Below are positions 1-64,000 of a stretch of DNA of 64,000 nt, piece by piece; position 1 is the stretch's first letter; every line of letters begins with the position of its first letter. Position numbers and translations under genes: made by a program. Source of the DNA: Pohlia nutans (taxonomy: Eukaryota; Streptophyta; Bryopsida; Bryales; Mniaceae); the NCBI GenBank assembly GCA_022496805.1, contig CM040085.1:48947811-49011810 (forward strand), given 5' to 3'. The notes below the pieces were generated by a model. That model searched no databases and was not told the origin of the DNA. It saw nothing but the letters and a program-made list of their open reading frames with translations.

Positions 1-1
1 G

Positions 2-121
2 CTTCAAGGTCTCGCTACGACGACCTCGGCGAACGCGAAGCTTAGTCTGAAGATGCACGCGGAATCGAGGAAGGACCAGCAAGAGTTTCAGAAGTTCATT
101 GTCAAACCTCGTTCGACCTAG
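2..121 (+). CDS. C-terminal end of a truncated ORF, unknown
   Basis: From base 2 a frame is open across the window edge and stops at TAG 119-121, giving about 39 residues that end in KPRST. The segment is rich in charged residues and glutamine (K, E, D, Q). It lies directly upstream of the decayed retroelement ORF, so it is probably the tail of that element's previous ORF, perhaps gag. That is inference from position only. No domain can be recognised in so short a piece. Confidence 0.35.
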   Translation, partial: LQGLATTTSANAKLSLKMHAESRKDQQEFQKFIVKPRST

Positions 122-2375
122 AAGTAGAGAGTTAGGGTTTTAGAGTGGCTAGGAGTAGCCCGGATCCCCATAAGGAGTGTGGTAGTGACCATAATGGCAC
201 ATTTAGTTATTTATGCAGAAGAGGCGCTCGCGAGCGCTGTAGAGCTATTGCTAGGGTCCGGTTTTGACAGCTGGTGTCCGGATTGGGCACGGGACCCGGA
301 CTGGAAACCGGGTAGGGGATGGACGGGTCAGGGATGGACCCGGCCGCGTTTCGCGCCTTGAAATGGGCAGCTTTAATTAGGGCGGTTCACTGTTCATTTT
401 CGCATAGTGTTTCCAGTTCACCCCTGCTCCAGATTTTTGTGTTTCCGGATGCTGTGAGAGATCAGGGAGAGCGTCCGGGTGGTGAGCAAGTATCCCGGGA
501 GATTAGGCGGAACGCGCGCAGTCGAGGGAAGGAAGTTTTGGAGCCAGCAGCGATGGGACGGAAGGACGATTGGAGGCTCGGACTGCCGGTTTCGGATAAG
601 TTGGTGCGCCCGGTTGCTCCGGCCAGTGCGGAACATAGGGAGCAGCTGCGGAAGGATTTGCACAAGATGGGTTGTGAGGAATTGCTGTACCTGCCCTGGG
701 ATCTCCACAGTAATGCTATGTTGCAGGAGCTAGGTGGAAAACCGGTACCGGAGGAATTCCGGAACAGCAAAATCCGGGGCAATGGACGGCGTGGAACTCG
801 ATACATTGGCGCTTGACGTACAGGTTCCCCAACAGTCCGTTTGGGTATGACAAGACCAAGACGGATTCCGGATGGGTGAAGGAGAGATTTTCAAAACCAG
901 TTTCAGAGAAGGACGGATTCCGGGTGGAGGACTGCAAAGACAACCGGGAGAAGCGCCTGCTGCGGTTTCTGGTGCCCATTTTTAGCCCGGACAAACCCAC
1001 CACCTGCACAATCAAGCTGATGAAGGCCATTTATGAGGCCTACCTCCACGACCGGGATACCGGATGGGGAGCCATCGTGGACGAGTTGGTGGTCCGAGAA
1101 GCGAAGAAACTCGGAAACAAGAAGGGATGTCCTCTAACCCCTTTCCTGTTTCATTTGTATAACAAGTACGGATGTCTCACGGCCAGGGAGAGAGAGCAAT
1201 GGAAGAGCTGCCGAAGGATCATGGACCGGGAGCCGCCAAGGGCCCGGGAAGGGAATCCGGATGAGAGCGAGGACGAGGACAGCCCGGACGAGGAAGAACG
1301 GGAAGGGCAGGAAGGAAGAGGAGCAGACACGCAAGCAACGGTCGATCCGGACACGGAGGAAGGCCAACCAGGACCCTCGGGGACCCGAGCAGAAGAGGAA
1401 GAACCGGGTCAGAAGACACCGGTGAAGGCGGTCCCATTTAGGGCGCGCACCCGAAACCAACTCAAGCAACTCCAGGAGACTCCGGACGAATCGGAACCAG
1501 AGGATGAACCGGACCAGGAGACACCACCCCAAGGGCAGGTGCGGAGGCGCCTGAAGATTCCGGAAGAAGAGGAGGAGGAAGAGGATGAGGACCAGGACAC
1601 AATTGTGACCGGAGTTAGGATTCCTCCGAAGAAGAGGCACCGGAAGACGACTCAGGTGGATAGCAGAAGACGGGCACCGGAATCAAACGGATGTCAGAAG
1701 AACGTCAAGGTGAAAACCAAGAGGGCGCGAGGTTCGAAACCGGGGCGGGATGAAGTGGAGTACTAGGAGGGGATCCGGACTTACGGGCGGGCTCCCCGGA
1801 GCACAGAACCGGAGCTGGAGGACATCCCCCTGCGGGAATCCGAGGAGGATTTCCTCAAGCCGGTCAGGGAGGCATTAGAGACGGTGGCAGGTAAGTACCA
1901 CCCCATCTATACCTCTATGAAGGAAGTTGGACGTGTCATCCGGAGTACATAGGTGGAGAGGTACCCGGAGATCGTCCGGAAGATGAGGAAGGAGTTAGAC
2001 AAGCTCCAGAAGGAAGCCTCAGAGAGGAGCCTGGTACTGCTAAGGCAACAGGATGAGATCCGGACTCTGCAGAAGCAGAAGTCGCCCACTTACCAGCTCC
2101 TCGCGTCACTGCTCAAACCGGATGGGGAGGCCCAGACGAAGGCCCGGTTGTACCAAGAGAAGGTGGTCGAATCCGGATTGGACGGTGTTGCCCGAGTGAC
2201 TATGAGCACTTTGACCGTTGCCAGTCAAAATGTCATATGTCCGGCCGAGGGTGGGTGTGCACAAATATTCCAAGCAATGGACTCCTATTTATCTAGGCAA
2301 TTATGTGGGAAAATTTTAAGCTCAAATGGCAAAAAACTAAACAAATTGGTCAAAACGGGGGGTGTGTATGAAAAT

Positions 2376-2692
2376 TACAGCACACCCAAAGATCCCAAAT
2401 GTCAATCAACAAACATCCTAACACCCCCCAAAAGTCCCACCAATTACCCTAGGCACTTAGTGCTTTAAAATGGGCTTAAATTAGGGGTTAAAACCCTCTA
2501 ATTAGGGTTTTGGGACTTAACCACTAAAATGACAGCACATCCAAGAGGTTGAAATGATCAACCAATACACACTCAATCGATCCTCAAACCCCCACCTATT
2601 ACCCTAGGCACTTAGTGCACTAAAATGGGTTACTTTTGGTGAATTAGAACTTCTAATTAGGGTTTTGAGACTTAACCACAAAAATTACAGCA
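2376..2692 (+). repeat. Two-copy tandem duplication of about 155 bp
   Basis: Two consecutive blocks share the order ACAGCAC, an A/C-rich stretch, TACCCTAGGCACTTAGTGC, TAAAATGGG, TCTAATTAGGGTTTT and GACTTAACCAC. The copies have diverged. The repeated element lies inside the 3.1-kb insertion. No coding potential is visible. Confidence 0.6.
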
Positions 2693-3219
2693 CCTTTGCA
2701 AAGAGCCTCACGGGCATCAAAATCCCACGATGGGGAGTTTCTTTGATCCCTAAGCCACACAAAAACACCCTAAACACTACAAAGCATCTTTGCCCTTAAA
2801 CTCATACAATTCCCACCAAATTAGGGTTTTTGGGAAAAAATTGGGCAGCGCTTCCGCGTCGTGCCCAAAAACCCTAAACTTAACCCTAAATTACACACAA
2901 AAATCCCAAGTTAGCCCGGCGAAATTTGGGCAGCGCTTCTGCACTCTACCCTTCACCGGACCAATTTTACACACACGCACAACACCAAAACAACCAAATA
3001 CAAATCATAAACAATTCAAAGAATTAATCATAAACAATTAAAGAATGCAAGCAAATATTTTTGGGGCAATTAAAATTACCAATTTAGAATATCGAGTTCC
3101 TCTCTAACCTACCAATGACTAGCAAATCTAACAAGGTTGATAAAAAGCTTGGAATTTGGACTAAAAAAGGGAAGAAGGGTTCTCCCTCCGCAATATCACT
3201 CTGCCGCTCTATAATATCA

Positions 3220-4140
3220 CCATGTCTTGGGACAGGGGAAGTGGCGATGGCGACGCTGCAGTTGGCCGTCGTTTTGCTCGCCTTGGTCTTCCGCCGCCGG
3301 TACTCTGCTGCTCCGCGTCGCTTACTGCTGCCTTGCTGGTGCCGCTTGGTGATCGACCCCTGTCGTGATTGTTGCTTCCCCTTGGATTGCTGGCTCTTCA
3401 CTGTCGGTGTGGAATTCGGGAGGCTGCGTCCGGGTCTCCTCTGCCTCGACCCCGTCGGTGTCGATCTTGATCTTCATTACGTCCTGCTGCGCCGGTCTTG
3501 CCTGCTACTGCTTGTCGATTCTGAGCTCCGACCCCTGCCGCAGTCGCCTCCTGTGCTGGTCCTCAGTTCGTCGTTGGTCGTTGTCTTCGTTGTGGAGCCG
3601 CTGGTCTTCGTCTTGGCCGCCTTGCTCTGTGTCGATGATGCGCTGCTCAGTTGCTGTCGCCCGCCTTGAAGCTGTCGATGCCGCTGGTCTTCGTCGTCTT
3701 CTTGTTGTCGTGTTGATCCTGATCTTGTTCGTCTTCGTCGTTGGTGTTGAATGCCGTCGCCGCAGCCTACGCCGCTGCCCTGCCTCGCCGGAATTCCCGG
3801 GACCTTCAGCCGCTCGTGGTCGTCCTGTTCGTTGCTGTCGTCGCTCTTGCCTGCATTCACCGTCTTGATGCTCGTCGCCGCTCCTCCTGTCGACGCTCGC
3901 CGCTGCCCGGTATCCGCCCTCCTGCAGCCGTCTCCCTGTCGCAGCTCGAGCTGCTGCAATTCAGTCGTCGTGAATTCCTTTGAAGCTGCCTTGCTTCCGC
4001 TTAGATCTTGACACCCGCAGTCCTGTCTTGCCGACCTGCCGCCTGCCTTCCCCTTCAATCGCCGGCGCTCAATCCCGGCTTGTTGTCGACCTCTCTGCGC
4101 CTGCTTCAGCTAATTCCGCTCTCCTGTTGCAGTCACGGAA
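3220..4140. repeat. GC-rich low-complexity triplet region
   Basis: This stretch is dominated by imperfect GTC, GTT, CTG and GCC triplets. Overlapping open frames occur on both strands (for example 3115-3669 plus and 3477-4058 minus). The minus-strand translation is Gln/Ser/Arg/Thr-rich with no domain. Simultaneous openness in several frames is what biased triplet composition gives, so I do not call a gene. Confidence 0.55.
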
Positions 4141-4529
4141 TCCACCAGATTCCCTCCTCTTCCTATCTTACTTCACGGTTCACACCAATCCCAAAAGGAA
4201 AAATGCAAAAAATAATCCTAGTATTCAGTCTCCCAAGGCTCCTATACCAATCTTCTTTTGTTTTCCAAAACTATTCTCCCAAACTTCCAAGTTCAAAAAA
4301 TCTAGATCTAGATCTACAAAAACTTCGTCTCTCTCCCAAACTCTCACGGCGCACACAAACTAACTGGGCACAAAACATCGACAGGGGTGGGATTCAAAAT
4401 CCCACCCCAAAGCTACATCCATCCTAAAAAGTTCATCCACGGATTATCATCCATGGAACCCTAGCTAAACCACCCACTAAACTCCTCTAAACTCCTAGAG
4501 AACCGGGAGTTCCTCAATACGAAAGCCTA

Positions 4530-5100
4530 AGAGGGTGATAAATCAAATTAGACTAATAGATAAAATAATAGACTAACTAATCAACAAAATAATCGAATAA
4601 AAGAATAGACTAAAAGGTAGGGTAAATAATAAGATAAAAGGATAATAAATGTAGAAGGCTAATTGATAGACTAAAATAATGAATAAAAGAATAGACTAAA
4701 TAAGTAGGCTAAGAAAGATAAAATAAATAATAGGCTAAATTAATAGAATAAATAATCGGCAAAAAAAAGATAGAATAAAAGGATAGGATAGAATAATAGA
4801 ATAAAGCAATAGACCAAGGAATAGATAAACGAATGGGCTAAAAGGATAACTCGAATAATAAACTAAATTAGCGAACTAAATAGTACGCTAAATCATATAC
4901 GAAAATAATAGACCGAAGTAATAAGCTAAAACAATAAACTAAAACAATAGGCAAATAATAGACTAAATTAATAATCCAAAAGAATAGAGCGAAATAAACT
5001 AATGGACTAATAATTAGACTAAAGGAATGGATTAGGATAATAGGCCACAATAATAGATCCAAACAATAGAATAAAATAATAGGGCAAATGGCTCAAACGT
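4530..5100. repeat. AT-rich degenerate short repeat, AATARRCTAAA-like
   Basis: Some 570 bp consist of short imperfect repeats built from AATAATAGACTAA, GAATAAA and AGGATAA words. It lies in the right part of the 3.1-kb insertion. No gene is visible. Confidence 0.6.
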
Positions 5101-6003
5101 CCAAAATCCCACGGTTAAATAGTTAGGAATAAATAAATACCCAAAATTAACTAGACAAAAGGGAATCCTAAAATTGGGCAATCAAAACCAAATCAAATGC
5201 ACACAAAACCGGGAATTAGTCTAATCGGCTAAAATGTCCCGGTTAGAACAATACAAAATACAAAATACATCAAAATCATAGAGGTAACGGTTTACTACCA
5301 AAGTGGACCGTCTCGACGGTTCAGAGTGACGAACGTGGTGAAGAAGTACGCCGCGAGGGTCGAGGAAGGGGTGGTGGAATTCCGGAAACTACTGGCGGAG
5401 AATCAGGCGAGATTCCCATCCGGGTCCGGACCGGATGAGAAGGTGGCACATCAGGGAGGTATGAATGCACCCTTAGCCAGTAGTGAATTGTTGGCCGCAT
5501 TCCATGTATCACGGGATGCGCCCGGAATGGAGGAGTTAGAAAGGATGATGGTCGGGGGTCAATCTACCCCGGAACACACTTCGAGACCGGCTGCAGGTCC
5601 AATAGTAAACATGCCGAGGGGGAATCCAGATGCCAGTACCGGAGGGGACCAGTCGGAGGCCAGCCTGGCCAACTTGGCAGACCAGGCTGCTCATTTGGTG
5701 GAAACCGGGGTCACTCCGGGCAGGGAGTTAGAATCCGGAGAGGACCAAGAGGTGGACGGCCAACCGGAGACGGGTGGTCAGGAGGAGCGAGAAGTGGAGG
5801 CCAGCGAACCGAAGGAACACGAGACCCAGGAGGACGAGTCGAACGGGAGTCAATCGGAGTCCGAGGATGAAGGCGGCCGGTGAGAAGTCCGGGAGCGCCG
5901 GTCCAAGATGAAGGAGGATGCTCCCCCGCAGTCCAACCAGGAAGAGGAGGGGGATTCCGACGACGACCGGGCCAGTAGCCCGGAGGGGCAGGAAGATCAG
6001 TAG

Positions 6004-7217
6004 GGTCCGGGTTGCAGTGAGAACCGGATCATGCTAGGGAGTAGGCTTTAGGCTAGGTAGGCTAGCCCGCGTGTGTACAGGACTCTTTTTGTGTGGTAGA
6101 TAAGGCGCTTTTTGCCAGTAGGTAGGATTGGGATCTTTTGATGTGATTTCCCTTGATTTCCGGATCCCGGAATTGTAGGATCTCGGCGGGAAATCCGGTC
6201 TGGTGGTCGAGGGCTACTATTTTCCCAGGAATGCTTGGCATTCTTGGGGTCTTCTTGTATTACTGTTTCCTTGAAAGCAAACTGCTGTAGGGCATTATCC
6301 GGAAATTGTGTATGTGCTGTGGTGTTGTTTGTGGATTGGTACAGTGGTCAAGAGTCCCTTGGTAACCGGCTAGGCATTCCGGGTTCTCGAGTGATTCGGG
6401 TGTGAAGTCTGAATGTGGTTCTTGGGTGGTTTGAGGACTGTTTGAAAGAGTGGTTTCTAAGTTCCGTACGCTAGGTAATCCGGGTTAGTGGCTGGGCAGT
6501 TAGGAGGGGGTACTCCGGGCTGCACAGAACTCCTGGACGGGTAGTCCGGTTGAGGTGCCAGCACTCGGAAGGTCCAGGCGAGGGGAAATACGGGGTTCAC
6601 GGGAGTAAGACAGGGCGCTAGAATTCCTAAAGGCTTAGTTTCGGACTCCCCGGATAGTGGCTGTCCCGGTTAGTAAGTCGTTGTAGTAATTGGGGGAAAG
6701 GGGAAACCGGACTGCACTTGCGTGACACGGCTGCCGGTTGTGTAAAACTAGCAGCTGAAGGGCAGCACGTTAAGTACCCGGGATTAGGAGTTTTGTGAGT
6801 TAAACCGAAAGGTAGTGAAGTTCCCATCACTTGAATCAGTAGGGAAGGGTGTGTCTTTCAATCCAGCACCACTAATGTAAATGGAGAACCCTCTGAGGGG
6901 AAACAGAGGTTAAACGAAACCGGATCAGGTCACCAAGGTAGACCGGGGAGAGGAGGGATAGTGAAGAGTCCTCCCCGGAAGGATACCGGATCTTGTTGCA
7001 ACCGGGTCAGTCAGAAGGGGAAGACCCTATTAAGTAGGAAAGAGGAATTCAGCTGGTGACGAGAAAGGAAGAGATCACCAGTCCGGGACCATCTCCGGAA
7101 ACTTCCCACTTCACAGAATCTCCGAGGAACGATAACCCGGAAATCACCTCTACGAGCGTTCTTGACACGAAAAAGTGCGTTCTAGGGGAATATCCGGTAT
7201 CACGTGCTACGACATTC
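6004..7217. other. Gap: GC-rich retroelement-derived sequence, no gene seen
   Basis: The stretch between the decayed ORF and the next gene is rich in CCGG words, like the ORF before it, so it is probably the 3' untranslated part or LTR of the same element. A polypurine run (AGGAGGGGG) occurs near 6502-6512. Without a second LTR copy in the window, neither boundary can be fixed. Confidence 0.35.
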
Positions 7218-9133
7218 ATGATGGATCAGCATAAGGCGCAAATGGAGGCGATCCAGTTACAGCAAAAGCAACAGGATGTCATGCAGCAGACGTTGCAGGC
7301 ATTAATGACGGGCTTAATGCCGGGTCCTCTCGCCGCATTGACCCCCCCGCCGTCGACTCCTCTGCTGCTTGGTAATCAGCAGTCGGGATCAGTCATCAGC
7401 GGAGGTTCTGCTCCACCTGCGCCCTCGCCTGTCGCTCCGCCTCCTCCGCTTCCCCCTGCGCCCTCGCCTGTCGCTCCGCCTCCTCCGCCTCCACCTGCTC
7501 CAGCGTCCGCTCCACCGGCTCCCCGGCAAGTGTCATCGACCGCTACTGATGATGCCGACGACAGTCTGGGATTCAGCGGAGCTGCTGGCAGTGCAAATGC
7601 GGACACTGCCGCCTCGCCCGACGCTGACGCTGCAGCAGGTGGTTCTCAATAATCACTCGATGTCATTTGTATAGTTTTAGCTCGACTCGAGTTGATTTGT
7701 ATCATAGGTTGCACTTTGTAGGTTTTTTGTATAGACGGCTGTAATATTTAGAAAGCTCAACTCCTTGTTGAGAAGTGCACTTAGGACATTTATTCCAGCA
7801 ACATTTTTTGTACTTCAAATTTTTGGCCCATATTTTAATTTACATACTCCTCACTCGGAATTTCTGTTCATCTATTGTCATCGCAGGCTCCATCCGTGCC
7901 CACAATGTGTCTCATGTTCAATTGCCTTCTGCTGTGCATCCCCTACTACAATCTACTCCGGACAGTTCGTCCTTGGAGCCCAGTCCGCCCTCGCCTAGGG
8001 TCCCCCCTTGTCTTGTCGTCCCTCCGTCCTCTCAAACACTTGTGCCACCTGGTAGACTTAAGGAGAGTACGCAATTGGATGAGCGTACACGTACTTCGGC
8101 CTTCCGCCCTCTAAACCTCGCCGGAGCTGCACCTTCGGCGGTCACACCTGTGGCCAGTGCGAAGTCAATCGAGTCCTCCGGCCTTCAGGTACGTTTCGTT
8201 AGTTTCTTAGTGATGCCTGGGTCTTTTGGTTGCTTGTCTTCGTGCTCGCCTCGATCGTTTACTGTTTTTTTGCGATGTCCTCCGAAATGTGCCAGTTCAG
8301 GATCATAACTGGCTGCACATTTGTCTGCCCGTTGTCGCCAGGAAACCGGTCCTCCTCTTTCTCGTGGAGGTTCTTCGGAGGCGGTCATTCGTTCGCCACT
8401 GCCTAGAGCGCCCAAAAAATGGCTCAATGTCGTGCTGGACCTGAATGGAATCCTCTGCGTCTGCGAGGATTGGAAATCCAAATCCACGCCCTTTAACGAT
8501 TACAATGCGCCGCACTCAGCCGTTCTCCCGGCTGTAGTGGGGCCCAAAGCAGTATACGTGCGCCCCCTCTGCTTCTCGTTCCTCCGGGAGTTGAGCATGA
8601 TCGCTGACGTTACCGTCTGGAGTTCTATGAGGAAGTCTACCACTGAATTGGTAGTTCGATATCTATTCCGTGGCATCCAGCTCCCTTCCCTTGTACTTAG
8701 CCAAGACTCGTGCGAGACCCTCAAGTGTAGGGATAGGCATGGCAGGGTGTCCTCATTCAAAGTGCCTGGCACTGATAAGGACTTAATCCTTAAGAATCTC
8801 GTCAAGTTGTTCACAGGCTATGGTGGCAGATTCACGTCTGCAAACACCATTGTAGTGGACGATAGCCCTATTAAGCACATTCTGAATGAGCCTCAAAATG
8901 TAATTCTTCCTGACTCTTGGTCCTACGTCGGGGACGGTGCGAGTGACAATTTTCTCCATGATGTTCTCCTTCCATGGTTTCGACGTCTCCATCGCAGTCC
9001 TGGCCCAGGGTTGTCTTCATTCCGAATGAACAATAATATTGGGCGACGTATGCTCTGCGACGAGCTCGACCGTCGACAGTACAACGCCCTTATAGATGCT
9101 GTACACGCATCCCGTAGTTTGCCTAGGTCCTAG
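7218..9133 (+). CDS. FCP1-like HAD phosphatase-domain protein, 3 exons, DLNG variant
   Basis: Proposed exons are 7218-7638, 7887-8188 and 8342-9133, giving 504 residues. Introns are GT-AG and the phases match (1, then 0). The start is the first ATG in an open exon (Met-Met-Asp-Gln). Residues 1-40 are Gln/Met-rich and about 45-130 Pro/Ser/Ala-rich. The C-terminal third is an FCP1/NLI-interacting-factor HAD domain. Motif I reads DLNG at residue 274, the segment VWSS lies near 333, and a VVDDSP motif has its two Asp at 414-415. The canonical motif is DxDG(T/V), so the second Asp, normally the general acid, is Asn here. A DLNG subfamily is known among plant HAD/FCP1-like proteins, so this may be normal for the family but suggests altered catalysis. 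Ends at TAG 9131-9133. Confidence 0.7.
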
Positions 9134-9446
9134 TTGATTGTACAGTTGTATAGCTGGACTCCTTTTTCCTAGTGATGTAGCCGTTCCAGACTATATATTA
9201 ATTTTTGGTCGCCTTGACTGATCTGTATATGTCCTTGTAATTGTAATATATCTTGCCCTTCACATCATTTCCGCTTGAGTACTTTGTGAGATGAATTTTA
9301 TGAATGCTGTCCCTTCGATTTGTTATGTCTTCATCGCTTTCTTGTTCAATTAGCATCATGTTCTGCTCTTCTCTAGTGCTTAGAATATTTTGTTTCGTTG
9401 CAATTTGCTGCTGGGATTTGACCTCGTCACTAATTCTCTTCAGACA

Positions 9447-10231
9447 AGGTATGCCACTGCGATTCCGGTCCACGGTACTGACCTCCAATGCACAGTGTCA
9501 GTCGACTCTATCATGGACTACGGCCAATATGCTATACTCAATAAAAGAAACTTCATGTGCTCGGCAGCTACGGCCCAGTCAACGATGGACTTTTCCACCA
9601 GGCCAATTGAGGATGGTGTAGTGACAAGCCCCCCCCAACGGTGGGCCGCGTCCTCTGTCCGTGTGCTCTCCTTCTCCTCTGCGGTCACGGGAACCCTCTA
9701 CGTCTCGTCGCTCGCGTTCTCCGTCTGATAGAGTGCCTCAGAGAAAGCTTTATGAAGACGTTGCATGCCCAATTGATTCTGTAGAGGTACGAATACTTTC
9801 TTTTCCCGCACTATTATTTCTCTTCCAAGGACTTGCTTTGCGATTTTCTTATACGTTTCAGTGTATTGCAGGGTTCCGACATGCTGAATAGATGCAAGTC
9901 ATCTGCTACTTTAAATGCTATCCGAAGGCCCCCTGCGATGCTGTCATCAAACCCGCCTCCTCTAATTCAAGCCCGTGTTGATGTGCCTCCTCGTGCGCCC
10001 TTGCGTACTCGTCACCTTTCATTGAATGAGGGTCTTCGAGAGACTCAGTCACACGACGAACTTCTACCCATAAGGTGCTCCGCTCCTTATCGAGATGCGT
10101 GGGAGCAACGGATGCTGCAGCAACAGAGGCGAGAGATTGCTCAACAACGATGTTCGAAGTGGACCGGCTATACTCGTGGTCCTGCGATCTTGAAGGCACT
10201 AGCTGAACTTAAGAGCAGATCACATTCATGA
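9447..10231 (+). pseudogene. Spliced ORF of unknown function with a C-run frameshift
   Basis: Exon 9447-9786 is followed by a GT-AG intron (9787-9871) and exon 9872-10231, which ends at TGA. The junction is phase 0. In the first exon the frame changes at a run of eight C (9629-9636). Upstream of it the frame encodes a mixed segment; downstream it is Ser/Arg/Pro-rich. A one-base slip there would give one continuous protein. The second exon is basic with many Arg and Gln and has no recognised domain. The upstream limit is uncertain (acceptor CTTCAG before 9447). It lies 300 bp after the FCP1-like gene on the same strand and could be a separate gene or the tail of a larger one. The C-run could also be a sequencing error. 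Confidence 0.45.
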
Positions 10232-10700
10232 TACCGCTAGGCATTTTATTTGCGATTACTATACAGACTTATAAAAAACGTGGAGCTGATGTTTTTATAT
10301 AGGATTTTGCGCTTCGCCCATTCTTTTCCTCGCATTATGAGACATTATCATGATTCAATTACCGTCCCGCAATACAAAAACACAAAAAATGTATATTCGT
10401 TTTATACTTACTATAAATAGATGTCACTTCTTAAATCTTTTATTGCCCACTTGTATTAAATGTACTCAATTTGATCTTCAGTGTGTCCATTTTCTATTGT
10501 TTCAGCTTATATTTGGAATGGTTAGTGCTCCGATTTGGGTTGGGTTAACACTTTTTGGACTCTCATTATTCTGGAATTCTCTCATTTTAATGAATATTAT
10601 GTTATTCTACTACCTTTTTTTCTAGATCATGTAAAACATAATCATAACAAATCGATAGCACAATCGTAGACTAAATGAACATTAATCAATTGATAAACCA
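10232..10700. other. Gap: AT-rich, no gene seen
   Basis: AT-rich sequence between the disrupted ORF and the next repeat copy. I see no exon with splice sites, no clear repeat and no RNA gene. Confidence 0.4.
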
Positions 10701-10739
10701 AACATAGAGAATGAACATGATACATTGTACGTTTGAATA

Positions 10740-12070
10740 TAATAAAAGATTGATGAATCACACATGCCCGCTACCAGCAAGCCTTGACAAGGAAAACGCC
10801 CAACTTTTCTCGGGACTTTTCTTCATTCAAAGGTTTTGGAATAATCAAGAAGCTTCGCGAGTCGCAATTGAGTTGAACAATTTGATCAATTTAGTCGTGA
10901 TCGAGGAATGACAGGGCGCTACGTTTGAAGTAGCAATGAGTTGGAGTTCCTCCAACATTAATTTGGGTGTGGAGTTCACTGTTCAATGTCTCTCAATTTG
11001 CAGCATTTAACTGATGAGAATAAAAAGCGTGCTTCGATGTATAAGCCATTAAAGTGCAAGATATGCAATGTTTTATTATCTCTTTGAAAAAATCATCTCT
11101 GATTGCAGGGTTCGCAACTGCAGCTAACTTGCCCAACTTCCCGCTCATCTTGGTTGTTTTTCCTTTATCGCTGCACGCATAGCTGCAGCAATACTCGCAG
11201 CAGAAATATCTTCTCCGCCGGTTTGTTCACGGTGAAGTCAAGCACCGGCATCAGTAGCAGCAGCGATCTCGTGCTAACCATATACATACAATTGATTTGT
11301 AATCAGAACCATCCATCTGATCATATCACGACACAAACATAAAATTTGAAAACGAAAGTCAAAAAATGTACATACCCAAAAGTTGAAAGCAGTGAACACT
11401 TCGAGTGTGAGAGAGTACCAAGAACATCTTTGATTGTGCATCTAGAATTTCATAATCTCTACTGGTGAAAGAATCTCATTGAACATTTTCAGTGGCATAA
11501 CCCCATACTTCTTGACTCTGTATAAAGCATGAATGAGGCTAGTTTTTACATGTGAATTCTCCGTGTACCTGATTGAAAACACATTTAGACTCATCATAAT
11601 CAATAATTATTTCTTCTTATTAAAACATAAATGATACAACATTATATCAATGAATGAAGTAGTAGAGAGGACTTACTCATTGATGTCATGCATAACTTGC
11701 ATTACAATACCAATTTCCCCTATAGTAACAAGAATGATTGCATCAACCGAGTGTGTAGTGCCATGATTTCTCATTTTTATGTAACCTCTCAATGTGATTC
11801 ATCCAAACAACTCTATGGTAATTGCCATCACACACAAAGAACATCATATTGACATACAGTTGCATTTCTAGAATAGCTTGGAGGTACTTGTTGAACTTCT
11901 CATTTTCCTCATTCCACAGTGGTCTCCATTGGAACTTGTTCTCCTTAGTTACCTCTTGAGCATCACCTTGTTTATCAAGGTTGTCCGCATCACGTCACGT
12001 CGTGACATCAGTATGTCCGTCATAACGTCAATGTTGAGCCCCACGTCCGCCAGGATGGAATATTCCTAGA
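10740..12070 (-). pseudogene. Copy A of an unknown multi-exon repeat family
   Basis: On the minus strand, short coding-like blocks separated by introns match a second copy at 56.8-64 kb in the same order. The first block (about 11.95-11.68 kb) encodes a NMMFFVCDGN-like segment and then an IILVTIGEIGIVM-like segment. The second (about 11.58-11.39 kb) encodes a VKTSLIHALYRVKKYGV-like segment, and a third (about 11.26-11.10 kb) encodes SIAAAMRAAIK. Several frames are broken in this copy; for example, a stop and a shift follow the SIAAAMRAAIK block. I do not recognise the family. Its multi-copy nature suggests a mobile element or an expanded gene family. Confidence 0.45.
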
Positions 12071-12104
12071 CGTGTTCTACGGCATCGGTAAAATAGTTAC
12101 CCTG

Positions 12105-12330
12105 GTGGACAGAGTGGATGAAATTGGGTTCGGCCTAGATGGACGGCCCTGCTAGACGGCCCCTTTGGACGGTCCAACTAGACGTCCTCTCTGGAAGGAC
12201 TAGCTAGACAGCCCCGTCTGACGGTTTAGGGTTGTCCAATCGACGTACCATATTGAAAGTCCAGATGGATGAAAGAAATAGATGCACGAGACATGCAATT
12301 TAGCTAGACAGCCCCAATGGATAATGTCTG
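12105..12330. repeat. Degenerate short repeats, CTAGACGGCCC-like, and a CA microsatellite start
   Basis: Words such as TAGACGGCCC, GGACGGTCC and CTAGACAGCCCC recur every 15-25 bp over about 200 bp. A (CA)n run of about 20 bp follows at 12358-12380. No gene is visible. Confidence 0.45.
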
Positions 12331-12384
12331 ACAATGTGGCTGTAGGATAAATGGCATCACACACACACACACACACACACATAT

Positions 12385-14400
12385 ACATATCATCGAATAT
12401 TTTGTATGTCAGTTTGGTTACATATATGAATTTTTTACCACAGTGATTATTTAAATCAAATCATTTATACAAAATTTACCGCGGTAATTTTTAATTTCCT
12501 ATCATATAGTATCTTTTTGAAAGGTGAAAAACAAACTCTTCAAACGTATCACTTATCAATAGATCAAGTACACATTGTTCAACCTCACAATGCGAGTTTG
12601 ATTTTGCATTCAACCATATAGTCTACATGTGACTTCTCCATTTTAATTATATGACTCTACTTGCCTAACGGTCGACATCTTTCGAAGCAAAAAAGCTCTT
12701 CGAGACAGTTTCAAACTGTAGGATAGATTTGTGTCACAATGAATCCCTCAAATATGTACCAAGAGGAATGTTTCCAACCTTCAAGTATGCATGAGGAACG
12801 AAGCATACATTTTCGTTGTGATTTGAATCATACGCAATTTCTTTCTCCCCATACTCAACCAGTTTCATACCATGTTTGTTGTTATCAACCAAGGTATAGC
12901 AAAACTGGCCTTGCTCATCTAACTCCAAGTCTACAATAGGCTAAAATCGCCCAGTGTCATCACTCACAAAAGAGATGTTGACCACCATATCTTGTTTACC
13001 CTCTCCATGTCGCGACAATCTCACCCTCGACACCGCTCAAATCTTCAAGGATGTGCACATCTCATACAATCCATTTATATTGACAAAGTTCCAAACCTAT
13101 GAAGTTGTTTGTCAATCTGACAAAGTCCCAACCGTCTAAAGTTGCTTACCAATCTAACAAAGTCCCAAACCTATGAAAAAGCTTGAATCTGACATTTCAA
13201 ATTTGAAGCCAAAAAAATACTCTAAAGTAGGAGCACCCAATTCAACAGTGTACCCAACGCCAATAATTTCTAAACATGGTAGTCATTCTAGAACATAAAT
13301 CTAGGTAAACCATAGATAGCTTATCATTTTTGTCAACAAACAATAAAGGCTCTATGATGTGCTTAGATTTGGGTTCTAAAATGAATGACGTGTCTAGAAA
13401 TTATCAGCATTGGGTACATTGTTGAAATTGGATGCTCCTACCTTAGCTCAACAGACACGCACAGCACGTGGTCAACCCTGTATTATGGATTGTTCAAAAT
13501 GCAAGATTGTGTTGTTGTATAAAAAAACAGCGCAATGTTGCATTTTTCTGTATGCTGCCAAAAAACGCCAAATCCACAAAATACGCTTGCCATTTGAATT
13601 GAGAGCATTTTGTATTTAGAACACTAATATGAGCTACGGTTCTGACAGTCATATCAAATTGTGGCTACGTATATTATTCATTGAACGCCACGTTGTTGGC
13701 ATTGCCCATGTGACAACTTCGTATAACTTAAGAGAGCAAAGACAACGAATACATATAGATATGTAGTCCAAATGACGTGCCTCTCAAATAATCTGTTTGC
13801 TCTACCTTGGCTCAACAGACACATGCACCGCTGATTTACCAAAACCATATCCAGTAAAAAGCACAGGGCAGTAAAGACCACATCAGTGAAGTGGATTATT
13901 CTGTAATGACTCACTTGACCCAATGAGATGGCTTATTCCCATGACAGGCAATTTGAACATAAACTAGTATGACGGATAAAATTATGCCACTTGTCCTTCA
14001 CAGACCAACCATTCGCATGATTGCTGTAATATACATTCCTCCCACCTATCACCTCTTCTTCACAGCATCGTAGTTCATGCACAAACATGTGCATTGTCAC
14101 AGTCAGCTGCTCTTCTGAGGACGTTCATCCAAAGTCGAGCAATCTCTCACACTGGTAGAAAACTGGACCTTCGATGGGCTCAGCGGCTGTCTCCATTGAC
14201 GAGGGACACATGCAAACAACAATGAACCAACTACCTATACCGAATAGAGCCGTTACAAACACTCCGATATCAGGGGACTAGTCTCTCTGGTTCTTTGCAC
14301 GATTGCAACCTCGAGACATCATTTGCACTATCTAATCGCACATAAGCACATATAATACGTTAACCTTCACCATTCGGGAGTCACTACCAACCTTAACACC
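12385..14400. other. Gap: AT-rich intergenic DNA downstream of UBC12, no gene seen
   Basis: I found no exon chain here. Short duplicated phrases occur, such as GACAAAGTCCCAAACCTATGAA near 13085 and 13160, and a CTCAACAGACAC phrase near 13445 and 13810. Open frames are all under 85 codons and look incidental. The 3' untranslated region of the minus-strand UBC12 gene must lie at the right end. Confidence 0.4.
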
Positions 14401-14408
14401 ACCACAAT

Positions 14409-15045
14409 CTAAACGCATCGCGGGAAATGAGAGCCACCAACATATCCACCGGCCATTGATCTTCGCACACTTTGTTCAAACTGACGAGGATTATCCCTCA
14501 ACACTTCTGCCGCCTCGTGATTGAGGGGATCATCTGGATTAGGATCCTGCAAAACAATCACTTATTAGCCACCACCAATACTATCCGTATTATCCTCAAG
14601 TCCAGCTCAAAGTCACACAGAGAGCTGGAACATGCAGGAGCCATGAAAATCAAGTGACAACCAAGTGACATGATCTTCATCATGCAAGTTCCCATGAAAC
14701 TGTGCAGCCAAACAGCATATTGTCACAAGCAACAGTGAACACCCAACCTCACGACCTTCACTTTCCTTTACATCCTCAACTGATCATAAAACCACTCATC
14801 CATGTGCACGACCTTAGGTTCAAAACCAGCCGCCAAATGAAGGAAACCCTAAAAGACTTCTTGCTACATCTTTCAACTACGTACAATTCTTGTACACATA
14901 CGAATCTGGCGAGAAAAGTAAATCCACCACCACCCACACCAAGCACTACAATCAGACTGCCACCTCATGCGGAAAAATCTAACTACACACGATTAGGCTG
15001 TCAACTGGTGTAACAGCGTATGCCACAAACGCTTTGCATAAAAAG

Positions 15046-15098
<53 letters not shown>

Positions 15099-15129
15099 AC
15101 TGTGCATGTACAAACTGCTGCAAGAGTCT

Positions 15130-15169
<40 letters not shown>

Positions 15170-16292
15170 ACTGTGCATGTACAAACTGCTGCAAGAGTCT
15201 TGATCAACTAGCACATGCATAACATTAACATCTGAAAATCAATACATGTCTCTTTCTGTTTGCAACGACAAGTTTCATATACACAGCAAACGAGAAAAAG
15301 AGCGCTTACCAAGAAAAGATACTGAAGGCCATAAATGATGGAGTTGATACTTAAAACAGGCTTCCAATCCTCGCGGAGAATATTCAAACACACATTGCCC
15401 TCCAGATCTATATTAGGATGGTATACCTGCGCCGTTGTAATTGCCCAACATCAGAATGACCTTCCCAGGAAAATATCAAGTTTCCAACGTGATGCCCTCC
15501 TCTGTTCGCTTCTAGAGAACAGGAAGAAGATGACACAGACAAAGGAGCAAATAGGTTCCCTTCTGTTCACATAATGCCTTACCTTGGTCTTGCACTTCAC
15601 TTTGGGAGCTTCGTGAGGGTACACCTGTGAGATTGAGAAACTGAAGATGAATGTACCACCTCTGCAAAAGCATACCAGTCCCAACACATGCATGAGCGGA
15701 CCCAGTACAACAGAGCAATCGGCACCGTACAAGAATCAGTAGAGAGCGAGGAAATCACGGAGAAAACGGTACATGGACTCACTGGTAGTAACCTTCATCT
15801 GGTCGGATGGTGATCTCAAAGCTGAGAAGATTGTCCTTGCCATTCGGGAAGTGTATAGCGGTAGTCTTGGCCAAATTCAACTCACTTATATCTGCAACAT
15901 CGACTCATACTTGTTAAACCCTGTGCGACACCAAATTGGAACAAATCAAAACGAAAGAAACTCGGGGGTCAGGGACTGGATGCACAGTGACAATTCGACG
16001 GGAACCGACGCAAGCTCTCGTTAAATGAGATCAAGTCCGGAAGCAAATGACACAACAACGTCTACGAAACCATTCACCAAAATCGACACGCACAGCTTTG
16101 CCGCTAACCCTAAGTCAGTAACAAATGCTACGGAAGAGAATTCCTCAACGGAAGTGAAACGAGAACAGGAACGCGAGGAACAGGACCTTTCTGGACCCGC
16201 AATTCACCAGCGCTTTGCTTCTTGATAGGGCGGCCATTGTTATTCTGAGCATCTTCTTTTTGCTTCTGCTTAACACTAAATAGCTTAATCAT
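14409..16292 (-). CDS. RCE1: NEDD8-conjugating enzyme UBC12 (RCE1), 5 coding exons
   Basis: The exons on the minus strand are 16292-16187, 15891-15783, 15661-15583, 15426-15310 and 14546-14409. All introns are GT-AG and all phases join, giving 182 residues, the usual length for UBC12. The enzyme carries NEDD8 (RUB1) as a thioester and passes it to cullins, so it controls cullin-RING ubiquitin ligases. The N-terminal extension starts MIKLF and contains KKQSAGELR, the part that in the family binds the NEDD8 E1. The UBC core follows, with [10 protein letters not shown] at 86-95, HPN at 101-103 and the catalytic Cys111 in [10 protein letters not shown]. The C-terminus has [11 protein letters not shown]. 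The active-site neighbourhood is complete and no frame is broken. A further intron lies in the 5' untranslated region. It stops at TAG 14411-14409 and is the clearest functional host gene in the window. Confidence 0.96.
15045..15205. repeat. Two (TA)n microsatellites in a direct duplication, UBC12 intron 4
   Basis: (TA)n runs of about 50 bp and 38 bp are each followed by the same 40-bp unit, which begins ATATCCACTGTGCATGTACA. The duplication lies wholly inside the intron between exons 4 and 5 of UBC12, so it does not touch coding sequence. Confidence 0.85.
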
Positions 16293-16852
16293 CGTGAGCC
16301 TGCGTTCTCCCCTCGCTCCTTCTGCAAAACTCAACAATACTAACGTTCAATACACGTAAATTCAGCTTTCTAACCCTCCTAGACACCAAGACTCACAACA
16401 GACAAAAAACCACGACAACTCTTCATGGAACATCCGATCCAATCTTCGCGAATCCAACTCAGCTCCAAGCTCGATCCGTGCCCAGAATAGGGCATATCAC
16501 CACTTCCATTCACGCGCCAATTCCTTCTAAGCTGAGAAGGAAAAACAGTGAAATTCGCTCCCACATCGCGTACGATCACGTCGGCTACCTCGCCGCTGAC
16601 TAAATGCCATTCCGCAAACCATCCACGGGCATATGTATATACACCGAAATCTCCCCGGCAACGAGGAGCAACCACGAATTCCCACCGCCTCACACGAATC
16701 GTGAGGCACCAAACACGAAACCACACCACGCACAAGGCCTCCGACGCAGGTGGACGCAGCATGCCTCGAATTGCCCTGCGAGCGGCACACAACCTGCCAA
16801 GGGGGGAATCTCTCGGGAAGAGAAGGAGAGGGGAGAAGTTGGGTCACATACC
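16293..16852 (-). other. RCE1: 5' UTR intron of UBC12
   Basis: Upstream of the ATG, an acceptor TTTTGCAG ends at 16322, leaving a 29-base untranslated segment (16321-16293). A donor CAG|GTATGTG sits at 16852/16851. The implied leader intron is about 530 bp. Leader introns are common in plant ubiquitin-pathway genes. Confidence 0.65.
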
Positions 16853-17060
16853 TGAGAGGAAGGAGGTGGAGGGCCGCAATGACGATGGGCAGCGGAGCTG
16901 CAGGCGAGGCAAGGGCAGAAGCACGAGACGAGAACAAAACAGAGAGAGCGAGAGAGAGAACAATTGCTGCTGCACAAATGGATGCAAGTCGCAAGCAGGC
17001 AACAGACTCAACACGCGAGGAGGGAGCGAGCGTTTCTAGGGCTTTCGAACATTGACGACG
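16853..17060 (-). promoter_or_regulatory. RCE1: Probable first non-coding exon and promoter-proximal region of UBC12
   Basis: Sequence upstream of the leader donor contains GA/CT-rich tracts (GAGAGAGCGAGAGAGAG near 16940) and a run of GAC triplets near 17055. CT-rich tracts are typical of plant core promoters and leaders. The transcription start cannot be placed and I see no certain TATA box. Confidence 0.35.
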
Positions 17061-18245
17061 ACGACGACGGAGTCAGATGGAGACGGCGACGGGGCGGCAA
17101 TGACCCACGTTTCGTCCGCCCGTCCGTCCGTCGCTCTGCCGGCGCGCGCGGCCCGGGTGATGCAGCAGTCACGCCGTGAGTGCCTTTTGATTTGCTGCAC
17201 TTTCGTTTCACCTCCCTACATAGCATACATTAGGAGAAAAATGGGGTCCCAAAGGGGCCCCATAAGGCAGCCCGTGTTAGGTGAACCGGCTGCCCAAACT
17301 CCCCTCTGCTGGTGCCAGCGGCGGTCCAAAACGCTGCCCACAGAGTTATTGCACTTCCCTGACGATGTCGGAACAGAGTCGCGTGGCGTGAAGGCCGGCT
17401 TGCTGGCGCTGACGTGGGCGGGGTGTTTGGCCAACGACCGAAGAAGAGCATTTATTGCTCTGCACAGCCTTGACACAAAGGAGGGATCGTTGCCAACGGT
17501 TTTCCAAGCCGACCAATGGAAGTTTGTTGGCACAACGGCTTCACGGTGGAGTGCGGCCGGCGGCTACGCCGTTCCCTACCTAGAAAACGCAGCCATGAAT
17601 TTTGGTACGTACAATTTGAGCTCTCCACAACGGCTGGCCCAAATTACGGTTTTTTCTTGCCAAATTCATGAAACACACGGGCGCCCCAGGTTTAGGGTAG
17701 GAGCACGAATTTTCATTTTCGTGCCAGAAGCGTCTGCTGGCACCAACGGCTTAGGAGGTCCGGCCAGCAAGAGGACGCCGGTGGTTCTGCCTTCCGACAT
17801 CGTCAGATTCATGCGAAGGTAAGTTGCCACAGCCAGTAGCCGTAGCTAGTTTCTCGATGGCAATCGGGGATTGTGAATTCTGCAACCATCGGAGTTTGCT
17901 GGCACAACGGCTTCCTCCGACTTCCGCAAATCCCACGCCCAGGGCTTTCCATATCAGTTTTAAATAGGAATTATGGCGCTTGGGTAGATACAAGGGAGTT
18001 CCTAAAACTCCTACCTCGATGGACACGATGCATGCTGTAAGCGGCATTTTTTCCACCGTACTAGGGTAGGAATTGTGGAAGGGGAGATTTTGCTTCCAGC
18101 AACGATGATTTGGGTTTAGGGCTACTTGTTGACAGCGATTTGGTATAGGGTAATTGGAAACCATATCAAGGTTTGTCTACATAGCGTCATGACCGTTCAG
18201 TAGCATTGGGAGATTCAATCACTGCTTTGGATTTTTGGATTCTCG
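17061..18245. other. Gap between UBC12 and the transposase-like ORF; no supported gene
   Basis: One 256-codon frame (17052-17822) crosses this stretch but begins in a GAC triplet run and has no recognisable domain. The phrase TTGGCACAACGGCTTC or a close variant recurs near 17527, 17738 and 17891, which suggests decayed repeat sequence. A good donor (CGAAG|GTAAGT) occurs at 17820, but I found no matching in-frame acceptor. Confidence 0.35.
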
Positions 18246-21200
18246 ATGGCAGCAAGGCGCCCACCTAGTGCTTCGTATGTTCCCCAAGTTTCGCTTGATG
18301 CGTGCTATGCACCAATTATTAGGCGAGGTTCTGTGCGATCTGAACGGCCGTGTCCATCAACGTTTCTAGCACGGAAGGCAACTGGGGATACAAACATTGA
18401 CTTGTGGACCGATGGCAGCATTTACCCGGTTGATCCAGTAACGGGGGAGCCACCTCCATTCAGAACTCTTAAGGAATGCCTCCAATTCATATGCCATGGA
18501 GAGCTGGGCCTGTATGGTTATACATGCCGATTGGAGCTGGGCCCCCAAGGAGGTCCACACCGAAGTGTGTTGGAGATGCAATGCAGACTGCTGCAAGAAG
18601 AAGTGATTGAGGGTAGAGGCGAAGTTGTTGTCAGCATCGAACGGATGGACCGTTGCAGAGACTTAGAGAATACATGCATGGAATTGCGGGCTGAATTGCA
18701 GGCTATACGTAAAGAGATGGACGACAAAGAGAAAAATTATAACATGAGGGTGCAGCATCTGGAGTCCGAGGTGCACCATTGGCAGCAAGAATCAGAGCGC
18801 CTCCAGCAGAAAGCATGTGCAATGAAAGACACGCCTATGGGAATGCTACGTAGGACTCGGTTGCTTAGAGGGATTCATGAGTTGAATCCTGGTACAGGTG
18901 GTGCAAAACGCAGAGTGAAGCTCATCAGAAGCGTGTTGCAACCACATCTCGTGCAAACTATCAATGAGCGCAACCGGGTCAAGCGTGAGAGCCAACGACT
19001 TCATGGGGATAAAGAGTCACAAACCAGAACCGCTGTAGCTCTAGCCAAGATACTATCTAGGCACGAAGGTCTAGCCCTCGCGAGTCACCCTGCTATGGGA
19101 CATGTTGAGACCAAGATTGCCAACAACGTTCTCAAATCAATTGGAAAGCGTGTAGGACCGGATAAAATTCTTGCTGCGTGCGACCAAGCAAGGGTGTCCC
19201 ATCGGGGATACGGTGCTATTTACAAAGCCGTGAGGGGTCCAATTGCTGTTTTGAACAAGGACATAAAAGCGAGCATTCTACCCAGGCCCTATCACGTGAA
19301 ATTGCTTCGGCAAGAGTTAAATGCCAACTTGCCACAGTTTATTGGCGAATACTACCACGTTGAAGGTCGAATGGAGCTGTCAACGACGTCCAAGAAAACC
19401 AATAAATCCGACGACACACGGAAGGATGTAGTCTTGACTGACAAGAATTCATTATTCACTAACCTTGAGGTGGTCCAACAAAGCATGGTGATCTTCTACG
19501 GTATCACGGAAATAGGTATGGTTCCCCCTTCGATCATGTTCGTGGCTCACTGTCTGTCCGTTTGGTGTCAGCAACCACATTGACTACGTACAACAAAGAG
19601 AAGAGCTTGTTGTTACATTGAATGTGCCCTCACTCCCACTTACAATGGTTGTGCAAAGTTGAGAGGGGCACCGCTGATCTTTGTCCTGAAACTCGACGAG
19701 GCAGAGATTGTTAATGGAAAAAAATTCAAACGTGTTAGTATCACATTGATGATCAGGGCATTGGACACTGACATTCAGACAGACCATGAGAAGTACTTCT
19801 CAGTACAGTCCGAGCAAGAAATCTGGCTAGTTGCAAACTTCCAGGTGGAGAAGGAGTCCTAAGATGTTCTGTCTTGGATATTTGCATGATCCAAGTTCCC
19901 AGCTGTGATTGCAGCACAATCAAGTGGCCAAAAACTGCAAGTCCCCCGAGTTGGTGAATTCCATGTGGAGTGGCACCTCACAGCGGATATGAAGACTATT
20001 AAGTGTATGTACGGGCTTCAATCTGGGCCTGCATGTGCACTGAACTGCATATATTGCGAGCAAAAGAGGATTAAACCTACAGTGGGGACAACAAGTCAGG
20101 CAAGTGCTGCCATCAGGGGCCGTGCTAAGGCAAACTGGACGGGAGGACTGTTTGCGAGCAGTGTGGCAGCAGAACCTTGTGACATGATAGCATCTGCCAG
20201 GTGGAGGCCTATCTTGCCAATTCCTTTGTCCAGAGTGCACATTTGTACACTGCATGCCCAGGTTCGATTAACGGAGAAGATTGTGCACATGCATATCATG
20301 TATGTTTGGAACATACATGATCAAAATCTTAGGGCTACTGCAATCGAGCAGATGGAGAAGTCATTGTCAACGATCGGGGCTCATGGTGGGAATGTGGAGA
20401 TTAGAAAAGACCCAAAGCTCAGTAGTAACACTGGAAACATGCCACAGAAACCATCTCTCAGTGGTGTTGTTGCCAGCAGGCTTTTCAAGCCGAGCATTTG
20501 GTCTGGCTATGATAAAGCTTGGAAAGATGTTTGTCAAGCCGAGAATAATAATACTCGCGATGGTGCGGACCGCATTGCCAAGGCTGCTATGTGGCAACCC
20601 TTTGAGGAGGTCCTACCATATTTGACCGGATTGGTGTTGACAGCAGAACAACGACTGCAGTTCAAACAGAAGATCGAATATTGGGGAAGGGCGTATTTAA
20701 AGGCCTTTGGAGAAGAGCATGTTTCCCATTACATGATAATTATGTTCTTTAATCCGTTTGTCAAAATCCAATTCCTTTCTTGACGGGCCACTTATTTCAT
20801 TGGGGCAACGGGTTTTAACTTTCTTCTTCTTGGTGACAGCACGTACTTGTGAGGCACTCAAGTTGGTTTGTGGAACAATATGGTAGCCTTGGAGTCTGGA
20901 GTTGCCAGGGTATGGAGAAATCTCACCATCAAGCGAAGGCAGCAAATCAAGCACATACAGCTCATGGTGGTGGCAAGGCGCGCATCAATGTCCTTTTGCA
21001 ACAATTCCAGCATTGGTACCAAAATATACAGCATCGATACAACAAGAAATTGGAGTGCTTAAGAGTCGTCCATACCCCTGATGATGAAGCAAGAGGCGCA
21101 GCTGCATGCAGAAGACGCGAGCGGTAGCATCAATCAAATGTTGCCAACACTTTGGAGAACTGGCGGTCAAGGCGACGGCGTGTTGGCAAAGCGTGGGTTA

Positions 21201-21434
21201 CTAAAGACTCCGTGGGAGGTGGAGGGGATGGCTTTAGGGAGGGCGAGCTGGAATGGAATTGCGATGGGGACATGGTTGGAAATGTGGACGACAACAAAGA
21301 AGAAAGGGATGCTGCCAACGATGTGGACATTGAGGATGCTGCCAACGATGTGGCCATTGAGGACGCTGACAACAATGTGGACATCGAGGATGTTGCCCAC
21401 AGTGTCGACATTGAAGATGCTGAGAGCGAATGAG
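18246..21434 (+). pseudogene. Decayed transposase-like gene of an unnamed family
   Basis: The first frame, 18246-19583, starts at a good ATG (MAARRPPSA) and runs 445 codons with a central coiled coil (about residues 125-195). It is followed by interrupted frames at 19659-19861, 19905-20783 and about 20830-21434. The third contains an HLTADMKTIKCMYG segment, a CIYCEQK pair of cysteines and LPIPLSRVHICTLHAQVR. The fourth contains a WSCQGMEKSH segment followed by an acidic tail. From memory, similarly ordered segments occur in multi-copy proteins of plants and invertebrates that I take for transposases; no named superfamily can be assigned. Stops at 19583, 19861 and 20783 and frame changes between blocks mark it as decayed, though an intron near 19515-19571 could explain one gap. 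Confidence 0.55.
21300..21434 (+). repeat. In-frame 27-bp tandem repeats encoding an acidic tail
   Basis: About four to five units of a 27-bp sequence (GATGCTGCCAACGATGTGGA core) encode NDVDIEDAA-type repeats. They form the C-terminus of the transposase-like ORF. Units differ mainly by synonymous or conservative changes. Confidence 0.7.
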
Positions 21435-22560
21435 GAAAATACATTAAAATTTGACATTTCGAATATACGGGATATGGTTGAAGTATATTGTTCTAATTTC
21501 AACGATGTTTGTCCATTTGTACAGTACCCTATAGAACGGTAAAACTTGGCATTTGACTTGTAAGAAGCTCTTTTGAAAATTACACTTTTTTTATATTTGA
21601 TCTATGGATTTTAACTACTGCAATAATTTAAACAGTCCAATCATAAAATCGCAGGCCATGATGAGGGATGCCACAAAAAATCTTACTAATCATGTTGACG
21701 AGTCACCCTAATACCCCCAATTTCAATTTATGACATGTTGTTGTGCACCCCATCAAATATTCACCTTGATTTGCAAATACAAGAATCCTCAACAAATATG
21801 CACCTTAATTTGCAAATCTATGAACCCTCATCATTGATAATGATACGTAGCCAATAGTACGTTGCCATCAACCCTCAAATGGCCGTGTTTAAAGGCTTCA
21901 TGACGAGAGCCACCATGCATTCGTGAGGAAGTGATGTTTAGGGTGAAGGGCTCTACTTCCCTTCGTTCATAATGAAGGGCTTCATTGAAAGAGCCACCAC
22001 CCCATTCTTCCTCTCCCAAAAGCCATTTAAAGGCTCATGTTGTATGTATGGTCCTCCCATTTCTCATTTTCATTTTCATTTCTCATACGCTCACTGTGGA
22101 CTTCTCTCCAATTTCTCATACGCTCTCTGTCCATTTTTTATGTTCTCCTACGCCCCCCTGGTCCCACTCTGCCCTCAGTCACTGTTAGTTGATGCCAGCA
22201 GACGCTCCCGCGACGCCAACGACATAGTCTCACTGACAGGCCACCTGCTGCAACGGCAGGCTCTCACGAGCGCGTGCAAAGGGCGAGCGACTTCGCGGGC
22301 AAGCGGAGCGCGAGCAAAGCTGTATTGCTTTGCGAGCCCAGATATTTGTGGAGGCATAGTGTAGACGCGGAGGAGGAAGAAAGCTTGCGGGCGCGGCAGC
22401 GGCGAGGTAAGATTGCTTTGATTTGCCGCTGTAGCTTTTTTTTGAACTAACATTGTTTTGGGTTAGAGGTGGATGACGTTCCTAAACCCTATGCATTGAG
22501 GCCATGACTGTATTGCCACATTTCTTCAGCCATGGCAGCTGAATTTTTGTCCACCCTAAA
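21435..22560. other. Gap: no gene seen
   Basis: Mostly AT-rich DNA with a GC-rich patch near 22180-22410. Short duplications occur, such as TTTCTCATACGCTC near 22080 and 22113. No exon pair with matching phases was found. Confidence 0.4.
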
Positions 22561-22567
22561 GACTTGA

Positions 22568-22592
22568 TGCCATATTTAACTATTTCTGGATT
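22568..22592. repeat. 25-bp sequence repeated in inverse orientation at 45475-45499
   Basis: The 25 bases beginning GATGCCATATTTAACTATTT are the exact reverse complement of 45475-45499. The neighbouring TCCAGA/TCTGGA words are also shared, so both are parts of one dispersed repeat of about 60 bp. Confidence 0.8.
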
Positions 22593-22639
22593 GTCCAGAG
22601 TCCAGAAATAAGAAATCACCTATTATGGACATGATAAAT

Positions 22640-23295
22640 TTAGAGCATTGACGTAAAAATGTGTGGGAAGAACCCTCCTGGAGGGGCTCAGAAGTATTCA
22701 TCACGGGATCTCTCGACACCAAACTTGACCAAGATATAAGTACATTGTGAGCGAGATACAAAAGAACAGAAGACATTTGGGCTCCAAAGTATTCATCACG
22801 GGATCCCCCGACAGCAAACTTGACCGAGATAATTATACGTACATTGCGAGCGAGATACAAAAAACAGAAGAGATGTGGGCTCTAAAGTATTCATCACGGG
22901 ATCCGCGACAGCAAACTTGACCGAGATATACGTACATTGGGTTTAGGGAAATACAAAAGATTAGAAGAGATGTGGGCTCAGAAGTATTCATTGGGGGATC
23001 CCGCGATATCAAACTTGAACGAGATATCACATGGCGAGCGACATACAAAAGAGTAGAAGGCATGTGGGCTCAGAAGTATTTGTCACGGGATGCCCCCAAT
23101 ATCAAACATGATCGACATATTAGATTGGGAAGCAGATTCGAAACACATACAGAAACAAATATCATTGACATGAGGAAGGCAGATATTACACGGAAGACTG
23201 AGAATCGTTCAGGTATGGATGACTTCGATGTCATTAACAGAAGATCAGCAAGACAAGAAACTCAGACGTATTCATCGAGGGATCTCCCGATGTCG
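22640..23295. repeat. Tandem repeat, about 95-105 bp unit, with degenerate palindrome in each unit
   Basis: Five to six units share GTGGGCTC(A/C)GAAGTATTCATC, then a GGGATC-centred decayed palindrome, then CAAACTTGACCGAGATATA. The centres lie near 22700, 22803, 22903, 22996, 23089 and 23283. The last unit carries a near-full palindrome at 23273-23292. Openness of short frames here reflects the repeat. Confidence 0.75.
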
Positions 23296-23534
23296 TACCT
23301 AAGCGGCATAGAAGATCATGGATCAAATAAGTTAGCTCTCTCTAAGTTTGCTAACGCAGATTCCATGGCTTTCTTAGGAATGGTTCTACTCCTCAGATCC
23401 ATGATTTTCGACCAATTTGCATACACCACTGCATCAACACTGACCCACTGCGGAGCGCGCCTCTCTACTACCCACTTTGCAGACCAACAATTACGGTATT
23501 TCAATACAAGGTCTCTCTCCGCGCTATTGGGTTT

Positions 23535-26500
23535 TTAAAACTGAATTAGAAATTTCCCAAGGTTTACATCTCCTTGCTCTCTGCATACAGTACTCGCTGC
23601 TCTTCCTTGCCATACAGGACAAATGAGTGGATCTTCAGGTCTCAAAAGAACCCAGCTGCTAGGCCGAATGTCACGCCAAGGATTGAAAGGAATCTGTGGA
23701 GCTTCGTTTGCTGGGCCACAATACGGCTCTGGTTCCTCATCCTCAGGAGTCACATCCTCGAGTAAGAATGGTAAACATCTTGGGCGCGGTACTTTGTCTT
23801 CAAGGACCCTCCAATCATGGCGTGGCCAGAAACCCTCCAACAATTCAGGAGGTGTCACTGGCAGAGGCTTATCAAGCTCAGACAACAAACGAGTCCAGTA
23901 GTCAACGTAAGGCCCAAATGCTGCTGCAAATCCCTCGCATTTAGCCATTCCATTTCTCCAGTACTCAATGTACTTTTGGAGTCCCAACTTCATAAATTTC
24001 TTGATTTCAGTAGCTTTGGTTGCGATCTCTCTCGCCTTCACTTAATTCCCAATAGATTTAGAAACCTCACTTCCCCACATAGGCTTGAATGGAACCGGCT
24101 TTGGTGAGCCCTGAGGAAGTTTTGGGCCACCATCCATGTTTGCAACCCACAATCGAATAGGGGGTCTGTTGAGGGGTAGCCATTGTGCATCAACGGCTGA
24201 TTTCTTATACCTCATAACCGGCCAACCATTATCGTCCACATAGAACTTGAAGAGGTGCATCTCTCCAAGTCCAATAAGGCAAGCTGCACCACTGCTTTGA
24301 TAGCCATAAATGAAAGACTTGAAGTCTGCAACCTCTTGAATAAACTCCGGCATGAATGACAACTCTTGGGACTGCATGAAGGCCTTCATTAGGTCCGCAA
24401 AAAAAAAGGTATTCTTGCTTTTCAATGCCTTTGACAAATGGCTAAAATAAGCATCAATATTTTCATGCGTATGACCAACTAATAGAAATCCAGCCTGAAT
24501 TTCCTTGAAAACACCCCGTGCACTTAGCAAGGAGAGAAACGCCATGAGATTCTTGTTCTTGTTATCTTTGGCGGAGTTATCCAATTGAAGGTATAACTTC
24601 CTCGGTAAAGGTTTAGACCCTTGGAGATCAATACCTTCAGTACGCGGTAAAATATCAAGGCACCTAGACTTCCCCCTCAACAATGCCTCGAACAGAGAGT
24701 TCTGAGGCGGGTACTCAAATAGTTCCCCAGACTCCCGAATTGAGGGGCCTTCCAGTCGACGGAACAGCCTTGCCAACGATGATATTGTGGCATTAGAATC
24801 TCCTGGCCAACACTGAGGACAATAATGTGCATAGGCGCCATCCCCGTGCCCATGTGAAACCATACCAGTTACGTTCATAGAATGTTGGCCCAAACCTTGA
24901 GTAGCCTTTGTTGTAACCCGCATCCGCGGAAGGGCGGTTTTTGCAGTATCCATCTTGTCATGAATAATGCACAGAATCTCACTGGGATTGCGCTTTGATT
25001 CTTCGCGCCATGCACAATACAGACGACGACAAGATTGTTGGTGAGCAAGGTGCTCCTCCTGTTGCTTCACGAATTCAACATATTCCGGACTTCCGTTAGG
25101 TGACTTCAGAATGAATTCTTGAAGCTGGTCACAAGTCGAGCATTTCAGAAAAGAACTTCCAACCGGTTTGATTGCGATATTGCTGAAGAGGTCCTTTCTA
25201 ATCCTACTAATTGTAGACTGGCTCACTGCAGGCAGACCTAATGAAACGTTTGTCTGCAATGCTCCGGAACGTCCTATCAGTTGTGAGGCGAAGAAAGCGA
25301 CGAACGCAAACGAACAATCTCCAAGTATTACACGACAAATTATGACAAACCACCGAAGAGGGAAAAAAGAGTTATATATTGCATGACTTAGGTAGAGTGC
25401 AACGATACTGTAAGACAGAGAAGTGACTGTCAATACGAAAGTAACATCTATCGGGAGATCTCCCGATGCAACGACACTGTAAGACAGAGAGGTCACTGCC
25501 AATACGAGAGTAACATGTATCGGGAGATCTCCCGATGCAACTGATACGCGAAACAATGACTCGTACCTCATTGGCGTCGGCCATCACTTGCTTCCAGTTG
25601 TTGCCTGCAGGAAGATATTTCAAAGTGTCCACTCTTCCATGTCCGATTCCTCGCATTTGGTGGGGCATCTGATCTGCATTCTTGTCTACAATAGCAGCAA
25701 TAGTACCCATGACTTGAACTGTTCCAATCCGCGGTTGCTTGTAGCCCTTGTTTCCATGCACTGTTGAGAGAACCCCTTCGTTATATCTTTGGACATAGCT
25801 ATGAAAAGTCGACTTCGGAACTCCGTGAATAAGATACCACGCAGTCGCGCAAACTTCCAAACCATGCAGCGTCAAGTACTTCCTCCTACGGTCACCATCG
25901 ACTGAATGCATCTGTCCACCCGCAGCAATCCCATATTCCCGCCTTTCCTGAAAGGATTTCGAATAGAATTTTTGACGCACTATGAGTGTGAGCTCCTGTG
26001 GAAATGTCTGACAGCAATGCTTCGAGCAGCACCTCTCGGAGCTAACCTTCCTCACATCAGCATCCGCTGTCTTCGTATTGTACTGCGGAAGTTTCTCATA
26101 CGCTTTCGGTCTCCGCACTATAAACCGGTAAGGTGTCTTCCGTCTGCCTCCAAGGTGCTCTTGCGGATCTACATCCGTGGGGATTCGGGAAAAGTGGTCG
26201 ACTGTTGACCGAAGAGAAGGGCCGTTTAGGAATTTGCATTCAGATATCAACCAACGCTCATTACTCATTATGGCATCAGTGTCCCCGACAAAGACATCGA
26301 GGATCGTCACTCCAATGTATCCCTCGCCCAATCTTCCGTCTCGAAAATACTCCTCTGGTTCAGAGCAGAACACTCTACCCGAGGCTAAAACCACACCCAC
26401 AAGGTCCAGCCGCTGAACTTCCAGTCCAATCCAGGATTCTGGACGAACGTATTCAACATCGTCCATGGGAGGATCCTGCAACAATGCAATCACATCACCA

Positions 26501-26807
26501 GCTCTCCAGAGGATTGTTCGATTCAAAGCATCCCTCAAAACGCTGCAGCCTCTCTGGCGAGGTTCGAGGAAGAGGTTCTCTGCGTCCGACACGATGCTTG
26601 ATGGTCGCACAAGAATAAATTCCGCAGAGCCAGGTGGAATGCTAACTCCAAGCCACTGCCCAAAAGGAAGAACCTCGACAAAAGATCCGATTCCAACATC
26701 TCCGAAACGGGGGACGACAAGCTTCACAGATTGCCCGGGTCGAAGCTCATCTGAGCGAACAGTGATTGTTGAGAGAAGTCGTAACTGGATGGTCCCATAA
26801 ACGGCAC
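23535..26807 (-). CDS. DUF7869-type transposon protein, at least 2 exons, one in-frame stop
   Basis: Minus-strand exons are 26807-25564 and 25253-23535, joined across a GT-AG intron in phase 0. An acceptor-like CAG before 26807 implies earlier exons. The first exon encodes a segment with LEVCATAWYLIHGVPKSTFH. The second carries the DUF7869 core: HDKMDTAKTALPRM, then LQLDNSAKDNKNKN, then GFLLVGHTHENIDAYFSHL. DUF7869 proteins are widespread, multi-copy and probably transposon-borne; the spaced Asp/Asp/His-Asp residues resemble an RNase H-like active site, which is inference. TAA at 24044-24042 interrupts the frame, but the same frame continues for 168 codons with similar composition, so the C-terminus is either truncated or the stop is a recent C-to-T change. 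The intron holds two perfect 20-bp palindromes. Confidence 0.65.
25400..25540. repeat. Direct duplication of about 70 bp with two perfect palindromes, in an intron
   Basis: Two copies of a unit containing ACTGTAAGACAGAG, a spacer and TATCGGGAGATCTCCCGATG lie in tandem. The palindromes are at 25449-25468 and 25518-25537 and differ from the consensus only at the first base. The duplication is inside the intron of the DUF7869-type gene. Confidence 0.9.
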
Positions 26808-26860
26808 CTGGGGACCATCATTGTCACTGCCAGAGTCCATTCTAAAAAGATCCAAATCAG

Positions 26861-27263
26861 TATCGGGAGATCTCCCGATGTCCAGCCCGTTCAGGGACCA
26901 CTCTCGTACCTAATCCCTGAAAGTGGTCGAAATTCAATAGGATCGAGGGATCTCTCGATGTTGGAAATCAAGCGAGTAGGCGCACAATTGAACACCTCCA
27001 GCTCTACAGTCCGCGACTCAGAGTGAGCACTCCAGCCACATATACATCGGGAGATCTCCCGATACCTCAAGCGGCGTCACAACCCCTGCAGGGACCACGG
27101 TTTATGACGCAGTCTATAGATACTGCTCCGAATTCTAGAACATCGTGGGATCCCTCGATGTGAGATATCCACTGCTTAGGCTCAGTGCTGAACTCATCCA
27201 ACTGTACAATCTCAGAGTCGGGAGAGCACTCCTGCCGCATAAACATCGGGGGATCTCCCGATA
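26861..27263. repeat. Cluster of five dispersed palindromes upstream of the DUF7869-type gene
   Basis: Copies are at 26861-26880, 26941-26960, 27045-27064, 27141-27160 and 27244-27263, about 80-105 bp apart. Sequence between them is partly repeated (for example CTACAGT/CTGTACAAT and CAGAGT words). They lie at the 5' side of the minus-strand gene, in its leader introns or promoter. Confidence 0.85.
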
Positions 27264-27269
27264 CTCCAG

Positions 27270-28340
27270 ACGCCGCTCGGGTTAGTTGGGTCCTGATTGC
27301 AGCCTCCACCTCGCCACACCGGTCCGTACTGCACAATCACCCAAAGAAGACGTCGTCACATACATGCATTACATTCAACCAACATGCAAGACACATTTTG
27401 AACTACAAATTCCACTCTAACTTTGCAAATTCTACATAACCCGCGGAGAACTGCATGAAGAATTCTACTCGGTGCGACGAAGGAAGTGGCCAGACCGTAC
27501 AACAGGGGTATAAACCCCGCACTTTGACGACCCGATCAGCACATGTAACATAAATGGGAGATAGAACCTGGGACAATGCTCATGCTGACAGACCCAATTG
27601 GCAGAAGATCTTCCAAGGATAGACCGAAATACCTGTGCTCCCTGTGAATGTATTCGACCGCTTTAAACACCTCGTCCGGTGCTTCCTCCGCCTCCTCAAA
27701 GCCTGCTCCGCCACCTCAATCCCTTGTCCGCCCCCTCAACCCTTCAGACCGCCAATGACATGCAATGTTGCAGGAAAGAGCTCTCAAACTTGCTAATGAA
27801 ACTATGAATTAAGAGGCTACTCTGAATTCATGTGAATGATCCAGAGATGGTGGTCCAGCAGAGAATTCAAACAGAGAATCCCCGCCAATTCAGAAGGGGG
27901 AAACAAGATCAAGCCCTTCAAATTTGAATTCGACTCCAACATATGTATCATGATCCTGCTGTCCATCTGTACTTTCGTACAGTAGTTTCCATGTCATGAT
28001 GCAGCTCCTTTTGTTCTGTCCCCCCTACTTTTGTAGGAGTGTCCATGTCATCATGCTGGTCCACTACTGTACCTCCGTCATTCTTTAAGAAGGACCAAGA
28101 AGTAGGACAGGTCAAAATCTGTTACACCTCTAGCCACTTCAGGGCATGATCTATTAGACTCACGTACCACATAATATAAGTACAACATATACAATATTTA
28201 CATATGGAAATTCCATAGGAACACTAAATTTGTACTGAATAACAATCACTTCTACCTAATATGCTTCCAATACAAATATATTTATGTTTCCACACATTTC
28301 ATGGGAGTACTAGATTAATATGTGCTTTCTTGATTTCGAG
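27270..28340. other. Gap: no gene seen
   Basis: Mixed-composition DNA. A short imperfect repeat of CCGCCTCCTCAA-like words lies near 27680-27740, and a duplicated CATGTCATSATGC phrase near 27990 and 28045. No exon with domain-like translation was found. It may hold 5' exons of the minus-strand DUF7869-type gene. Confidence 0.35.
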
Positions 28341-28354
28341 CTTCAAGGTTCAGG

Positions 28355-28415
28355 GTTCAAGTTCAGGGTTTAGGGTTTAGGGTTTAGGGTTTAGGGTTTA
28401 GGATTTAGGGTTCAA
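28355..28415 (+). repeat. Interstitial telomere-like repeat (TTTAGGG)n
   Basis: Five to six copies of TTTAGGG, some diverged to TTCAGGG and TTCAAGG, stand just before a satellite. TTTAGGG is the plant-type telomere unit. The block is far too short to be a chromosome end. Confidence 0.85.
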
Positions 28416-28429
28416 GGTTTACGGCTTAT

Positions 28430-29365
28430 ATGAGCTCCGGATATATTTATATGGCAATATCTAATATAAAACACATGCGTTATATCATTTGGATGATGGT
28501 AGTACATCATGTAAACCATATTCTATAGTTGTTTCATTGGGGAGATATTTAAATGGCAGTATCTAATATAGAACACATGCGTTATATCATTTGGATGATG
28601 GTAGTACATCATGTAAAGCATATTCTATAGTTGTTTCAGATGGGGATATATTTAAATGGCAGTATCTAATATAAAACACATCCGTTATATCATTTGGATG
28701 ATGGTAGTACAACATGAAAAGCATATTCTATAGTTGTTTTAGCTAAAGATATATTTAAATGGCAGTATCTAATATAGAACACATGCGTTATATCATTTGG
28801 ATGATGGTAGTACATCATGTAAAGCATATTCTATAGTTGTTTCAGATGGGGATATATTTAAATGGCAGTATCTAATATAAAACACATCCGTTATATCATT
28901 TGGATGATGGTAGTACAACATGAAAAGCATATTCTATAGTTGTTTTAGCTAAAGATATATTTAAATGGCAGTATCTAATATAGAACACATGCGTTATATC
29001 ATTTGGATGATGGTAGTACATCATGTAAAGCATATTCTATAGTTGTTTCATTGGGGATATATTTAAATGGCAGTATCTAACATAAAACACATGCATTATA
29101 TCATTTGGATGATGGTAGTACATCGTGAAAGGCATATTCCATAGTTGTTTCAGTTAGAGATATATTTATATGGCAGTATCTAATATAAAACACATGCATT
29201 ATATCATTTGGATGATGGTAGTACATCATGAAAAGCATATTCGATAGTTGTTTCAGCTCGAGATATATTTATATGTCAGTATCTAATATAAAACACATGC
29301 GTAATATCATTTGGATGATGGTATTACATCGTAAAAGGCATATTCTATAGTTGTTTCAGCTAGAG
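28430..29365. repeat. Satellite: nine units of about 103 bp
   Basis: The unit contains GGCAGTATCTAATATAAAAC, TATATCATTTGGATGATGGT and CATATTCTATAGTTGTTT. Nine copies follow head to tail; the first and last two are the most diverged, and the internal units alternate in short variants, so the array grew partly by two- or three-unit blocks. Confidence 0.9.
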
Positions 29366-29589
29366 AATGATCTATTTACATTCATTTGGTATAGAAACTC
29401 CTGTGAAAATGTGAAGTAATTCCATTGTAGAGTTTTGACTTATTATTTTCCCCGCCTATTCGATTAACACCGATTTTAGTTTTTTTATTTTCAAAAATCC
29501 TAAAATAATTTGATTGCAATGACTAGAGCTCACAAATGATCCAAATGATTCAGATTCTTTCATTAATCATTTATCGGAAGTAAAATTCA

Positions 29590-29735
29590 TCATAAGATTT
29601 TTTAGTTTTATTCATCATAGGATCTTATAGTAATATTCATCATAAGATTTTATATTAATATTAATCATAGGATTTTATAGTAATATTCATCATAAGATTT
29701 TACAGTAATATTCATCATAAGATTTTATTCCAATA
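29590..29735. repeat. AT-rich short tandem repeat
   Basis: About five imperfect units of 30-33 bp built on TTCATCATAAGATTTTATAG. Downstream DNA up to 30300 is AT-rich with no gene visible. Confidence 0.75.
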
Positions 29736-30307
29736 TATATGTTTGGGGTTTATATGTAATTCAATAGTACTTCAGAACTAATTTTAATAAAATTCTTTCC
29801 ATATATAACGTGTTAAAATATTAATTGTCACCATGACCCTTTAGCCCTGGAACGCTGGCAGTTGTTTTAACGAAGAACACACGGCAGAAAGTGCTTTGGG
29901 AACCGTTTTTCATCCATCTCGTAGATGAAATTTGTAGTTGCTATCTACGTTGACAGCTTTTACATGTACAAGGTCTCAATATTGGATCTCAATTGGCAAT
30001 TGAGTAGTAAAAATGCACCGTGATGTAGACAGTGTGTTTTAAATGTTGAGTATCTTTCTACCAAAACTCAATTTCAACCATTAAAATGATGTGTTATGAA
30101 TTTGAGCATAACTAGCAATATAAATTTCACAAGATCTCATTTCTACTACATTTTGAGTTTTGGAAAAATCTAAGATTTATATTATTTTATGATGGTCGCA
30201 AGTTGAATATCCATTACCATGGGATGGTTATTTTTGCTACTCTTACGGTCACGGTAAAAAAAATTCTACCGGGGTGATCTTATTAATTAGTTACACCCAT
30301 GCTATTC

Positions 30308-30480
30308 TAATTCCATGGAAATTCCATGGTAATAGGTCCGTCCTTTAGGGGTTAGTGCATGACTGCATGCACTCATGCATTGTGGTGCACTTCAAATTCC
30401 ATGGAAATTCCATGGTAATAGGTCCGTTCTTTAGGGGTTAGTGCATGACTGCATGCACTCATGCATTGTGGTGCACTTCA
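30308..30480 (+). repeat. 84-bp direct duplication
   Basis: Two adjacent copies, nearly identical, each beginning AATTCCATGGAAATTCCATG and ending GGTGCACTTCA. Each contains the palindromic words CCATGG, GCATGC and GTGCAC. Confidence 0.9.
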
Positions 30481-30489
30481 ATGTGTACG

Positions 30490-31272
30490 TCGTACTCCAT
30501 GAAGTACGTGCCAATACTCATTTTTTTTATAATGGTACTAAGAGTACCGGATCATCTCAAATTCGGCTCATCATTATCGTGCTTGATTTCCTCAATTGCT
30601 TCTCACCACCCTGTTTTTTCCAACGTCCTTTTGCGAATCTCCCCAGTCTCCCGCAGTCTCTACCCGTCAGTCCACTTGTGTAAACTTTTCTCCCTCATCT
30701 TCCATCCTGCATGCGCCCCGATTTTGTCGTCTTCTTGCCCTCGATTTTGTCGTTTTCTTGCGCAATTGGTGGGAAGTACCGACGCGGAGTTCTTTCAGAC
30801 ATTTTGGTGCGCGGGAGGTGCTGTACGGCGGCACAGACTCTTCTATTCTCTTGTAAGTGCAATGCAGCTGGAGATTTTGCCTTCACGAGCGTTAAATTCT
30901 TGCATTGAACCCTAAATTCTAGCGGTTTAGGGTTGCAGTTTTGTTTTCTTTCTAGGATTGTTGCATTCTGCTTGAACTCCTTCTGCGCTGTCTGGGCGCA
31001 TAATCAAATTTCTTCTTGGACAACAAGCTTGTCTACACGTACTTGTTTTGATTACCCTGCTTTGTTGCAATATTCTTGCTTTGTAAGTCTAATGCGTGAT
31101 GCAGTTAGTAAGTCTAATGCTCGCAATCGCATTGTTAGATTCCCTGTTTGTATGTCCTGTGATCAGTGCATTGTTGGAGTCTGATTCAGTTCCTTCTGTA
31201 CACTTCCCTCCGCCTCAATGTTTGCAATTTCCTGTGCAGTTTTCGGACGCTGTGCAGAGTTCTTGACAACTA
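30490..31272 (+). promoter_or_regulatory. 5' flank and leader of the ParB-like gene
   Basis: CT-rich stretches and cryptic donor/acceptor pairs precede the first coding exon. An acceptor TTCCTGTGCAG at about 31240 lies 33 bases before the ATG, suggesting a leader intron. No promoter element can be fixed. Confidence 0.3.
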
Positions 31273-31592
31273 TGGCAGGCACTTCATCGAGAGCGCCCAC
31301 GACCGCAAGAATCTGGGAAGACCCGTAAGTCTCACTTACCCAGGAATTCTATGCTTATTGAAATATTTCATGCAATGATTTGGAATTGCAGTAGTTTTGT
31401 GGAATGCACATAATCCCTGTCGTAGTGAATGGTGAGGAAGTTTGAGTGCTCAGATTAAGGACGTTACAGTGTAACAAATTAAGGGTATTCACATCTAGGA
31501 TAACCAAAAACCTAATCCTGAACCATAAATATAAACCCTAAACCCTAATCTTGAAACTTGAAACATAAACCGTAAACCAGAAAACCTAAACC

Positions 31593-31620
31593 TTAAACCC
31601 TAAACCCTAAACCCTAAACC
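31593..31620 (-). repeat. Short telomere-like (CCCTAAA)n block
   Basis: Three to four CCCTAAA units with diverged neighbours upstream (from about 31500) stand immediately before the palindrome array, in intron 1 of the ParB-like gene. They are in the opposite orientation to the block at 28.4 kb. Confidence 0.75.
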
Positions 31621-31639
31621 GTACGGACAGTGCTAATTG

Positions 31640-32325
31640 CATCGGGGGATCCCTCGATGCGTTGGTACCCCCTTCCCTTCCTGTGGAAAGTGCCAGGTCC
31701 ATCGGGGGATCTCTCGATGACTTCGAAGCCCCATCCATTCTTATGCACATTTCCAGGTCCATCGGGGGATCCCTCAATGCGTTGGTACCCCTTCCCTTGC
31801 TGTGGAAAGTGCCAGGTCCATCGAGGGATCTCTCGATGACTTCGAAGCCCCATCCATTCCTGTGCACATTTCCAGGTCCATCGGGGGATCCCTCGATGCG
31901 TCGGTACCCCCTTCCCTTCCTCTAGAAAGTGCCAGGTCTATCGAGAGATCTCTCGATGACGGATACAGACCCTTCCCTCCCTCTGCAAGTATCTAGGTTC
32001 ATCGAGGGATCTCTCGATGCTTTGATACCTCCTTCCCTTCTTGTTAAAAGTGCCAGGTCCATCGGGGGATCTCTCGATAACATCAAAGCCCCTTCCCTAC
32101 CTCTGGAACTTTCCGGCTCCGTCGGGGGATCCCTCGATGCGTTGGTACCCCCTTCCCATCCTGTGGATAGTGCCAGTTCCATCGGGGGATCTCTCGATGA
32201 CTTCATAGCCCCTTCCCTCCCTCTGCAAATTTCGTGGTCCTTGTAGATAGTTGTTGTAGAGTAAGCTCTATGCACAGCCCCTCGTGCGTTCGACTATATC
32301 AAAGTCATCGGGAGATCTCCCGATG
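31640..32325. repeat. Ordered array of ten palindromes at about 60-bp period, plus one perfect copy
   Basis: Ten copies begin at 31640, 31700, 31760, 31819, 31879, 31939, 32000, 32060, 32120 and 32180; an eleventh, perfect copy is at 32306-32325. Between them two spacer types alternate, one with GGTACCCCCTTCCC and one with GAAGCCCCATCC, so the true unit is a dimer of about 119 bp. In line with this, GGATCC- and AGATCT-type centres tend to alternate. Most array copies are imperfect palindromes (ATCGGGGGATCYCTCGAT), whereas the isolated copy is perfect. The array is inside intron 1. Confidence 0.9.
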
Positions 32326-33778
32326 ATCCCAGTTGTTAAATTGTTTATGGATTTGGAGGAAGAATTTGACCAACATTGGTTTCTGGTCGTTCTGCAGAGA
32401 AGAGCAAATCGAGGAACCACCAACTGACCACCGACCCGTGAAGCTGTACCCATTCGTTGGTAGTTGGATCCATGGTTTTGTATTCAATGGTGAATCGAAG
32501 CCGAGTGCAGTTTTCCGCTGCGACCAGAAGGTCACCACATGGGCCATGTCATGGAAGGATATGGCAGGAAGCACGGCCGTCATTGTCCCCCACCTCTCTA
32601 TGGACAAGCGGATCCACTCCCCGATTGGCCTAAATGTCGTCGAACTTCAAGGCCTTGACAACGAGACAGCTATCATGGTGGTGGAGGAGAAGATCCCAAA
32701 GTCCGAGCGAATTATGACGTATAGATTGATCCTGGACCTGTGCAAGCTTAGCCTAGAACAGTGTGAATCCCTCACTGCGAGAGGATACATGTTCTTCCCG
32801 GAGGACAAGACGCTCTGGACTCCTCAACATCTTCAGTCGTAGTGGGACCAAATCGAGGAGGCGCGCGCTGATTCTGCACCTGCTGCTCTAGGTCCAGCGC
32901 AGGCTCGGACTGACCCCGCTCCTCCCAAGAAGAGAGGCACAAAACGAAAATCCGCCTTGGGCACTGACGGGGAAATTGTGGTGCCTGTCGCGGGGAAGCC
33001 CAAAAAAGGCAAGGCTGATGAGAAACTTACCCTTCAGCAGTGTGTGACAATGTCAGCTTCGGATATTGAGAAGCTCGACAAGTCCAAACAGACGGAGATG
33101 AAAAACTTGTATAGCCAGGCATTCGAACCCCTGTACAAGTGGGGCCACGAGAAGCTGAAGGATGACAACGATAAGGAAATCATTGTGCACTACTCAAAGC
33201 TGCACAGGGCCCCTCCAGGTACCTGCGTCTACCGCGGACTTATTGAGGACAGGTTAAAAGCCTTGACGAACCAGGCGCGCATTGCTCCGAGGTACAGTGG
33301 AACAGATAGAGAAATTACAGTACTTCCACTGAAGAGGGGACCATATGGAGATAAGAAACTTGTAGAGTTCTTCACAAGTCCTCCGGAGAGGCATCAAATA
33401 AAGAGCTCTACAAACTTCTACATTATTGGGGGTCAGCATACGGTTCAGTGCTACAGAAATCTCGTCGAGAGTGGCGAAATTGATGACGCTGACAAAGCCA
33501 AGGCGTCCACGTTCTCAATCATTCCAGTGTGGGCGCCCAAGACTGACCACATCAAGCTCATGCTTCTCTCGCATGTACTAAACCAGGATATGGCTAGCCC
33601 GCAAAAGGAGCACACATTCATGATGCAAGTGCTGAATGCCCGAATCAAGTGGAAAGAGATGAATTGTCCCAAGCCATCTTCACAAGGACGCCAGCACCCT
33701 CAGGAATTCCTGGTAAGACAATATTCCCTCCCCATGGACTGCGCTCTGGCCTCTGAGAACCTTCCTCAAATTTACTAT

Positions 33779-33798
33779 CATCGAAAGATCTCCCGATG
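33779..33798. repeat. Dispersed palindrome in intron 2 of the ParB-like gene
   Basis: CATCGAAAGATCTCCCGATG, one or two changes from the perfect form, lies in the 140-bp intron 33713-33852. Confidence 0.9.
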
Positions 33799-35251
33799 AC
33801 AACAAGCTCATTGGAGAGCGCTACTAACACCTCTTCTGTGTCTCGTATGCAGGACTTTATTCCTGCTCTCGCATCGATCTTCACGAACGTGAAGGACTCA
33901 GAGCTAAAGGACTGCAAGATTCCCCTACTCTTTACTGAGGACGACAGCGCAGTCGACCGATGGGTGGAGATTGAAAAAGAGAGCATCAAGGGGAAGCTTC
34001 CAGATGCGTAAGGGAATGTGCAGAAGAACTATGACCTGAAGCGCAAGCCCTTTCTCCAGCATGACTTGAAAGCGCTATACGGCTTGCGCTCAGAGGATAT
34101 CCACTACCTTGCTGACCTTGTGGAGAGAAAGGAAATCTCTCTGAAGAGCTCCAAGGCCACCAAAGGTGATAAAGTGGCAAGAATACCGTCTCTTCTTGCA
34201 GCAGGAACCAGGGAGCGACTGGTCAGGCTGATGAAGAACGAGTTGATGAACCACTTTCTGAAGTGGGAGCTTCCAAGCCGTAAGAGCACATACGTTATGT
34301 ATTCTTCGCAGGACTGGGAGGACTTTGCCAAAGAGAAGTCCATCACTCGTGCGGAGTTGGAGAGCTGGTTGGATAAGGTGTATGCGTCGACTGTGGGAAA
34401 GAAGTGGTTGGACGACCGGAACAGGAACCTGAACAAGACGTCTGATCCGAAGGACTTACCTGACATGGTCAAGGTGATGTGGGACGCACACATATACGCA
34501 ACAAAGCAAGCGGAGGTTGCATCGGACATCCAGAGCAAGTTTGCAAGGAAGTACAAGTGCGTAGTATTGGACAGGCTTAGGCCCGACATTGCTGGCCTGA
34601 TAGGAAGTGAAGATGTGTTTCAATGGAGAGGAGGGGGGAAAACACACCTGTTCTTCTACTTCTTGTTTGATGCAAAGGACGACATGCCAGTGAAAGTAGA
34701 GGTGCTGGACGAGAGCAAGATGAATCGTATATTTGAACCTCTGGAGGGCAGTGAACGAAACGGGTCACTCTTTGCTCGCTCAGGGGCAGTGCTCTTCACA
34801 GACGCGGCGGGATTCCATGCTATAGTATCGCACATGGAATCCCGCCTGCGGACATCAAAGCAGAAGGTATGGAACTGGCATGTGGTCCACTACGTTCCCT
34901 CCCGCGAGGACGGATTTCCCGACCCCGATGTCGGTACTTCCTACGTCGTGTACATAATTTTCTGCTTCGGACATGTGGCGAAGCAGTCGACGCAGCTCAA
35001 CTTCAGGGATTATTTTTGTGGGAAGACTGCCATGGACGTAGTGTACCTGGCCAAGGACATTACGGAAAGTATCCAGCAATGGAAACGAAGTGGTCGACCA
35101 ACGATAAAGTTGGCCGCGCTTTCTACTCTCTTCAAGCCGCACCTCAAAGAGAATATGGTACTTGTAAATGTCAATGGCGGGGCTCACTTCACCCACCTTG
35201 GACTTGTAAGTTTGCTGTCTGCACCCCTTGCACTCTATAAGAATGAGAGGC

Positions 35252-35331
35252 CATCGTGGGATCCCTCGATGGACCGGCCTCGTTTAGAATGATGGTAAGG
35301 GGGTTTCAAATCATCGAGGGGTCCCCCGATG
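35252..35331. repeat. Two dispersed palindromes in intron 3 of the ParB-like gene
   Basis: Copies at 35252-35271 (BamHI-type GGATCC centre) and 35312-35331 (centre changed to GGTCCC) are 60 bp apart, the same period as in the intron-1 array. Confidence 0.9.
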
Positions 35332-36042
35332 GACCTGGCAGTTTACACCAGGCTCTCTTACACTTTTGAACCATTCGCCATGATATTGAACTTTCCATTT
35401 GGTTAGAGTGTGCTCTTCGTATTACATCACTTCTGACTTCCCGTCTGCATGTCTATAGGAAAACCTGACCATGATTCTCGAACTTGTCTTCTCTGAAGAT
35501 GAGAAGGAACTGGCTCAGAGAACGTTGAAGCAGATCTGGGACATACTGTACAAGGATTCAGTTGCCCCAGACGTCTTGCTACTCGAAGGTGGGGAGGATG
35601 GTGGTGACAGAGATAGTGAGGGCACCCATGAAGAGGGTGGTGATGAAGGTGGTCAGGATGACACACAACAAGGCCGGGAACGCACTCCGGATGATAAGTC
35701 CGAAACCGACTTTGACGAGACGCTGGATCCGCCATCTGTGCCAGAAGACTCTATCAACGATACATCTCCAGCAAGGCAAGATTTGGAGGCTTTTGAGAGG
35801 GAGACGCAAATGGAGGTTGTTGAGGATACCACTTCGGTAGGTTCCAAAGAGTAGCTAGGCCCTCGCACCTTGGTAGAGCTTTAGCACTGCTCATCGGGTT
35901 AATTTCCAACACATTGTAATATTCTTGTACCATTTTACTCCAATCCAAATTCTCCTGGACTGCAGTTTTTCATACCGATAATAGTGTACTGCGCTCATAT
36001 TGCAAGGACTGCTGCACTCCCAAGTCGTCTATGGTGGTGCTG

Positions 36043-36491
36043 CGTCGGGGGATCCCACGATTGACCAATCTCACGTTGGGGACTCCTCCACGCCACGAAG
36101 CGATCAGGCCGCCATGTCAGGCAACACCAAGGACCTAGCCTGGTCCTTGGTGGACATGAAAATATCATCGGGGGATCTCCCGATGGAGGACGCAACGCCA
36201 TCTCATCAGCGAGAGGCTCAGGATCCTGAAGGTGGCGCGGGACATCGGGGACAGGATGCTGAGGACCTGCACGAATATCCCATGAATGTCGAACTGCATT
36301 CTACGGTTCCGCAAAGGGATGCTGCGGAACAAGCACGAGTTCCTGCGGAAGCGAACGGGTATGCGGAGGAACCGAAGCGGGATGCTGCGGACCCGGAAGG
36401 GTTTCCTCGTCTTGAAGAGGGTGAGACTGAGAGAGGAGTAGGTGGTCCTCAGCATGCACGGTGCATCCCATCATCGGGAGATATCCCGATG
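36043..36491. repeat. Three dispersed palindromes in an open coding frame and its leader
   Basis: Copies at 36043-36062, 36166-36185 and 36472-36491. The last two lie inside the coding frame of the acidic/FCP1-like gene and keep it open, each giving the residues SGD(L/I)PM. Confidence 0.88.
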
Positions 36492-38289
36492 TTAAAAGCC
36501 AATCCAGCTGATCCACTGGATCCCCTCGTTACTGACGAGGGCGCTGATGACATTTCCCTCATCCTTCCTATTGTGATCCCATCCAGCCCCTCGCCTCAGA
36601 GTACATTTCCCGAAGAGACCCGTCAGTCGCATCTGAAGGCACCCGTCATGAACGAAGATGTTGACGACACTTTGCTGGATTTGGACGCGTTCAGCCCGGA
36701 GAAGAAGACATGTGACGTGGAAGTCAAGGACTGTGACGATGTCAAGGACTGTGACGCGGAAGACAAGGACTGTGACGATGTCAAGGACTGCGACGCGGAT
36801 GAAGAGGACCTAGACCTGGATTTATATGAAGGGCTCCCGGACAAGGCAATGACGGAGGTATCCACTGAGCTTGATCCAGTCGTGGAGGACTTGAAATCTA
36901 GTCACCTCCGGGATGTAGAGAAGCTAGTGCTGCGGAAGGGGATGAAGCAGTTGCAACGGTCCCTTCAGCCGGCCCTTCCCTTGGGAACTGCATCGGGCCC
37001 CCCGATCACACGAAGCAAGGGTAAGAGAGGGCCTAGCACCGGAACGAGAGTCAAGGTTAAGAAAAAAGTCACCGGCACTGAGAGGATGGTTAAGGGAAAA
37101 GGCACCGGCACTGAGAGGAAGGTTAAGGGAAAAGGCACTGTAGCGGAAATTCCTGTTAGTCTCAGGGATCAGGTAATTGAACACATGTTCCAGCAAAGGA
37201 ATTACTGCCCACCCTCTCGCAGCGCTAAGTATCTTGAAGCAGTTAGAGAGGCTCACGAGTTCGTTTACAAGGGCTATGTTGGTAGCATCCCATTTACTAA
37301 TAATTTTGAAATAAAACCTTTACCTGATGCCGACGTCTAGGGCCGGGAACTTTGCTGTAATTGTCCACCCCGATCGCAATTCATCGGTTGTCCAAGATTC
37401 GAATTTGGACGCCCGTGCGAAAGGTATCTAGACAGACTATATTTGTGTAGGAGTCATATGTATATCCAAAGACTTGTTTTACCCTCAGAAAATGTACATG
37501 TCCTCAGATTGGAAGAGTTTAGTACGTATAGTGTCCGCCGTAGGCGCTTGAGGAATTCATTGCACATTTGTATCGAGGGATCTCCTGATGCTGAATTCTG
37601 ATCATACCTATATTTTTGTTGGTTTTGCAGGGCCCCGTCTCCCTTCCTCCATTCCAGAAAAGGTGATCGGAAAGGTATCCCTTCGAAGGTATTCGGTTGT
37701 ACTAGACTTAAATGGGGTTCTCATTTACCGTGGGGGGTATGTAGCGGGCAGAGAGCGCTCTGTAAAGCTAAGACCTGGCTGCTCTGCTTTCCTGGACTGG
37801 CTTTCTTCTCAAGCACTGGTATCCTTTTGGACCAGCATCGCAGACAAGAATATTTCTCGAGTGGTTGATGTTGTTCTTCAGGGTACCTCCTTGAAGCGAG
37901 AGGGTGTGCAGGTTCTTAGCCAAAGCAATTGCACTCGTTCGTCATACGTGGAGTCGTCAAATCCACACAAGCCGTTCTTTCTGAAGAATCTTAATGTCTT
38001 CGCTAAGTTGCTGGGATTGGAGTCCGTTGAGGATGTCCTACTAGTGGATGATAGTCCACAGAAGAACCTTCTCAACGATGTTCATAGCGCTGTCCACCCC
38101 CCGACCTGGTCCGGTGATGATGGAGATAGGTTTATTACCATGCAGCTGCAACCGTGGCTGGAGGGTCTATTCAGATCAAGCGAAGTTGTCACAGAGTATG
38201 TGAAACGGGCCCCGCTTCCGGGTGGTCAGTTACCACTGGACCGAATGTCGGACTTGGCAGTTCAGATTTTGAGGGGCGTTGCAATATAG
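36114..38289 (+). CDS. Acidic N-terminal domain plus FCP1-like HAD domain, proposed 2 exons
   Basis: One frame is open from 36000 to TAG 37340; the first ATG is 36114. A donor at 37281/37282 (GTTG|GTAGC) and acceptor TTTTGCAG at 37630 join in phase 1, giving exons 36114-37281 and 37631-38289 (608 residues). Without splicing, the first frame would be a 408-residue protein ending at 37340. The N-terminal part is acidic, with KDCDDVKDCDAED repeats (36710-36810) and basic KGKGTGTER repeats (37070-37140). The second exon is an FCP1-like HAD domain: VVLDLNGVL (motif I, second Asp replaced by Asn), SFWTS, and LLVDDSP. The order of a low-complexity N-terminus followed by FCP1 matches the gene at 7.2-9.1 kb. 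Two 20-bp palindromes (36166, 36472) are translated in frame as SSGDLPM and SSGDIPM. Confidence 0.55.
37571..37590. repeat. Dispersed palindrome in the proposed intron before an FCP1-like exon
   Basis: TATCGAGGGATCTCCTGATG lies 40 bp before the acceptor at 37630. Confidence 0.88.
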
Positions 38290-38558
38290 TTCAAATGACT
38301 TTGGATTTTCGACATCTCATTTTATTCAGAGTTCTTTATTGTTAAATGTACTTTTCTCTCTCATGACCATGTAATGAAGCTGTAGCACGCTCATTTTTGA
38401 TAGCAAATTCAATTACGGAGTTCCTCTGGTTTTGCAATTGTCTTTGTGAATTCAGTGGAGTTTTGGAACTTTGAATTTGTCGTTGATTCGCTTTGCTGTG
38501 GTAATACATTTTTAGTTCAATTGTGACGACCTCTGTGTGCCATGGCGTTGGGTGGCAC

Positions 38559-38628
38559 CATCGAGATATCCCCCGATGAACTATGTTAGCAAATTCGTCG
38601 TTTACAAACAACGGAAGATCCCCCGATG
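38559..38628. repeat. Two dispersed palindromes between FCP1-like exons
   Basis: Copies at 38559-38578 and about 38609-38628 precede the acceptor at 38675. The second has a diverged left arm (ACGGAAGATCCCCCGATG). Confidence 0.85.
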
Positions 38629-38675
38629 TTTTGTTTCTGTAATAATGTCCTGATATTTGTATTTCAACTGTGCAG

Positions 38676-39275
38676 AAGGCGATAGTTCTCTCAGTGAATG
38701 GCGTTCTGTGCTTCGAGGATTATAAAGGATTCAGCCCGCCGTTGCTGGACTTAGCGAATGTCATTTGCCGTCCTGGAATTCGACCTTTCTTTCGAATGCT
38801 TCTGGAGGTTTTCCACGTCGGAATATGGTCATGTATGCCCCCATCCCGCTTAGACCTTGTCTTAGCACATCTACTTCCACTGGAGCTTAGATCGCAGTTG
38901 CTTTTTGTGTATGGTCAGGACAAGTGTGTTTGACAGAAGCCTTATCCATTCTTCGAGAAGTTGCTGCGGCGACTTACAATGGGTACTAAAACTCGTAGGT
39001 TTTGCAAACCGGGTAATGTTCTCATGGTTGATGATTGTGAATGGAAGAATGTAATGAATGGAAATCATTCCTGCTATTTCCCGATTCCTTGGAAGAGTGA
39101 AATGCACCTACCTAATCCGCGAAACGTCATACCAGACGTCTGCACAGCCTTACTTCCATTCATTATGGATTTGGTTCATTATGACTCCGTTACTGAGTTC
39201 CTCCAGAACACACCTATGGATGGGAAATTATGTAGGAGATCACTTAGGCAATGGTACACCAGTAGAGTAGAGTAA
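38676..39275 (+). pseudogene. Third FCP1-like HAD domain, motif I lost, in-frame TGA
   Basis: An acceptor (CTGTGCAG) at 38675 opens a frame that runs to TAA near 39275, with one TGA at 38931-38933. The domain order is that of FCP1-like proteins: AIVLSVNGVL in place of VVLDLDGTL, RPGIRPFFRMLLEVFHVGIWS, then, after the stop, KPGNVLMVDDCEWKN. Both motif I aspartates are gone (Ser-Val-Asn-Gly) while the VDD motif is kept. It is therefore a pseudoenzyme or a decaying copy. It follows the previous FCP1-like exon by 390 bp on the same strand and may be a second domain of the same locus. Confidence 0.55.
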
Positions 39276-39493
39276 TAGACATTACATACAGTTCGTCAGT
39301 TACAATCTCGTGGCCATGTGTACTGGATGTATTAGTGGCACTTTGATGGGCCGTTCAGTCGAATGACTTTCATGACAATACCTCTTATTCATGTAACTCA
39401 TTTTTGTAATGTAAACGACTATTTCACCATCTCCCTTCGTCGATAACTCTTTTTCTTCTTCTTTCTTCGGTCTATGTGTGTTATTTGTATTGT

Positions 39494-39526
39494 TATAAAC
39501 ACGCAATTCGCTATTTACGCACTTGG
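39494..39526 (+). repeat. Left terminal inverted repeat
   Basis: 33 bases, beginning TATAAACACGCAATTCGC, perfect match to the reverse complement of 45238-45270. Confidence 0.9.
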
Positions 39527-40012
39527 CCTTATAATCATGCACTTGGCCCCCGAGCGCACTAAAAATTCAAATCCCAAAAAATTGCAAAAAAAATTAGGCA
39601 AATTTTTTTTCCCAGCAATTCCCTTCTAATAAGGATAAATTGCAAATTCATGGAGATTTTCGATGGGGGATTTCCTTTAAAGAATTTGTATTTGCATTTT
39701 CTATATGTCAAATTTTTGTCCTATACGCAACAAAACTATCATGTGATATTCATTCTGCACATACTATGCGATAGGTACGAAAGTGGGAATTCTGAATCCC
39801 TTATTTGTGCACGCATCTTACATAATCATACAAGCACATTGTATGCATTTAGATATGGGCTACAAACATACACATAAGATTTAATTATTCTTTGTATTAT
39901 ATAAAAATCGTGTACTCGTTCACGTTTTATAATAATAGTACACACTTTTCCCTTCAATACCTCGACATCTAATACAGAAAACCATATACTGTATAACATA
40001 TACAATTCTATT

Positions 40013-40642
40013 CTAGTAAGCATCTAGCTCGTTCTGCATCCTCTCGTCATCCATGCCTTCCACCTGTAATGCAATATATTCAAGTATGTGTGGCTTTGCT
40101 TCATTGAGAATAGTTACTTGGTTCTCAGTTTGAACTCCTTGTATAGAAATGAACTTCACCTTTAAATGTCCACTTCTCGTTCTTGCTGGTACATCTCTCC
40201 ATGAAAATATAGCAGCTTCTTTGTCCACCCAACCATGTCTCTCACCAGATGGCTCCCAAGATGCTTCCATGCAGTTCCTGTATCGTTGTGGCTCAGAACC
40301 TGCTTCATCCGTCACACCTCGCCTCATAATAGGCCGATACCATATCACCTTCACTTTCATTGCCCATGTGCCTTGTCCAAATTCCACCACCTTCCGCACA
40401 TAGAATGGTACTCTAGCCGTTACTACTTTCCGCTCTACTGTTAAAGCCACGAACTGTCCAATCTCCAAGTCCCTCGCTGGATTGAAAACTGGAAACAGAT
40501 CATCTGTTGCCTCCAGGGTAGCTGTAGATGATGCTTGGCCCACGACTTCCGTCCCTGTTCTTCTAGGCGTTCTCGTTATCGCTGCAGTAGATGGTCTGCC
40601 CTTTCGAGGTCCGAAGTACCCTCGAGGCTCTGGGTTGGGCAC
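40013..40642 (-). CDS. BAH-like ORF inside the inverted-repeat element
   Basis: A 209-residue frame (first in-frame codon near 40642; a Met-Pro-Asn start if ATG) ends at TAG near 40013. The first 50 residues are basic and Ser/Thr-rich. From about residue 55 it reads IGQFVALTVERKVVTARVPFYVRKV, then WAMKVKVIWYRPI and a YRNCMEASWEP segment. The V-x-WYRP pattern after a beta-rich segment resembles BAH domains, which bind chromatin, but this is only a resemblance. It stands alone on the minus strand in a mobile element, so it may be a captured host fragment or the 3' exon of a larger element gene. Confidence 0.45.
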   Translation of the reverse strand: MPNPEPRGYFGPRKGRPSTAAITRTPRRTGTEVVGQASSTATLEATDDLFPVFNPARDLEIGQFVALTVERKVVTARVPFYVRKVVEFGQGTWAMKVKVIWYRPIMRRGVTDEAGSEPQRYRNCMEASWEPSGERHGWVDKEAAIFSWRDVPARTRSGHLKVKFISIQGVQTENQVTILNEAKPHILEYIALQVEGMDDERMQNELDAY

Positions 40643-40794
40643 TCGAATCCATCGTTATCCGTATCTCTGTTCACCACATTTGCAATCCGTACTTAGTATA
40701 ATAAACATTTATAATAGCTTAACTACGATCTATACATAAAGTACAATTGTTTTGTTATGTTTTGTTTGTTTGAAACGGTGAGAACTCTTAATCC

Positions 40795-41352
40795 GAGTGT
40801 CCCCGGGCTTGACTCCAGGCCCCATGCGGTCTTAGCGATGTCCCTCGGGGCCCAAATGCTAATTCAGTCCACTTGAGGGCCCCAAACAGGGCCCCCAAGT
40901 GTTCTAGGAGCCCCCGTGGGGCCCCCGGGGTTGACCCATAGCAACATGCGCTCCTAGCGGTGCCCCTCGGGGCCCAAATGGCAATTCAACCCACTAGGGG
41001 GCCCTAAACGGGGTCCCCAAGTGTTCTAGGAGCCCCCGTGGTTGACCCCTAGCCCCATGCGGTCTTAGCGATGTCCCTCAGGGCCCAAATGCAAATTCAG
41101 CCCACTTAGGGGCCCCCAACCGGGGCCCCCAAGTGTTCTAGGAGCTCTCGTGGGGCCCCCGGAGTTGACCCCTAGCCCCATGCAGTCCTAGCGGTGCCCC
41201 TCGGGGCCCAAATGCAAAATCAGCCCACTTGGGGGCCCCAAACGGGGCCCCCAAGTATTCTAGGAGACCCCGTGGGGCCCCCGGGGTTGACACCTAGCGC
41301 CATGCGATCCTAGCGGTGTCCTTCGGGGCCCAAATGCAAAATCAGCCCACAA
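40795..41352. repeat. GC-rich satellite, five units of about 120 bp, left orientation
   Basis: The unit contains CCCCTCGGGGCCCAAATGCA, CAGCCCACTTGGGGGCCCC, GTGTTCTAGGAGCCCCCGTG and TTGACCCCTAGCCCCATGCG. A decayed single unit appears again near 41650-41730. Units are full of small palindromes (GGGGCCCC, CCCCGGGG). Confidence 0.9.
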
Positions 41353-42250
41353 CTTCTACTTAAAAATTTGTTAAATTTGTTAAAATGAATTCATCCATTC
41401 CAACAACTTCTACTTAAAAATTTGTTAATATGTTGCTTACAATCAATTTTATAAGGAATTTAGAATTCTCACTTTTAAAGTTTAGAATAAAATATTGGAG
41501 ATAGCATTGGTTAACCTCACCATACAGATGGAATATTCAATTCAAAATCTAAAACTATCATTCATACATCAATTGTAAAATATTATTCCATATAGTACTT
41601 TATGATGACTTTCCTCAAATTGCCAAATCTGGAGACACCTTTGTACGTTTAGGAGTTTAAAATGAGCCCACTAGGGGGCCCCAAATAGAAACCCAACTGT
41701 TCCTAGGGCTCGTATGGGGCCCCCGTCGAAGTACACTTGCAATTTGCTAGAGTACAGGCCGCTGTTGATGACAACATGAATTAAATGCTAATGCAATGGT
41801 TTAGGTATAAAGTCTTACCGGGAAGTCCTGGATTCGTTGTAGAAAGCTCCTACACCCCGCTGATCAGTACTCCACTAGTGCTGAATAAATCCTCCCATAT
41901 ATATACCTTTCACAAATAAAAAGGAAATGGAATAGACTGTTAATTCAATAACAACGATGATTTTTTCTGTAGATTTTATGAGATAATAGCTTCACGCAAG
42001 TTTGAACCGATGAGAAATAGGATGATTTTTGAAATTATTATGCCTCATTTCATGTTCTAGTTATTCATCAAAACCTTCTAAGATCTTAGTTGAAAATGAA
42101 TCAAAACTGCACTCGAAGAAGTCACCTTATACAATTATACAACCAAAAGATCTCCACAAATTACTACACTTAGAGATATACATTTCAACCTATCACAACA
42201 TATTTCATCAATATCCTATTTGTAATCGAACTAAATAGATGCTTGAAATT
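41353..42250. other. Gap: AT-rich spacer within the inverted-repeat element
   Basis: No gene seen. A phrase CAACTTCTACTTAAAAATTT is duplicated at about 41348 and 41400. Confidence 0.4.
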
Positions 42251-43108
42251 TATTTTAAAGATTATCATAAAAAAAAAACAAAAGCACAAACAGAAAGAAA
42301 GAAACAAATAATGCAAAGAAAAAAACAAAAACAATTAAACCAAAAACGGGAAAAACCAAAAAAAAAAAAAACACAATTTAAAAAAAAAAAATATAAGCAA
42401 AAAAACAAAAAAACAAAAAAAACACCAAAAACAGAAAAAAGTCAAAAAACAGAAGACCATAAAAAACAAAAAACCACAAAAACAAAAAAACAAAAAAAAA
42501 AAAACAAAAAAACAAAAAAAACAAGAATAAAAGAACAAAAAGAAAGAAAGAAACAAAGAATGAAAAGAAAAACACAAAAAAACAAAAACACAAAAATTTA
42601 GAAAAACTAAAACCAAAAAAACCAAAAAACATAAAAACATAAAAACATAAAAACATCAAAAACCAAAAAAAAACCAAAAAAAAAAAAACCACAAAAACAA
42701 AAAAACAAAAAAAACAAAAAAAAAAAAAACCAAAAACACACAAAAATACCAAAGACTAAAACAAAAAACAAAAAAACCAAAAAAAAAAGAAAAAAAAAAG
42801 AAAAGGAAGAAAACCAAAACCCAAAAAACAAAAAACTGTAATAAACAAAACAAACCAAAAACAAAAAAAAACCAAAAAAAGGAAAAACGAAAAAAAAAAG
42901 AAAAAAAAAACAGAACAGTAAAAAAAAAACATAACAGTAAAAAGAAAAAAACAGAACAGTAAAAAAAAAACATAACAGTAAAAAGAAAAAAACAGAACAG
43001 TAAAAAAAACAGAACAGTAAAAAAGAAACAGAACAGTAGAAAAGAAACAGAATAGTAAAAAACAAACTGAACAGTAAAAAACAGAAAAAAAAAAAAAAAA
43101 AAAAAAAA
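42250..43108 (+). repeat. A-rich low-complexity core, (A)nC-type
   Basis: Some 860 bp consist almost only of A with single C or G (AAAAACAAAAAAC). Near 42910-43080 it turns into repeats of ACAGAACAGTAAAAA. Long frames on the minus strand translate into Phe/Leu/Cys/Val-rich chains; these are composition artefacts, not membrane proteins. Confidence 0.9.
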
Positions 43109-43220
43109 CGGCGCCGGCCGGGCCCGCCAGCTGGGCCGACCAGCTGGGGCCGACCAGCTGGCCCGCTCCAAGGGCGGCCAGCCCAATGGGCTGGCCTCCC
43201 TTGCAAACACACACAAATAG

Positions 43221-43248
43221 AAGAGGGTGCGCGGCCGCGCACCCTCTT
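43221..43248. repeat. Perfect 28-bp palindrome with NotI-like centre
   Basis: The arm AAGAGGGTGCGCGG is followed directly by its reverse complement, centre GCGGCCGC. Just upstream (43108-43190) lie repeats of GGCCGACCAGCTGG. It can form a 14-bp loopless hairpin or cruciform. Confidence 0.92.
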
Positions 43249-43688
43249 GGCCCATTTTTTGGCTCAGGCAAGTGTCTCTCTCCAGTCCTCCGTCCCTCGT
43301 CCACATTCTCCTTTCTCTATAACATCAGATTGCGTTCATTTTTTCTTAAAAAACTTCAAAAAAACCCACTATCTCACTTAAGCTCTCTAACACATACCAT
43401 GGTCAGCTCTCCATCGTTGTAATGAGAAGAATGAAGGGTTCTTCTTATATATATGAAGAACAACTCACGAAAGCACTTCATTTAGAAAATACACTCTTTC
43501 TCAACTAATTTTCTGTTCATGTTCGTTTCGATTCGTGACAGGAATTTGGAAGGGAGCATTAATTCGTTAGTGGGGGAGTTCCATCTGCAGAGTCTAAGAG
43601 CTTCAACCACGAATTCAAGACTTTGAGGTAAACGTTTCTCCCTAAACCATTCTTTTATCGATCAGTTCATGCGCTGAATAGGCATCTA

Positions 43689-44312
43689 GGCCCGAGGGGC
43701 ACCGCTAGGATCGCATAGTGCTAAGGGTCAACCCCGGGGGCCCCACGGGAGTTCCTAGAACACTCGGGGGGCCCCGTTTGGGCTGATTTTGCATTTGGGC
43801 CCCGAGGGGCACCGCTAGGTCCGCATCGGCCTAGGGGTCGACCCCGGGGGTCCCTTGGGGACTCCTAGAACACTTGGGGGCCCCGTTTGGGGCCCCCAAG
43901 TGGGCTGATTTTGCATTTGGGCCCCGAGGGGCACCGCTAGGACCGCAAGGGCATTGGGGTCGACCCCGGGGGTCCCACGGGTACTCCTAGAACACTTGGG
44001 GCCCCCAAGTGGGCTGATTTTGCATTTGGGCCCCGAGGGGCACCGCTAGGACCGCAAGGGCATTGGGGTCGACCCCGGGGGTCCCTTGGGGACTCCTAGA
44101 ACACTTGGGGGCCCCGTTTGGGGCCCCCAAGTGGGCTGATTTTGCATTTGGGCCCCGAGGGGCACCGCTAGGATCGCAAGGGCATTGGGGTCGACCCCGG
44201 GGGCCCCACGGGAACTCCTAGAACACTTGGGGGCCCCGTTTGGGGCCCCCAAGTGGACTGATTTTGCATTTGGGCCCCGAGGGGCACCGCTAGGACCGCA
44301 AGGGCATTGGGG
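43689..44312. repeat. GC-rich satellite, six units of about 110-123 bp, inverse of the left array
   Basis: The unit begins GGGCCCCGAGGGGCACCGCT and contains CTCCTAGAACACTTGGGGG. It is the reverse complement of the unit at 40.8-41.35 kb. The two arrays therefore form a long subterminal inverted repeat around the A-rich core. Confidence 0.9.
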
Positions 44313-44756
44313 TCTATCCCGCGTGACATGGAGGTGTTGCCACGATCAGGGCTGGATGCGGGTGGATCTGAGGTGTTGCCAACAGCAGGAGTAGTTGTGG
44401 ATATTGATTCCACCCCACGTCCGTTTCATTGGGCCCTACCAAACCGAGATATGACACTTGCAGCGGACGGATTCTACTATGACGTTGATGGAGTCAGATA
44501 CAGGCGTCACGGGATTGGAGGGCAGTATACGTTTGAGCAGGCGGCATCTATCATGGAGGAAGCGTCACCTGTGCACCGGGTGTCATCTCCGATGGTCAAT
44601 GCCATGGTGGCTCAAGCTTTGGAGTATACAGATCCCGAGACCCCTTTAGATGTTCGTGCGAGGTTGGAGGAGCAGCGTGTAGCTAGTGAGGAGGGTCGAG
44701 ACGACGGAACACAGTCATCTGAGAGGATTCCAGAGACCCAGTTCCCCTTCGAGTAG
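44307..44756 (+). CDS. Small acidic ORF at the right side of the inverted-repeat element
   Basis: 149 codons from ATG 44307, beginning in the last satellite unit, to TAG 44756. The middle encodes GFYYDVDGVRYRRHGIGG, the C-terminus is Glu/Arg-rich. It has no recognised domain. Codon-by-codon it looks more protein-like than its shadows, so it may be the last exon of an element gene; the start inside the satellite is doubtful. Confidence 0.35.
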   Translation: MGSIPRDMEVLPRSGLDAGGSEVLPTAGVVVDIDSTPRPFHWALPNRDMTLAADGFYYDVDGVRYRRHGIGGQYTFEQAASIMEEASPVHRVSSPMVNAMVAQALEYTDPETPLDVRARLEEQRVASEEGRDDGTQSSERIPETQFPFE

Positions 44757-44836
44757 TAGCTTTTTTAGACAGTGTGGATTAGTGCTATTGGTTGCACTTC
44801 AGATGGCCGACTTGTACTTCTTTATCATATGTATTT

Positions 44837-44876
<40 letters not shown>

Positions 44877-45237
44877 TTTATATGTGGATCCATACTTTAT
44901 GTAAATACGTGGATATGTGGAGTAATGATGTCGTTGTACGAAAATGTATTGCGGATTGTATGTGATTGTAATACGAGGGGAATGGGGAAAATGCGGTTGA
45001 AAGATAGTAAAATGTTGGATATTTATTGCACTTTTGAAGGGGTTTTATGAAAGACACTTTGAAAAATTAAAAAACTGTATGAAATTCACATATTTATTAT
45101 TGAAAATCCGTAATATATTTGATTAATTGCAATGCACTGCACTTTTCACCATAAACAAAAATCACACCCTTTTCAAAAAAAAAAATTTGATTTCTGAATT
45201 TTTTGGCACAATGGGGCCCCGAAATGACCGCACTTGA
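44757..45237. other. Gap: AT-rich, (TA)n at about 44840-44870
   Basis: No gene is seen between the small ORF and the right inverted repeat. A (TA)n microsatellite of about 30 bp is present. Confidence 0.4.
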
Positions 45238-45270
45238 CCAAGTGCGTAAATAGCGAATTGCGTGTTTATA
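45238..45270 (-). repeat. Right terminal inverted repeat
   Basis: 33 bases ending GCGAATTGCGTGTTTATA, perfect inverse of 39494-39526. Confidence 0.9.
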
Positions 45271-45341
45271 TTACTTAGTTTGTCCATACATTTTCACTCA
45301 TGCAATTATGAGATGACTGTTGTTCTTCCGGAACAGCACTA

Positions 45342-45361
45342 TATCGGGAGATCTCCTGATC
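45342..45361. repeat. Dispersed palindrome upstream of the RING-like gene
   Basis: TATCGGGAGATCTCCTGATC, rightmost copy in the window, 130-150 bp before the first ATG of the RING-like gene. Confidence 0.88.
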
Positions 45362-45474
45362 CAAACATTCAAATCATACATTATTCATTACAGTGGGGCA
45401 TGGTTTTACTAAGGCCCTTTCATTTTCCTTTGCTTTTTCTGGACTCCACATAGTCCAGAATTCAATGAATAGTC

Positions 45475-45499
45475 CAGAAATAGTTAAATATGGCATCTT
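45475..45499. repeat. 25-bp repeat, inverse of 22568-22592
   Basis: It overlaps the first possible ATG (45490) of the RING-like gene, so part of the proposed start region may be repeat-derived; Met at 45517 is an alternative start. Confidence 0.8.
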
Positions 45500-46875
45500 G
45501 GCCCGTCTTGGTAGGAATGGCGCAGCGCAACAAATGCCCCACCGCTCTGACGCCAGAGGTGAAGCCAGAGGAGCACGAAGACGAGGAGGTGGAAGTGGTT
45601 GCTGCCAGCAAAGACGCAGACACAATTTATACGCAGTGGGACCAGCCGTTTGACCTAAAGGCCTTGCCCGATTCTGTGGCGTCTAAGCTCAGGTTTATGG
45701 CACCCTTTCTTCTTGGTAGGAAGAAGGCAAATTATGATGCTGAATTCTTCCACCGGACCCTCGGCCTATGCATGGCGGGAACCGCGTTTGCCCAGCTCAG
45801 CAATGGCAAGGTCTTACATAAGAACAAGTTTTTGGAGCGGTGGCCAGAGCGGTCATCCGGGCAGCATTACATTTCTAATTGCAGTGACGAACAAGCCATC
45901 GAGGCTTACACCTCTATGCACAACAAGGTGTTTGGAGGTGATCCAGACAATGGAACATTTGGTACATCATTTCTTCGTGCATGCTATTTGAGCTTTGAGA
46001 AGGGCATAGAGGTGAACTGGGCCTAGAAAGCGGAGTCGCTGCAGAAGGCGCGTGAGAAGCAGGCTTCACGCAATCCCCTGAAACTTTCGAGCTTCTGCAG
46101 GCTACGGTCACCCAATTGGGGGTTGCAGCTGAGGCACCGCACCCTCTCTTTTGGTGTGCATTGTGTGCAGTTTTGTGCATGAGTGTTTTTTTGGAAACCA
46201 ATCATTTCTACACTGTGTCTAGGGACGAATCGGGATCTGATGAGGACACCAAGCTCACGAGTGTGAAAGATGTCCAGGTTTCAATTCAGGCTCTCACGCA
46301 GAAGATTTCAAAGCGGAAACAACCTCCGCCTGAGAGAAGCTTCCAATATTTTGTTGACCGCGGCTTATAGGGCAGTGGAAAAACCGTGAACCAGGTGCGC
46401 AGTGAGAGGATCGTTTCAGAAGAGGACTGTGAGAAGTGTTTTGGGGCACCCTTGTCTCGGAAGAAATTCCGCTTCTCAGATTGTACAAACAATAAGATGC
46501 GGGCTAGGGTTTTGAAGATTTGGCCGCTGATCTATTCCAAGCACACTATGCCACAGAAGTTGACATTGGAATTCACGATGGCGGTGGTTGCTGAAGAACA
46601 TAAGGGGTGCGAGATTAATTGGGCAAATTTTGCCGTTGCCAAGCAAGGGGAGCGGCGAGCTAAGTACAAGTCTGCAATTGACGGTTTGGCTTGCAAACGC
46701 GCTGAATTGGAGCAAGTTGAAAGGCTAAAGGATGGAGTAGAAGATTGCGACTCCAAATTGACTCTCTCTGGCACCACTTTGGGTGCCTCGGTCGCGACAA
46801 CTATGGCGCCCGTCTCATTCTTTGATGTGTGGATTAAAAAGCTACACATGGAAGTGTCAGAGATGGCAAAGTTAG

Positions 46876-47316
46876 TGGTAGTTACCTTTGCTAATCGTAT
46901 GCTCGGTAATCACTACCAAAAACAATGAAGAAACAGGTTCTGGATACAGGAACAACAGTTCTAAGGTAATGTACAAAATATAAGATAACCAGAACTCAGT
47001 CGGTAATTCCTCAATTCAATATAGTAAAAAACTGGAATCATCAAATACAAATACCCGGAAGGAATACACTCGGTAAGTGAACTAATCGAGTAGGAAGAAG
47101 AAGTATAACACAAACATATATCCTGAAAAATGGACCATGCCAATGAGTTTGGCTTCATTGCTTATATACATTTGTACACCCGGATCTGACCGTTAGGTCA
47201 TATCGGCAAAAAAGTGTTTTTTCTAGATCTACTTCCTGTGGTAACTTGGAATTTTACCGGGGTAGTAAAATATCCAGATCGGTAGACTACCGGATATTAC
47301 TAAGTTACCGTTAACA
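46876..47316 (-). repeat. LTR (3' LTR in element orientation)
   Basis: 441 bp, ends TGGTAGTTACC and CCGTTAACA. A polypurine tract lies directly beside it. Confidence 0.9.
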
Positions 47317-47332
47317 CTATCCCCCCTCTGAG
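47317..47332 (-). promoter_or_regulatory. Polypurine tract of the gag-only element
   Basis: On the minus strand CAGAGGGGGGATAG stands immediately before the 3' LTR. This fixes the element's orientation. Confidence 0.8.
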
Positions 47333-47392
47333 CCAAGTTCACTCCTGGAACTTGTCACAATTTGATGGATGTCTGCCTGATTGTGCATCGGT

Positions 47393-48895
47393 TCAGGGTT
47401 GAATGTGTCTTACCACGCTGGTCATGATGTCCTCAATTGCGGTGTTGATGATGTCATTGGTGTCGGAGGTATGGTCGGATGTTGGCGTGGTGTTAGGTTG
47501 CCGCGGTATGTCCAGTAAATCTTCGGAATCGTCTATCCGTATTGGTTCGCTGGGAGTAGTCGGTGAGCTGGGGATGTTGCTCGGTAATGGCTGGTCAGAC
47601 GGTGGGTGGAGCCCTGCAACCGGTAATCTGGAGGTTTGAATGGGTCCGGCTTCCGTGGTTTGAATGTTTGCGGCGGATGTTGGGGTAAGAGCTTGAGTTG
47701 CTTCCCAGGTCGGAAATGCTCTGCGATATTGTTGAATCAGTCGGTAGGCTTGGTCCAATGCGTATGCGTATTCAGTGGCCTCTTCTTGGGCAGCCTCCGA
47801 CTCGGTAGTAATGGCTGCTACGTCCGCTGAGAGTCGAGCGTTCCGGGTGGATTGTTCGTGGAGTTGTTGCCGAAGGGTCGTTACCAAGTTGTTGGTGGTG
47901 GTGTTGAATCTTGCTACCCGGTCACGTTCCTCCGTTAGGTCCGATATTGCAGTGCGCTGAGCTTGGAGTTGCTCGGTCGCGGCTTGGGCCTCGGTACGGT
48001 AGCGGTCCCGTTCCTGCCGAAGGTGAGAAACTTCGGTTTGGCATTGGTGCAGGTCTGCTGTAGCCGTATTGAACTGCCCCACTAATTCGGTAACCCGTCT
48101 TTCTGTAGCAGCTAGTGTAGATTGCAGAGCCTCCTCTCTCCGTTGCGTCTCGCTTGTGGACTAGGTCTGTACTGCTACGTTGTCCAGTATCTGTAAGAGT
48201 TGGATTGTAGAAGACCTGAAGACCGCAATGTTTTGCTGGAGGGTCCGCGGTGGTCGATAATATATCGCCAGTACGGAGGTATTGGGTACCTGGTGAATCG
48301 GAAAAAGTAGAGTTCGGTCGATCGTATTTGGTGGTGATGGTAAGCCGGTAGTTGGTGTAGTGTGGGTGGCCGGTACTGGAGCTGGTGAGGCTGGAGTCGA
48401 TGTTGTGGTCGTAGGATCCGGAATGACTGGTGGTGATGTGGTCGCGGTAGGTACCGGTTGATTCGGTGTTGGTGGAGGTGCTGATATGGCCGGTACTTGG
48501 TTGGTTTGCCGGGTACGTTGTCGGATGAGTGGTGAGAGTTGTGTTGAGGATGAGCTCTCTGCTTGCGGTGTTGATGGTCGCTGTCGTGGTCGTCCCCTAC
48601 CAAATTCCTGCAATGCCATATCGACCGCCATGCATGTTGAGGTACCGGGCTTGCGCTTTGGTAACGCTGGAGAAGGGTCTGGCTGTGTCCTTGAACGTGT
48701 TCGACTATCAGGGCCTGTGTACGGTGCATCCGGTGTCGGGTCGGTCATCGGTAGCGATTGCCGACGTGGTTCGGTGCTCGGAGTAGGGTTTGGTGCGGTT
48801 ATGTTGGGTTGTGAGTTGCGTCGCAGTCGTGCGGTAGAAGTCGGGGAGGGCGCAGTCGGTTGCTGCCTTCGTCCTTTCGTTTGTTGGAGGAGCAT
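47393..48895 (-). pseudogene. Pro/Thr-rich plus coiled-coil ORF of the gag-only element, one in-frame TAG
   Basis: From ATG 48895, 244 codons run to TAG 48163-48161. The same frame continues to TGA at 47393, giving about 500 codons with the stop ignored. The first half is rich in Pro, Thr, Ser and Arg. The second half (48140-47750) is a strong coiled coil (LRQERDRYRTEAQAATEQLQ) followed by another Pro/Thr-rich tail. No catalytic domain. It occupies the usual place of an env or captured gene. Confidence 0.5.
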
Positions 48896-49144
48896 ATCCT
48901 ATACCTCTGCCGAGTAACATTGGTTTGACTTTCCGGACTGGAGGGTTTGAATCTCGGTTTGGAGCTGCTGGAGCATCATGTTGCTCCAATTCCACGATCC
49001 GGTACCATTTTTGGCCAGTTCCTCCAGTGTTAGAAATAGAAGGATGCAATTGTGGGACGTATATGTCTGCTTCCTCTTGAAAAACATACCTTGTAAGATT
49101 CCGTACTTGCGATGCTTGAGTTCGGCTGGTCCCTTGCTGACGCT

Positions 49145-49591
49145 CTATCTGTCGTGAAGTGTCGGGACGGTGCTGATCGCGTCTTCAGTACCGGTGTAGT
49201 AGTCGTACTCTGCCGGATCTGGGTTCGGGTTGACCAAATCGGTGGATCCGGCGGGCAGCTTCAGTATGTGGGTAATGGTGTCGGCGGTAATTGTATAAAT
49301 CTCGCCGTAGACTTGGCCGATGATGATGCCCTCGGTATCGATGGAGGCGGTGTTGATGAAACGCTCCACGACATCGGTTCTGATGGGCGTGGTTGTCCAA
49401 GGCAGGTTGAGGTAACCGCGGAGGCCGACCTGTCGAACCCAGTCGAGTTCAAATGAACTTTGGACTGCGTACTCCCGCCATTTGGCCATATGCGTCATTG
49501 GATGTGAAATGATCGTTCGCCAAGTGCCGGTGATTGGTGTGTCCGTGGCCTGTACTCGTGCGAGCATAGCGAATTGTTGCTTTTTGGCCAT
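49145..49591 (-). CDS. ORF2 of the gag-only element, unknown plant-transposon domain
   Basis: From ATG 49591 (MAKKQQFAML) about 148 codons run to TAG 49147-49145; the frame then stays open through SVSKGPAELK to a strong donor (CAAG|GTATGT at 49090/49089). It contains the segments GLRGYLNLPW and DTITHILKLPAGS. A similar YL-LPW segment is found in the decayed ORF at the start of the window, linking the two elements. Comparable domains recur in plant transposon proteins without known function. The TAG is probably a recent stop. The acceptor-like TTTTGCAG just before the ATG suggests a spliced subgenomic message. Confidence 0.5.
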   Translation of the reverse strand: MAKKQQFAMLARVQATDTPITGTWRTIISHPMTHMAKWREYAVQSSFELDWVRQVGLRGYLNLPWTTTPIRTDVVERFINTASIDTEGIIIGQVYGEIYTITADTITHILKLPAGSTDLVNPNPDPAEYDYYTGTEDAISTVPTLHDR

Positions 49592-49687
49592 CCTGCAAAA
49601 ACGAACACGGTGCAATTCTTTCATCTTCACTCGGAGTGCTATCAGGCTACGGGAAGGAAGATTTCTAAGCCGCGCTATTCGCCTCGG

Positions 49688-52189
49688 TCAAAAAGTAGCC
49701 CTACCGGGCAACTGTTGACAACTAACAGCTACCGACTTTAGAGTCCGGAAATGTGGAATAGAAGAATAGCTGGGGGAAGGAGGACGGAGATGGAGAACCA
49801 ACCGAGAAGGAGAAAGCGCCAAGGTGGGAAGAGAAGTCATAGCGGCAGGCGGATAAATAGGGAGGGGGAGACAAGACGAAATGAATGAGTGAGTAATGAG
49901 GGACGGCTGTGTTAAGAGAGGGGCAGCATAAAAGAATACCCATTGAGTGCCTGACACGCAGTCATAAAGTGGCGGCGCAGTAGTGTTGCTAGGTGCCGTA
50001 CCTAGGATTTCTTGGTTCGAGAAGAGGTCTGGTTGTTCCGATGGTGATTGTCGGTTTTCTGAACTGGGTGGGTGAAGATTTCTTCGGTAATGAGTTTGGT
50101 GAGCTGATCTGTTCGGGGTGAAATCAAGGATGTCGGTGGTAAAATCTGGGATGCTCCCGAAGTTAGGGTGGAACCCCCCAAAGCTAGTTTTTTCCCTGTG
50201 GACTAAAACCTTTCCTGTACTAGGCTGAGCAGTCGGTACGGTAGTACCGATGTAACTATTGGTAGGTACCTGGGAGTTTCTGATGTGAATATCAGCCTGG
50301 GATTGTTTCTCTAGGGCTTCATTTGTCCAGTTTGATACTTCGGTTACCGACATATTTTTTTCAAGAAGTGGACTCACCGATGGGGAAATCAAGGTACGAT
50401 ATCCGGTAGTTTGTACCGGGTAGAAGTGCGTACCTGGTGGTTCAGAAGTTCGGACTACTGTGATTTCTTCGGCCTTTTCCAGGATTGATTCTCCACCCTT
50501 GGTAATGTCTTCCACGTGGTTGTAGCAAACCAGTGTGGCCTGGGAATTTGCTTCCAACCCTACCTTTCGGTTGATGTGGATGGTGTGCATTTTTCCATTT
50601 TCCATGAGTTGCATATGATCGTTGGCCCAGTTGTGAATGACTCGAGTAGCTCGAAGCCAAGGTCTACCAAGAAGTAATGTATATGCAGAATTCACGTCTT
50701 TACATGAAATGACTGTAAGGATAATGGTGTAGGAAATACCGTATATAGAGATTGTTACGTCATGGAGAAGTCCTGTCGGTTGTACCAGGGAGCTATCTGC
50801 CATTCGTAATTTGAAGTGAGCTGGTGTCGGTTCCGGTAGGCCGAGTCGACAACGTTCTGCTTCCGTGATGACATTGACTCCGGACCCGCCATCTAGAAGT
50901 ACTTCGTGAATCTCGTGGTTCCTGATATTTACCGGGATAACGGGTATGTGTCGATCAATAGCGACCACTGAGTGAACATCAATGGGTGTGTCGTCGAGGA
51001 CCGGTAGCGGTAATTCTCCTTTTTTGGAGAGGTGGCGTTGGACGTGCTCGGAAATAACAGGAGCAATGGACATCAGGTTTTTTAGGGATACCTGGATAGT
51101 TAGCGAGTCGATTTGTTGCAGAATGTTGTCACATGGGTCGATGGTGGTAAGGTTGTTGCTCATTTCCTCTGGGTGTGAGTGTTGATCGTTATCTCCGGTT
51201 GTCCGAGGCAGTATATGGGATGTATCGATAGTGTGTACCGCGGTAATGTCTACCGAGGATACTGTTGGTTGTGGTAGTTTCTTCTGAATTGCTTTCTTCA
51301 CGTCGTCATCAAGTAGTAATGGGCATTTATGCCCTAGATGTTCCATTGATCCACAAATGTTGCATGGATACCTCTGGATTGGTGTGTTGGGGAAAAAATG
51401 GCCTGGGTTGTTGTTGCTTACCTGGTTATGCGGGGGTTGCGGTTGGATCGGAAGGACTGTTGTCGCGTCGGTTCTCTTTCCGTGCTTGCTAGCTGGGTTT
51501 CGAAAGCATGTTTCCCAGTCGTGTCCCGTTCGTCCACAACCGGAACACGTCATTTTTCGCCGGGGGTGGTCTTTGGTACTGAGTGTATGGTAGTCGTATC
51601 GTGTTGACCTCGGAAGTCCCTCTTCCGCTGTTCGAGCCGCATTTACCGCTTCCAAAAAAGTCGGGCGGCGTAAACCGACCGTGGCAACTTGGAGGTATTC
51701 TAGCAATCCTGCACGAAAGTTACTCAACATAAACATATCATCAGGAGGAACTGTTAGGTGTTCTGCTAGTTGTTGCAAACGTTCGGCATAGTCATCGACG
51801 GATTCATTCGGTAGCTGAATGAGGGTTCGGAACTGAATGTAGGTCTGATCATCGGTTTTGATAGTTCGGTAACGTCGTTTGAATGCGGTGAAAACTTCGT
51901 GGAGTGTGATAGCCGGGTGTAGTTTCCTGTGATACGCAAACCAATTGGATTCCTTGTCGGTTAGAGAATTAGCAAACAATTCAAGTTGATCGAGCGTTTG
52001 ATTCTCCCCATTTAGTAATAAAGCTGCTCCAAATTTCCGACAGTGGGTCTCTAGGCACTTACCTGTCTTATATTCAGGATACGGAACGGCTTTCTTGGCT
52101 GTAGGGGCCGGGTGATGGCACAATTGCTGTGGTATCTCCTCCCATTCTAGGTAAGGTTGATAGACTTGGATCGGTACTCCGGGCGCCAC
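49688..52189 (-). CDS. Gag-protease polyprotein of the gag-only LTR element
   Basis: 833 codons counted from a GTG at 52189. The frame is open upstream to a TAA within the LTR (52240-52238), with no ATG, so initiation is non-AUG or the ATG was lost. The N-terminal third is a retrotransposon gag domain (WFAYHRKLHP, FRTLIQLPNESVDDYAERLQ, FRAGL). Two CCHC knuckles follow, CSGCGRTGHDWETC and CNICGSMEHLGHKC. An aspartic protease of Ty3 type has LLDGGSGVNVI at its active site and LLLGRPWL later. Gag packages RNA into particles and the protease cleaves Gag. The C-terminal 250 residues are unlike known retrotransposon proteins and take the place of reverse transcriptase. Confidence 0.85.
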   Translation of the reverse strand: MAPGVPIQVYQPYLEWEEIPQQLCHHPAPTAKKAVPYPEYKTGKCLETHCRKFGAALLLNGENQTLDQLELFANSLTDKESNWFAYHRKLHPAITLHEVFTAFKRRYRTIKTDDQTYIQFRTLIQLPNESVDDYAERLQQLAEHLTVPPDDMFMLSNFRAGLLEYLQVATVGLRRPTFLEAVNAARTAEEGLPRSTRYDYHTLSTKDHPRRKMTCSGCGRTGHDWETCFRNPASKHGKRTDATTVLPIQPQPPHNQVSNNNPGHFFPNTPIQRYPCNICGSMEHLGHKCPLLLDDDVKKAIQKKLPQPTVSSVDITAVHTIDTSHILPRTTGDNDQHSHPEEMSNNLTTIDPCDNILQQIDSLTIQVSLKNLMSIAPVISEHVQRHLSKKGELPLPVLDDTPIDVHSVVAIDRHIPVIPVNIRNHEIHEVLLDGGSGVNVITEAERCRLGLPEPTPAHFKLRMADSSLVQPTGLLHDVTISIYGISYTIILTVISCKDVNSAYTLLLGRPWLRATRVIHNWANDHMQLMENGKMHTIHINRKVGLEANSQATLVCYNHVEDITKGGESILEKAEEITVVRTSEPPGTHFYPVQTTGYRTLISPSVSPLLEKNMSVTEVSNWTNEALEKQSQADIHIRNSQVPTNSYIGTTVPTAQPSTGKVLVHREKTSFGGFHPNFGSIPDFTTDILDFTPNRSAHQTHYRRNLHPPSSENRQSPSEQPDLFSNQEILGTAPSNTTAPPLYDCVSGTQWVFFYAAPLLTQPSLITHSFISSCLPLPIYPPAAMTSLPTLALSPSRLVLHLRPPSPSYSSIPHFRTLKSVAVSCQQLPGRATF

Positions 52190-52231
52190 GATCCGTCGGT
52201 GTTGTGGATAGTAATGGGGATAGTAAGTTAG

Positions 52232-52672
52232 TGGTAGTTACCTTTGCTAATCGTATGCTCGGTAATCACTACCGGAAACAATGAAGAAACAAGTTCTGGA
52301 TACAGGAACAACAGTTCTAAGGTAATGTACAAAATATAAGATAACCGGAACTCAGTCGGTAATTCCTCAATTCAGTATAGTAAAAAACTGGAATCATCAA
52401 ATACAAATACCCGGAAGGAATACACTCGGTAAGTGAACTAATCGAGTAGGAAGAAGAAGTATAACACAAACATATATCCTGAAAAATGGACCATGCCAAT
52501 GAGTTTGGCTTCATTGCTTATATACATTTGTACACCCGGATCTGACCGTTAGGTCATATCGGCAAAAAAGTGTTTTTTCTAGATCTACTTCCTGTGGTAA
52601 CTTGGAATTTTACCGGGGTAGTAAAATATCCAGATCGGTAGACTACCGGATATTACTAAGTTACCGTTAACA
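52232..52672 (-). repeat. LTR (5' LTR in element orientation)
   Basis: 441 bp, about five differences from the other LTR, followed by the GTTAG duplication at 52673-52677. Confidence 0.9.
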
Positions 52673-53085
52673 GTTAGTCTCCGTGGAGTGGTTGGCTTCA
52701 CGGCATCAGGTGTGTTTTTTTTTCTTGCACTTTGCCTTTTTTGTTCAAATATGTTTGGGCTTAGTGCCTCTTTGTGCAACACACGATTATCCTTGAAGTT
52801 CAAGGTTTAGAGAACCAATCTATTTAACAACCTTGGAATATCATACTGTTTCGGTGTATGCACAAGAATCGTTGTTTCAAATTCAAAATTATTGCAAATT
52901 CTCTTCTTTATTTGCATATTAAACCCTATGCGCTTTTGAGCCTTGAATTCTTTTCAAAGATTCATGGTTTTACAATAACAAGTTTAACGGATCCTGTTGT
53001 GAAAAATATAATGTAGATGAGACCAGTTTCATATTGCTGGAATGAATAAAGAACATTGCCTGTGTTGATTAAAACATTAATAATA

Positions 53086-53645
53086 CTCCCTCTGTCCGGA
53101 AATGACTGTCCTAGCTTTTGCCGTGTTTAAACTTAATGCTCAAGCCGTCTCAGTATTAAAAAATGGTTAGTCCTTAATATTAGTATGTAGTTTTTAATCC
53201 CTAAGCGTCCACTGTGGATTTTCAGTAATGTAGGAAAATTGGATCTCCTACGGCAAATCATCTATTTCTGTGAAAATTACTTCAGTTTGGGATTTGTGAC
53301 ACTGTGGGTCTTGTAGTATAGAACGAGAGCTTTAAAATGATGTATTGCAATCGTAAAACTGAGTTAAAATTAGAAAGTGTCACCCTTGCAAAGATGGCCA
53401 TATTGGGCGTTGTAGACGCTTAGTGTTAATCGGTGTTTGTACTTGAAAAACGGTCTGTGCTAGAGTAGTAATAGTCTATCTTTTAGAGTAATATGTAGTT
53501 TTTGAGGAACTCTCATTATCTGCCTCGTTGAGGGTTGGATGGGGCTCACCTTTGAATTATAGGACAGTTATTGCAAAATAAAATAATGCTGCAAGTGACT
53601 GCATGTTCATGACTGCAAGTGACTACCTTTTCGGACACAGAGTAG
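53086..53645. mobile_element. Stowaway-like MITE in the intron of the RING-like gene
   Basis: The left end, after TA, is CTCCCTCTGTCCGGAAA; the inverse of the right end, after TA, is CTACTCTGTGTCCGAAAA. CTCCCTCYGTYCC-type ends with TA duplications are the hallmark of plant Stowaway MITEs, moved by mariner-like transposases. At about 560 bp it is longer than usual. It has no ORF. Confidence 0.65.
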
Positions 53646-54556
53646 TATGTGTCTAAGGTCACGAATATTAGTATTGATTTGCATTGGAGCTTCTCTTAGA
53701 TCATTGCCAACATGATATTTTAATCACTATGAATGAGCGTCTTATGCCCAAGTTATGACTGAACAGGTAGAGCTCACAACGGCTGAGAAACTGTCATTAG
53801 TAGATAAAACAAGGACGGAGAAGGGCTGCCTTGAAGCAATGCGCGCTTCCCTAGAAGGACATATGCGGAAGTGTGAAGAACAAGGCCTTGCTGCGAGGAT
53901 TGATGTGCAAGCGGCTTCCCTTGCTCCGAACATAGAAGGGGCCGATGGGTCAATGTTAGTCTCTGATAACGAGCCGCTTCCCGTTGTCGAGCAACGGCCA
54001 GATCCTGCGGCAATGCACCTCTAGTGGTGCACCGAGCTGGTCAATGGCCACGAGTCCAACTGGAGGGACTTGTCTTTGCAATTGGAGGTGGCCACTTCCG
54101 CTCTAAATGATTTAGAGCGACGGAGAGCTTTCCATGAATCATGTCACCACCTCTTGACGGAGCAGTTGATGGCGCTCTCGCAACGCCGACTTGGAGTACA
54201 GCTTCAACCACATCCTTTGCCATATCCAATTGGACCTGCTAATCACGACACGTACAACCTTTGCGTTCAGCAGTGCGAGATGTGTTTGTTGGGCTTTCAC
54301 TTCAACGATATCATTGTGTGTTCATGTCGGCACTTATATCACCCGTTTTGTGCTACTTTGCACTTTAAAGACAACAACAAATGTGCAAATCCTTTGTGCG
54401 GACAAGTCGATTTTCCAGAATGGGCAAAGAGCTTTGGCTTTCGGGAATTTGATGCAGAACTTCTGGAAAAAGAAATATCCGAGGGGTGTGAAGGAGCGAG
54501 GATTGAGTATCTGAATCACAGACGGGATGCAGCTCTCAAGTCCTGCCCAAACGTCG

Positions 54557-55620
54557 GTAAGTCTCAATTCTCAAATCATTGACACTCGTTCATTATCAAG
54601 GGTGGGTACGGCGTTTATGTTGAAATCTGTATGTTGTTTGGTGCTTCGATGTTTGGCGCTCTGTATTTCATCCAGCTTCCTTGCTGCTGCCTTGACCAAT
54701 TAGAATGTGTTCAGTTTTTACTATAGCCGTATGTTCTGGTGAGTTCACATCATCAATTTCTCTAACGTTGAATACGAAAGATAGAAACCTTAGTGTTATT
54801 ATCTGCAGTGGGAGATAACGCAGTTTTCTTAGCAGTAATCTTTGTTGCAAGTGTTCGTTATGTGCAAAGATTTTCTTGTGCATGGAGTTTTTCTTTATTG
54901 TCGTTGCAATCTTGTTCAGAGTTTTTTTTAGTGCTTTTCCAAATGAAACCGTTGCATCTCACTTTCCTTCGGTGAATTTCTGTCTTAGAATCGGGATTGG
55001 GCAGTGAAATGCAACGCATCGTGACGTTCACCATTTGCATTTGATTAAGTTTTGCTAGTAAGGAATTTTTTTGGAAAGAGACCTGTTCAATTATAGTACT
55101 TAGTGACCTGCTAGCAGTTAGCGTGCTTACCAAAGTGGAGAGAAGATGATGTTCAAACCTTTGTTCTTACTGTGGCTTTTTGGGGTGACAGTTTTTCATC
55201 ATTCTTTCATGTATGATATCCGTGTCAGTTAACTTCAGCACATTTTTAGTCATTGGAAAGACATCAGCTGTGACGTATCAAGTGCTTGGTCTTTAGGCTT
55301 CCAGAGAATGGTCCAGGTCCTGTTTTATGATCGGTCGGTTGTGAACAAAGGAAAGGCAATTTTGTACTGATTTGTTTGTTCTAACAGATGTAACCGAAGG
55401 TTTCGTGGTTTGCAATGCATGTGTGAATTACCTCATTGTCGTCGGGCTTTAAGTACAATGGAGGTTCTTTTTTTGATGACTTGAAAAGTTGGTTGAGAAC
55501 TAAAGAAGGCAGTGTGCTTTGTTTCTATAACCAGGGTTTCGTGGTTTGTTCAATCAATGCATGTGTGAATTAATTCCGTGTTGTGTGTTGGGCTGAAATG
55601 ATGCAAGTATGATAACCTGT
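54557..55620. other. Gap: no gene seen; possible intron of the RING-like gene
   Basis: AT-rich, T-rich on the plus strand. A phrase TTTCGTGGTTTG is duplicated near 55400 and 55530. If the RING-like gene continues after the donor at 54556, this is intronic. Confidence 0.35.
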
Positions 55621-55639
55621 GGCAGGGTTTTTGTTTCTG

Positions 55640-56225
55640 TTTGATGCAACCAATGCAGAGAGTGGTACACTTAGCTAAGGCCTTTGTGGAATCAACGTGC
55701 ACTAATGTCCACATAGTGTGTTTAGATGTATCAAGCATCGTGTGCTTGACGATGCATGAAGGTGTTGCAAAAGTGTCATTAGGTGTACACCGTGGAGTGC
55801 TTGAAGTGCACAATCTTGGACGACTGTGCATCAATGTGTGTAGCTGTGCAACTTGTTGCAACAAGGTACACGAGCTGGTTGCATATTAGTGCACACCATT
55901 GCACTGTTTAGCACTGGTTGCAACAAGCTGTACCTTATTGCAGTATGTTGGTGCGTCAATTGTGTTCCCATGCAAGATGTTGCACCTTGTTGCACTGAGG
56001 TACATATGAGAGCAGTTTCATGCCCATTGGTGTTGAATCTTGCAGAATGGTGCACATGACTGCATGATGGTGCGTTAATTGTATTTCCATGCAAGAAGTT
56101 GCATCAAGTTCCACAGAGGTGTAGTTTGATGCGCATTGGTGTACCTTGCTGCAGAATGCTGCAAGTGACTGCATGTTTGTGCTTCGTTTTTGCTCCCATG
56201 CCAGGCGTGCTAGCATGTGAGCCTG
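55640..56225. repeat. TGCA-rich degenerate repeat, about 120-130 bp units
   Basis: Three to four diverged units share CCATGCAAGATGTTGCA, TTGCACTGAGGT, CCATTGGTGTTGAATCTTGCAG and GACTGCATG words. The tetramer TGCA is strongly over-represented. A shorter CCTGAGAGC repeat follows at 56218-56265. Confidence 0.7.
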
Positions 56226-56265
56226 GGAGCGTGAGCCTGAGAGCCTATGAGCCTGAGAGCCCACA

Positions 56266-56800
56266 GATTTTTACAGTTTTTTTTCAATTTTTTTAGGGGG
56301 GACCTAAGACCGTGGGCTTTGGGATTTAGGCATTATTTGCAAACAGTTTAGGGGGCAATATGAAAGAAATGAGAGCGGTGTAAACAAATTGTATGTAAAG
56401 ATGATTAGTTGGGAAAAATTATTAACTGTGTGAGATTTAATGATAATAAAAATGAATGTAGCAATCTAATGTGAAGCTAAGAGTTGTATAAAGCAATGCA
56501 ATGTGTTAGAATTTATAAAATGTAAGACTAGCAAATGAATTGGTGTTTAGGAGTTTAAAGCATATTGTTCAAATTTAAAGACCAACACGTGAGTAGTTTT
56601 AAAATATGTTTTCCAAATTCAAATGTATTATGAAGAAATATAATGTATAAGAAATTATGAGAAATACTTTGAATTGAATTAGGGTGAATGAGTAAGAGTG
56701 AAATCATTCAGATTTGAGGACAATGAATGCAAGAAAAGAGGTAGTGGCTCTTTTAGTCTCACTACAATGTAATCAAATACAATTGTGTCACGGAACACAT
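56266..56800. other. Gap: AT-rich, no gene seen
   Basis: No exon-like block. It lies between the TGCA-rich repeat and the coding remnant on the minus strand. Confidence 0.35.
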
Positions 56801-56819
56801 AACCGTACTAATACTCGAA

Positions 56820-57172
56820 AGTATAGCGCTCTGGCAAAGCATCAATTGAAGCCGTGGGACTAGATGATGTGGACATAGACTACTTTATGTCACTTCAATC
56901 ACTAACCGATGCCTCACCATCGGACTCAGTTGCCTCATGATCCACAAACTCTAAAACATGAGCAGAAATAAACATTGGGCGAGGAGTAGGATCAGAGATA
57001 CATTGCTCTATAAACTGTCTAGCAATTCCTTTTGCATAAGACGACAGCGTGAAGGGTTTAGGGGGGGACTAGGAAAGAGTTCTGGAGTAGACAAGAAAAG
57101 ACGGTGAACTTGAGTGTGTAATGAGATGGAGTTTCTCCAACGTTAATTCGGGAGTAGAGTTAATTATCCAAT
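56820..57172 (-). pseudogene. Copy B of the unknown multi-exon family, downstream part
   Basis: The minus strand encodes a block with PRPMFISAHVLEFVDHEATE and an acidic stretch. The sequence at 57115-57172 aligns with 10930-10990 of copy A, showing that this is the part of copy B cut off by the Copia insertion; the other part resumes at 62627. Confidence 0.45.
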
Positions 57173-57430
57173 TATTGAAGGTAGAGAAGATTGCACAAGG
57201 CACACACACAAACACAAGGAATGCGTAGAAAGAGATAATCTTTACTCAAAGGCCTTCCACCTTAAGTAGTGTACACTAGGAGGTCACCATGGACAAACCA
57301 TATGGGATAACTCATCACAAGGACACTCTAGAGATCAGCCCATGCCTAACCCCTCCTCCCACACACCATTATTTAGCACCCGTACGTCTTTGGCTTCTAG
57401 CAATACTACGTTGCATCAATTACCTCAATA
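57173..57430 (-). repeat. Copia 3' LTR (element orientation)
   Basis: 258 bp, bounded by CCAAT on the left and the polypurine tract on the right. The gag-pol stop codon (57406-57408) lies inside it. Confidence 0.93.
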
Positions 57431-60400
57431 CTCCCACTTTGCATAGAGCCAAAGCCTCTAAGTCCAAATGCTATTACTAATCGTTGGTGTCGGTCTCTAC
57501 AAAGACCCTTTGTGAGCACATCCGCCACCATGTGCTCCGTTGGGCAATACTCCAAATGTATAACTCCCAATTCCAACTTCTCCCGAATGAAGTGGTATTG
57601 CACATCAATGTGCTTCGTGAGTGAATGATGTGTAGGGTTCTTTGCAAGTGAAATGCACCCTTGGTTGTCACACATAATCGTTGTAGCCTCACCTTGTGTG
57701 CAACCCACATCCACCATTAGTTGCCTCAACCAAATGGCCTCCTTCGTGGCATGGCTCGTAGCCATGTATTCGGCCTCCACCGTTGATGTCGCCGTGGTTT
57801 GTTGCCGCTTGCTATTCCACGACACCGCTCCCGATCCGACCTTGAACATGTAGCCCGTTGTCGATCTTCGATCGCTCGTGTCTCCCGCGTAGTCCGCGTC
57901 ACAATAGCCGCTCAACACAATGTCTTTGCCTCCAAGACACAACTTCACATCGCTTGTGCCCCTCAAATAACGCATGATCCTCTTGACCGTCATCCAATGC
58001 ATCGAGCCCGGTCTCGCCATGTGTTGACTCACCACGCTAATTGGATACGCAAGGTCGAGCCGTGTCGCAATCATCGCATACATCAATGACCCCACCGCTT
58101 GCTTGTATGGCACCTCCGCCATCGATTTAGCCTCCATCGCATACTCCTCCGAAAGCTTGACGAGCTTGGAGTTTGCATCCAATGGTGTTGCCACGGGCTT
58201 ACAATCCTCCATCCCGAATCTCTTGAGCACGTCCATCACATACTTGCCTTGACTCATGGTGATAGTGCGTGTAGCCCTGTCTCGCACAAACTCAACACCA
58301 AGACAAAAGTGCAATTCTCCAAGATCACTCATCTCGTACTCTCTCTCAAACATGCCTTTTAATGCATTCATTAAACTCATGAGGCTTGCAAGAATGATCA
58401 AATCATCAACATATATGATCACAATCACCACATGTTGCCCCTCTTGCATGAAGTAGAGACTATGATCCGCAATGCTCCTAGTAAACCCGTGTGCAACTAA
58501 GAACGTGTCAATCTTTTGGTACCACGCTCTTGGAGATTGTTTCAACCCATACAATGATTTTTGCAACTTACAAACAAGGTGCTCATTACCTTGTTGCACA
58601 AACCCCTCAGGTTGCACCATGTAGATATCCTCCTCCAAATCGCCATTCAAAAATGCGGTCTTCACATCCATTTGATGCATCTCCAAGCCCAAGGCCGCTC
58701 CAATGGCAAGAATGCATCGAATGGTGGTGAACTTGGCCACGGGAGCAAATGTCTCGTGAAAGTCCACCCCATGCACTTGCGCGAACCCCTTGGCTACTAA
58801 TCTTGCCTTGTGACGCACAACAATACCCGAAACATCCCTGTTTGTCCGAAACACCCATTTGCAACCAATGGGGTTGCGATCCTTTGGAATGGGAGTTAAT
58901 TGCCACGTACCGTTAGCAATTAGAGAGTCGTACTCCTCTTGCATGGCGCGCTCCCACTTGACCGCATCCTCACCTTGCATGGCTTCTCGAATGGTCAATG
59001 GACCATCCGATAATGCCACATTCGCATGCTCGTCCTCCACTTGAGGGAAGATGTGGTTCTTCCACCATTCTCCAGGTGGCTTGCGCGATCTCTCGGGGTA
59101 CCGCCGCTCGCTTGAAGAAACTTGCTCCTCTTGCGTGCCCTTTGCGCCATTCTTGGCCTTTGAGCTCGATGGCGCTTCAACAACCTCCGTGTCGCCAGCT
59201 TCGTCATCACCGTCATCATCACCTACATCAACAACACTAGGAGACTTGGAGGGTGTGTCCACCAAAACGTCTCCACTACTCCCACTTGGACCAACCTCCA
59301 AAGGAGCCTCCATCGTAGACTCCTCACAAAATGTCACATCACGTGACCGAATGATCTTCCTCGTGTCCACCGACATGAGTCTATACGCCTTGGTACCTTC
59401 ACAATACCCAAGAAACACACATTTCAAGGCCTTAGCCTCGAGTTTCGTCCTCCGTTCGTCGGGAACCTTTGCATATGCAATGCATCCGAAGATGCGCATG
59501 TGTGCAACACATGGTTGCCTCCCACTCCACGCTTGCTCCGGCGTCATGCCTTCAACCGCGCTTGTTGGACACCGATTGCGTGTGTATACCGCATTCACCA
59601 CCGCTTCCGCCCAAAGGTCCAACTTCAAGTTTTGAGCGTGCAACATGCTCCTCGCCATCTCTACAATGGTGCGATTTGCGCGCTCCGCAACTCCATTTTG
59701 TTGAGGCGTGTACGGGGCCGAAGTTTGGCGTGCGATGCCTTCATTCTTCAAAAGCTCGTCAAATTTCTTGGACATGTACTCGCCGCCATTGTCCGACCGA
59801 AACACCTTGATCTTCAACTCGGATTGGTTCTCCACCAATGTCTTGAACTCCTTGAACTTCTCAAAGCACTCACTCTTGGCTTTGATAGGGTAGAGCCATA
59901 TCTTCCTTGAAAAATCATCGATGAAGGTCACAAAGTACTTGCAACCTCCCATCGATGTGGTCTTCATGGGGCCACACACATCCGAATGCACGATCTCCAA
60001 AACTTTTGTGGCCCGTGTCGCCCCTTCACCCGCAAATGGCAACCGTTGTTGCTTGCCTTCAATGCAACCTTCACACGTGAATGTAGAAGCATCCACTTTC
60101 AATTGATGAAGGTCCATACCGCTTACCATGCCGCGTAGTGTCTTCACACTCTTGATGTTCAAATGGCCAAGTCGACGATGCCACAACGCCAACTTGTCGT
60201 CCTTCAAGTTTGAATGCGCCAACGCCGCCGATTCCTTCGAATGCACCTTGGAGAACTTGATGTGGTACAAGCCCTCGTGTTCTTCAATGATGGCCACCTC
60301 ATCTCGACTCGGTGACAACACATAACACCCCTTATCACTAAACTCAACCCTCAAGTGCTTTGCCACTAATTGCCTCACCGATAGTAAATTTGCCGTTAAT

Positions 60401-61548
60401 TTGGGAACGTGGAGGACATCTTGGATAGTGATTGTCTTCACACGACCCCTCACCTCGGTGTCTACAACAATTTGGCCCTTGCCAATGGCCTCAAGCACCG
60501 TATCATCTCCCAAAATCACTCTCCTTGGATTAATGAGAGCATACGAATGAAAACAAGTTTTATGTGGTGACATGTGGCTTGTAGCCCCCGAATCAACAAT
60601 CCAATCACTCGTACTACCATTGCACGATACATTGCTTGCCATGTTTGCATACTCATCACCAACCTCAATCCAATCACTCATGCTTGCATCACCCTCGATA
60701 CCATCACTCATGCTTGCATCACCCTCGATGCCATCGCTCATGCTTGCCTCATATCTAGCCGTAAATGCGTACTCATCATCGTCACGAGTTTTAGTGTTGT
60801 TTGCACTCTCCCCTTTCTCATCCCTCTTGCGTTTGAAGCAAAATTTGGCAATGTGGCCCTTCTTACCACAATAGAAGCACACCTTGTCGCTTGAGCTCCC
60901 ACCGCCTCCATTCTTGAATTGCTTCGCCACGAGTGCCGCTCCATCTTCTCGAGACTCGTTCTCCTTTCGCCGCGAAAGCTCGTGCAACAACCGTGAGGTC
61001 ACATAGTCCAATGTGAGCTCCGTAATGGGTCTTGACTCCATCGCCACGATGAGGTACTCGTATGATGATGGAAGGCTCTCCAAAAGTGTCATCACGATGT
61101 CACCATCCGTAACCGACACGTCGCAACCGTTGAGTTGATCCGCGAGAGCTTTGACCTTGTTGATGTGCGCCAACATGTCATCTTCTTCGCCCATCTTGAT
61201 GGTGAAGAACTTGCGCCTCAAAAACAAAATGTTGGCCAATGTTTTCGCTTCGTGAATGTTGCAAAGCTTGGACCATGCTTCCGCGGGTGTCTTGCACGAA
61301 CGAATGTGCGCAAGTTGCGAATCCGCGAGGTTGAGTGCCAAAATGGCAAATGCCTTCTTCTCCCTCCTCGTGTACGCTTGCATGATCCTAGGATCCGTAG
61401 AAGAGAAAGGAGGTTCCTCACTACCCTCGACAATCTCCCACAACTCCTTCTCGGCCATCACCATCTCCATTTTGAATTTCCACAAGTGGAAATTCACCCC
61501 ATCGAACTTGTCCACGACCTTGGGGCCCTCACCCTCAAAAGATGCCAT
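57406..61548 (-). CDS. Copia gag-pol polyprotein, intact
   Basis: 1,380 residues from ATG 61548 (MASFEGEG) to TAG 57408-57406. Order from the N-terminus: UBN2-type gag; CCHC knuckle CFYCGKKGHIAKFC (about 224-237); three copies of ASMSDGIEGD (30-bp DNA repeats); protease WIVDSGATSHM (Asp near 319); GAG-pre-integrase LWHRRLGHLN; integrase with Asp in HSDVCGPM and RSDNGGEY and Glu in QQNGVAERANRT; reverse transcriptase with KARLVAKGF, MDVKTAFLNGDL and YVDD (about 1,047); RNase H with DADYAG and STVEAEYMA. Protease-integrase-RT-RNase H is the Copia order. All catalytic residues are present and no frame is broken, so it looks autonomous. Confidence 0.97.
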   Translation of the reverse strand: MASFEGEGPKVVDKFDGVNFHLWKFKMEMVMAEKELWEIVEGSEEPPFSSTDPRIMQAYTRREKKAFAILALNLADSQLAHIRSCKTPAEAWSKLCNIHEAKTLANILFLRRKFFTIKMGEEDDMLAHINKVKALADQLNGCDVSVTDGDIVMTLLESLPSSYEYLIVAMESRPITELTLDYVTSRLLHELSRRKENESREDGAALVAKQFKNGGGGSSSDKVCFYCGKKGHIAKFCFKRKRDEKGESANNTKTRDDDEYAFTARYEASMSDGIEGDASMSDGIEGDASMSDWIEVGDEYANMASNVSCNGSTSDWIVDSGATSHMSPHKTCFHSYALINPRRVILGDDTVLEAIGKGQIVVDTEVRGRVKTITIQDVLHVPKLTANLLSVRQLVAKHLRVEFSDKGCYVLSPSRDEVAIIEEHEGLYHIKFSKVHSKESAALAHSNLKDDKLALWHRRLGHLNIKSVKTLRGMVSGMDLHQLKVDASTFTCEGCIEGKQQRLPFAGEGATRATKVLEIVHSDVCGPMKTTSMGGCKYFVTFIDDFSRKIWLYPIKAKSECFEKFKEFKTLVENQSELKIKVFRSDNGGEYMSKKFDELLKNEGIARQTSAPYTPQQNGVAERANRTIVEMARSMLHAQNLKLDLWAEAVVNAVYTRNRCPTSAVEGMTPEQAWSGRQPCVAHMRIFGCIAYAKVPDERRTKLEAKALKCVFLGYCEGTKAYRLMSVDTRKIIRSRDVTFCEESTMEAPLEVGPSGSSGDVLVDTPSKSPSVVDVGDDDGDDEAGDTEVVEAPSSSKAKNGAKGTQEEQVSSSERRYPERSRKPPGEWWKNHIFPQVEDEHANVALSDGPLTIREAMQGEDAVKWERAMQEEYDSLIANGTWQLTPIPKDRNPIGCKWVFRTNRDVSGIVVRHKARLVAKGFAQVHGVDFHETFAPVAKFTTIRCILAIGAALGLEMHQMDVKTAFLNGDLEEDIYMVQPEGFVQQGNEHLVCKLQKSLYGLKQSPRAWYQKIDTFLVAHGFTRSIADHSLYFMQEGQHVVIVIIYVDDLIILASLMSLMNALKGMFEREYEMSDLGELHFCLGVEFVRDRATRTITMSQGKYVMDVLKRFGMEDCKPVATPLDANSKLVKLSEEYAMEAKSMAEVPYKQAVGSLMYAMIATRLDLAYPISVVSQHMARPGSMHWMTVKRIMRYLRGTSDVKLCLGGKDIVLSGYCDADYAGDTSDRRSTTGYMFKVGSGAVSWNSKRQQTTATSTVEAEYMATSHATKEAIWLRQLMVDVGCTQGEATTIMCDNQGCISLAKNPTHHSLTKHIDVQYHFIREKLELGVIHLEYCPTEHMVADVLTKGLCRDRHQRLVIAFGLRGFGSMQSGSIEVIDAT
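57431..57441 (-). promoter_or_regulatory. Copia polypurine tract
   Basis: On the minus strand CAAAGTGGGAG abuts the 3' LTR; AAGTGGGAG is typical of plant Copia elements and primes plus-strand DNA synthesis. Confidence 0.85.
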
Positions 61549-62349
61549 GATCCTCACTTACGTATGCCTCCCCACACAAATGAAACCTCAAACTCAAACA
61601 CACAACTTTGTTTTTGTGATTTTTTTGCTTTGATATTGCACCTTTGTGCACCCAATGGGTTTAAAACAACCCCAAACACTAGATCAGCACTTTTGTGCTC
61701 CACACACGCCTCCCAACACTCAAATGTGAGAACCCTCACCCAAAAATGCAAAGAGGCTCACCAAAACCCCTCAAATCACTCAATGGAGCTCAAAACAACT
61801 CCAAATGCTTCAATACGACGCCTTAGTGTCCCCAAACACTCAATGCACGTCAATGACACCTTTGTGTCCTTCAAGAGCACTCACTCAATGCACATGAACT
61901 CACACAAGTCCCTCAAAACCCCAATCGCATTGAAATTGCTCAAAACCGCACCTTTGTGCACAAACTAGCTCCAAATGAAAATTTGAGCACCCCAAGAGCA
62001 TGAAACACATGCAACACCTCAAAGTAAGTGCCTAATCACTAGGATCAGATGGTAGACCCTCCACGAGAGTCTTCACACCTCACAAATCACTTGCATTTAC
62101 TCAAATGCTCACAATTGAACCAAACGAAGTTCCACTCGCAACGAAGAGATAGAAGAAAGAAAAGAAGGAGATCAAGGGAAGAAATTGACCAAAGAGAATG
62201 CTCCAACATGTAACTTCAGCCCATGCACACCTCCAAGAAACACCAACGCTTCAACAAGCTCCAAAACCTCCAACAATGCTCCAAAACCGCCCGTTGCGCA
62301 CCGACCTCAAAATACTTGCACAAATGCAATCTAATACTCATGAAACACA
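61549..62349 (-). other. Copia 5' leader, about 800 bp
   Basis: A-rich/C-rich leader between primer site and gag start with recurring CTCAAAAC and CACCTTTGTG words. No ORF of note on the element strand. It would hold packaging signals. Confidence 0.55.
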
Positions 62350-62368
62350 CATGAGTGGGCCCATAACC
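62350..62368 (-). promoter_or_regulatory. Copia primer-binding site candidate
   Basis: On the minus strand GGTTATGGGCCCACTCATG follows the 5' LTR directly. Position is right for tRNA priming; the tRNA is not identified, and the sequence is not the common initiator-Met site. Confidence 0.5.
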
Positions 62369-62626
62369 TATTGAAAGTAGAGAAGATTGCACAAGGCACA
62401 CACACAAACACAAGGAATGCGTAGAAAGAGATAATCTTTACTCAAAGGCCTTCCACCTTAAGTAGTGTACACTAGGAGGTCACCATGGACAAACCATATG
62501 GGATAACTCATCACAAGGACACTCTAGAGATCAGCCCATGCCTAACCCCTCCTCCCACACACCATTATTTAGCACCCGTACGTCTTTGGCTTCTAGCAAT
62601 ACTACGTTGCATCAATTACCTCAATA
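62369..62626 (-). repeat. Copia 5' LTR (element orientation)
   Basis: 258 bp, identical to the other LTR except one A/G near its left end, followed by the CCAAT duplication. Confidence 0.93.
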
Positions 62627-64000
62627 CCAATATCTCTCAATCTACAAATCATAGGTGGCATAAATTACAATTGTGCTTACATGTACAAGGTCATAAAGAG
62701 AATGAAATGCGATGCTTTGATACCTCTTTGAAAAAAACATCTCCGAGTGCAGGGTTGGCAACGACAGCTAACTTCCCCAACTTCACACTCATCTTGTTTG
62801 TTTTGTCTTTTATCGCTGCACGCATAGCTGCAGCAATACTTCCAGCAAAAATTTCTTGTACGTCTGTCTGTTCATAGTACAATCGATCAGTGGCATCCGC
62901 AGCAACAGCGATCTTGTGCTAACCATAGACAAACAAATGAAGCATAGTTAGAACCTTCCATTGGATTATAATTATACAAAATACGCAAGATGAAATCAAA
63001 TGGTGAAAGAATGTACATACCCAAAACATGAAGGCAATGAACACCTTGAGTGTGAGCGAGTACCAAAAACATCTCTAGTTGTTCTGGCATTTCATAATCT
63101 CCACTAGTGTGAGAAGTTCATTGAACATATCCAATGGCATTACTCCATACTTCTTGACTCTGTATAAGGTATGAAGCATGCTAGTTTTCACGTGAGAATC
63201 TTCCGTGTGCCTAATTGAACATGCAAATAACCACAATGATTAATATTGTCGATAACGATTTCATAGTGATAAGAACTCATTGATACAACAAACTCTAATG
63301 GAATAAAGTTGTTATCAAGACTTAAGGTATGATATCCTAAAACCACCACCCCCCCCAATTATGACATGTAGACCTTTCTTGAGGCCACCACAGTTGAGAC
63401 TCAAAACCGCCAATTTCACTATTCAAGTAGACCAATGGCACGCTAAGCATTGTGAAGAAATAGTTGATGGCTTTGGGTATCATTGTGAGTGAAAATTAGT
63501 ACCACATGGTGTGGACATGGAAAAACCTAGAGGTGTGATTTGGGTGACGAAGTTCTTTTCACTTCAAAACTTTGTATCAATTTGAATATTGGGAATTAAA
63601 TTGCAAAATTTGTGCATTCCGTAAGAAATCTTCTTCAAAACGGCTGAAAAATATTTCTCATAAATAACCTTGTTAAAATGTGGCCATATTTCTTAAGTTA
63701 ATGGTTTTAGGACATCCTACCTTACTTGTTGATGTCATGCAAGTTATGCATGACCACACCAATTCGTCCTTTGGTGCCAATAATGATTGAATCAACCGAG
63801 TAGTGCGATGATTCTTTGTTCCTAAGCAACCTCTAAATGTGATTCATTCAAGCAACTCTATCGTGGTTGCCATCACACACAAAAAAACATCATATTAACA
63901 TGCTCACGCATCTCTGGTATAGCTCGGAGGTATTTGTTGAATTTTTCATTTTTTTCATTCCATAGTGGTCCCTATGTGACCTTGTCCTCTTCAGTGACTG
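62627..64000 (-). pseudogene. Copy B of the unknown multi-exon family, upstream part
   Basis: Minus-strand blocks are, in order: about 63.97-63.73 kb (NEKFNKYLRAIPEMREHVNM, then DSIIIGTKGRIGVVMHNLHD, donor GTAAGG), 63.21-63.0 kb (VKTSMLHTLYRVKKYGVMPL) and 62.88-62.69 kb (EIFAGSIAAAMRAAIKDKTN, then KLGKLAVVANPALGD). Copy A at 10.7-12.1 kb has the same blocks in the same order. Stops occur in the first and second blocks. The gene continues beyond the window edge. No family name is recognised. Confidence 0.5.

Follow-up and report, generated by a model that had tools for sequence, protein, structure and literature searches.

A dispersed 20-bp palindrome forms part of a large DNA transposon family in the moss Pohlia nutans and may act as its self-operator

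Introduction

Plant DNA transposons are distinguished in part by their ends and by the target-site duplications (TSDs) they generate: CACTA (En/Spm) elements have CACTA-like termini and a 3-bp TSD, VANDAL/MULE elements a TSD of 9-11 bp, and the superfamilies Sola, Chapaev, Academ and Ginger a TSD of 4 bp. Short dispersed palindromes are also known from bacteria, where REP and Rickettsia palindromic elements occur as scattered single units, some of them in open frames. The closest described counterpart of the locus presented here is VANDAL21/Hiun, which with VANC21 constitutes an anti-silencing system of an Arabidopsis MULE; the VANC21 motif is a non-palindromic 9-bp sequence (YAGTATTAY), and its sites lie in non-coding regions, introns and upstream regions, in arrays that diverge between relatives (PMC5735166, PMC10398659).

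Here, we describe a 20-bp palindrome and the transposon that carries it, found in a window of 64,000 nucleotides from Pohlia nutans (contig CM040085.1). VANDAL21 and the moss element are both multi-gene DNA transposons with a short motif in non-coding, intronic and upstream parts, tandem arrays and family-specific variants, but the moss motif is a 20-bp palindrome rather than a 9-bp non-palindromic sequence, and the moss element differs in its transposase domain, its 4-bp TSD, its length of 17-42 kb and a second gene (gene 2) without a known domain. Concentration of the motif in the element's non-coding regions, a VANDAL-type trait, is found in the moss element; membership in VANDAL/MULE was rejected, as DUF7869 is the only domain above cut-off and the TSD has 4 bp. 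Membership in CACTA was likewise rejected on the termini (ATGCC/ATGCG/ATGCA across families) and the TSD. The likeness to En/Spm with TNPA lies in repeated short sites (binding sites in the TNPA case) in a plant DNA transposon, whereas TNPA sites are subterminal and the moss sites occur throughout the element, with other termini and another TSD. REP and Rickettsia elements resemble the moss sites as short dispersed palindromes, but the latter belong to a transposon as fixed components. ParB/parS is comparable in that its loading sites are palindromic and in a resemblance to the gene 2 stretch IIGGQH(T/S)V; the N-terminal domain expected of a ParB-like loader was, however, not recognised in gene 2, as Pfam and PHROGs searches covering 716 of about 1,038 residues matched no ParB model even with E as high as 10. 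The best reading is that the moss element would work like VANC/VANDAL without being a member.

The palindromes are parts of a DNA transposon

All 29 palindromes of the preliminary description were recovered at exactly the positions it gave, with 0-5 mismatches to CATCGGGAGATCTCCCGATG; 21 of them have at most three, a level reached by no site in 100 dinucleotide-preserving shuffles. Its further claim of about five decayed copies in a tandem repeat at 22.6-23.1 kb holds in kind but not in number, three being found, and confinement to about 22 kb is borne out, a search at up to five mismatches returning nothing in the window beyond 22.9-45.4 kb. This territory coincides nearly exactly with one transposon (Table 1), which has inverted repeats at its ends, is flanked by a target duplication of 4 bp and recurs in the genome as collinear copies of 17-42 kb. 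The first 24 bases of the left end, ATGCCATATTTAACTATTTCTGGA, are identical in all six complete copies, the window copy deviating at the following base, and the TSD is perfect in four of the six (one mismatch in copy A, no duplication in copy G) as well as in two sister elements, E and T. Terminal inverted repeats and TSDs, which together with a DDE transposase characterise cut-and-paste DNA transposons, are present in the window family, E and T.

Across the 698-Mb genome, the pattern CATCGRGRGATCYCYCGATG has 613 exact sites and its reversed control none, and all 50 exact sites among the matches listed fall within such elements. The E-type pattern has 410 sites, partly the same ones because the two patterns overlap. 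A chance repeat is ruled out by these counts together with the shuffles and the control. In 257 Gb of prokaryote genomes, five matches were found, close to the 3.7 expected at random (257e9 x 16 / 4^20); two contigs matched in IMG/VR, and palindrome-encoded peptides sought in 151 homologous proteins gave one weak match, an uninformative proxy for sites in other species. The palindromes are built-in parts of one large DNA transposon family and not free-standing. The preliminary description had asked for a genome-wide scan and named two contrary outcomes: the motif at chance frequency, from which the counts are far removed, and copies that are all internal parts of a larger known transposon. The second largely describes what was found, since the palindromes lie inside a much larger transposon, except that our literature search found no published description of it.

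Table 1. Features of the window transposon (22567-45496) and its flanks, in window coordinates
Feature	Position	Strand	Comment
Left target-site duplication, CTTG	22563..22566
Left terminal inverted repeat	22567..22592	+
Three decayed palindromes (22699, 22794, 22989)	22699..23008		Inside 98-bp tandem repeat
Palindrome near 3' end of likely transposase gene	23273..23292
DUF7869 protein, exon 2	23319..25254	-	PF25273, E=1.2e-40
Palindromes 25449 and 25518	25449..25537		In intron of likely transposase gene, 25255-25565
DUF7869 protein, exon 1	25566..26840	-	Separated from exon 2 by intron 25255-25565
Five palindromes, 80-104 bp spacing	26861..27263		5' of likely transposase gene
Gene 2, exon 1 (MAGTSSRAPTTARIWEDP)	31272..31324	+	In-phase join to 32398
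Ten-palindrome array, 60-bp spacing	31640..32199		Gene 2 intron 1
Exact canonical palindrome	32306..32325		End of gene 2 intron 1
Gene 2, exon 2	32398..33712	+
Palindrome	33779..33798		Gene 2 intron 2
Gene 2, exon 3	33853..35205	+
Palindromes 35252 and 35312	35252..35331		Gene 2 intron 3
Gene 2, exon 4	35459..35854	+
Gene 3 ORF, stop to stop	35985..37340	+	Coding status uncertain
Palindromes 36043, 36166 and 36472	36043..36491		In gene 3 open frame, two after first ATG
Palindrome	37571..37590		Immediately upstream of first NIF exon
Gene 4, NIF phosphatase-like domain	37631..38290	+	PF03031, E=8.2e-14
Palindromes 38559 and 38609	38559..38628		Between the two NIF-like halves
Second, degenerate NIF-like half	38677..39275	+	By eye and weak gene 4 matches in E and T
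Nested insertion	39497..45270		Missing from the corresponding position of copies A, C and D; palindrome-free
Palindrome	45342..45361		Close to right end of transposon
Right terminal inverted repeat	45471..45496	-
Right target-site duplication, CTTG	45497..45500

Coding content of the element

The element encodes a DUF7869 protein, an orphan gene 2 protein and a NIF-phosphatase-like protein. The DUF7869 protein is likely the transposase. DUF7869 is its sole Pfam domain above cut-off, with no MULE-type transposase, and the acidic positions D115/D118, D241 and E280-D283 are 91-100% conserved among 47 homologues. A PDB profile search with DUF7869 returned nothing below E=0.77, and a literature search found no paper naming this domain. 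Exon 2 contains in-frame stops in the window copy and is open in copy A.

Domain searches recognised no DNA-binding domain in gene 2. Its spliced 935-aa query yielded no homologue among 8000 scored candidates, and exon 3 alone found 31, none informatively named. The first-exon string is present in the window copy, F and G, with no exact match in A, C and D. The stretch IIGGQH(T/S)V, conserved in three families, looks ParB/sulfiredoxin-like by eye, a resemblance only. The gene 3 frame is open over 384-451 aa in all six copies. Pfam searches of nine neighbouring ORFs returned NIF and Retrotrans_gag, plus Sipho_Gp157 below cut-off.

Placement and conservation of the sites

Modelled exons contain none of the 32 window sites, against 14.2 expected. 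Two lie in the uncertain gene 3 ORF (counted after the first ATG), so that the earlier statement that copies occur in introns, flanks and a coding frame applies, in its last part, only to this ORF in this copy; one site of element E lies in transposase exon 1. In all three families (window, E and T), one cluster immediately precedes gene 2 or occupies its intron 1, and another lies 5' of the transposase gene.

Variation between copies is lower in motif columns (5.5-6.9%) than in flanks (10.2-12.1%) with each of six reference copies, tests that overlap because the copies are related. These values were obtained leave-one-out, as the use of copy F as the only reference (1.9% vs 4.75%) carried ascertainment bias. 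The 60-bp array shows the same tendency, with differences between its units at 10% of the motif positions but 40% of those in the spacer. Gene conversion between copies is another process that could depress variation, although it would not obviously do so only at the motif.

Sister families and their half-site words

The complete, diverged sister elements E and T carry the same genes in the same order and contain 41 and 38 palindromes, respectively, so that the three complete elements have 29-41 each, all confined to the element. The half-site words have changed in both arms, being GGGA/GAGA/GAGG in the window family, GGGC in E and GGAG in T, with arms identical at positions 5-8 in only 6-14 sites per element. 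Between families, gene 2 is 26-35% identical (40% over a 58-residue piece) and the transposase 49-71%, a difference counted in favour of gene 2 as the reader of the palindromes. By itself, this divergence does not prove such a role, as the second NIF half is equally diverged (20-24%).

How the palindromes may be read

We favour, with a probability of roughly 0.55, the reading that the palindromes are dispersed operators of a dimeric DNA-binding protein encoded by the element, most likely gene 2, with a role in anti-silencing and/or in marking the element for transposition. In this model, selection would retain the palindromes as internal binding sites of a multi-gene transposon, and a homodimer of the element-made protein, most probably the gene 2 product, would bind about 30-40 sites distributed over promoters, introns and the two ends. 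As a coat on the DNA that encodes it, the protein may keep the element open and expressed, a sequence-specific form of anti-silencing, and/or mark it for transposition. Protein binding, the part of gene 2 as reader and the anti-silencing effect are all three what we infer. Points that count against the model are the negative domain searches with gene 2, the small number of sites whose arms agree at positions 5-8 and the E site within transposase exon 1. A protein-binding operator had been among the roles proposed in the preliminary description, and this idea gains indirect support because the sites are conserved beyond their flanks, avoid modelled exons and differ by family in the half-site words of both arms.

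A different possibility, which we consider doubtful, is that the transposase, or a helper protein, binds the palindromes for transposition itself, to compact the 17-42 kb element, pair its ends or sense hemimethylated DNA; TNPA is held to act in this way at subterminal sites of En/Spm. Sites do lie near both ends: in the window family and T, the left end and the first site are 100-133 bp apart. A non-autonomous element of 292 bp, whose ends are of the T type, retains the T-type core CGGAGGATCCTCC, as if one cis site were wanted. However, this short element is a single example, the majority of sites lie in the interior, within introns and ahead of genes, and the transposase diverges less between families than would be expected of a palindrome reader. 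It is unlikely that expression of the element's genes is driven by a recruited host transcription factor with the palindromes as its operators: the clusters ahead of transposase and gene 2 would suit such a factor, but family-specific spelling within one genome misfits a single shared one, and exact sites of the window-family type, among the 50 matches listed, all lie in elements.

Less probable again is a role in RNA, with the palindrome forming a transcript hairpin as a small-RNA source or an intron structure. The predicted folding energy of a 36-nt segment containing palindrome 32306 is -15.9 kcal/mol (z = -3.96), and in plus-strand genes arm mismatches on the transcript strand are 72 G-U vs 36 A-C (all three arm pairs, pooled over six related copies), but in the minus-strand transposase region they are 33 G-U vs 45 A-C. 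Wobble pairing is therefore kept inconsistently, sites near the ends fall outside modelled genes, and the small-RNA source suggested earlier receives no consistent support. Finally, the REP-like idea of the preliminary description, a stand-alone mobile micro-element (REP-, MITE- or introner-like) jumping repeatedly into the transposon, is hardly credible: short palindromes do recur, several in introns, but independent insertion sites would be expected, whereas all 22 non-array sites of copy F align with all five other copies, palindrome 25518 has a counterpart at the aligned transposase-intron position of E, and the three families hold matched sets only inside the element ends.

Returning to the operator reading, we tentatively raise a stronger version, at clearly less than even odds: mosses may possess an independent second system of sequence-specific plant-transposon self-protection, in which the orphan gene 2 protein, whose loading fold may be ParB-like, would load in dimeric form onto 30-40 palindromes and form a coat that protects the element from silencing. 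In families that coexist, changes in both operator arms would have kept pace with those of the protein, so that orthogonal reader/operator pairs result.

Implications

For DUF7869, a domain of unknown function, these data suggest a likely function, that of transposase in large plant elements. The three families offer a natural co-divergence experiment for gene 2 and the palindrome. If gene 2 is the reader, the moss system would be analogous to VANC, on a different type of transposon and with a different protein, and such anti-silencing systems would arise repeatedly.

Palindromes and the elements that carry them

Each of the 29 palindromes listed in the preliminary description was found at its stated place and departs from the canonical palindrome at 0-5 bases (at most three in 21 of them), and decayed copies are indeed present in the 22.6-23.1 kb repeat, although they number three and not the claimed five or so. 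No sites with at most three mismatches arose in 100 dinucleotide shuffles of the window. A degenerate palindrome pattern has 613 exact matches in the 698-Mb Pohlia nutans genome, against 0 for a reversed-pattern control, and 5 in 257 Gb of prokaryote genomes, near random expectation. Of these 613 matches, positions were listed for 50, and all 50 lie inside the window copy, one of the loci A to D, or the relative E. A light-harvesting protein encoded by the Pohlia nutans genome has light-harvesting and chlorophyll a-b binding proteins among its PDB matches.

Loci A, C and D, chosen from the first matches listed in the genome, align collinearly with two parts of the window, 22.57-39.50 kb and 45.27-45.50 kb; where this shared stretch ends, at window 22567 and 45496, stands an inverted repeat, ATGCCATATTTAACTATTTCTGGA. 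Locus B is collinear with about 28.4-36.6 kb only, inverted, and a search of its 40 kb did not find this repeat. The six complete copies of the window family (window, A, C, D, F and G) measure 17,363-42,459 bp and carry 29-34 sites each; four have a perfect 4-bp target-site duplication (TSD; window CTTG, C GGTT, D TCAA, F CTTT), that of A shows a single mismatch, and G has none. The 26-bp terminal inverted repeat (TIR) occurs exactly 75 times in the genome and forms 20 convergent pairs at most 50 kb apart, on 10 contigs; a single change in its left TIR keeps the window copy out of these pairs. On contig C15 (16.85-17.25 Mb), at least five element-sized pairs recur every 43-51 kb, a pattern suggestive of tandem duplication of a segment that contains the element.

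Much of the length variation arises because a 103-bp satellite array differs in extent: it holds about 9 units in the window and extends over some 20 kb in copy C and 11 kb in locus B. Telomere-like repeats of TTTAGGG and CCCTAAA type face one another across this spacer; tandem TTTAGGG pairs occur in all six copies and tandem CCCTAAA pairs in three (window, F and G). The element might once have been linear, with telomeres, or might go through such a stage; alternatively, the repeats might be telo-box-like promoter motifs.

Features of the window element, its sister elements and neighbouring sequences
Feature	Position	Strand	Description
DUF7869 protein		minus	two exons; PF25273, E=1.2e-40
Gene 2		plus	orphan, about 1,038 aa, four modelled exons
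Gene 2 exon 1	31272-31324	plus	
Gene 3 ORF		plus	after gene 2; coding status uncertain
Gene 4		plus	after gene 3 ORF; NIF phosphatase-like
Telomere-like repeat, left	28347-28421		TTTAGGG-type
Satellite array	28439-29361		103-bp unit; no palindromes
Telomere-like repeat, right	31532-31620		CCCTAAA-type
Nested insertion	39497-45270		own inverted ends (AAACACGCAATTCGC...)
Tandem repeats in nested insertion	40801-41350 and 43779-44321		122-bp; opposite orientation
NIF phosphatase-like ORF	8309-9133		outside element; PF03031, E=1.3e-14; perhaps part of another large element
5.46-kb repeat	57171-62634		young LTR-type insertion; about 259-bp direct end repeats; 99.2% identical to a 5.5-kb insertion in E
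Element E	C2, 33.97-34.0 Mb		complete, 30,712 bp; TIR ATGCGTTATTTAACTAAATATGGAC, one mismatch between ends; TSD CATA both sides
MITE-like element in E	L020:2966-3257		292 bp, nested; T-type ends and core palindrome CGGAGGATCCTCC; no clear TSD
Palindrome in E transposase exon 1	L020:7958-7977		in frame, reads SGDPPMD; QDPPMD at the aligned place in the window family
Element T	C1, 36.28-36.31 Mb		complete, 27,663 bp; TIR ATGCATCATTTATCTATTTCTGGAA, its ends at most two mismatches from the query used; TSD TTAT both sides

Genes of the element

The DUF7869 protein, whose reading frame is open in copy A and contains stops in the window copy, has 146 homologues, with the liverwort Riccia sorocarpa and the lancelet Branchiostoma belcheri among the matches listed (120 of 146). 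Conservation of its acidic residues D115/D118, D241 and E280-D283 (numbered as in P0001; 91-100% across 47 aligned homologues, position 282 excepted) suggests a DDE-type transposase. On the features tested, the element belongs to neither VANDAL/MULE nor CACTA. A literature search on DUF7869 found no paper, and searches on the element, covering main texts with few subscription journals, showed no description of it among the papers listed; the Pohlia nutans genome paper puts DNA transposons at 23.68% (PMC9247546). All splice sites are our predicted models. Gene 2 exon 1 joins position 32398 in phase, so the 60-bp palindrome array falls within intron 1. Parts of gene 2 searched against Pfam, PHROG and PDB gave no match, the best Pfam scores being far below the cut-off.

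Placement and conservation of the sites

The 32 sites of the window element with at most three mismatches to YATCGRGRGATCYCYCGATR avoid the modelled exons (44% of the element, the gene 3 ORF being excluded from that class): none falls there, against 14.2 expected, and no random draw out of 20,000 reached zero. Each of the modelled introns contains one site or more; in the gene 3 region, two sites lie past the first ATG of the ORF and a third in open frame before it. With each of six copies taken in turn as reference and the 60-bp array omitted, columns variable among the other five copies made up 5.5-6.9% of the motif versus 10.2-12.1% of the flanks (p from 1.2e-5 to 0.031, in overlapping tests). 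Motif CpG positions were also less variable than flank CpG, significantly only for reference D (p=0.0056; others 0.074-0.5), and units of the array differ at 10% of motif versus 40% of spacer positions.

Sister elements and family-specific spelling

Two sister elements, E and T, keep the order and orientation of the transposase, gene 2 and NIF gene. Compared with the window family, they are 49-71% identical in the transposase, 26-35% in gene 2 (40% in one 58-residue piece) and 37-44% in gene 4, with 20-24% in its second half. All 41 palindrome-like sites of E and all 38 of T lie between the element ends, with none in flanks of 5.8 kb and 0.4 kb (E) or 2.9 kb and 3.0 kb (T); 15 shuffles of each (T shortened by 3 kb at its end, with 37 sites) gave none. 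In all three families sites cluster just before the homologous coding part of gene 2, and again 5' of the transposase.

The frame ATCG...GATC...CGAT is common to all families, and the half-site words at positions 5-8 of both arms differ: GGGA, GAGA and GAGG in the window family, GGGC in E and GGAG in T, with GGGG in all (sites at most one mismatch from YATCGNNNGATCNNNCGATR; 22-32 per window-family copy, 20 in E, 30 in T). GGGC is absent from the eight most frequent words shown for the window family, which has two further words, and from those shown for T; GGAG occurs twice across the six window-family copies and never in E, and window-family words turn up three times in E and three times in T. 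The arms are identical at positions 5-8 in 6-14 sites per element, single sites often being imperfect. Since these words differ between families on both arms, the palindrome seems to have been respelled symmetrically, as one unit, at dozens of sites. The pattern YATCGGGSGATCSCCCGATR, which partly overlaps the window-family and T-type spellings, has 410 exact genome sites (control 0).

What may read the palindromes

A site whose symmetry persists while its spelling shifts from family to family suggests a protein that binds DNA as a homodimer and would have changed in step. Gene 2 is the best candidate for this reader because it is more divergent between families than the transposase and has the densest array in its own first intron. 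The main rival is that the sites are bound for transposition; in its favour, the 292-bp element inside E combines T-type ends with a T-type core palindrome, as though nothing less than TIRs and a single site would do. A role as RNA hairpins in transcripts is compatible with their good folding and with the G-U pairing kept in arm mismatches of the plus-strand genes (72 versus 36), but in the transposase region such pairing is not kept (33 versus 45). We favour self-targeted binding, in which a protein encoded by the element would bind the element's own palindromes with an anti-silencing or activating effect: the symmetric site points to a dimeric reader, gene 2 fits, and the sites are placed like those of VANC21, the anti-silencing protein of the Arabidopsis transposon VANDAL21, as described in two papers (PMC5735166, PMC10398659).
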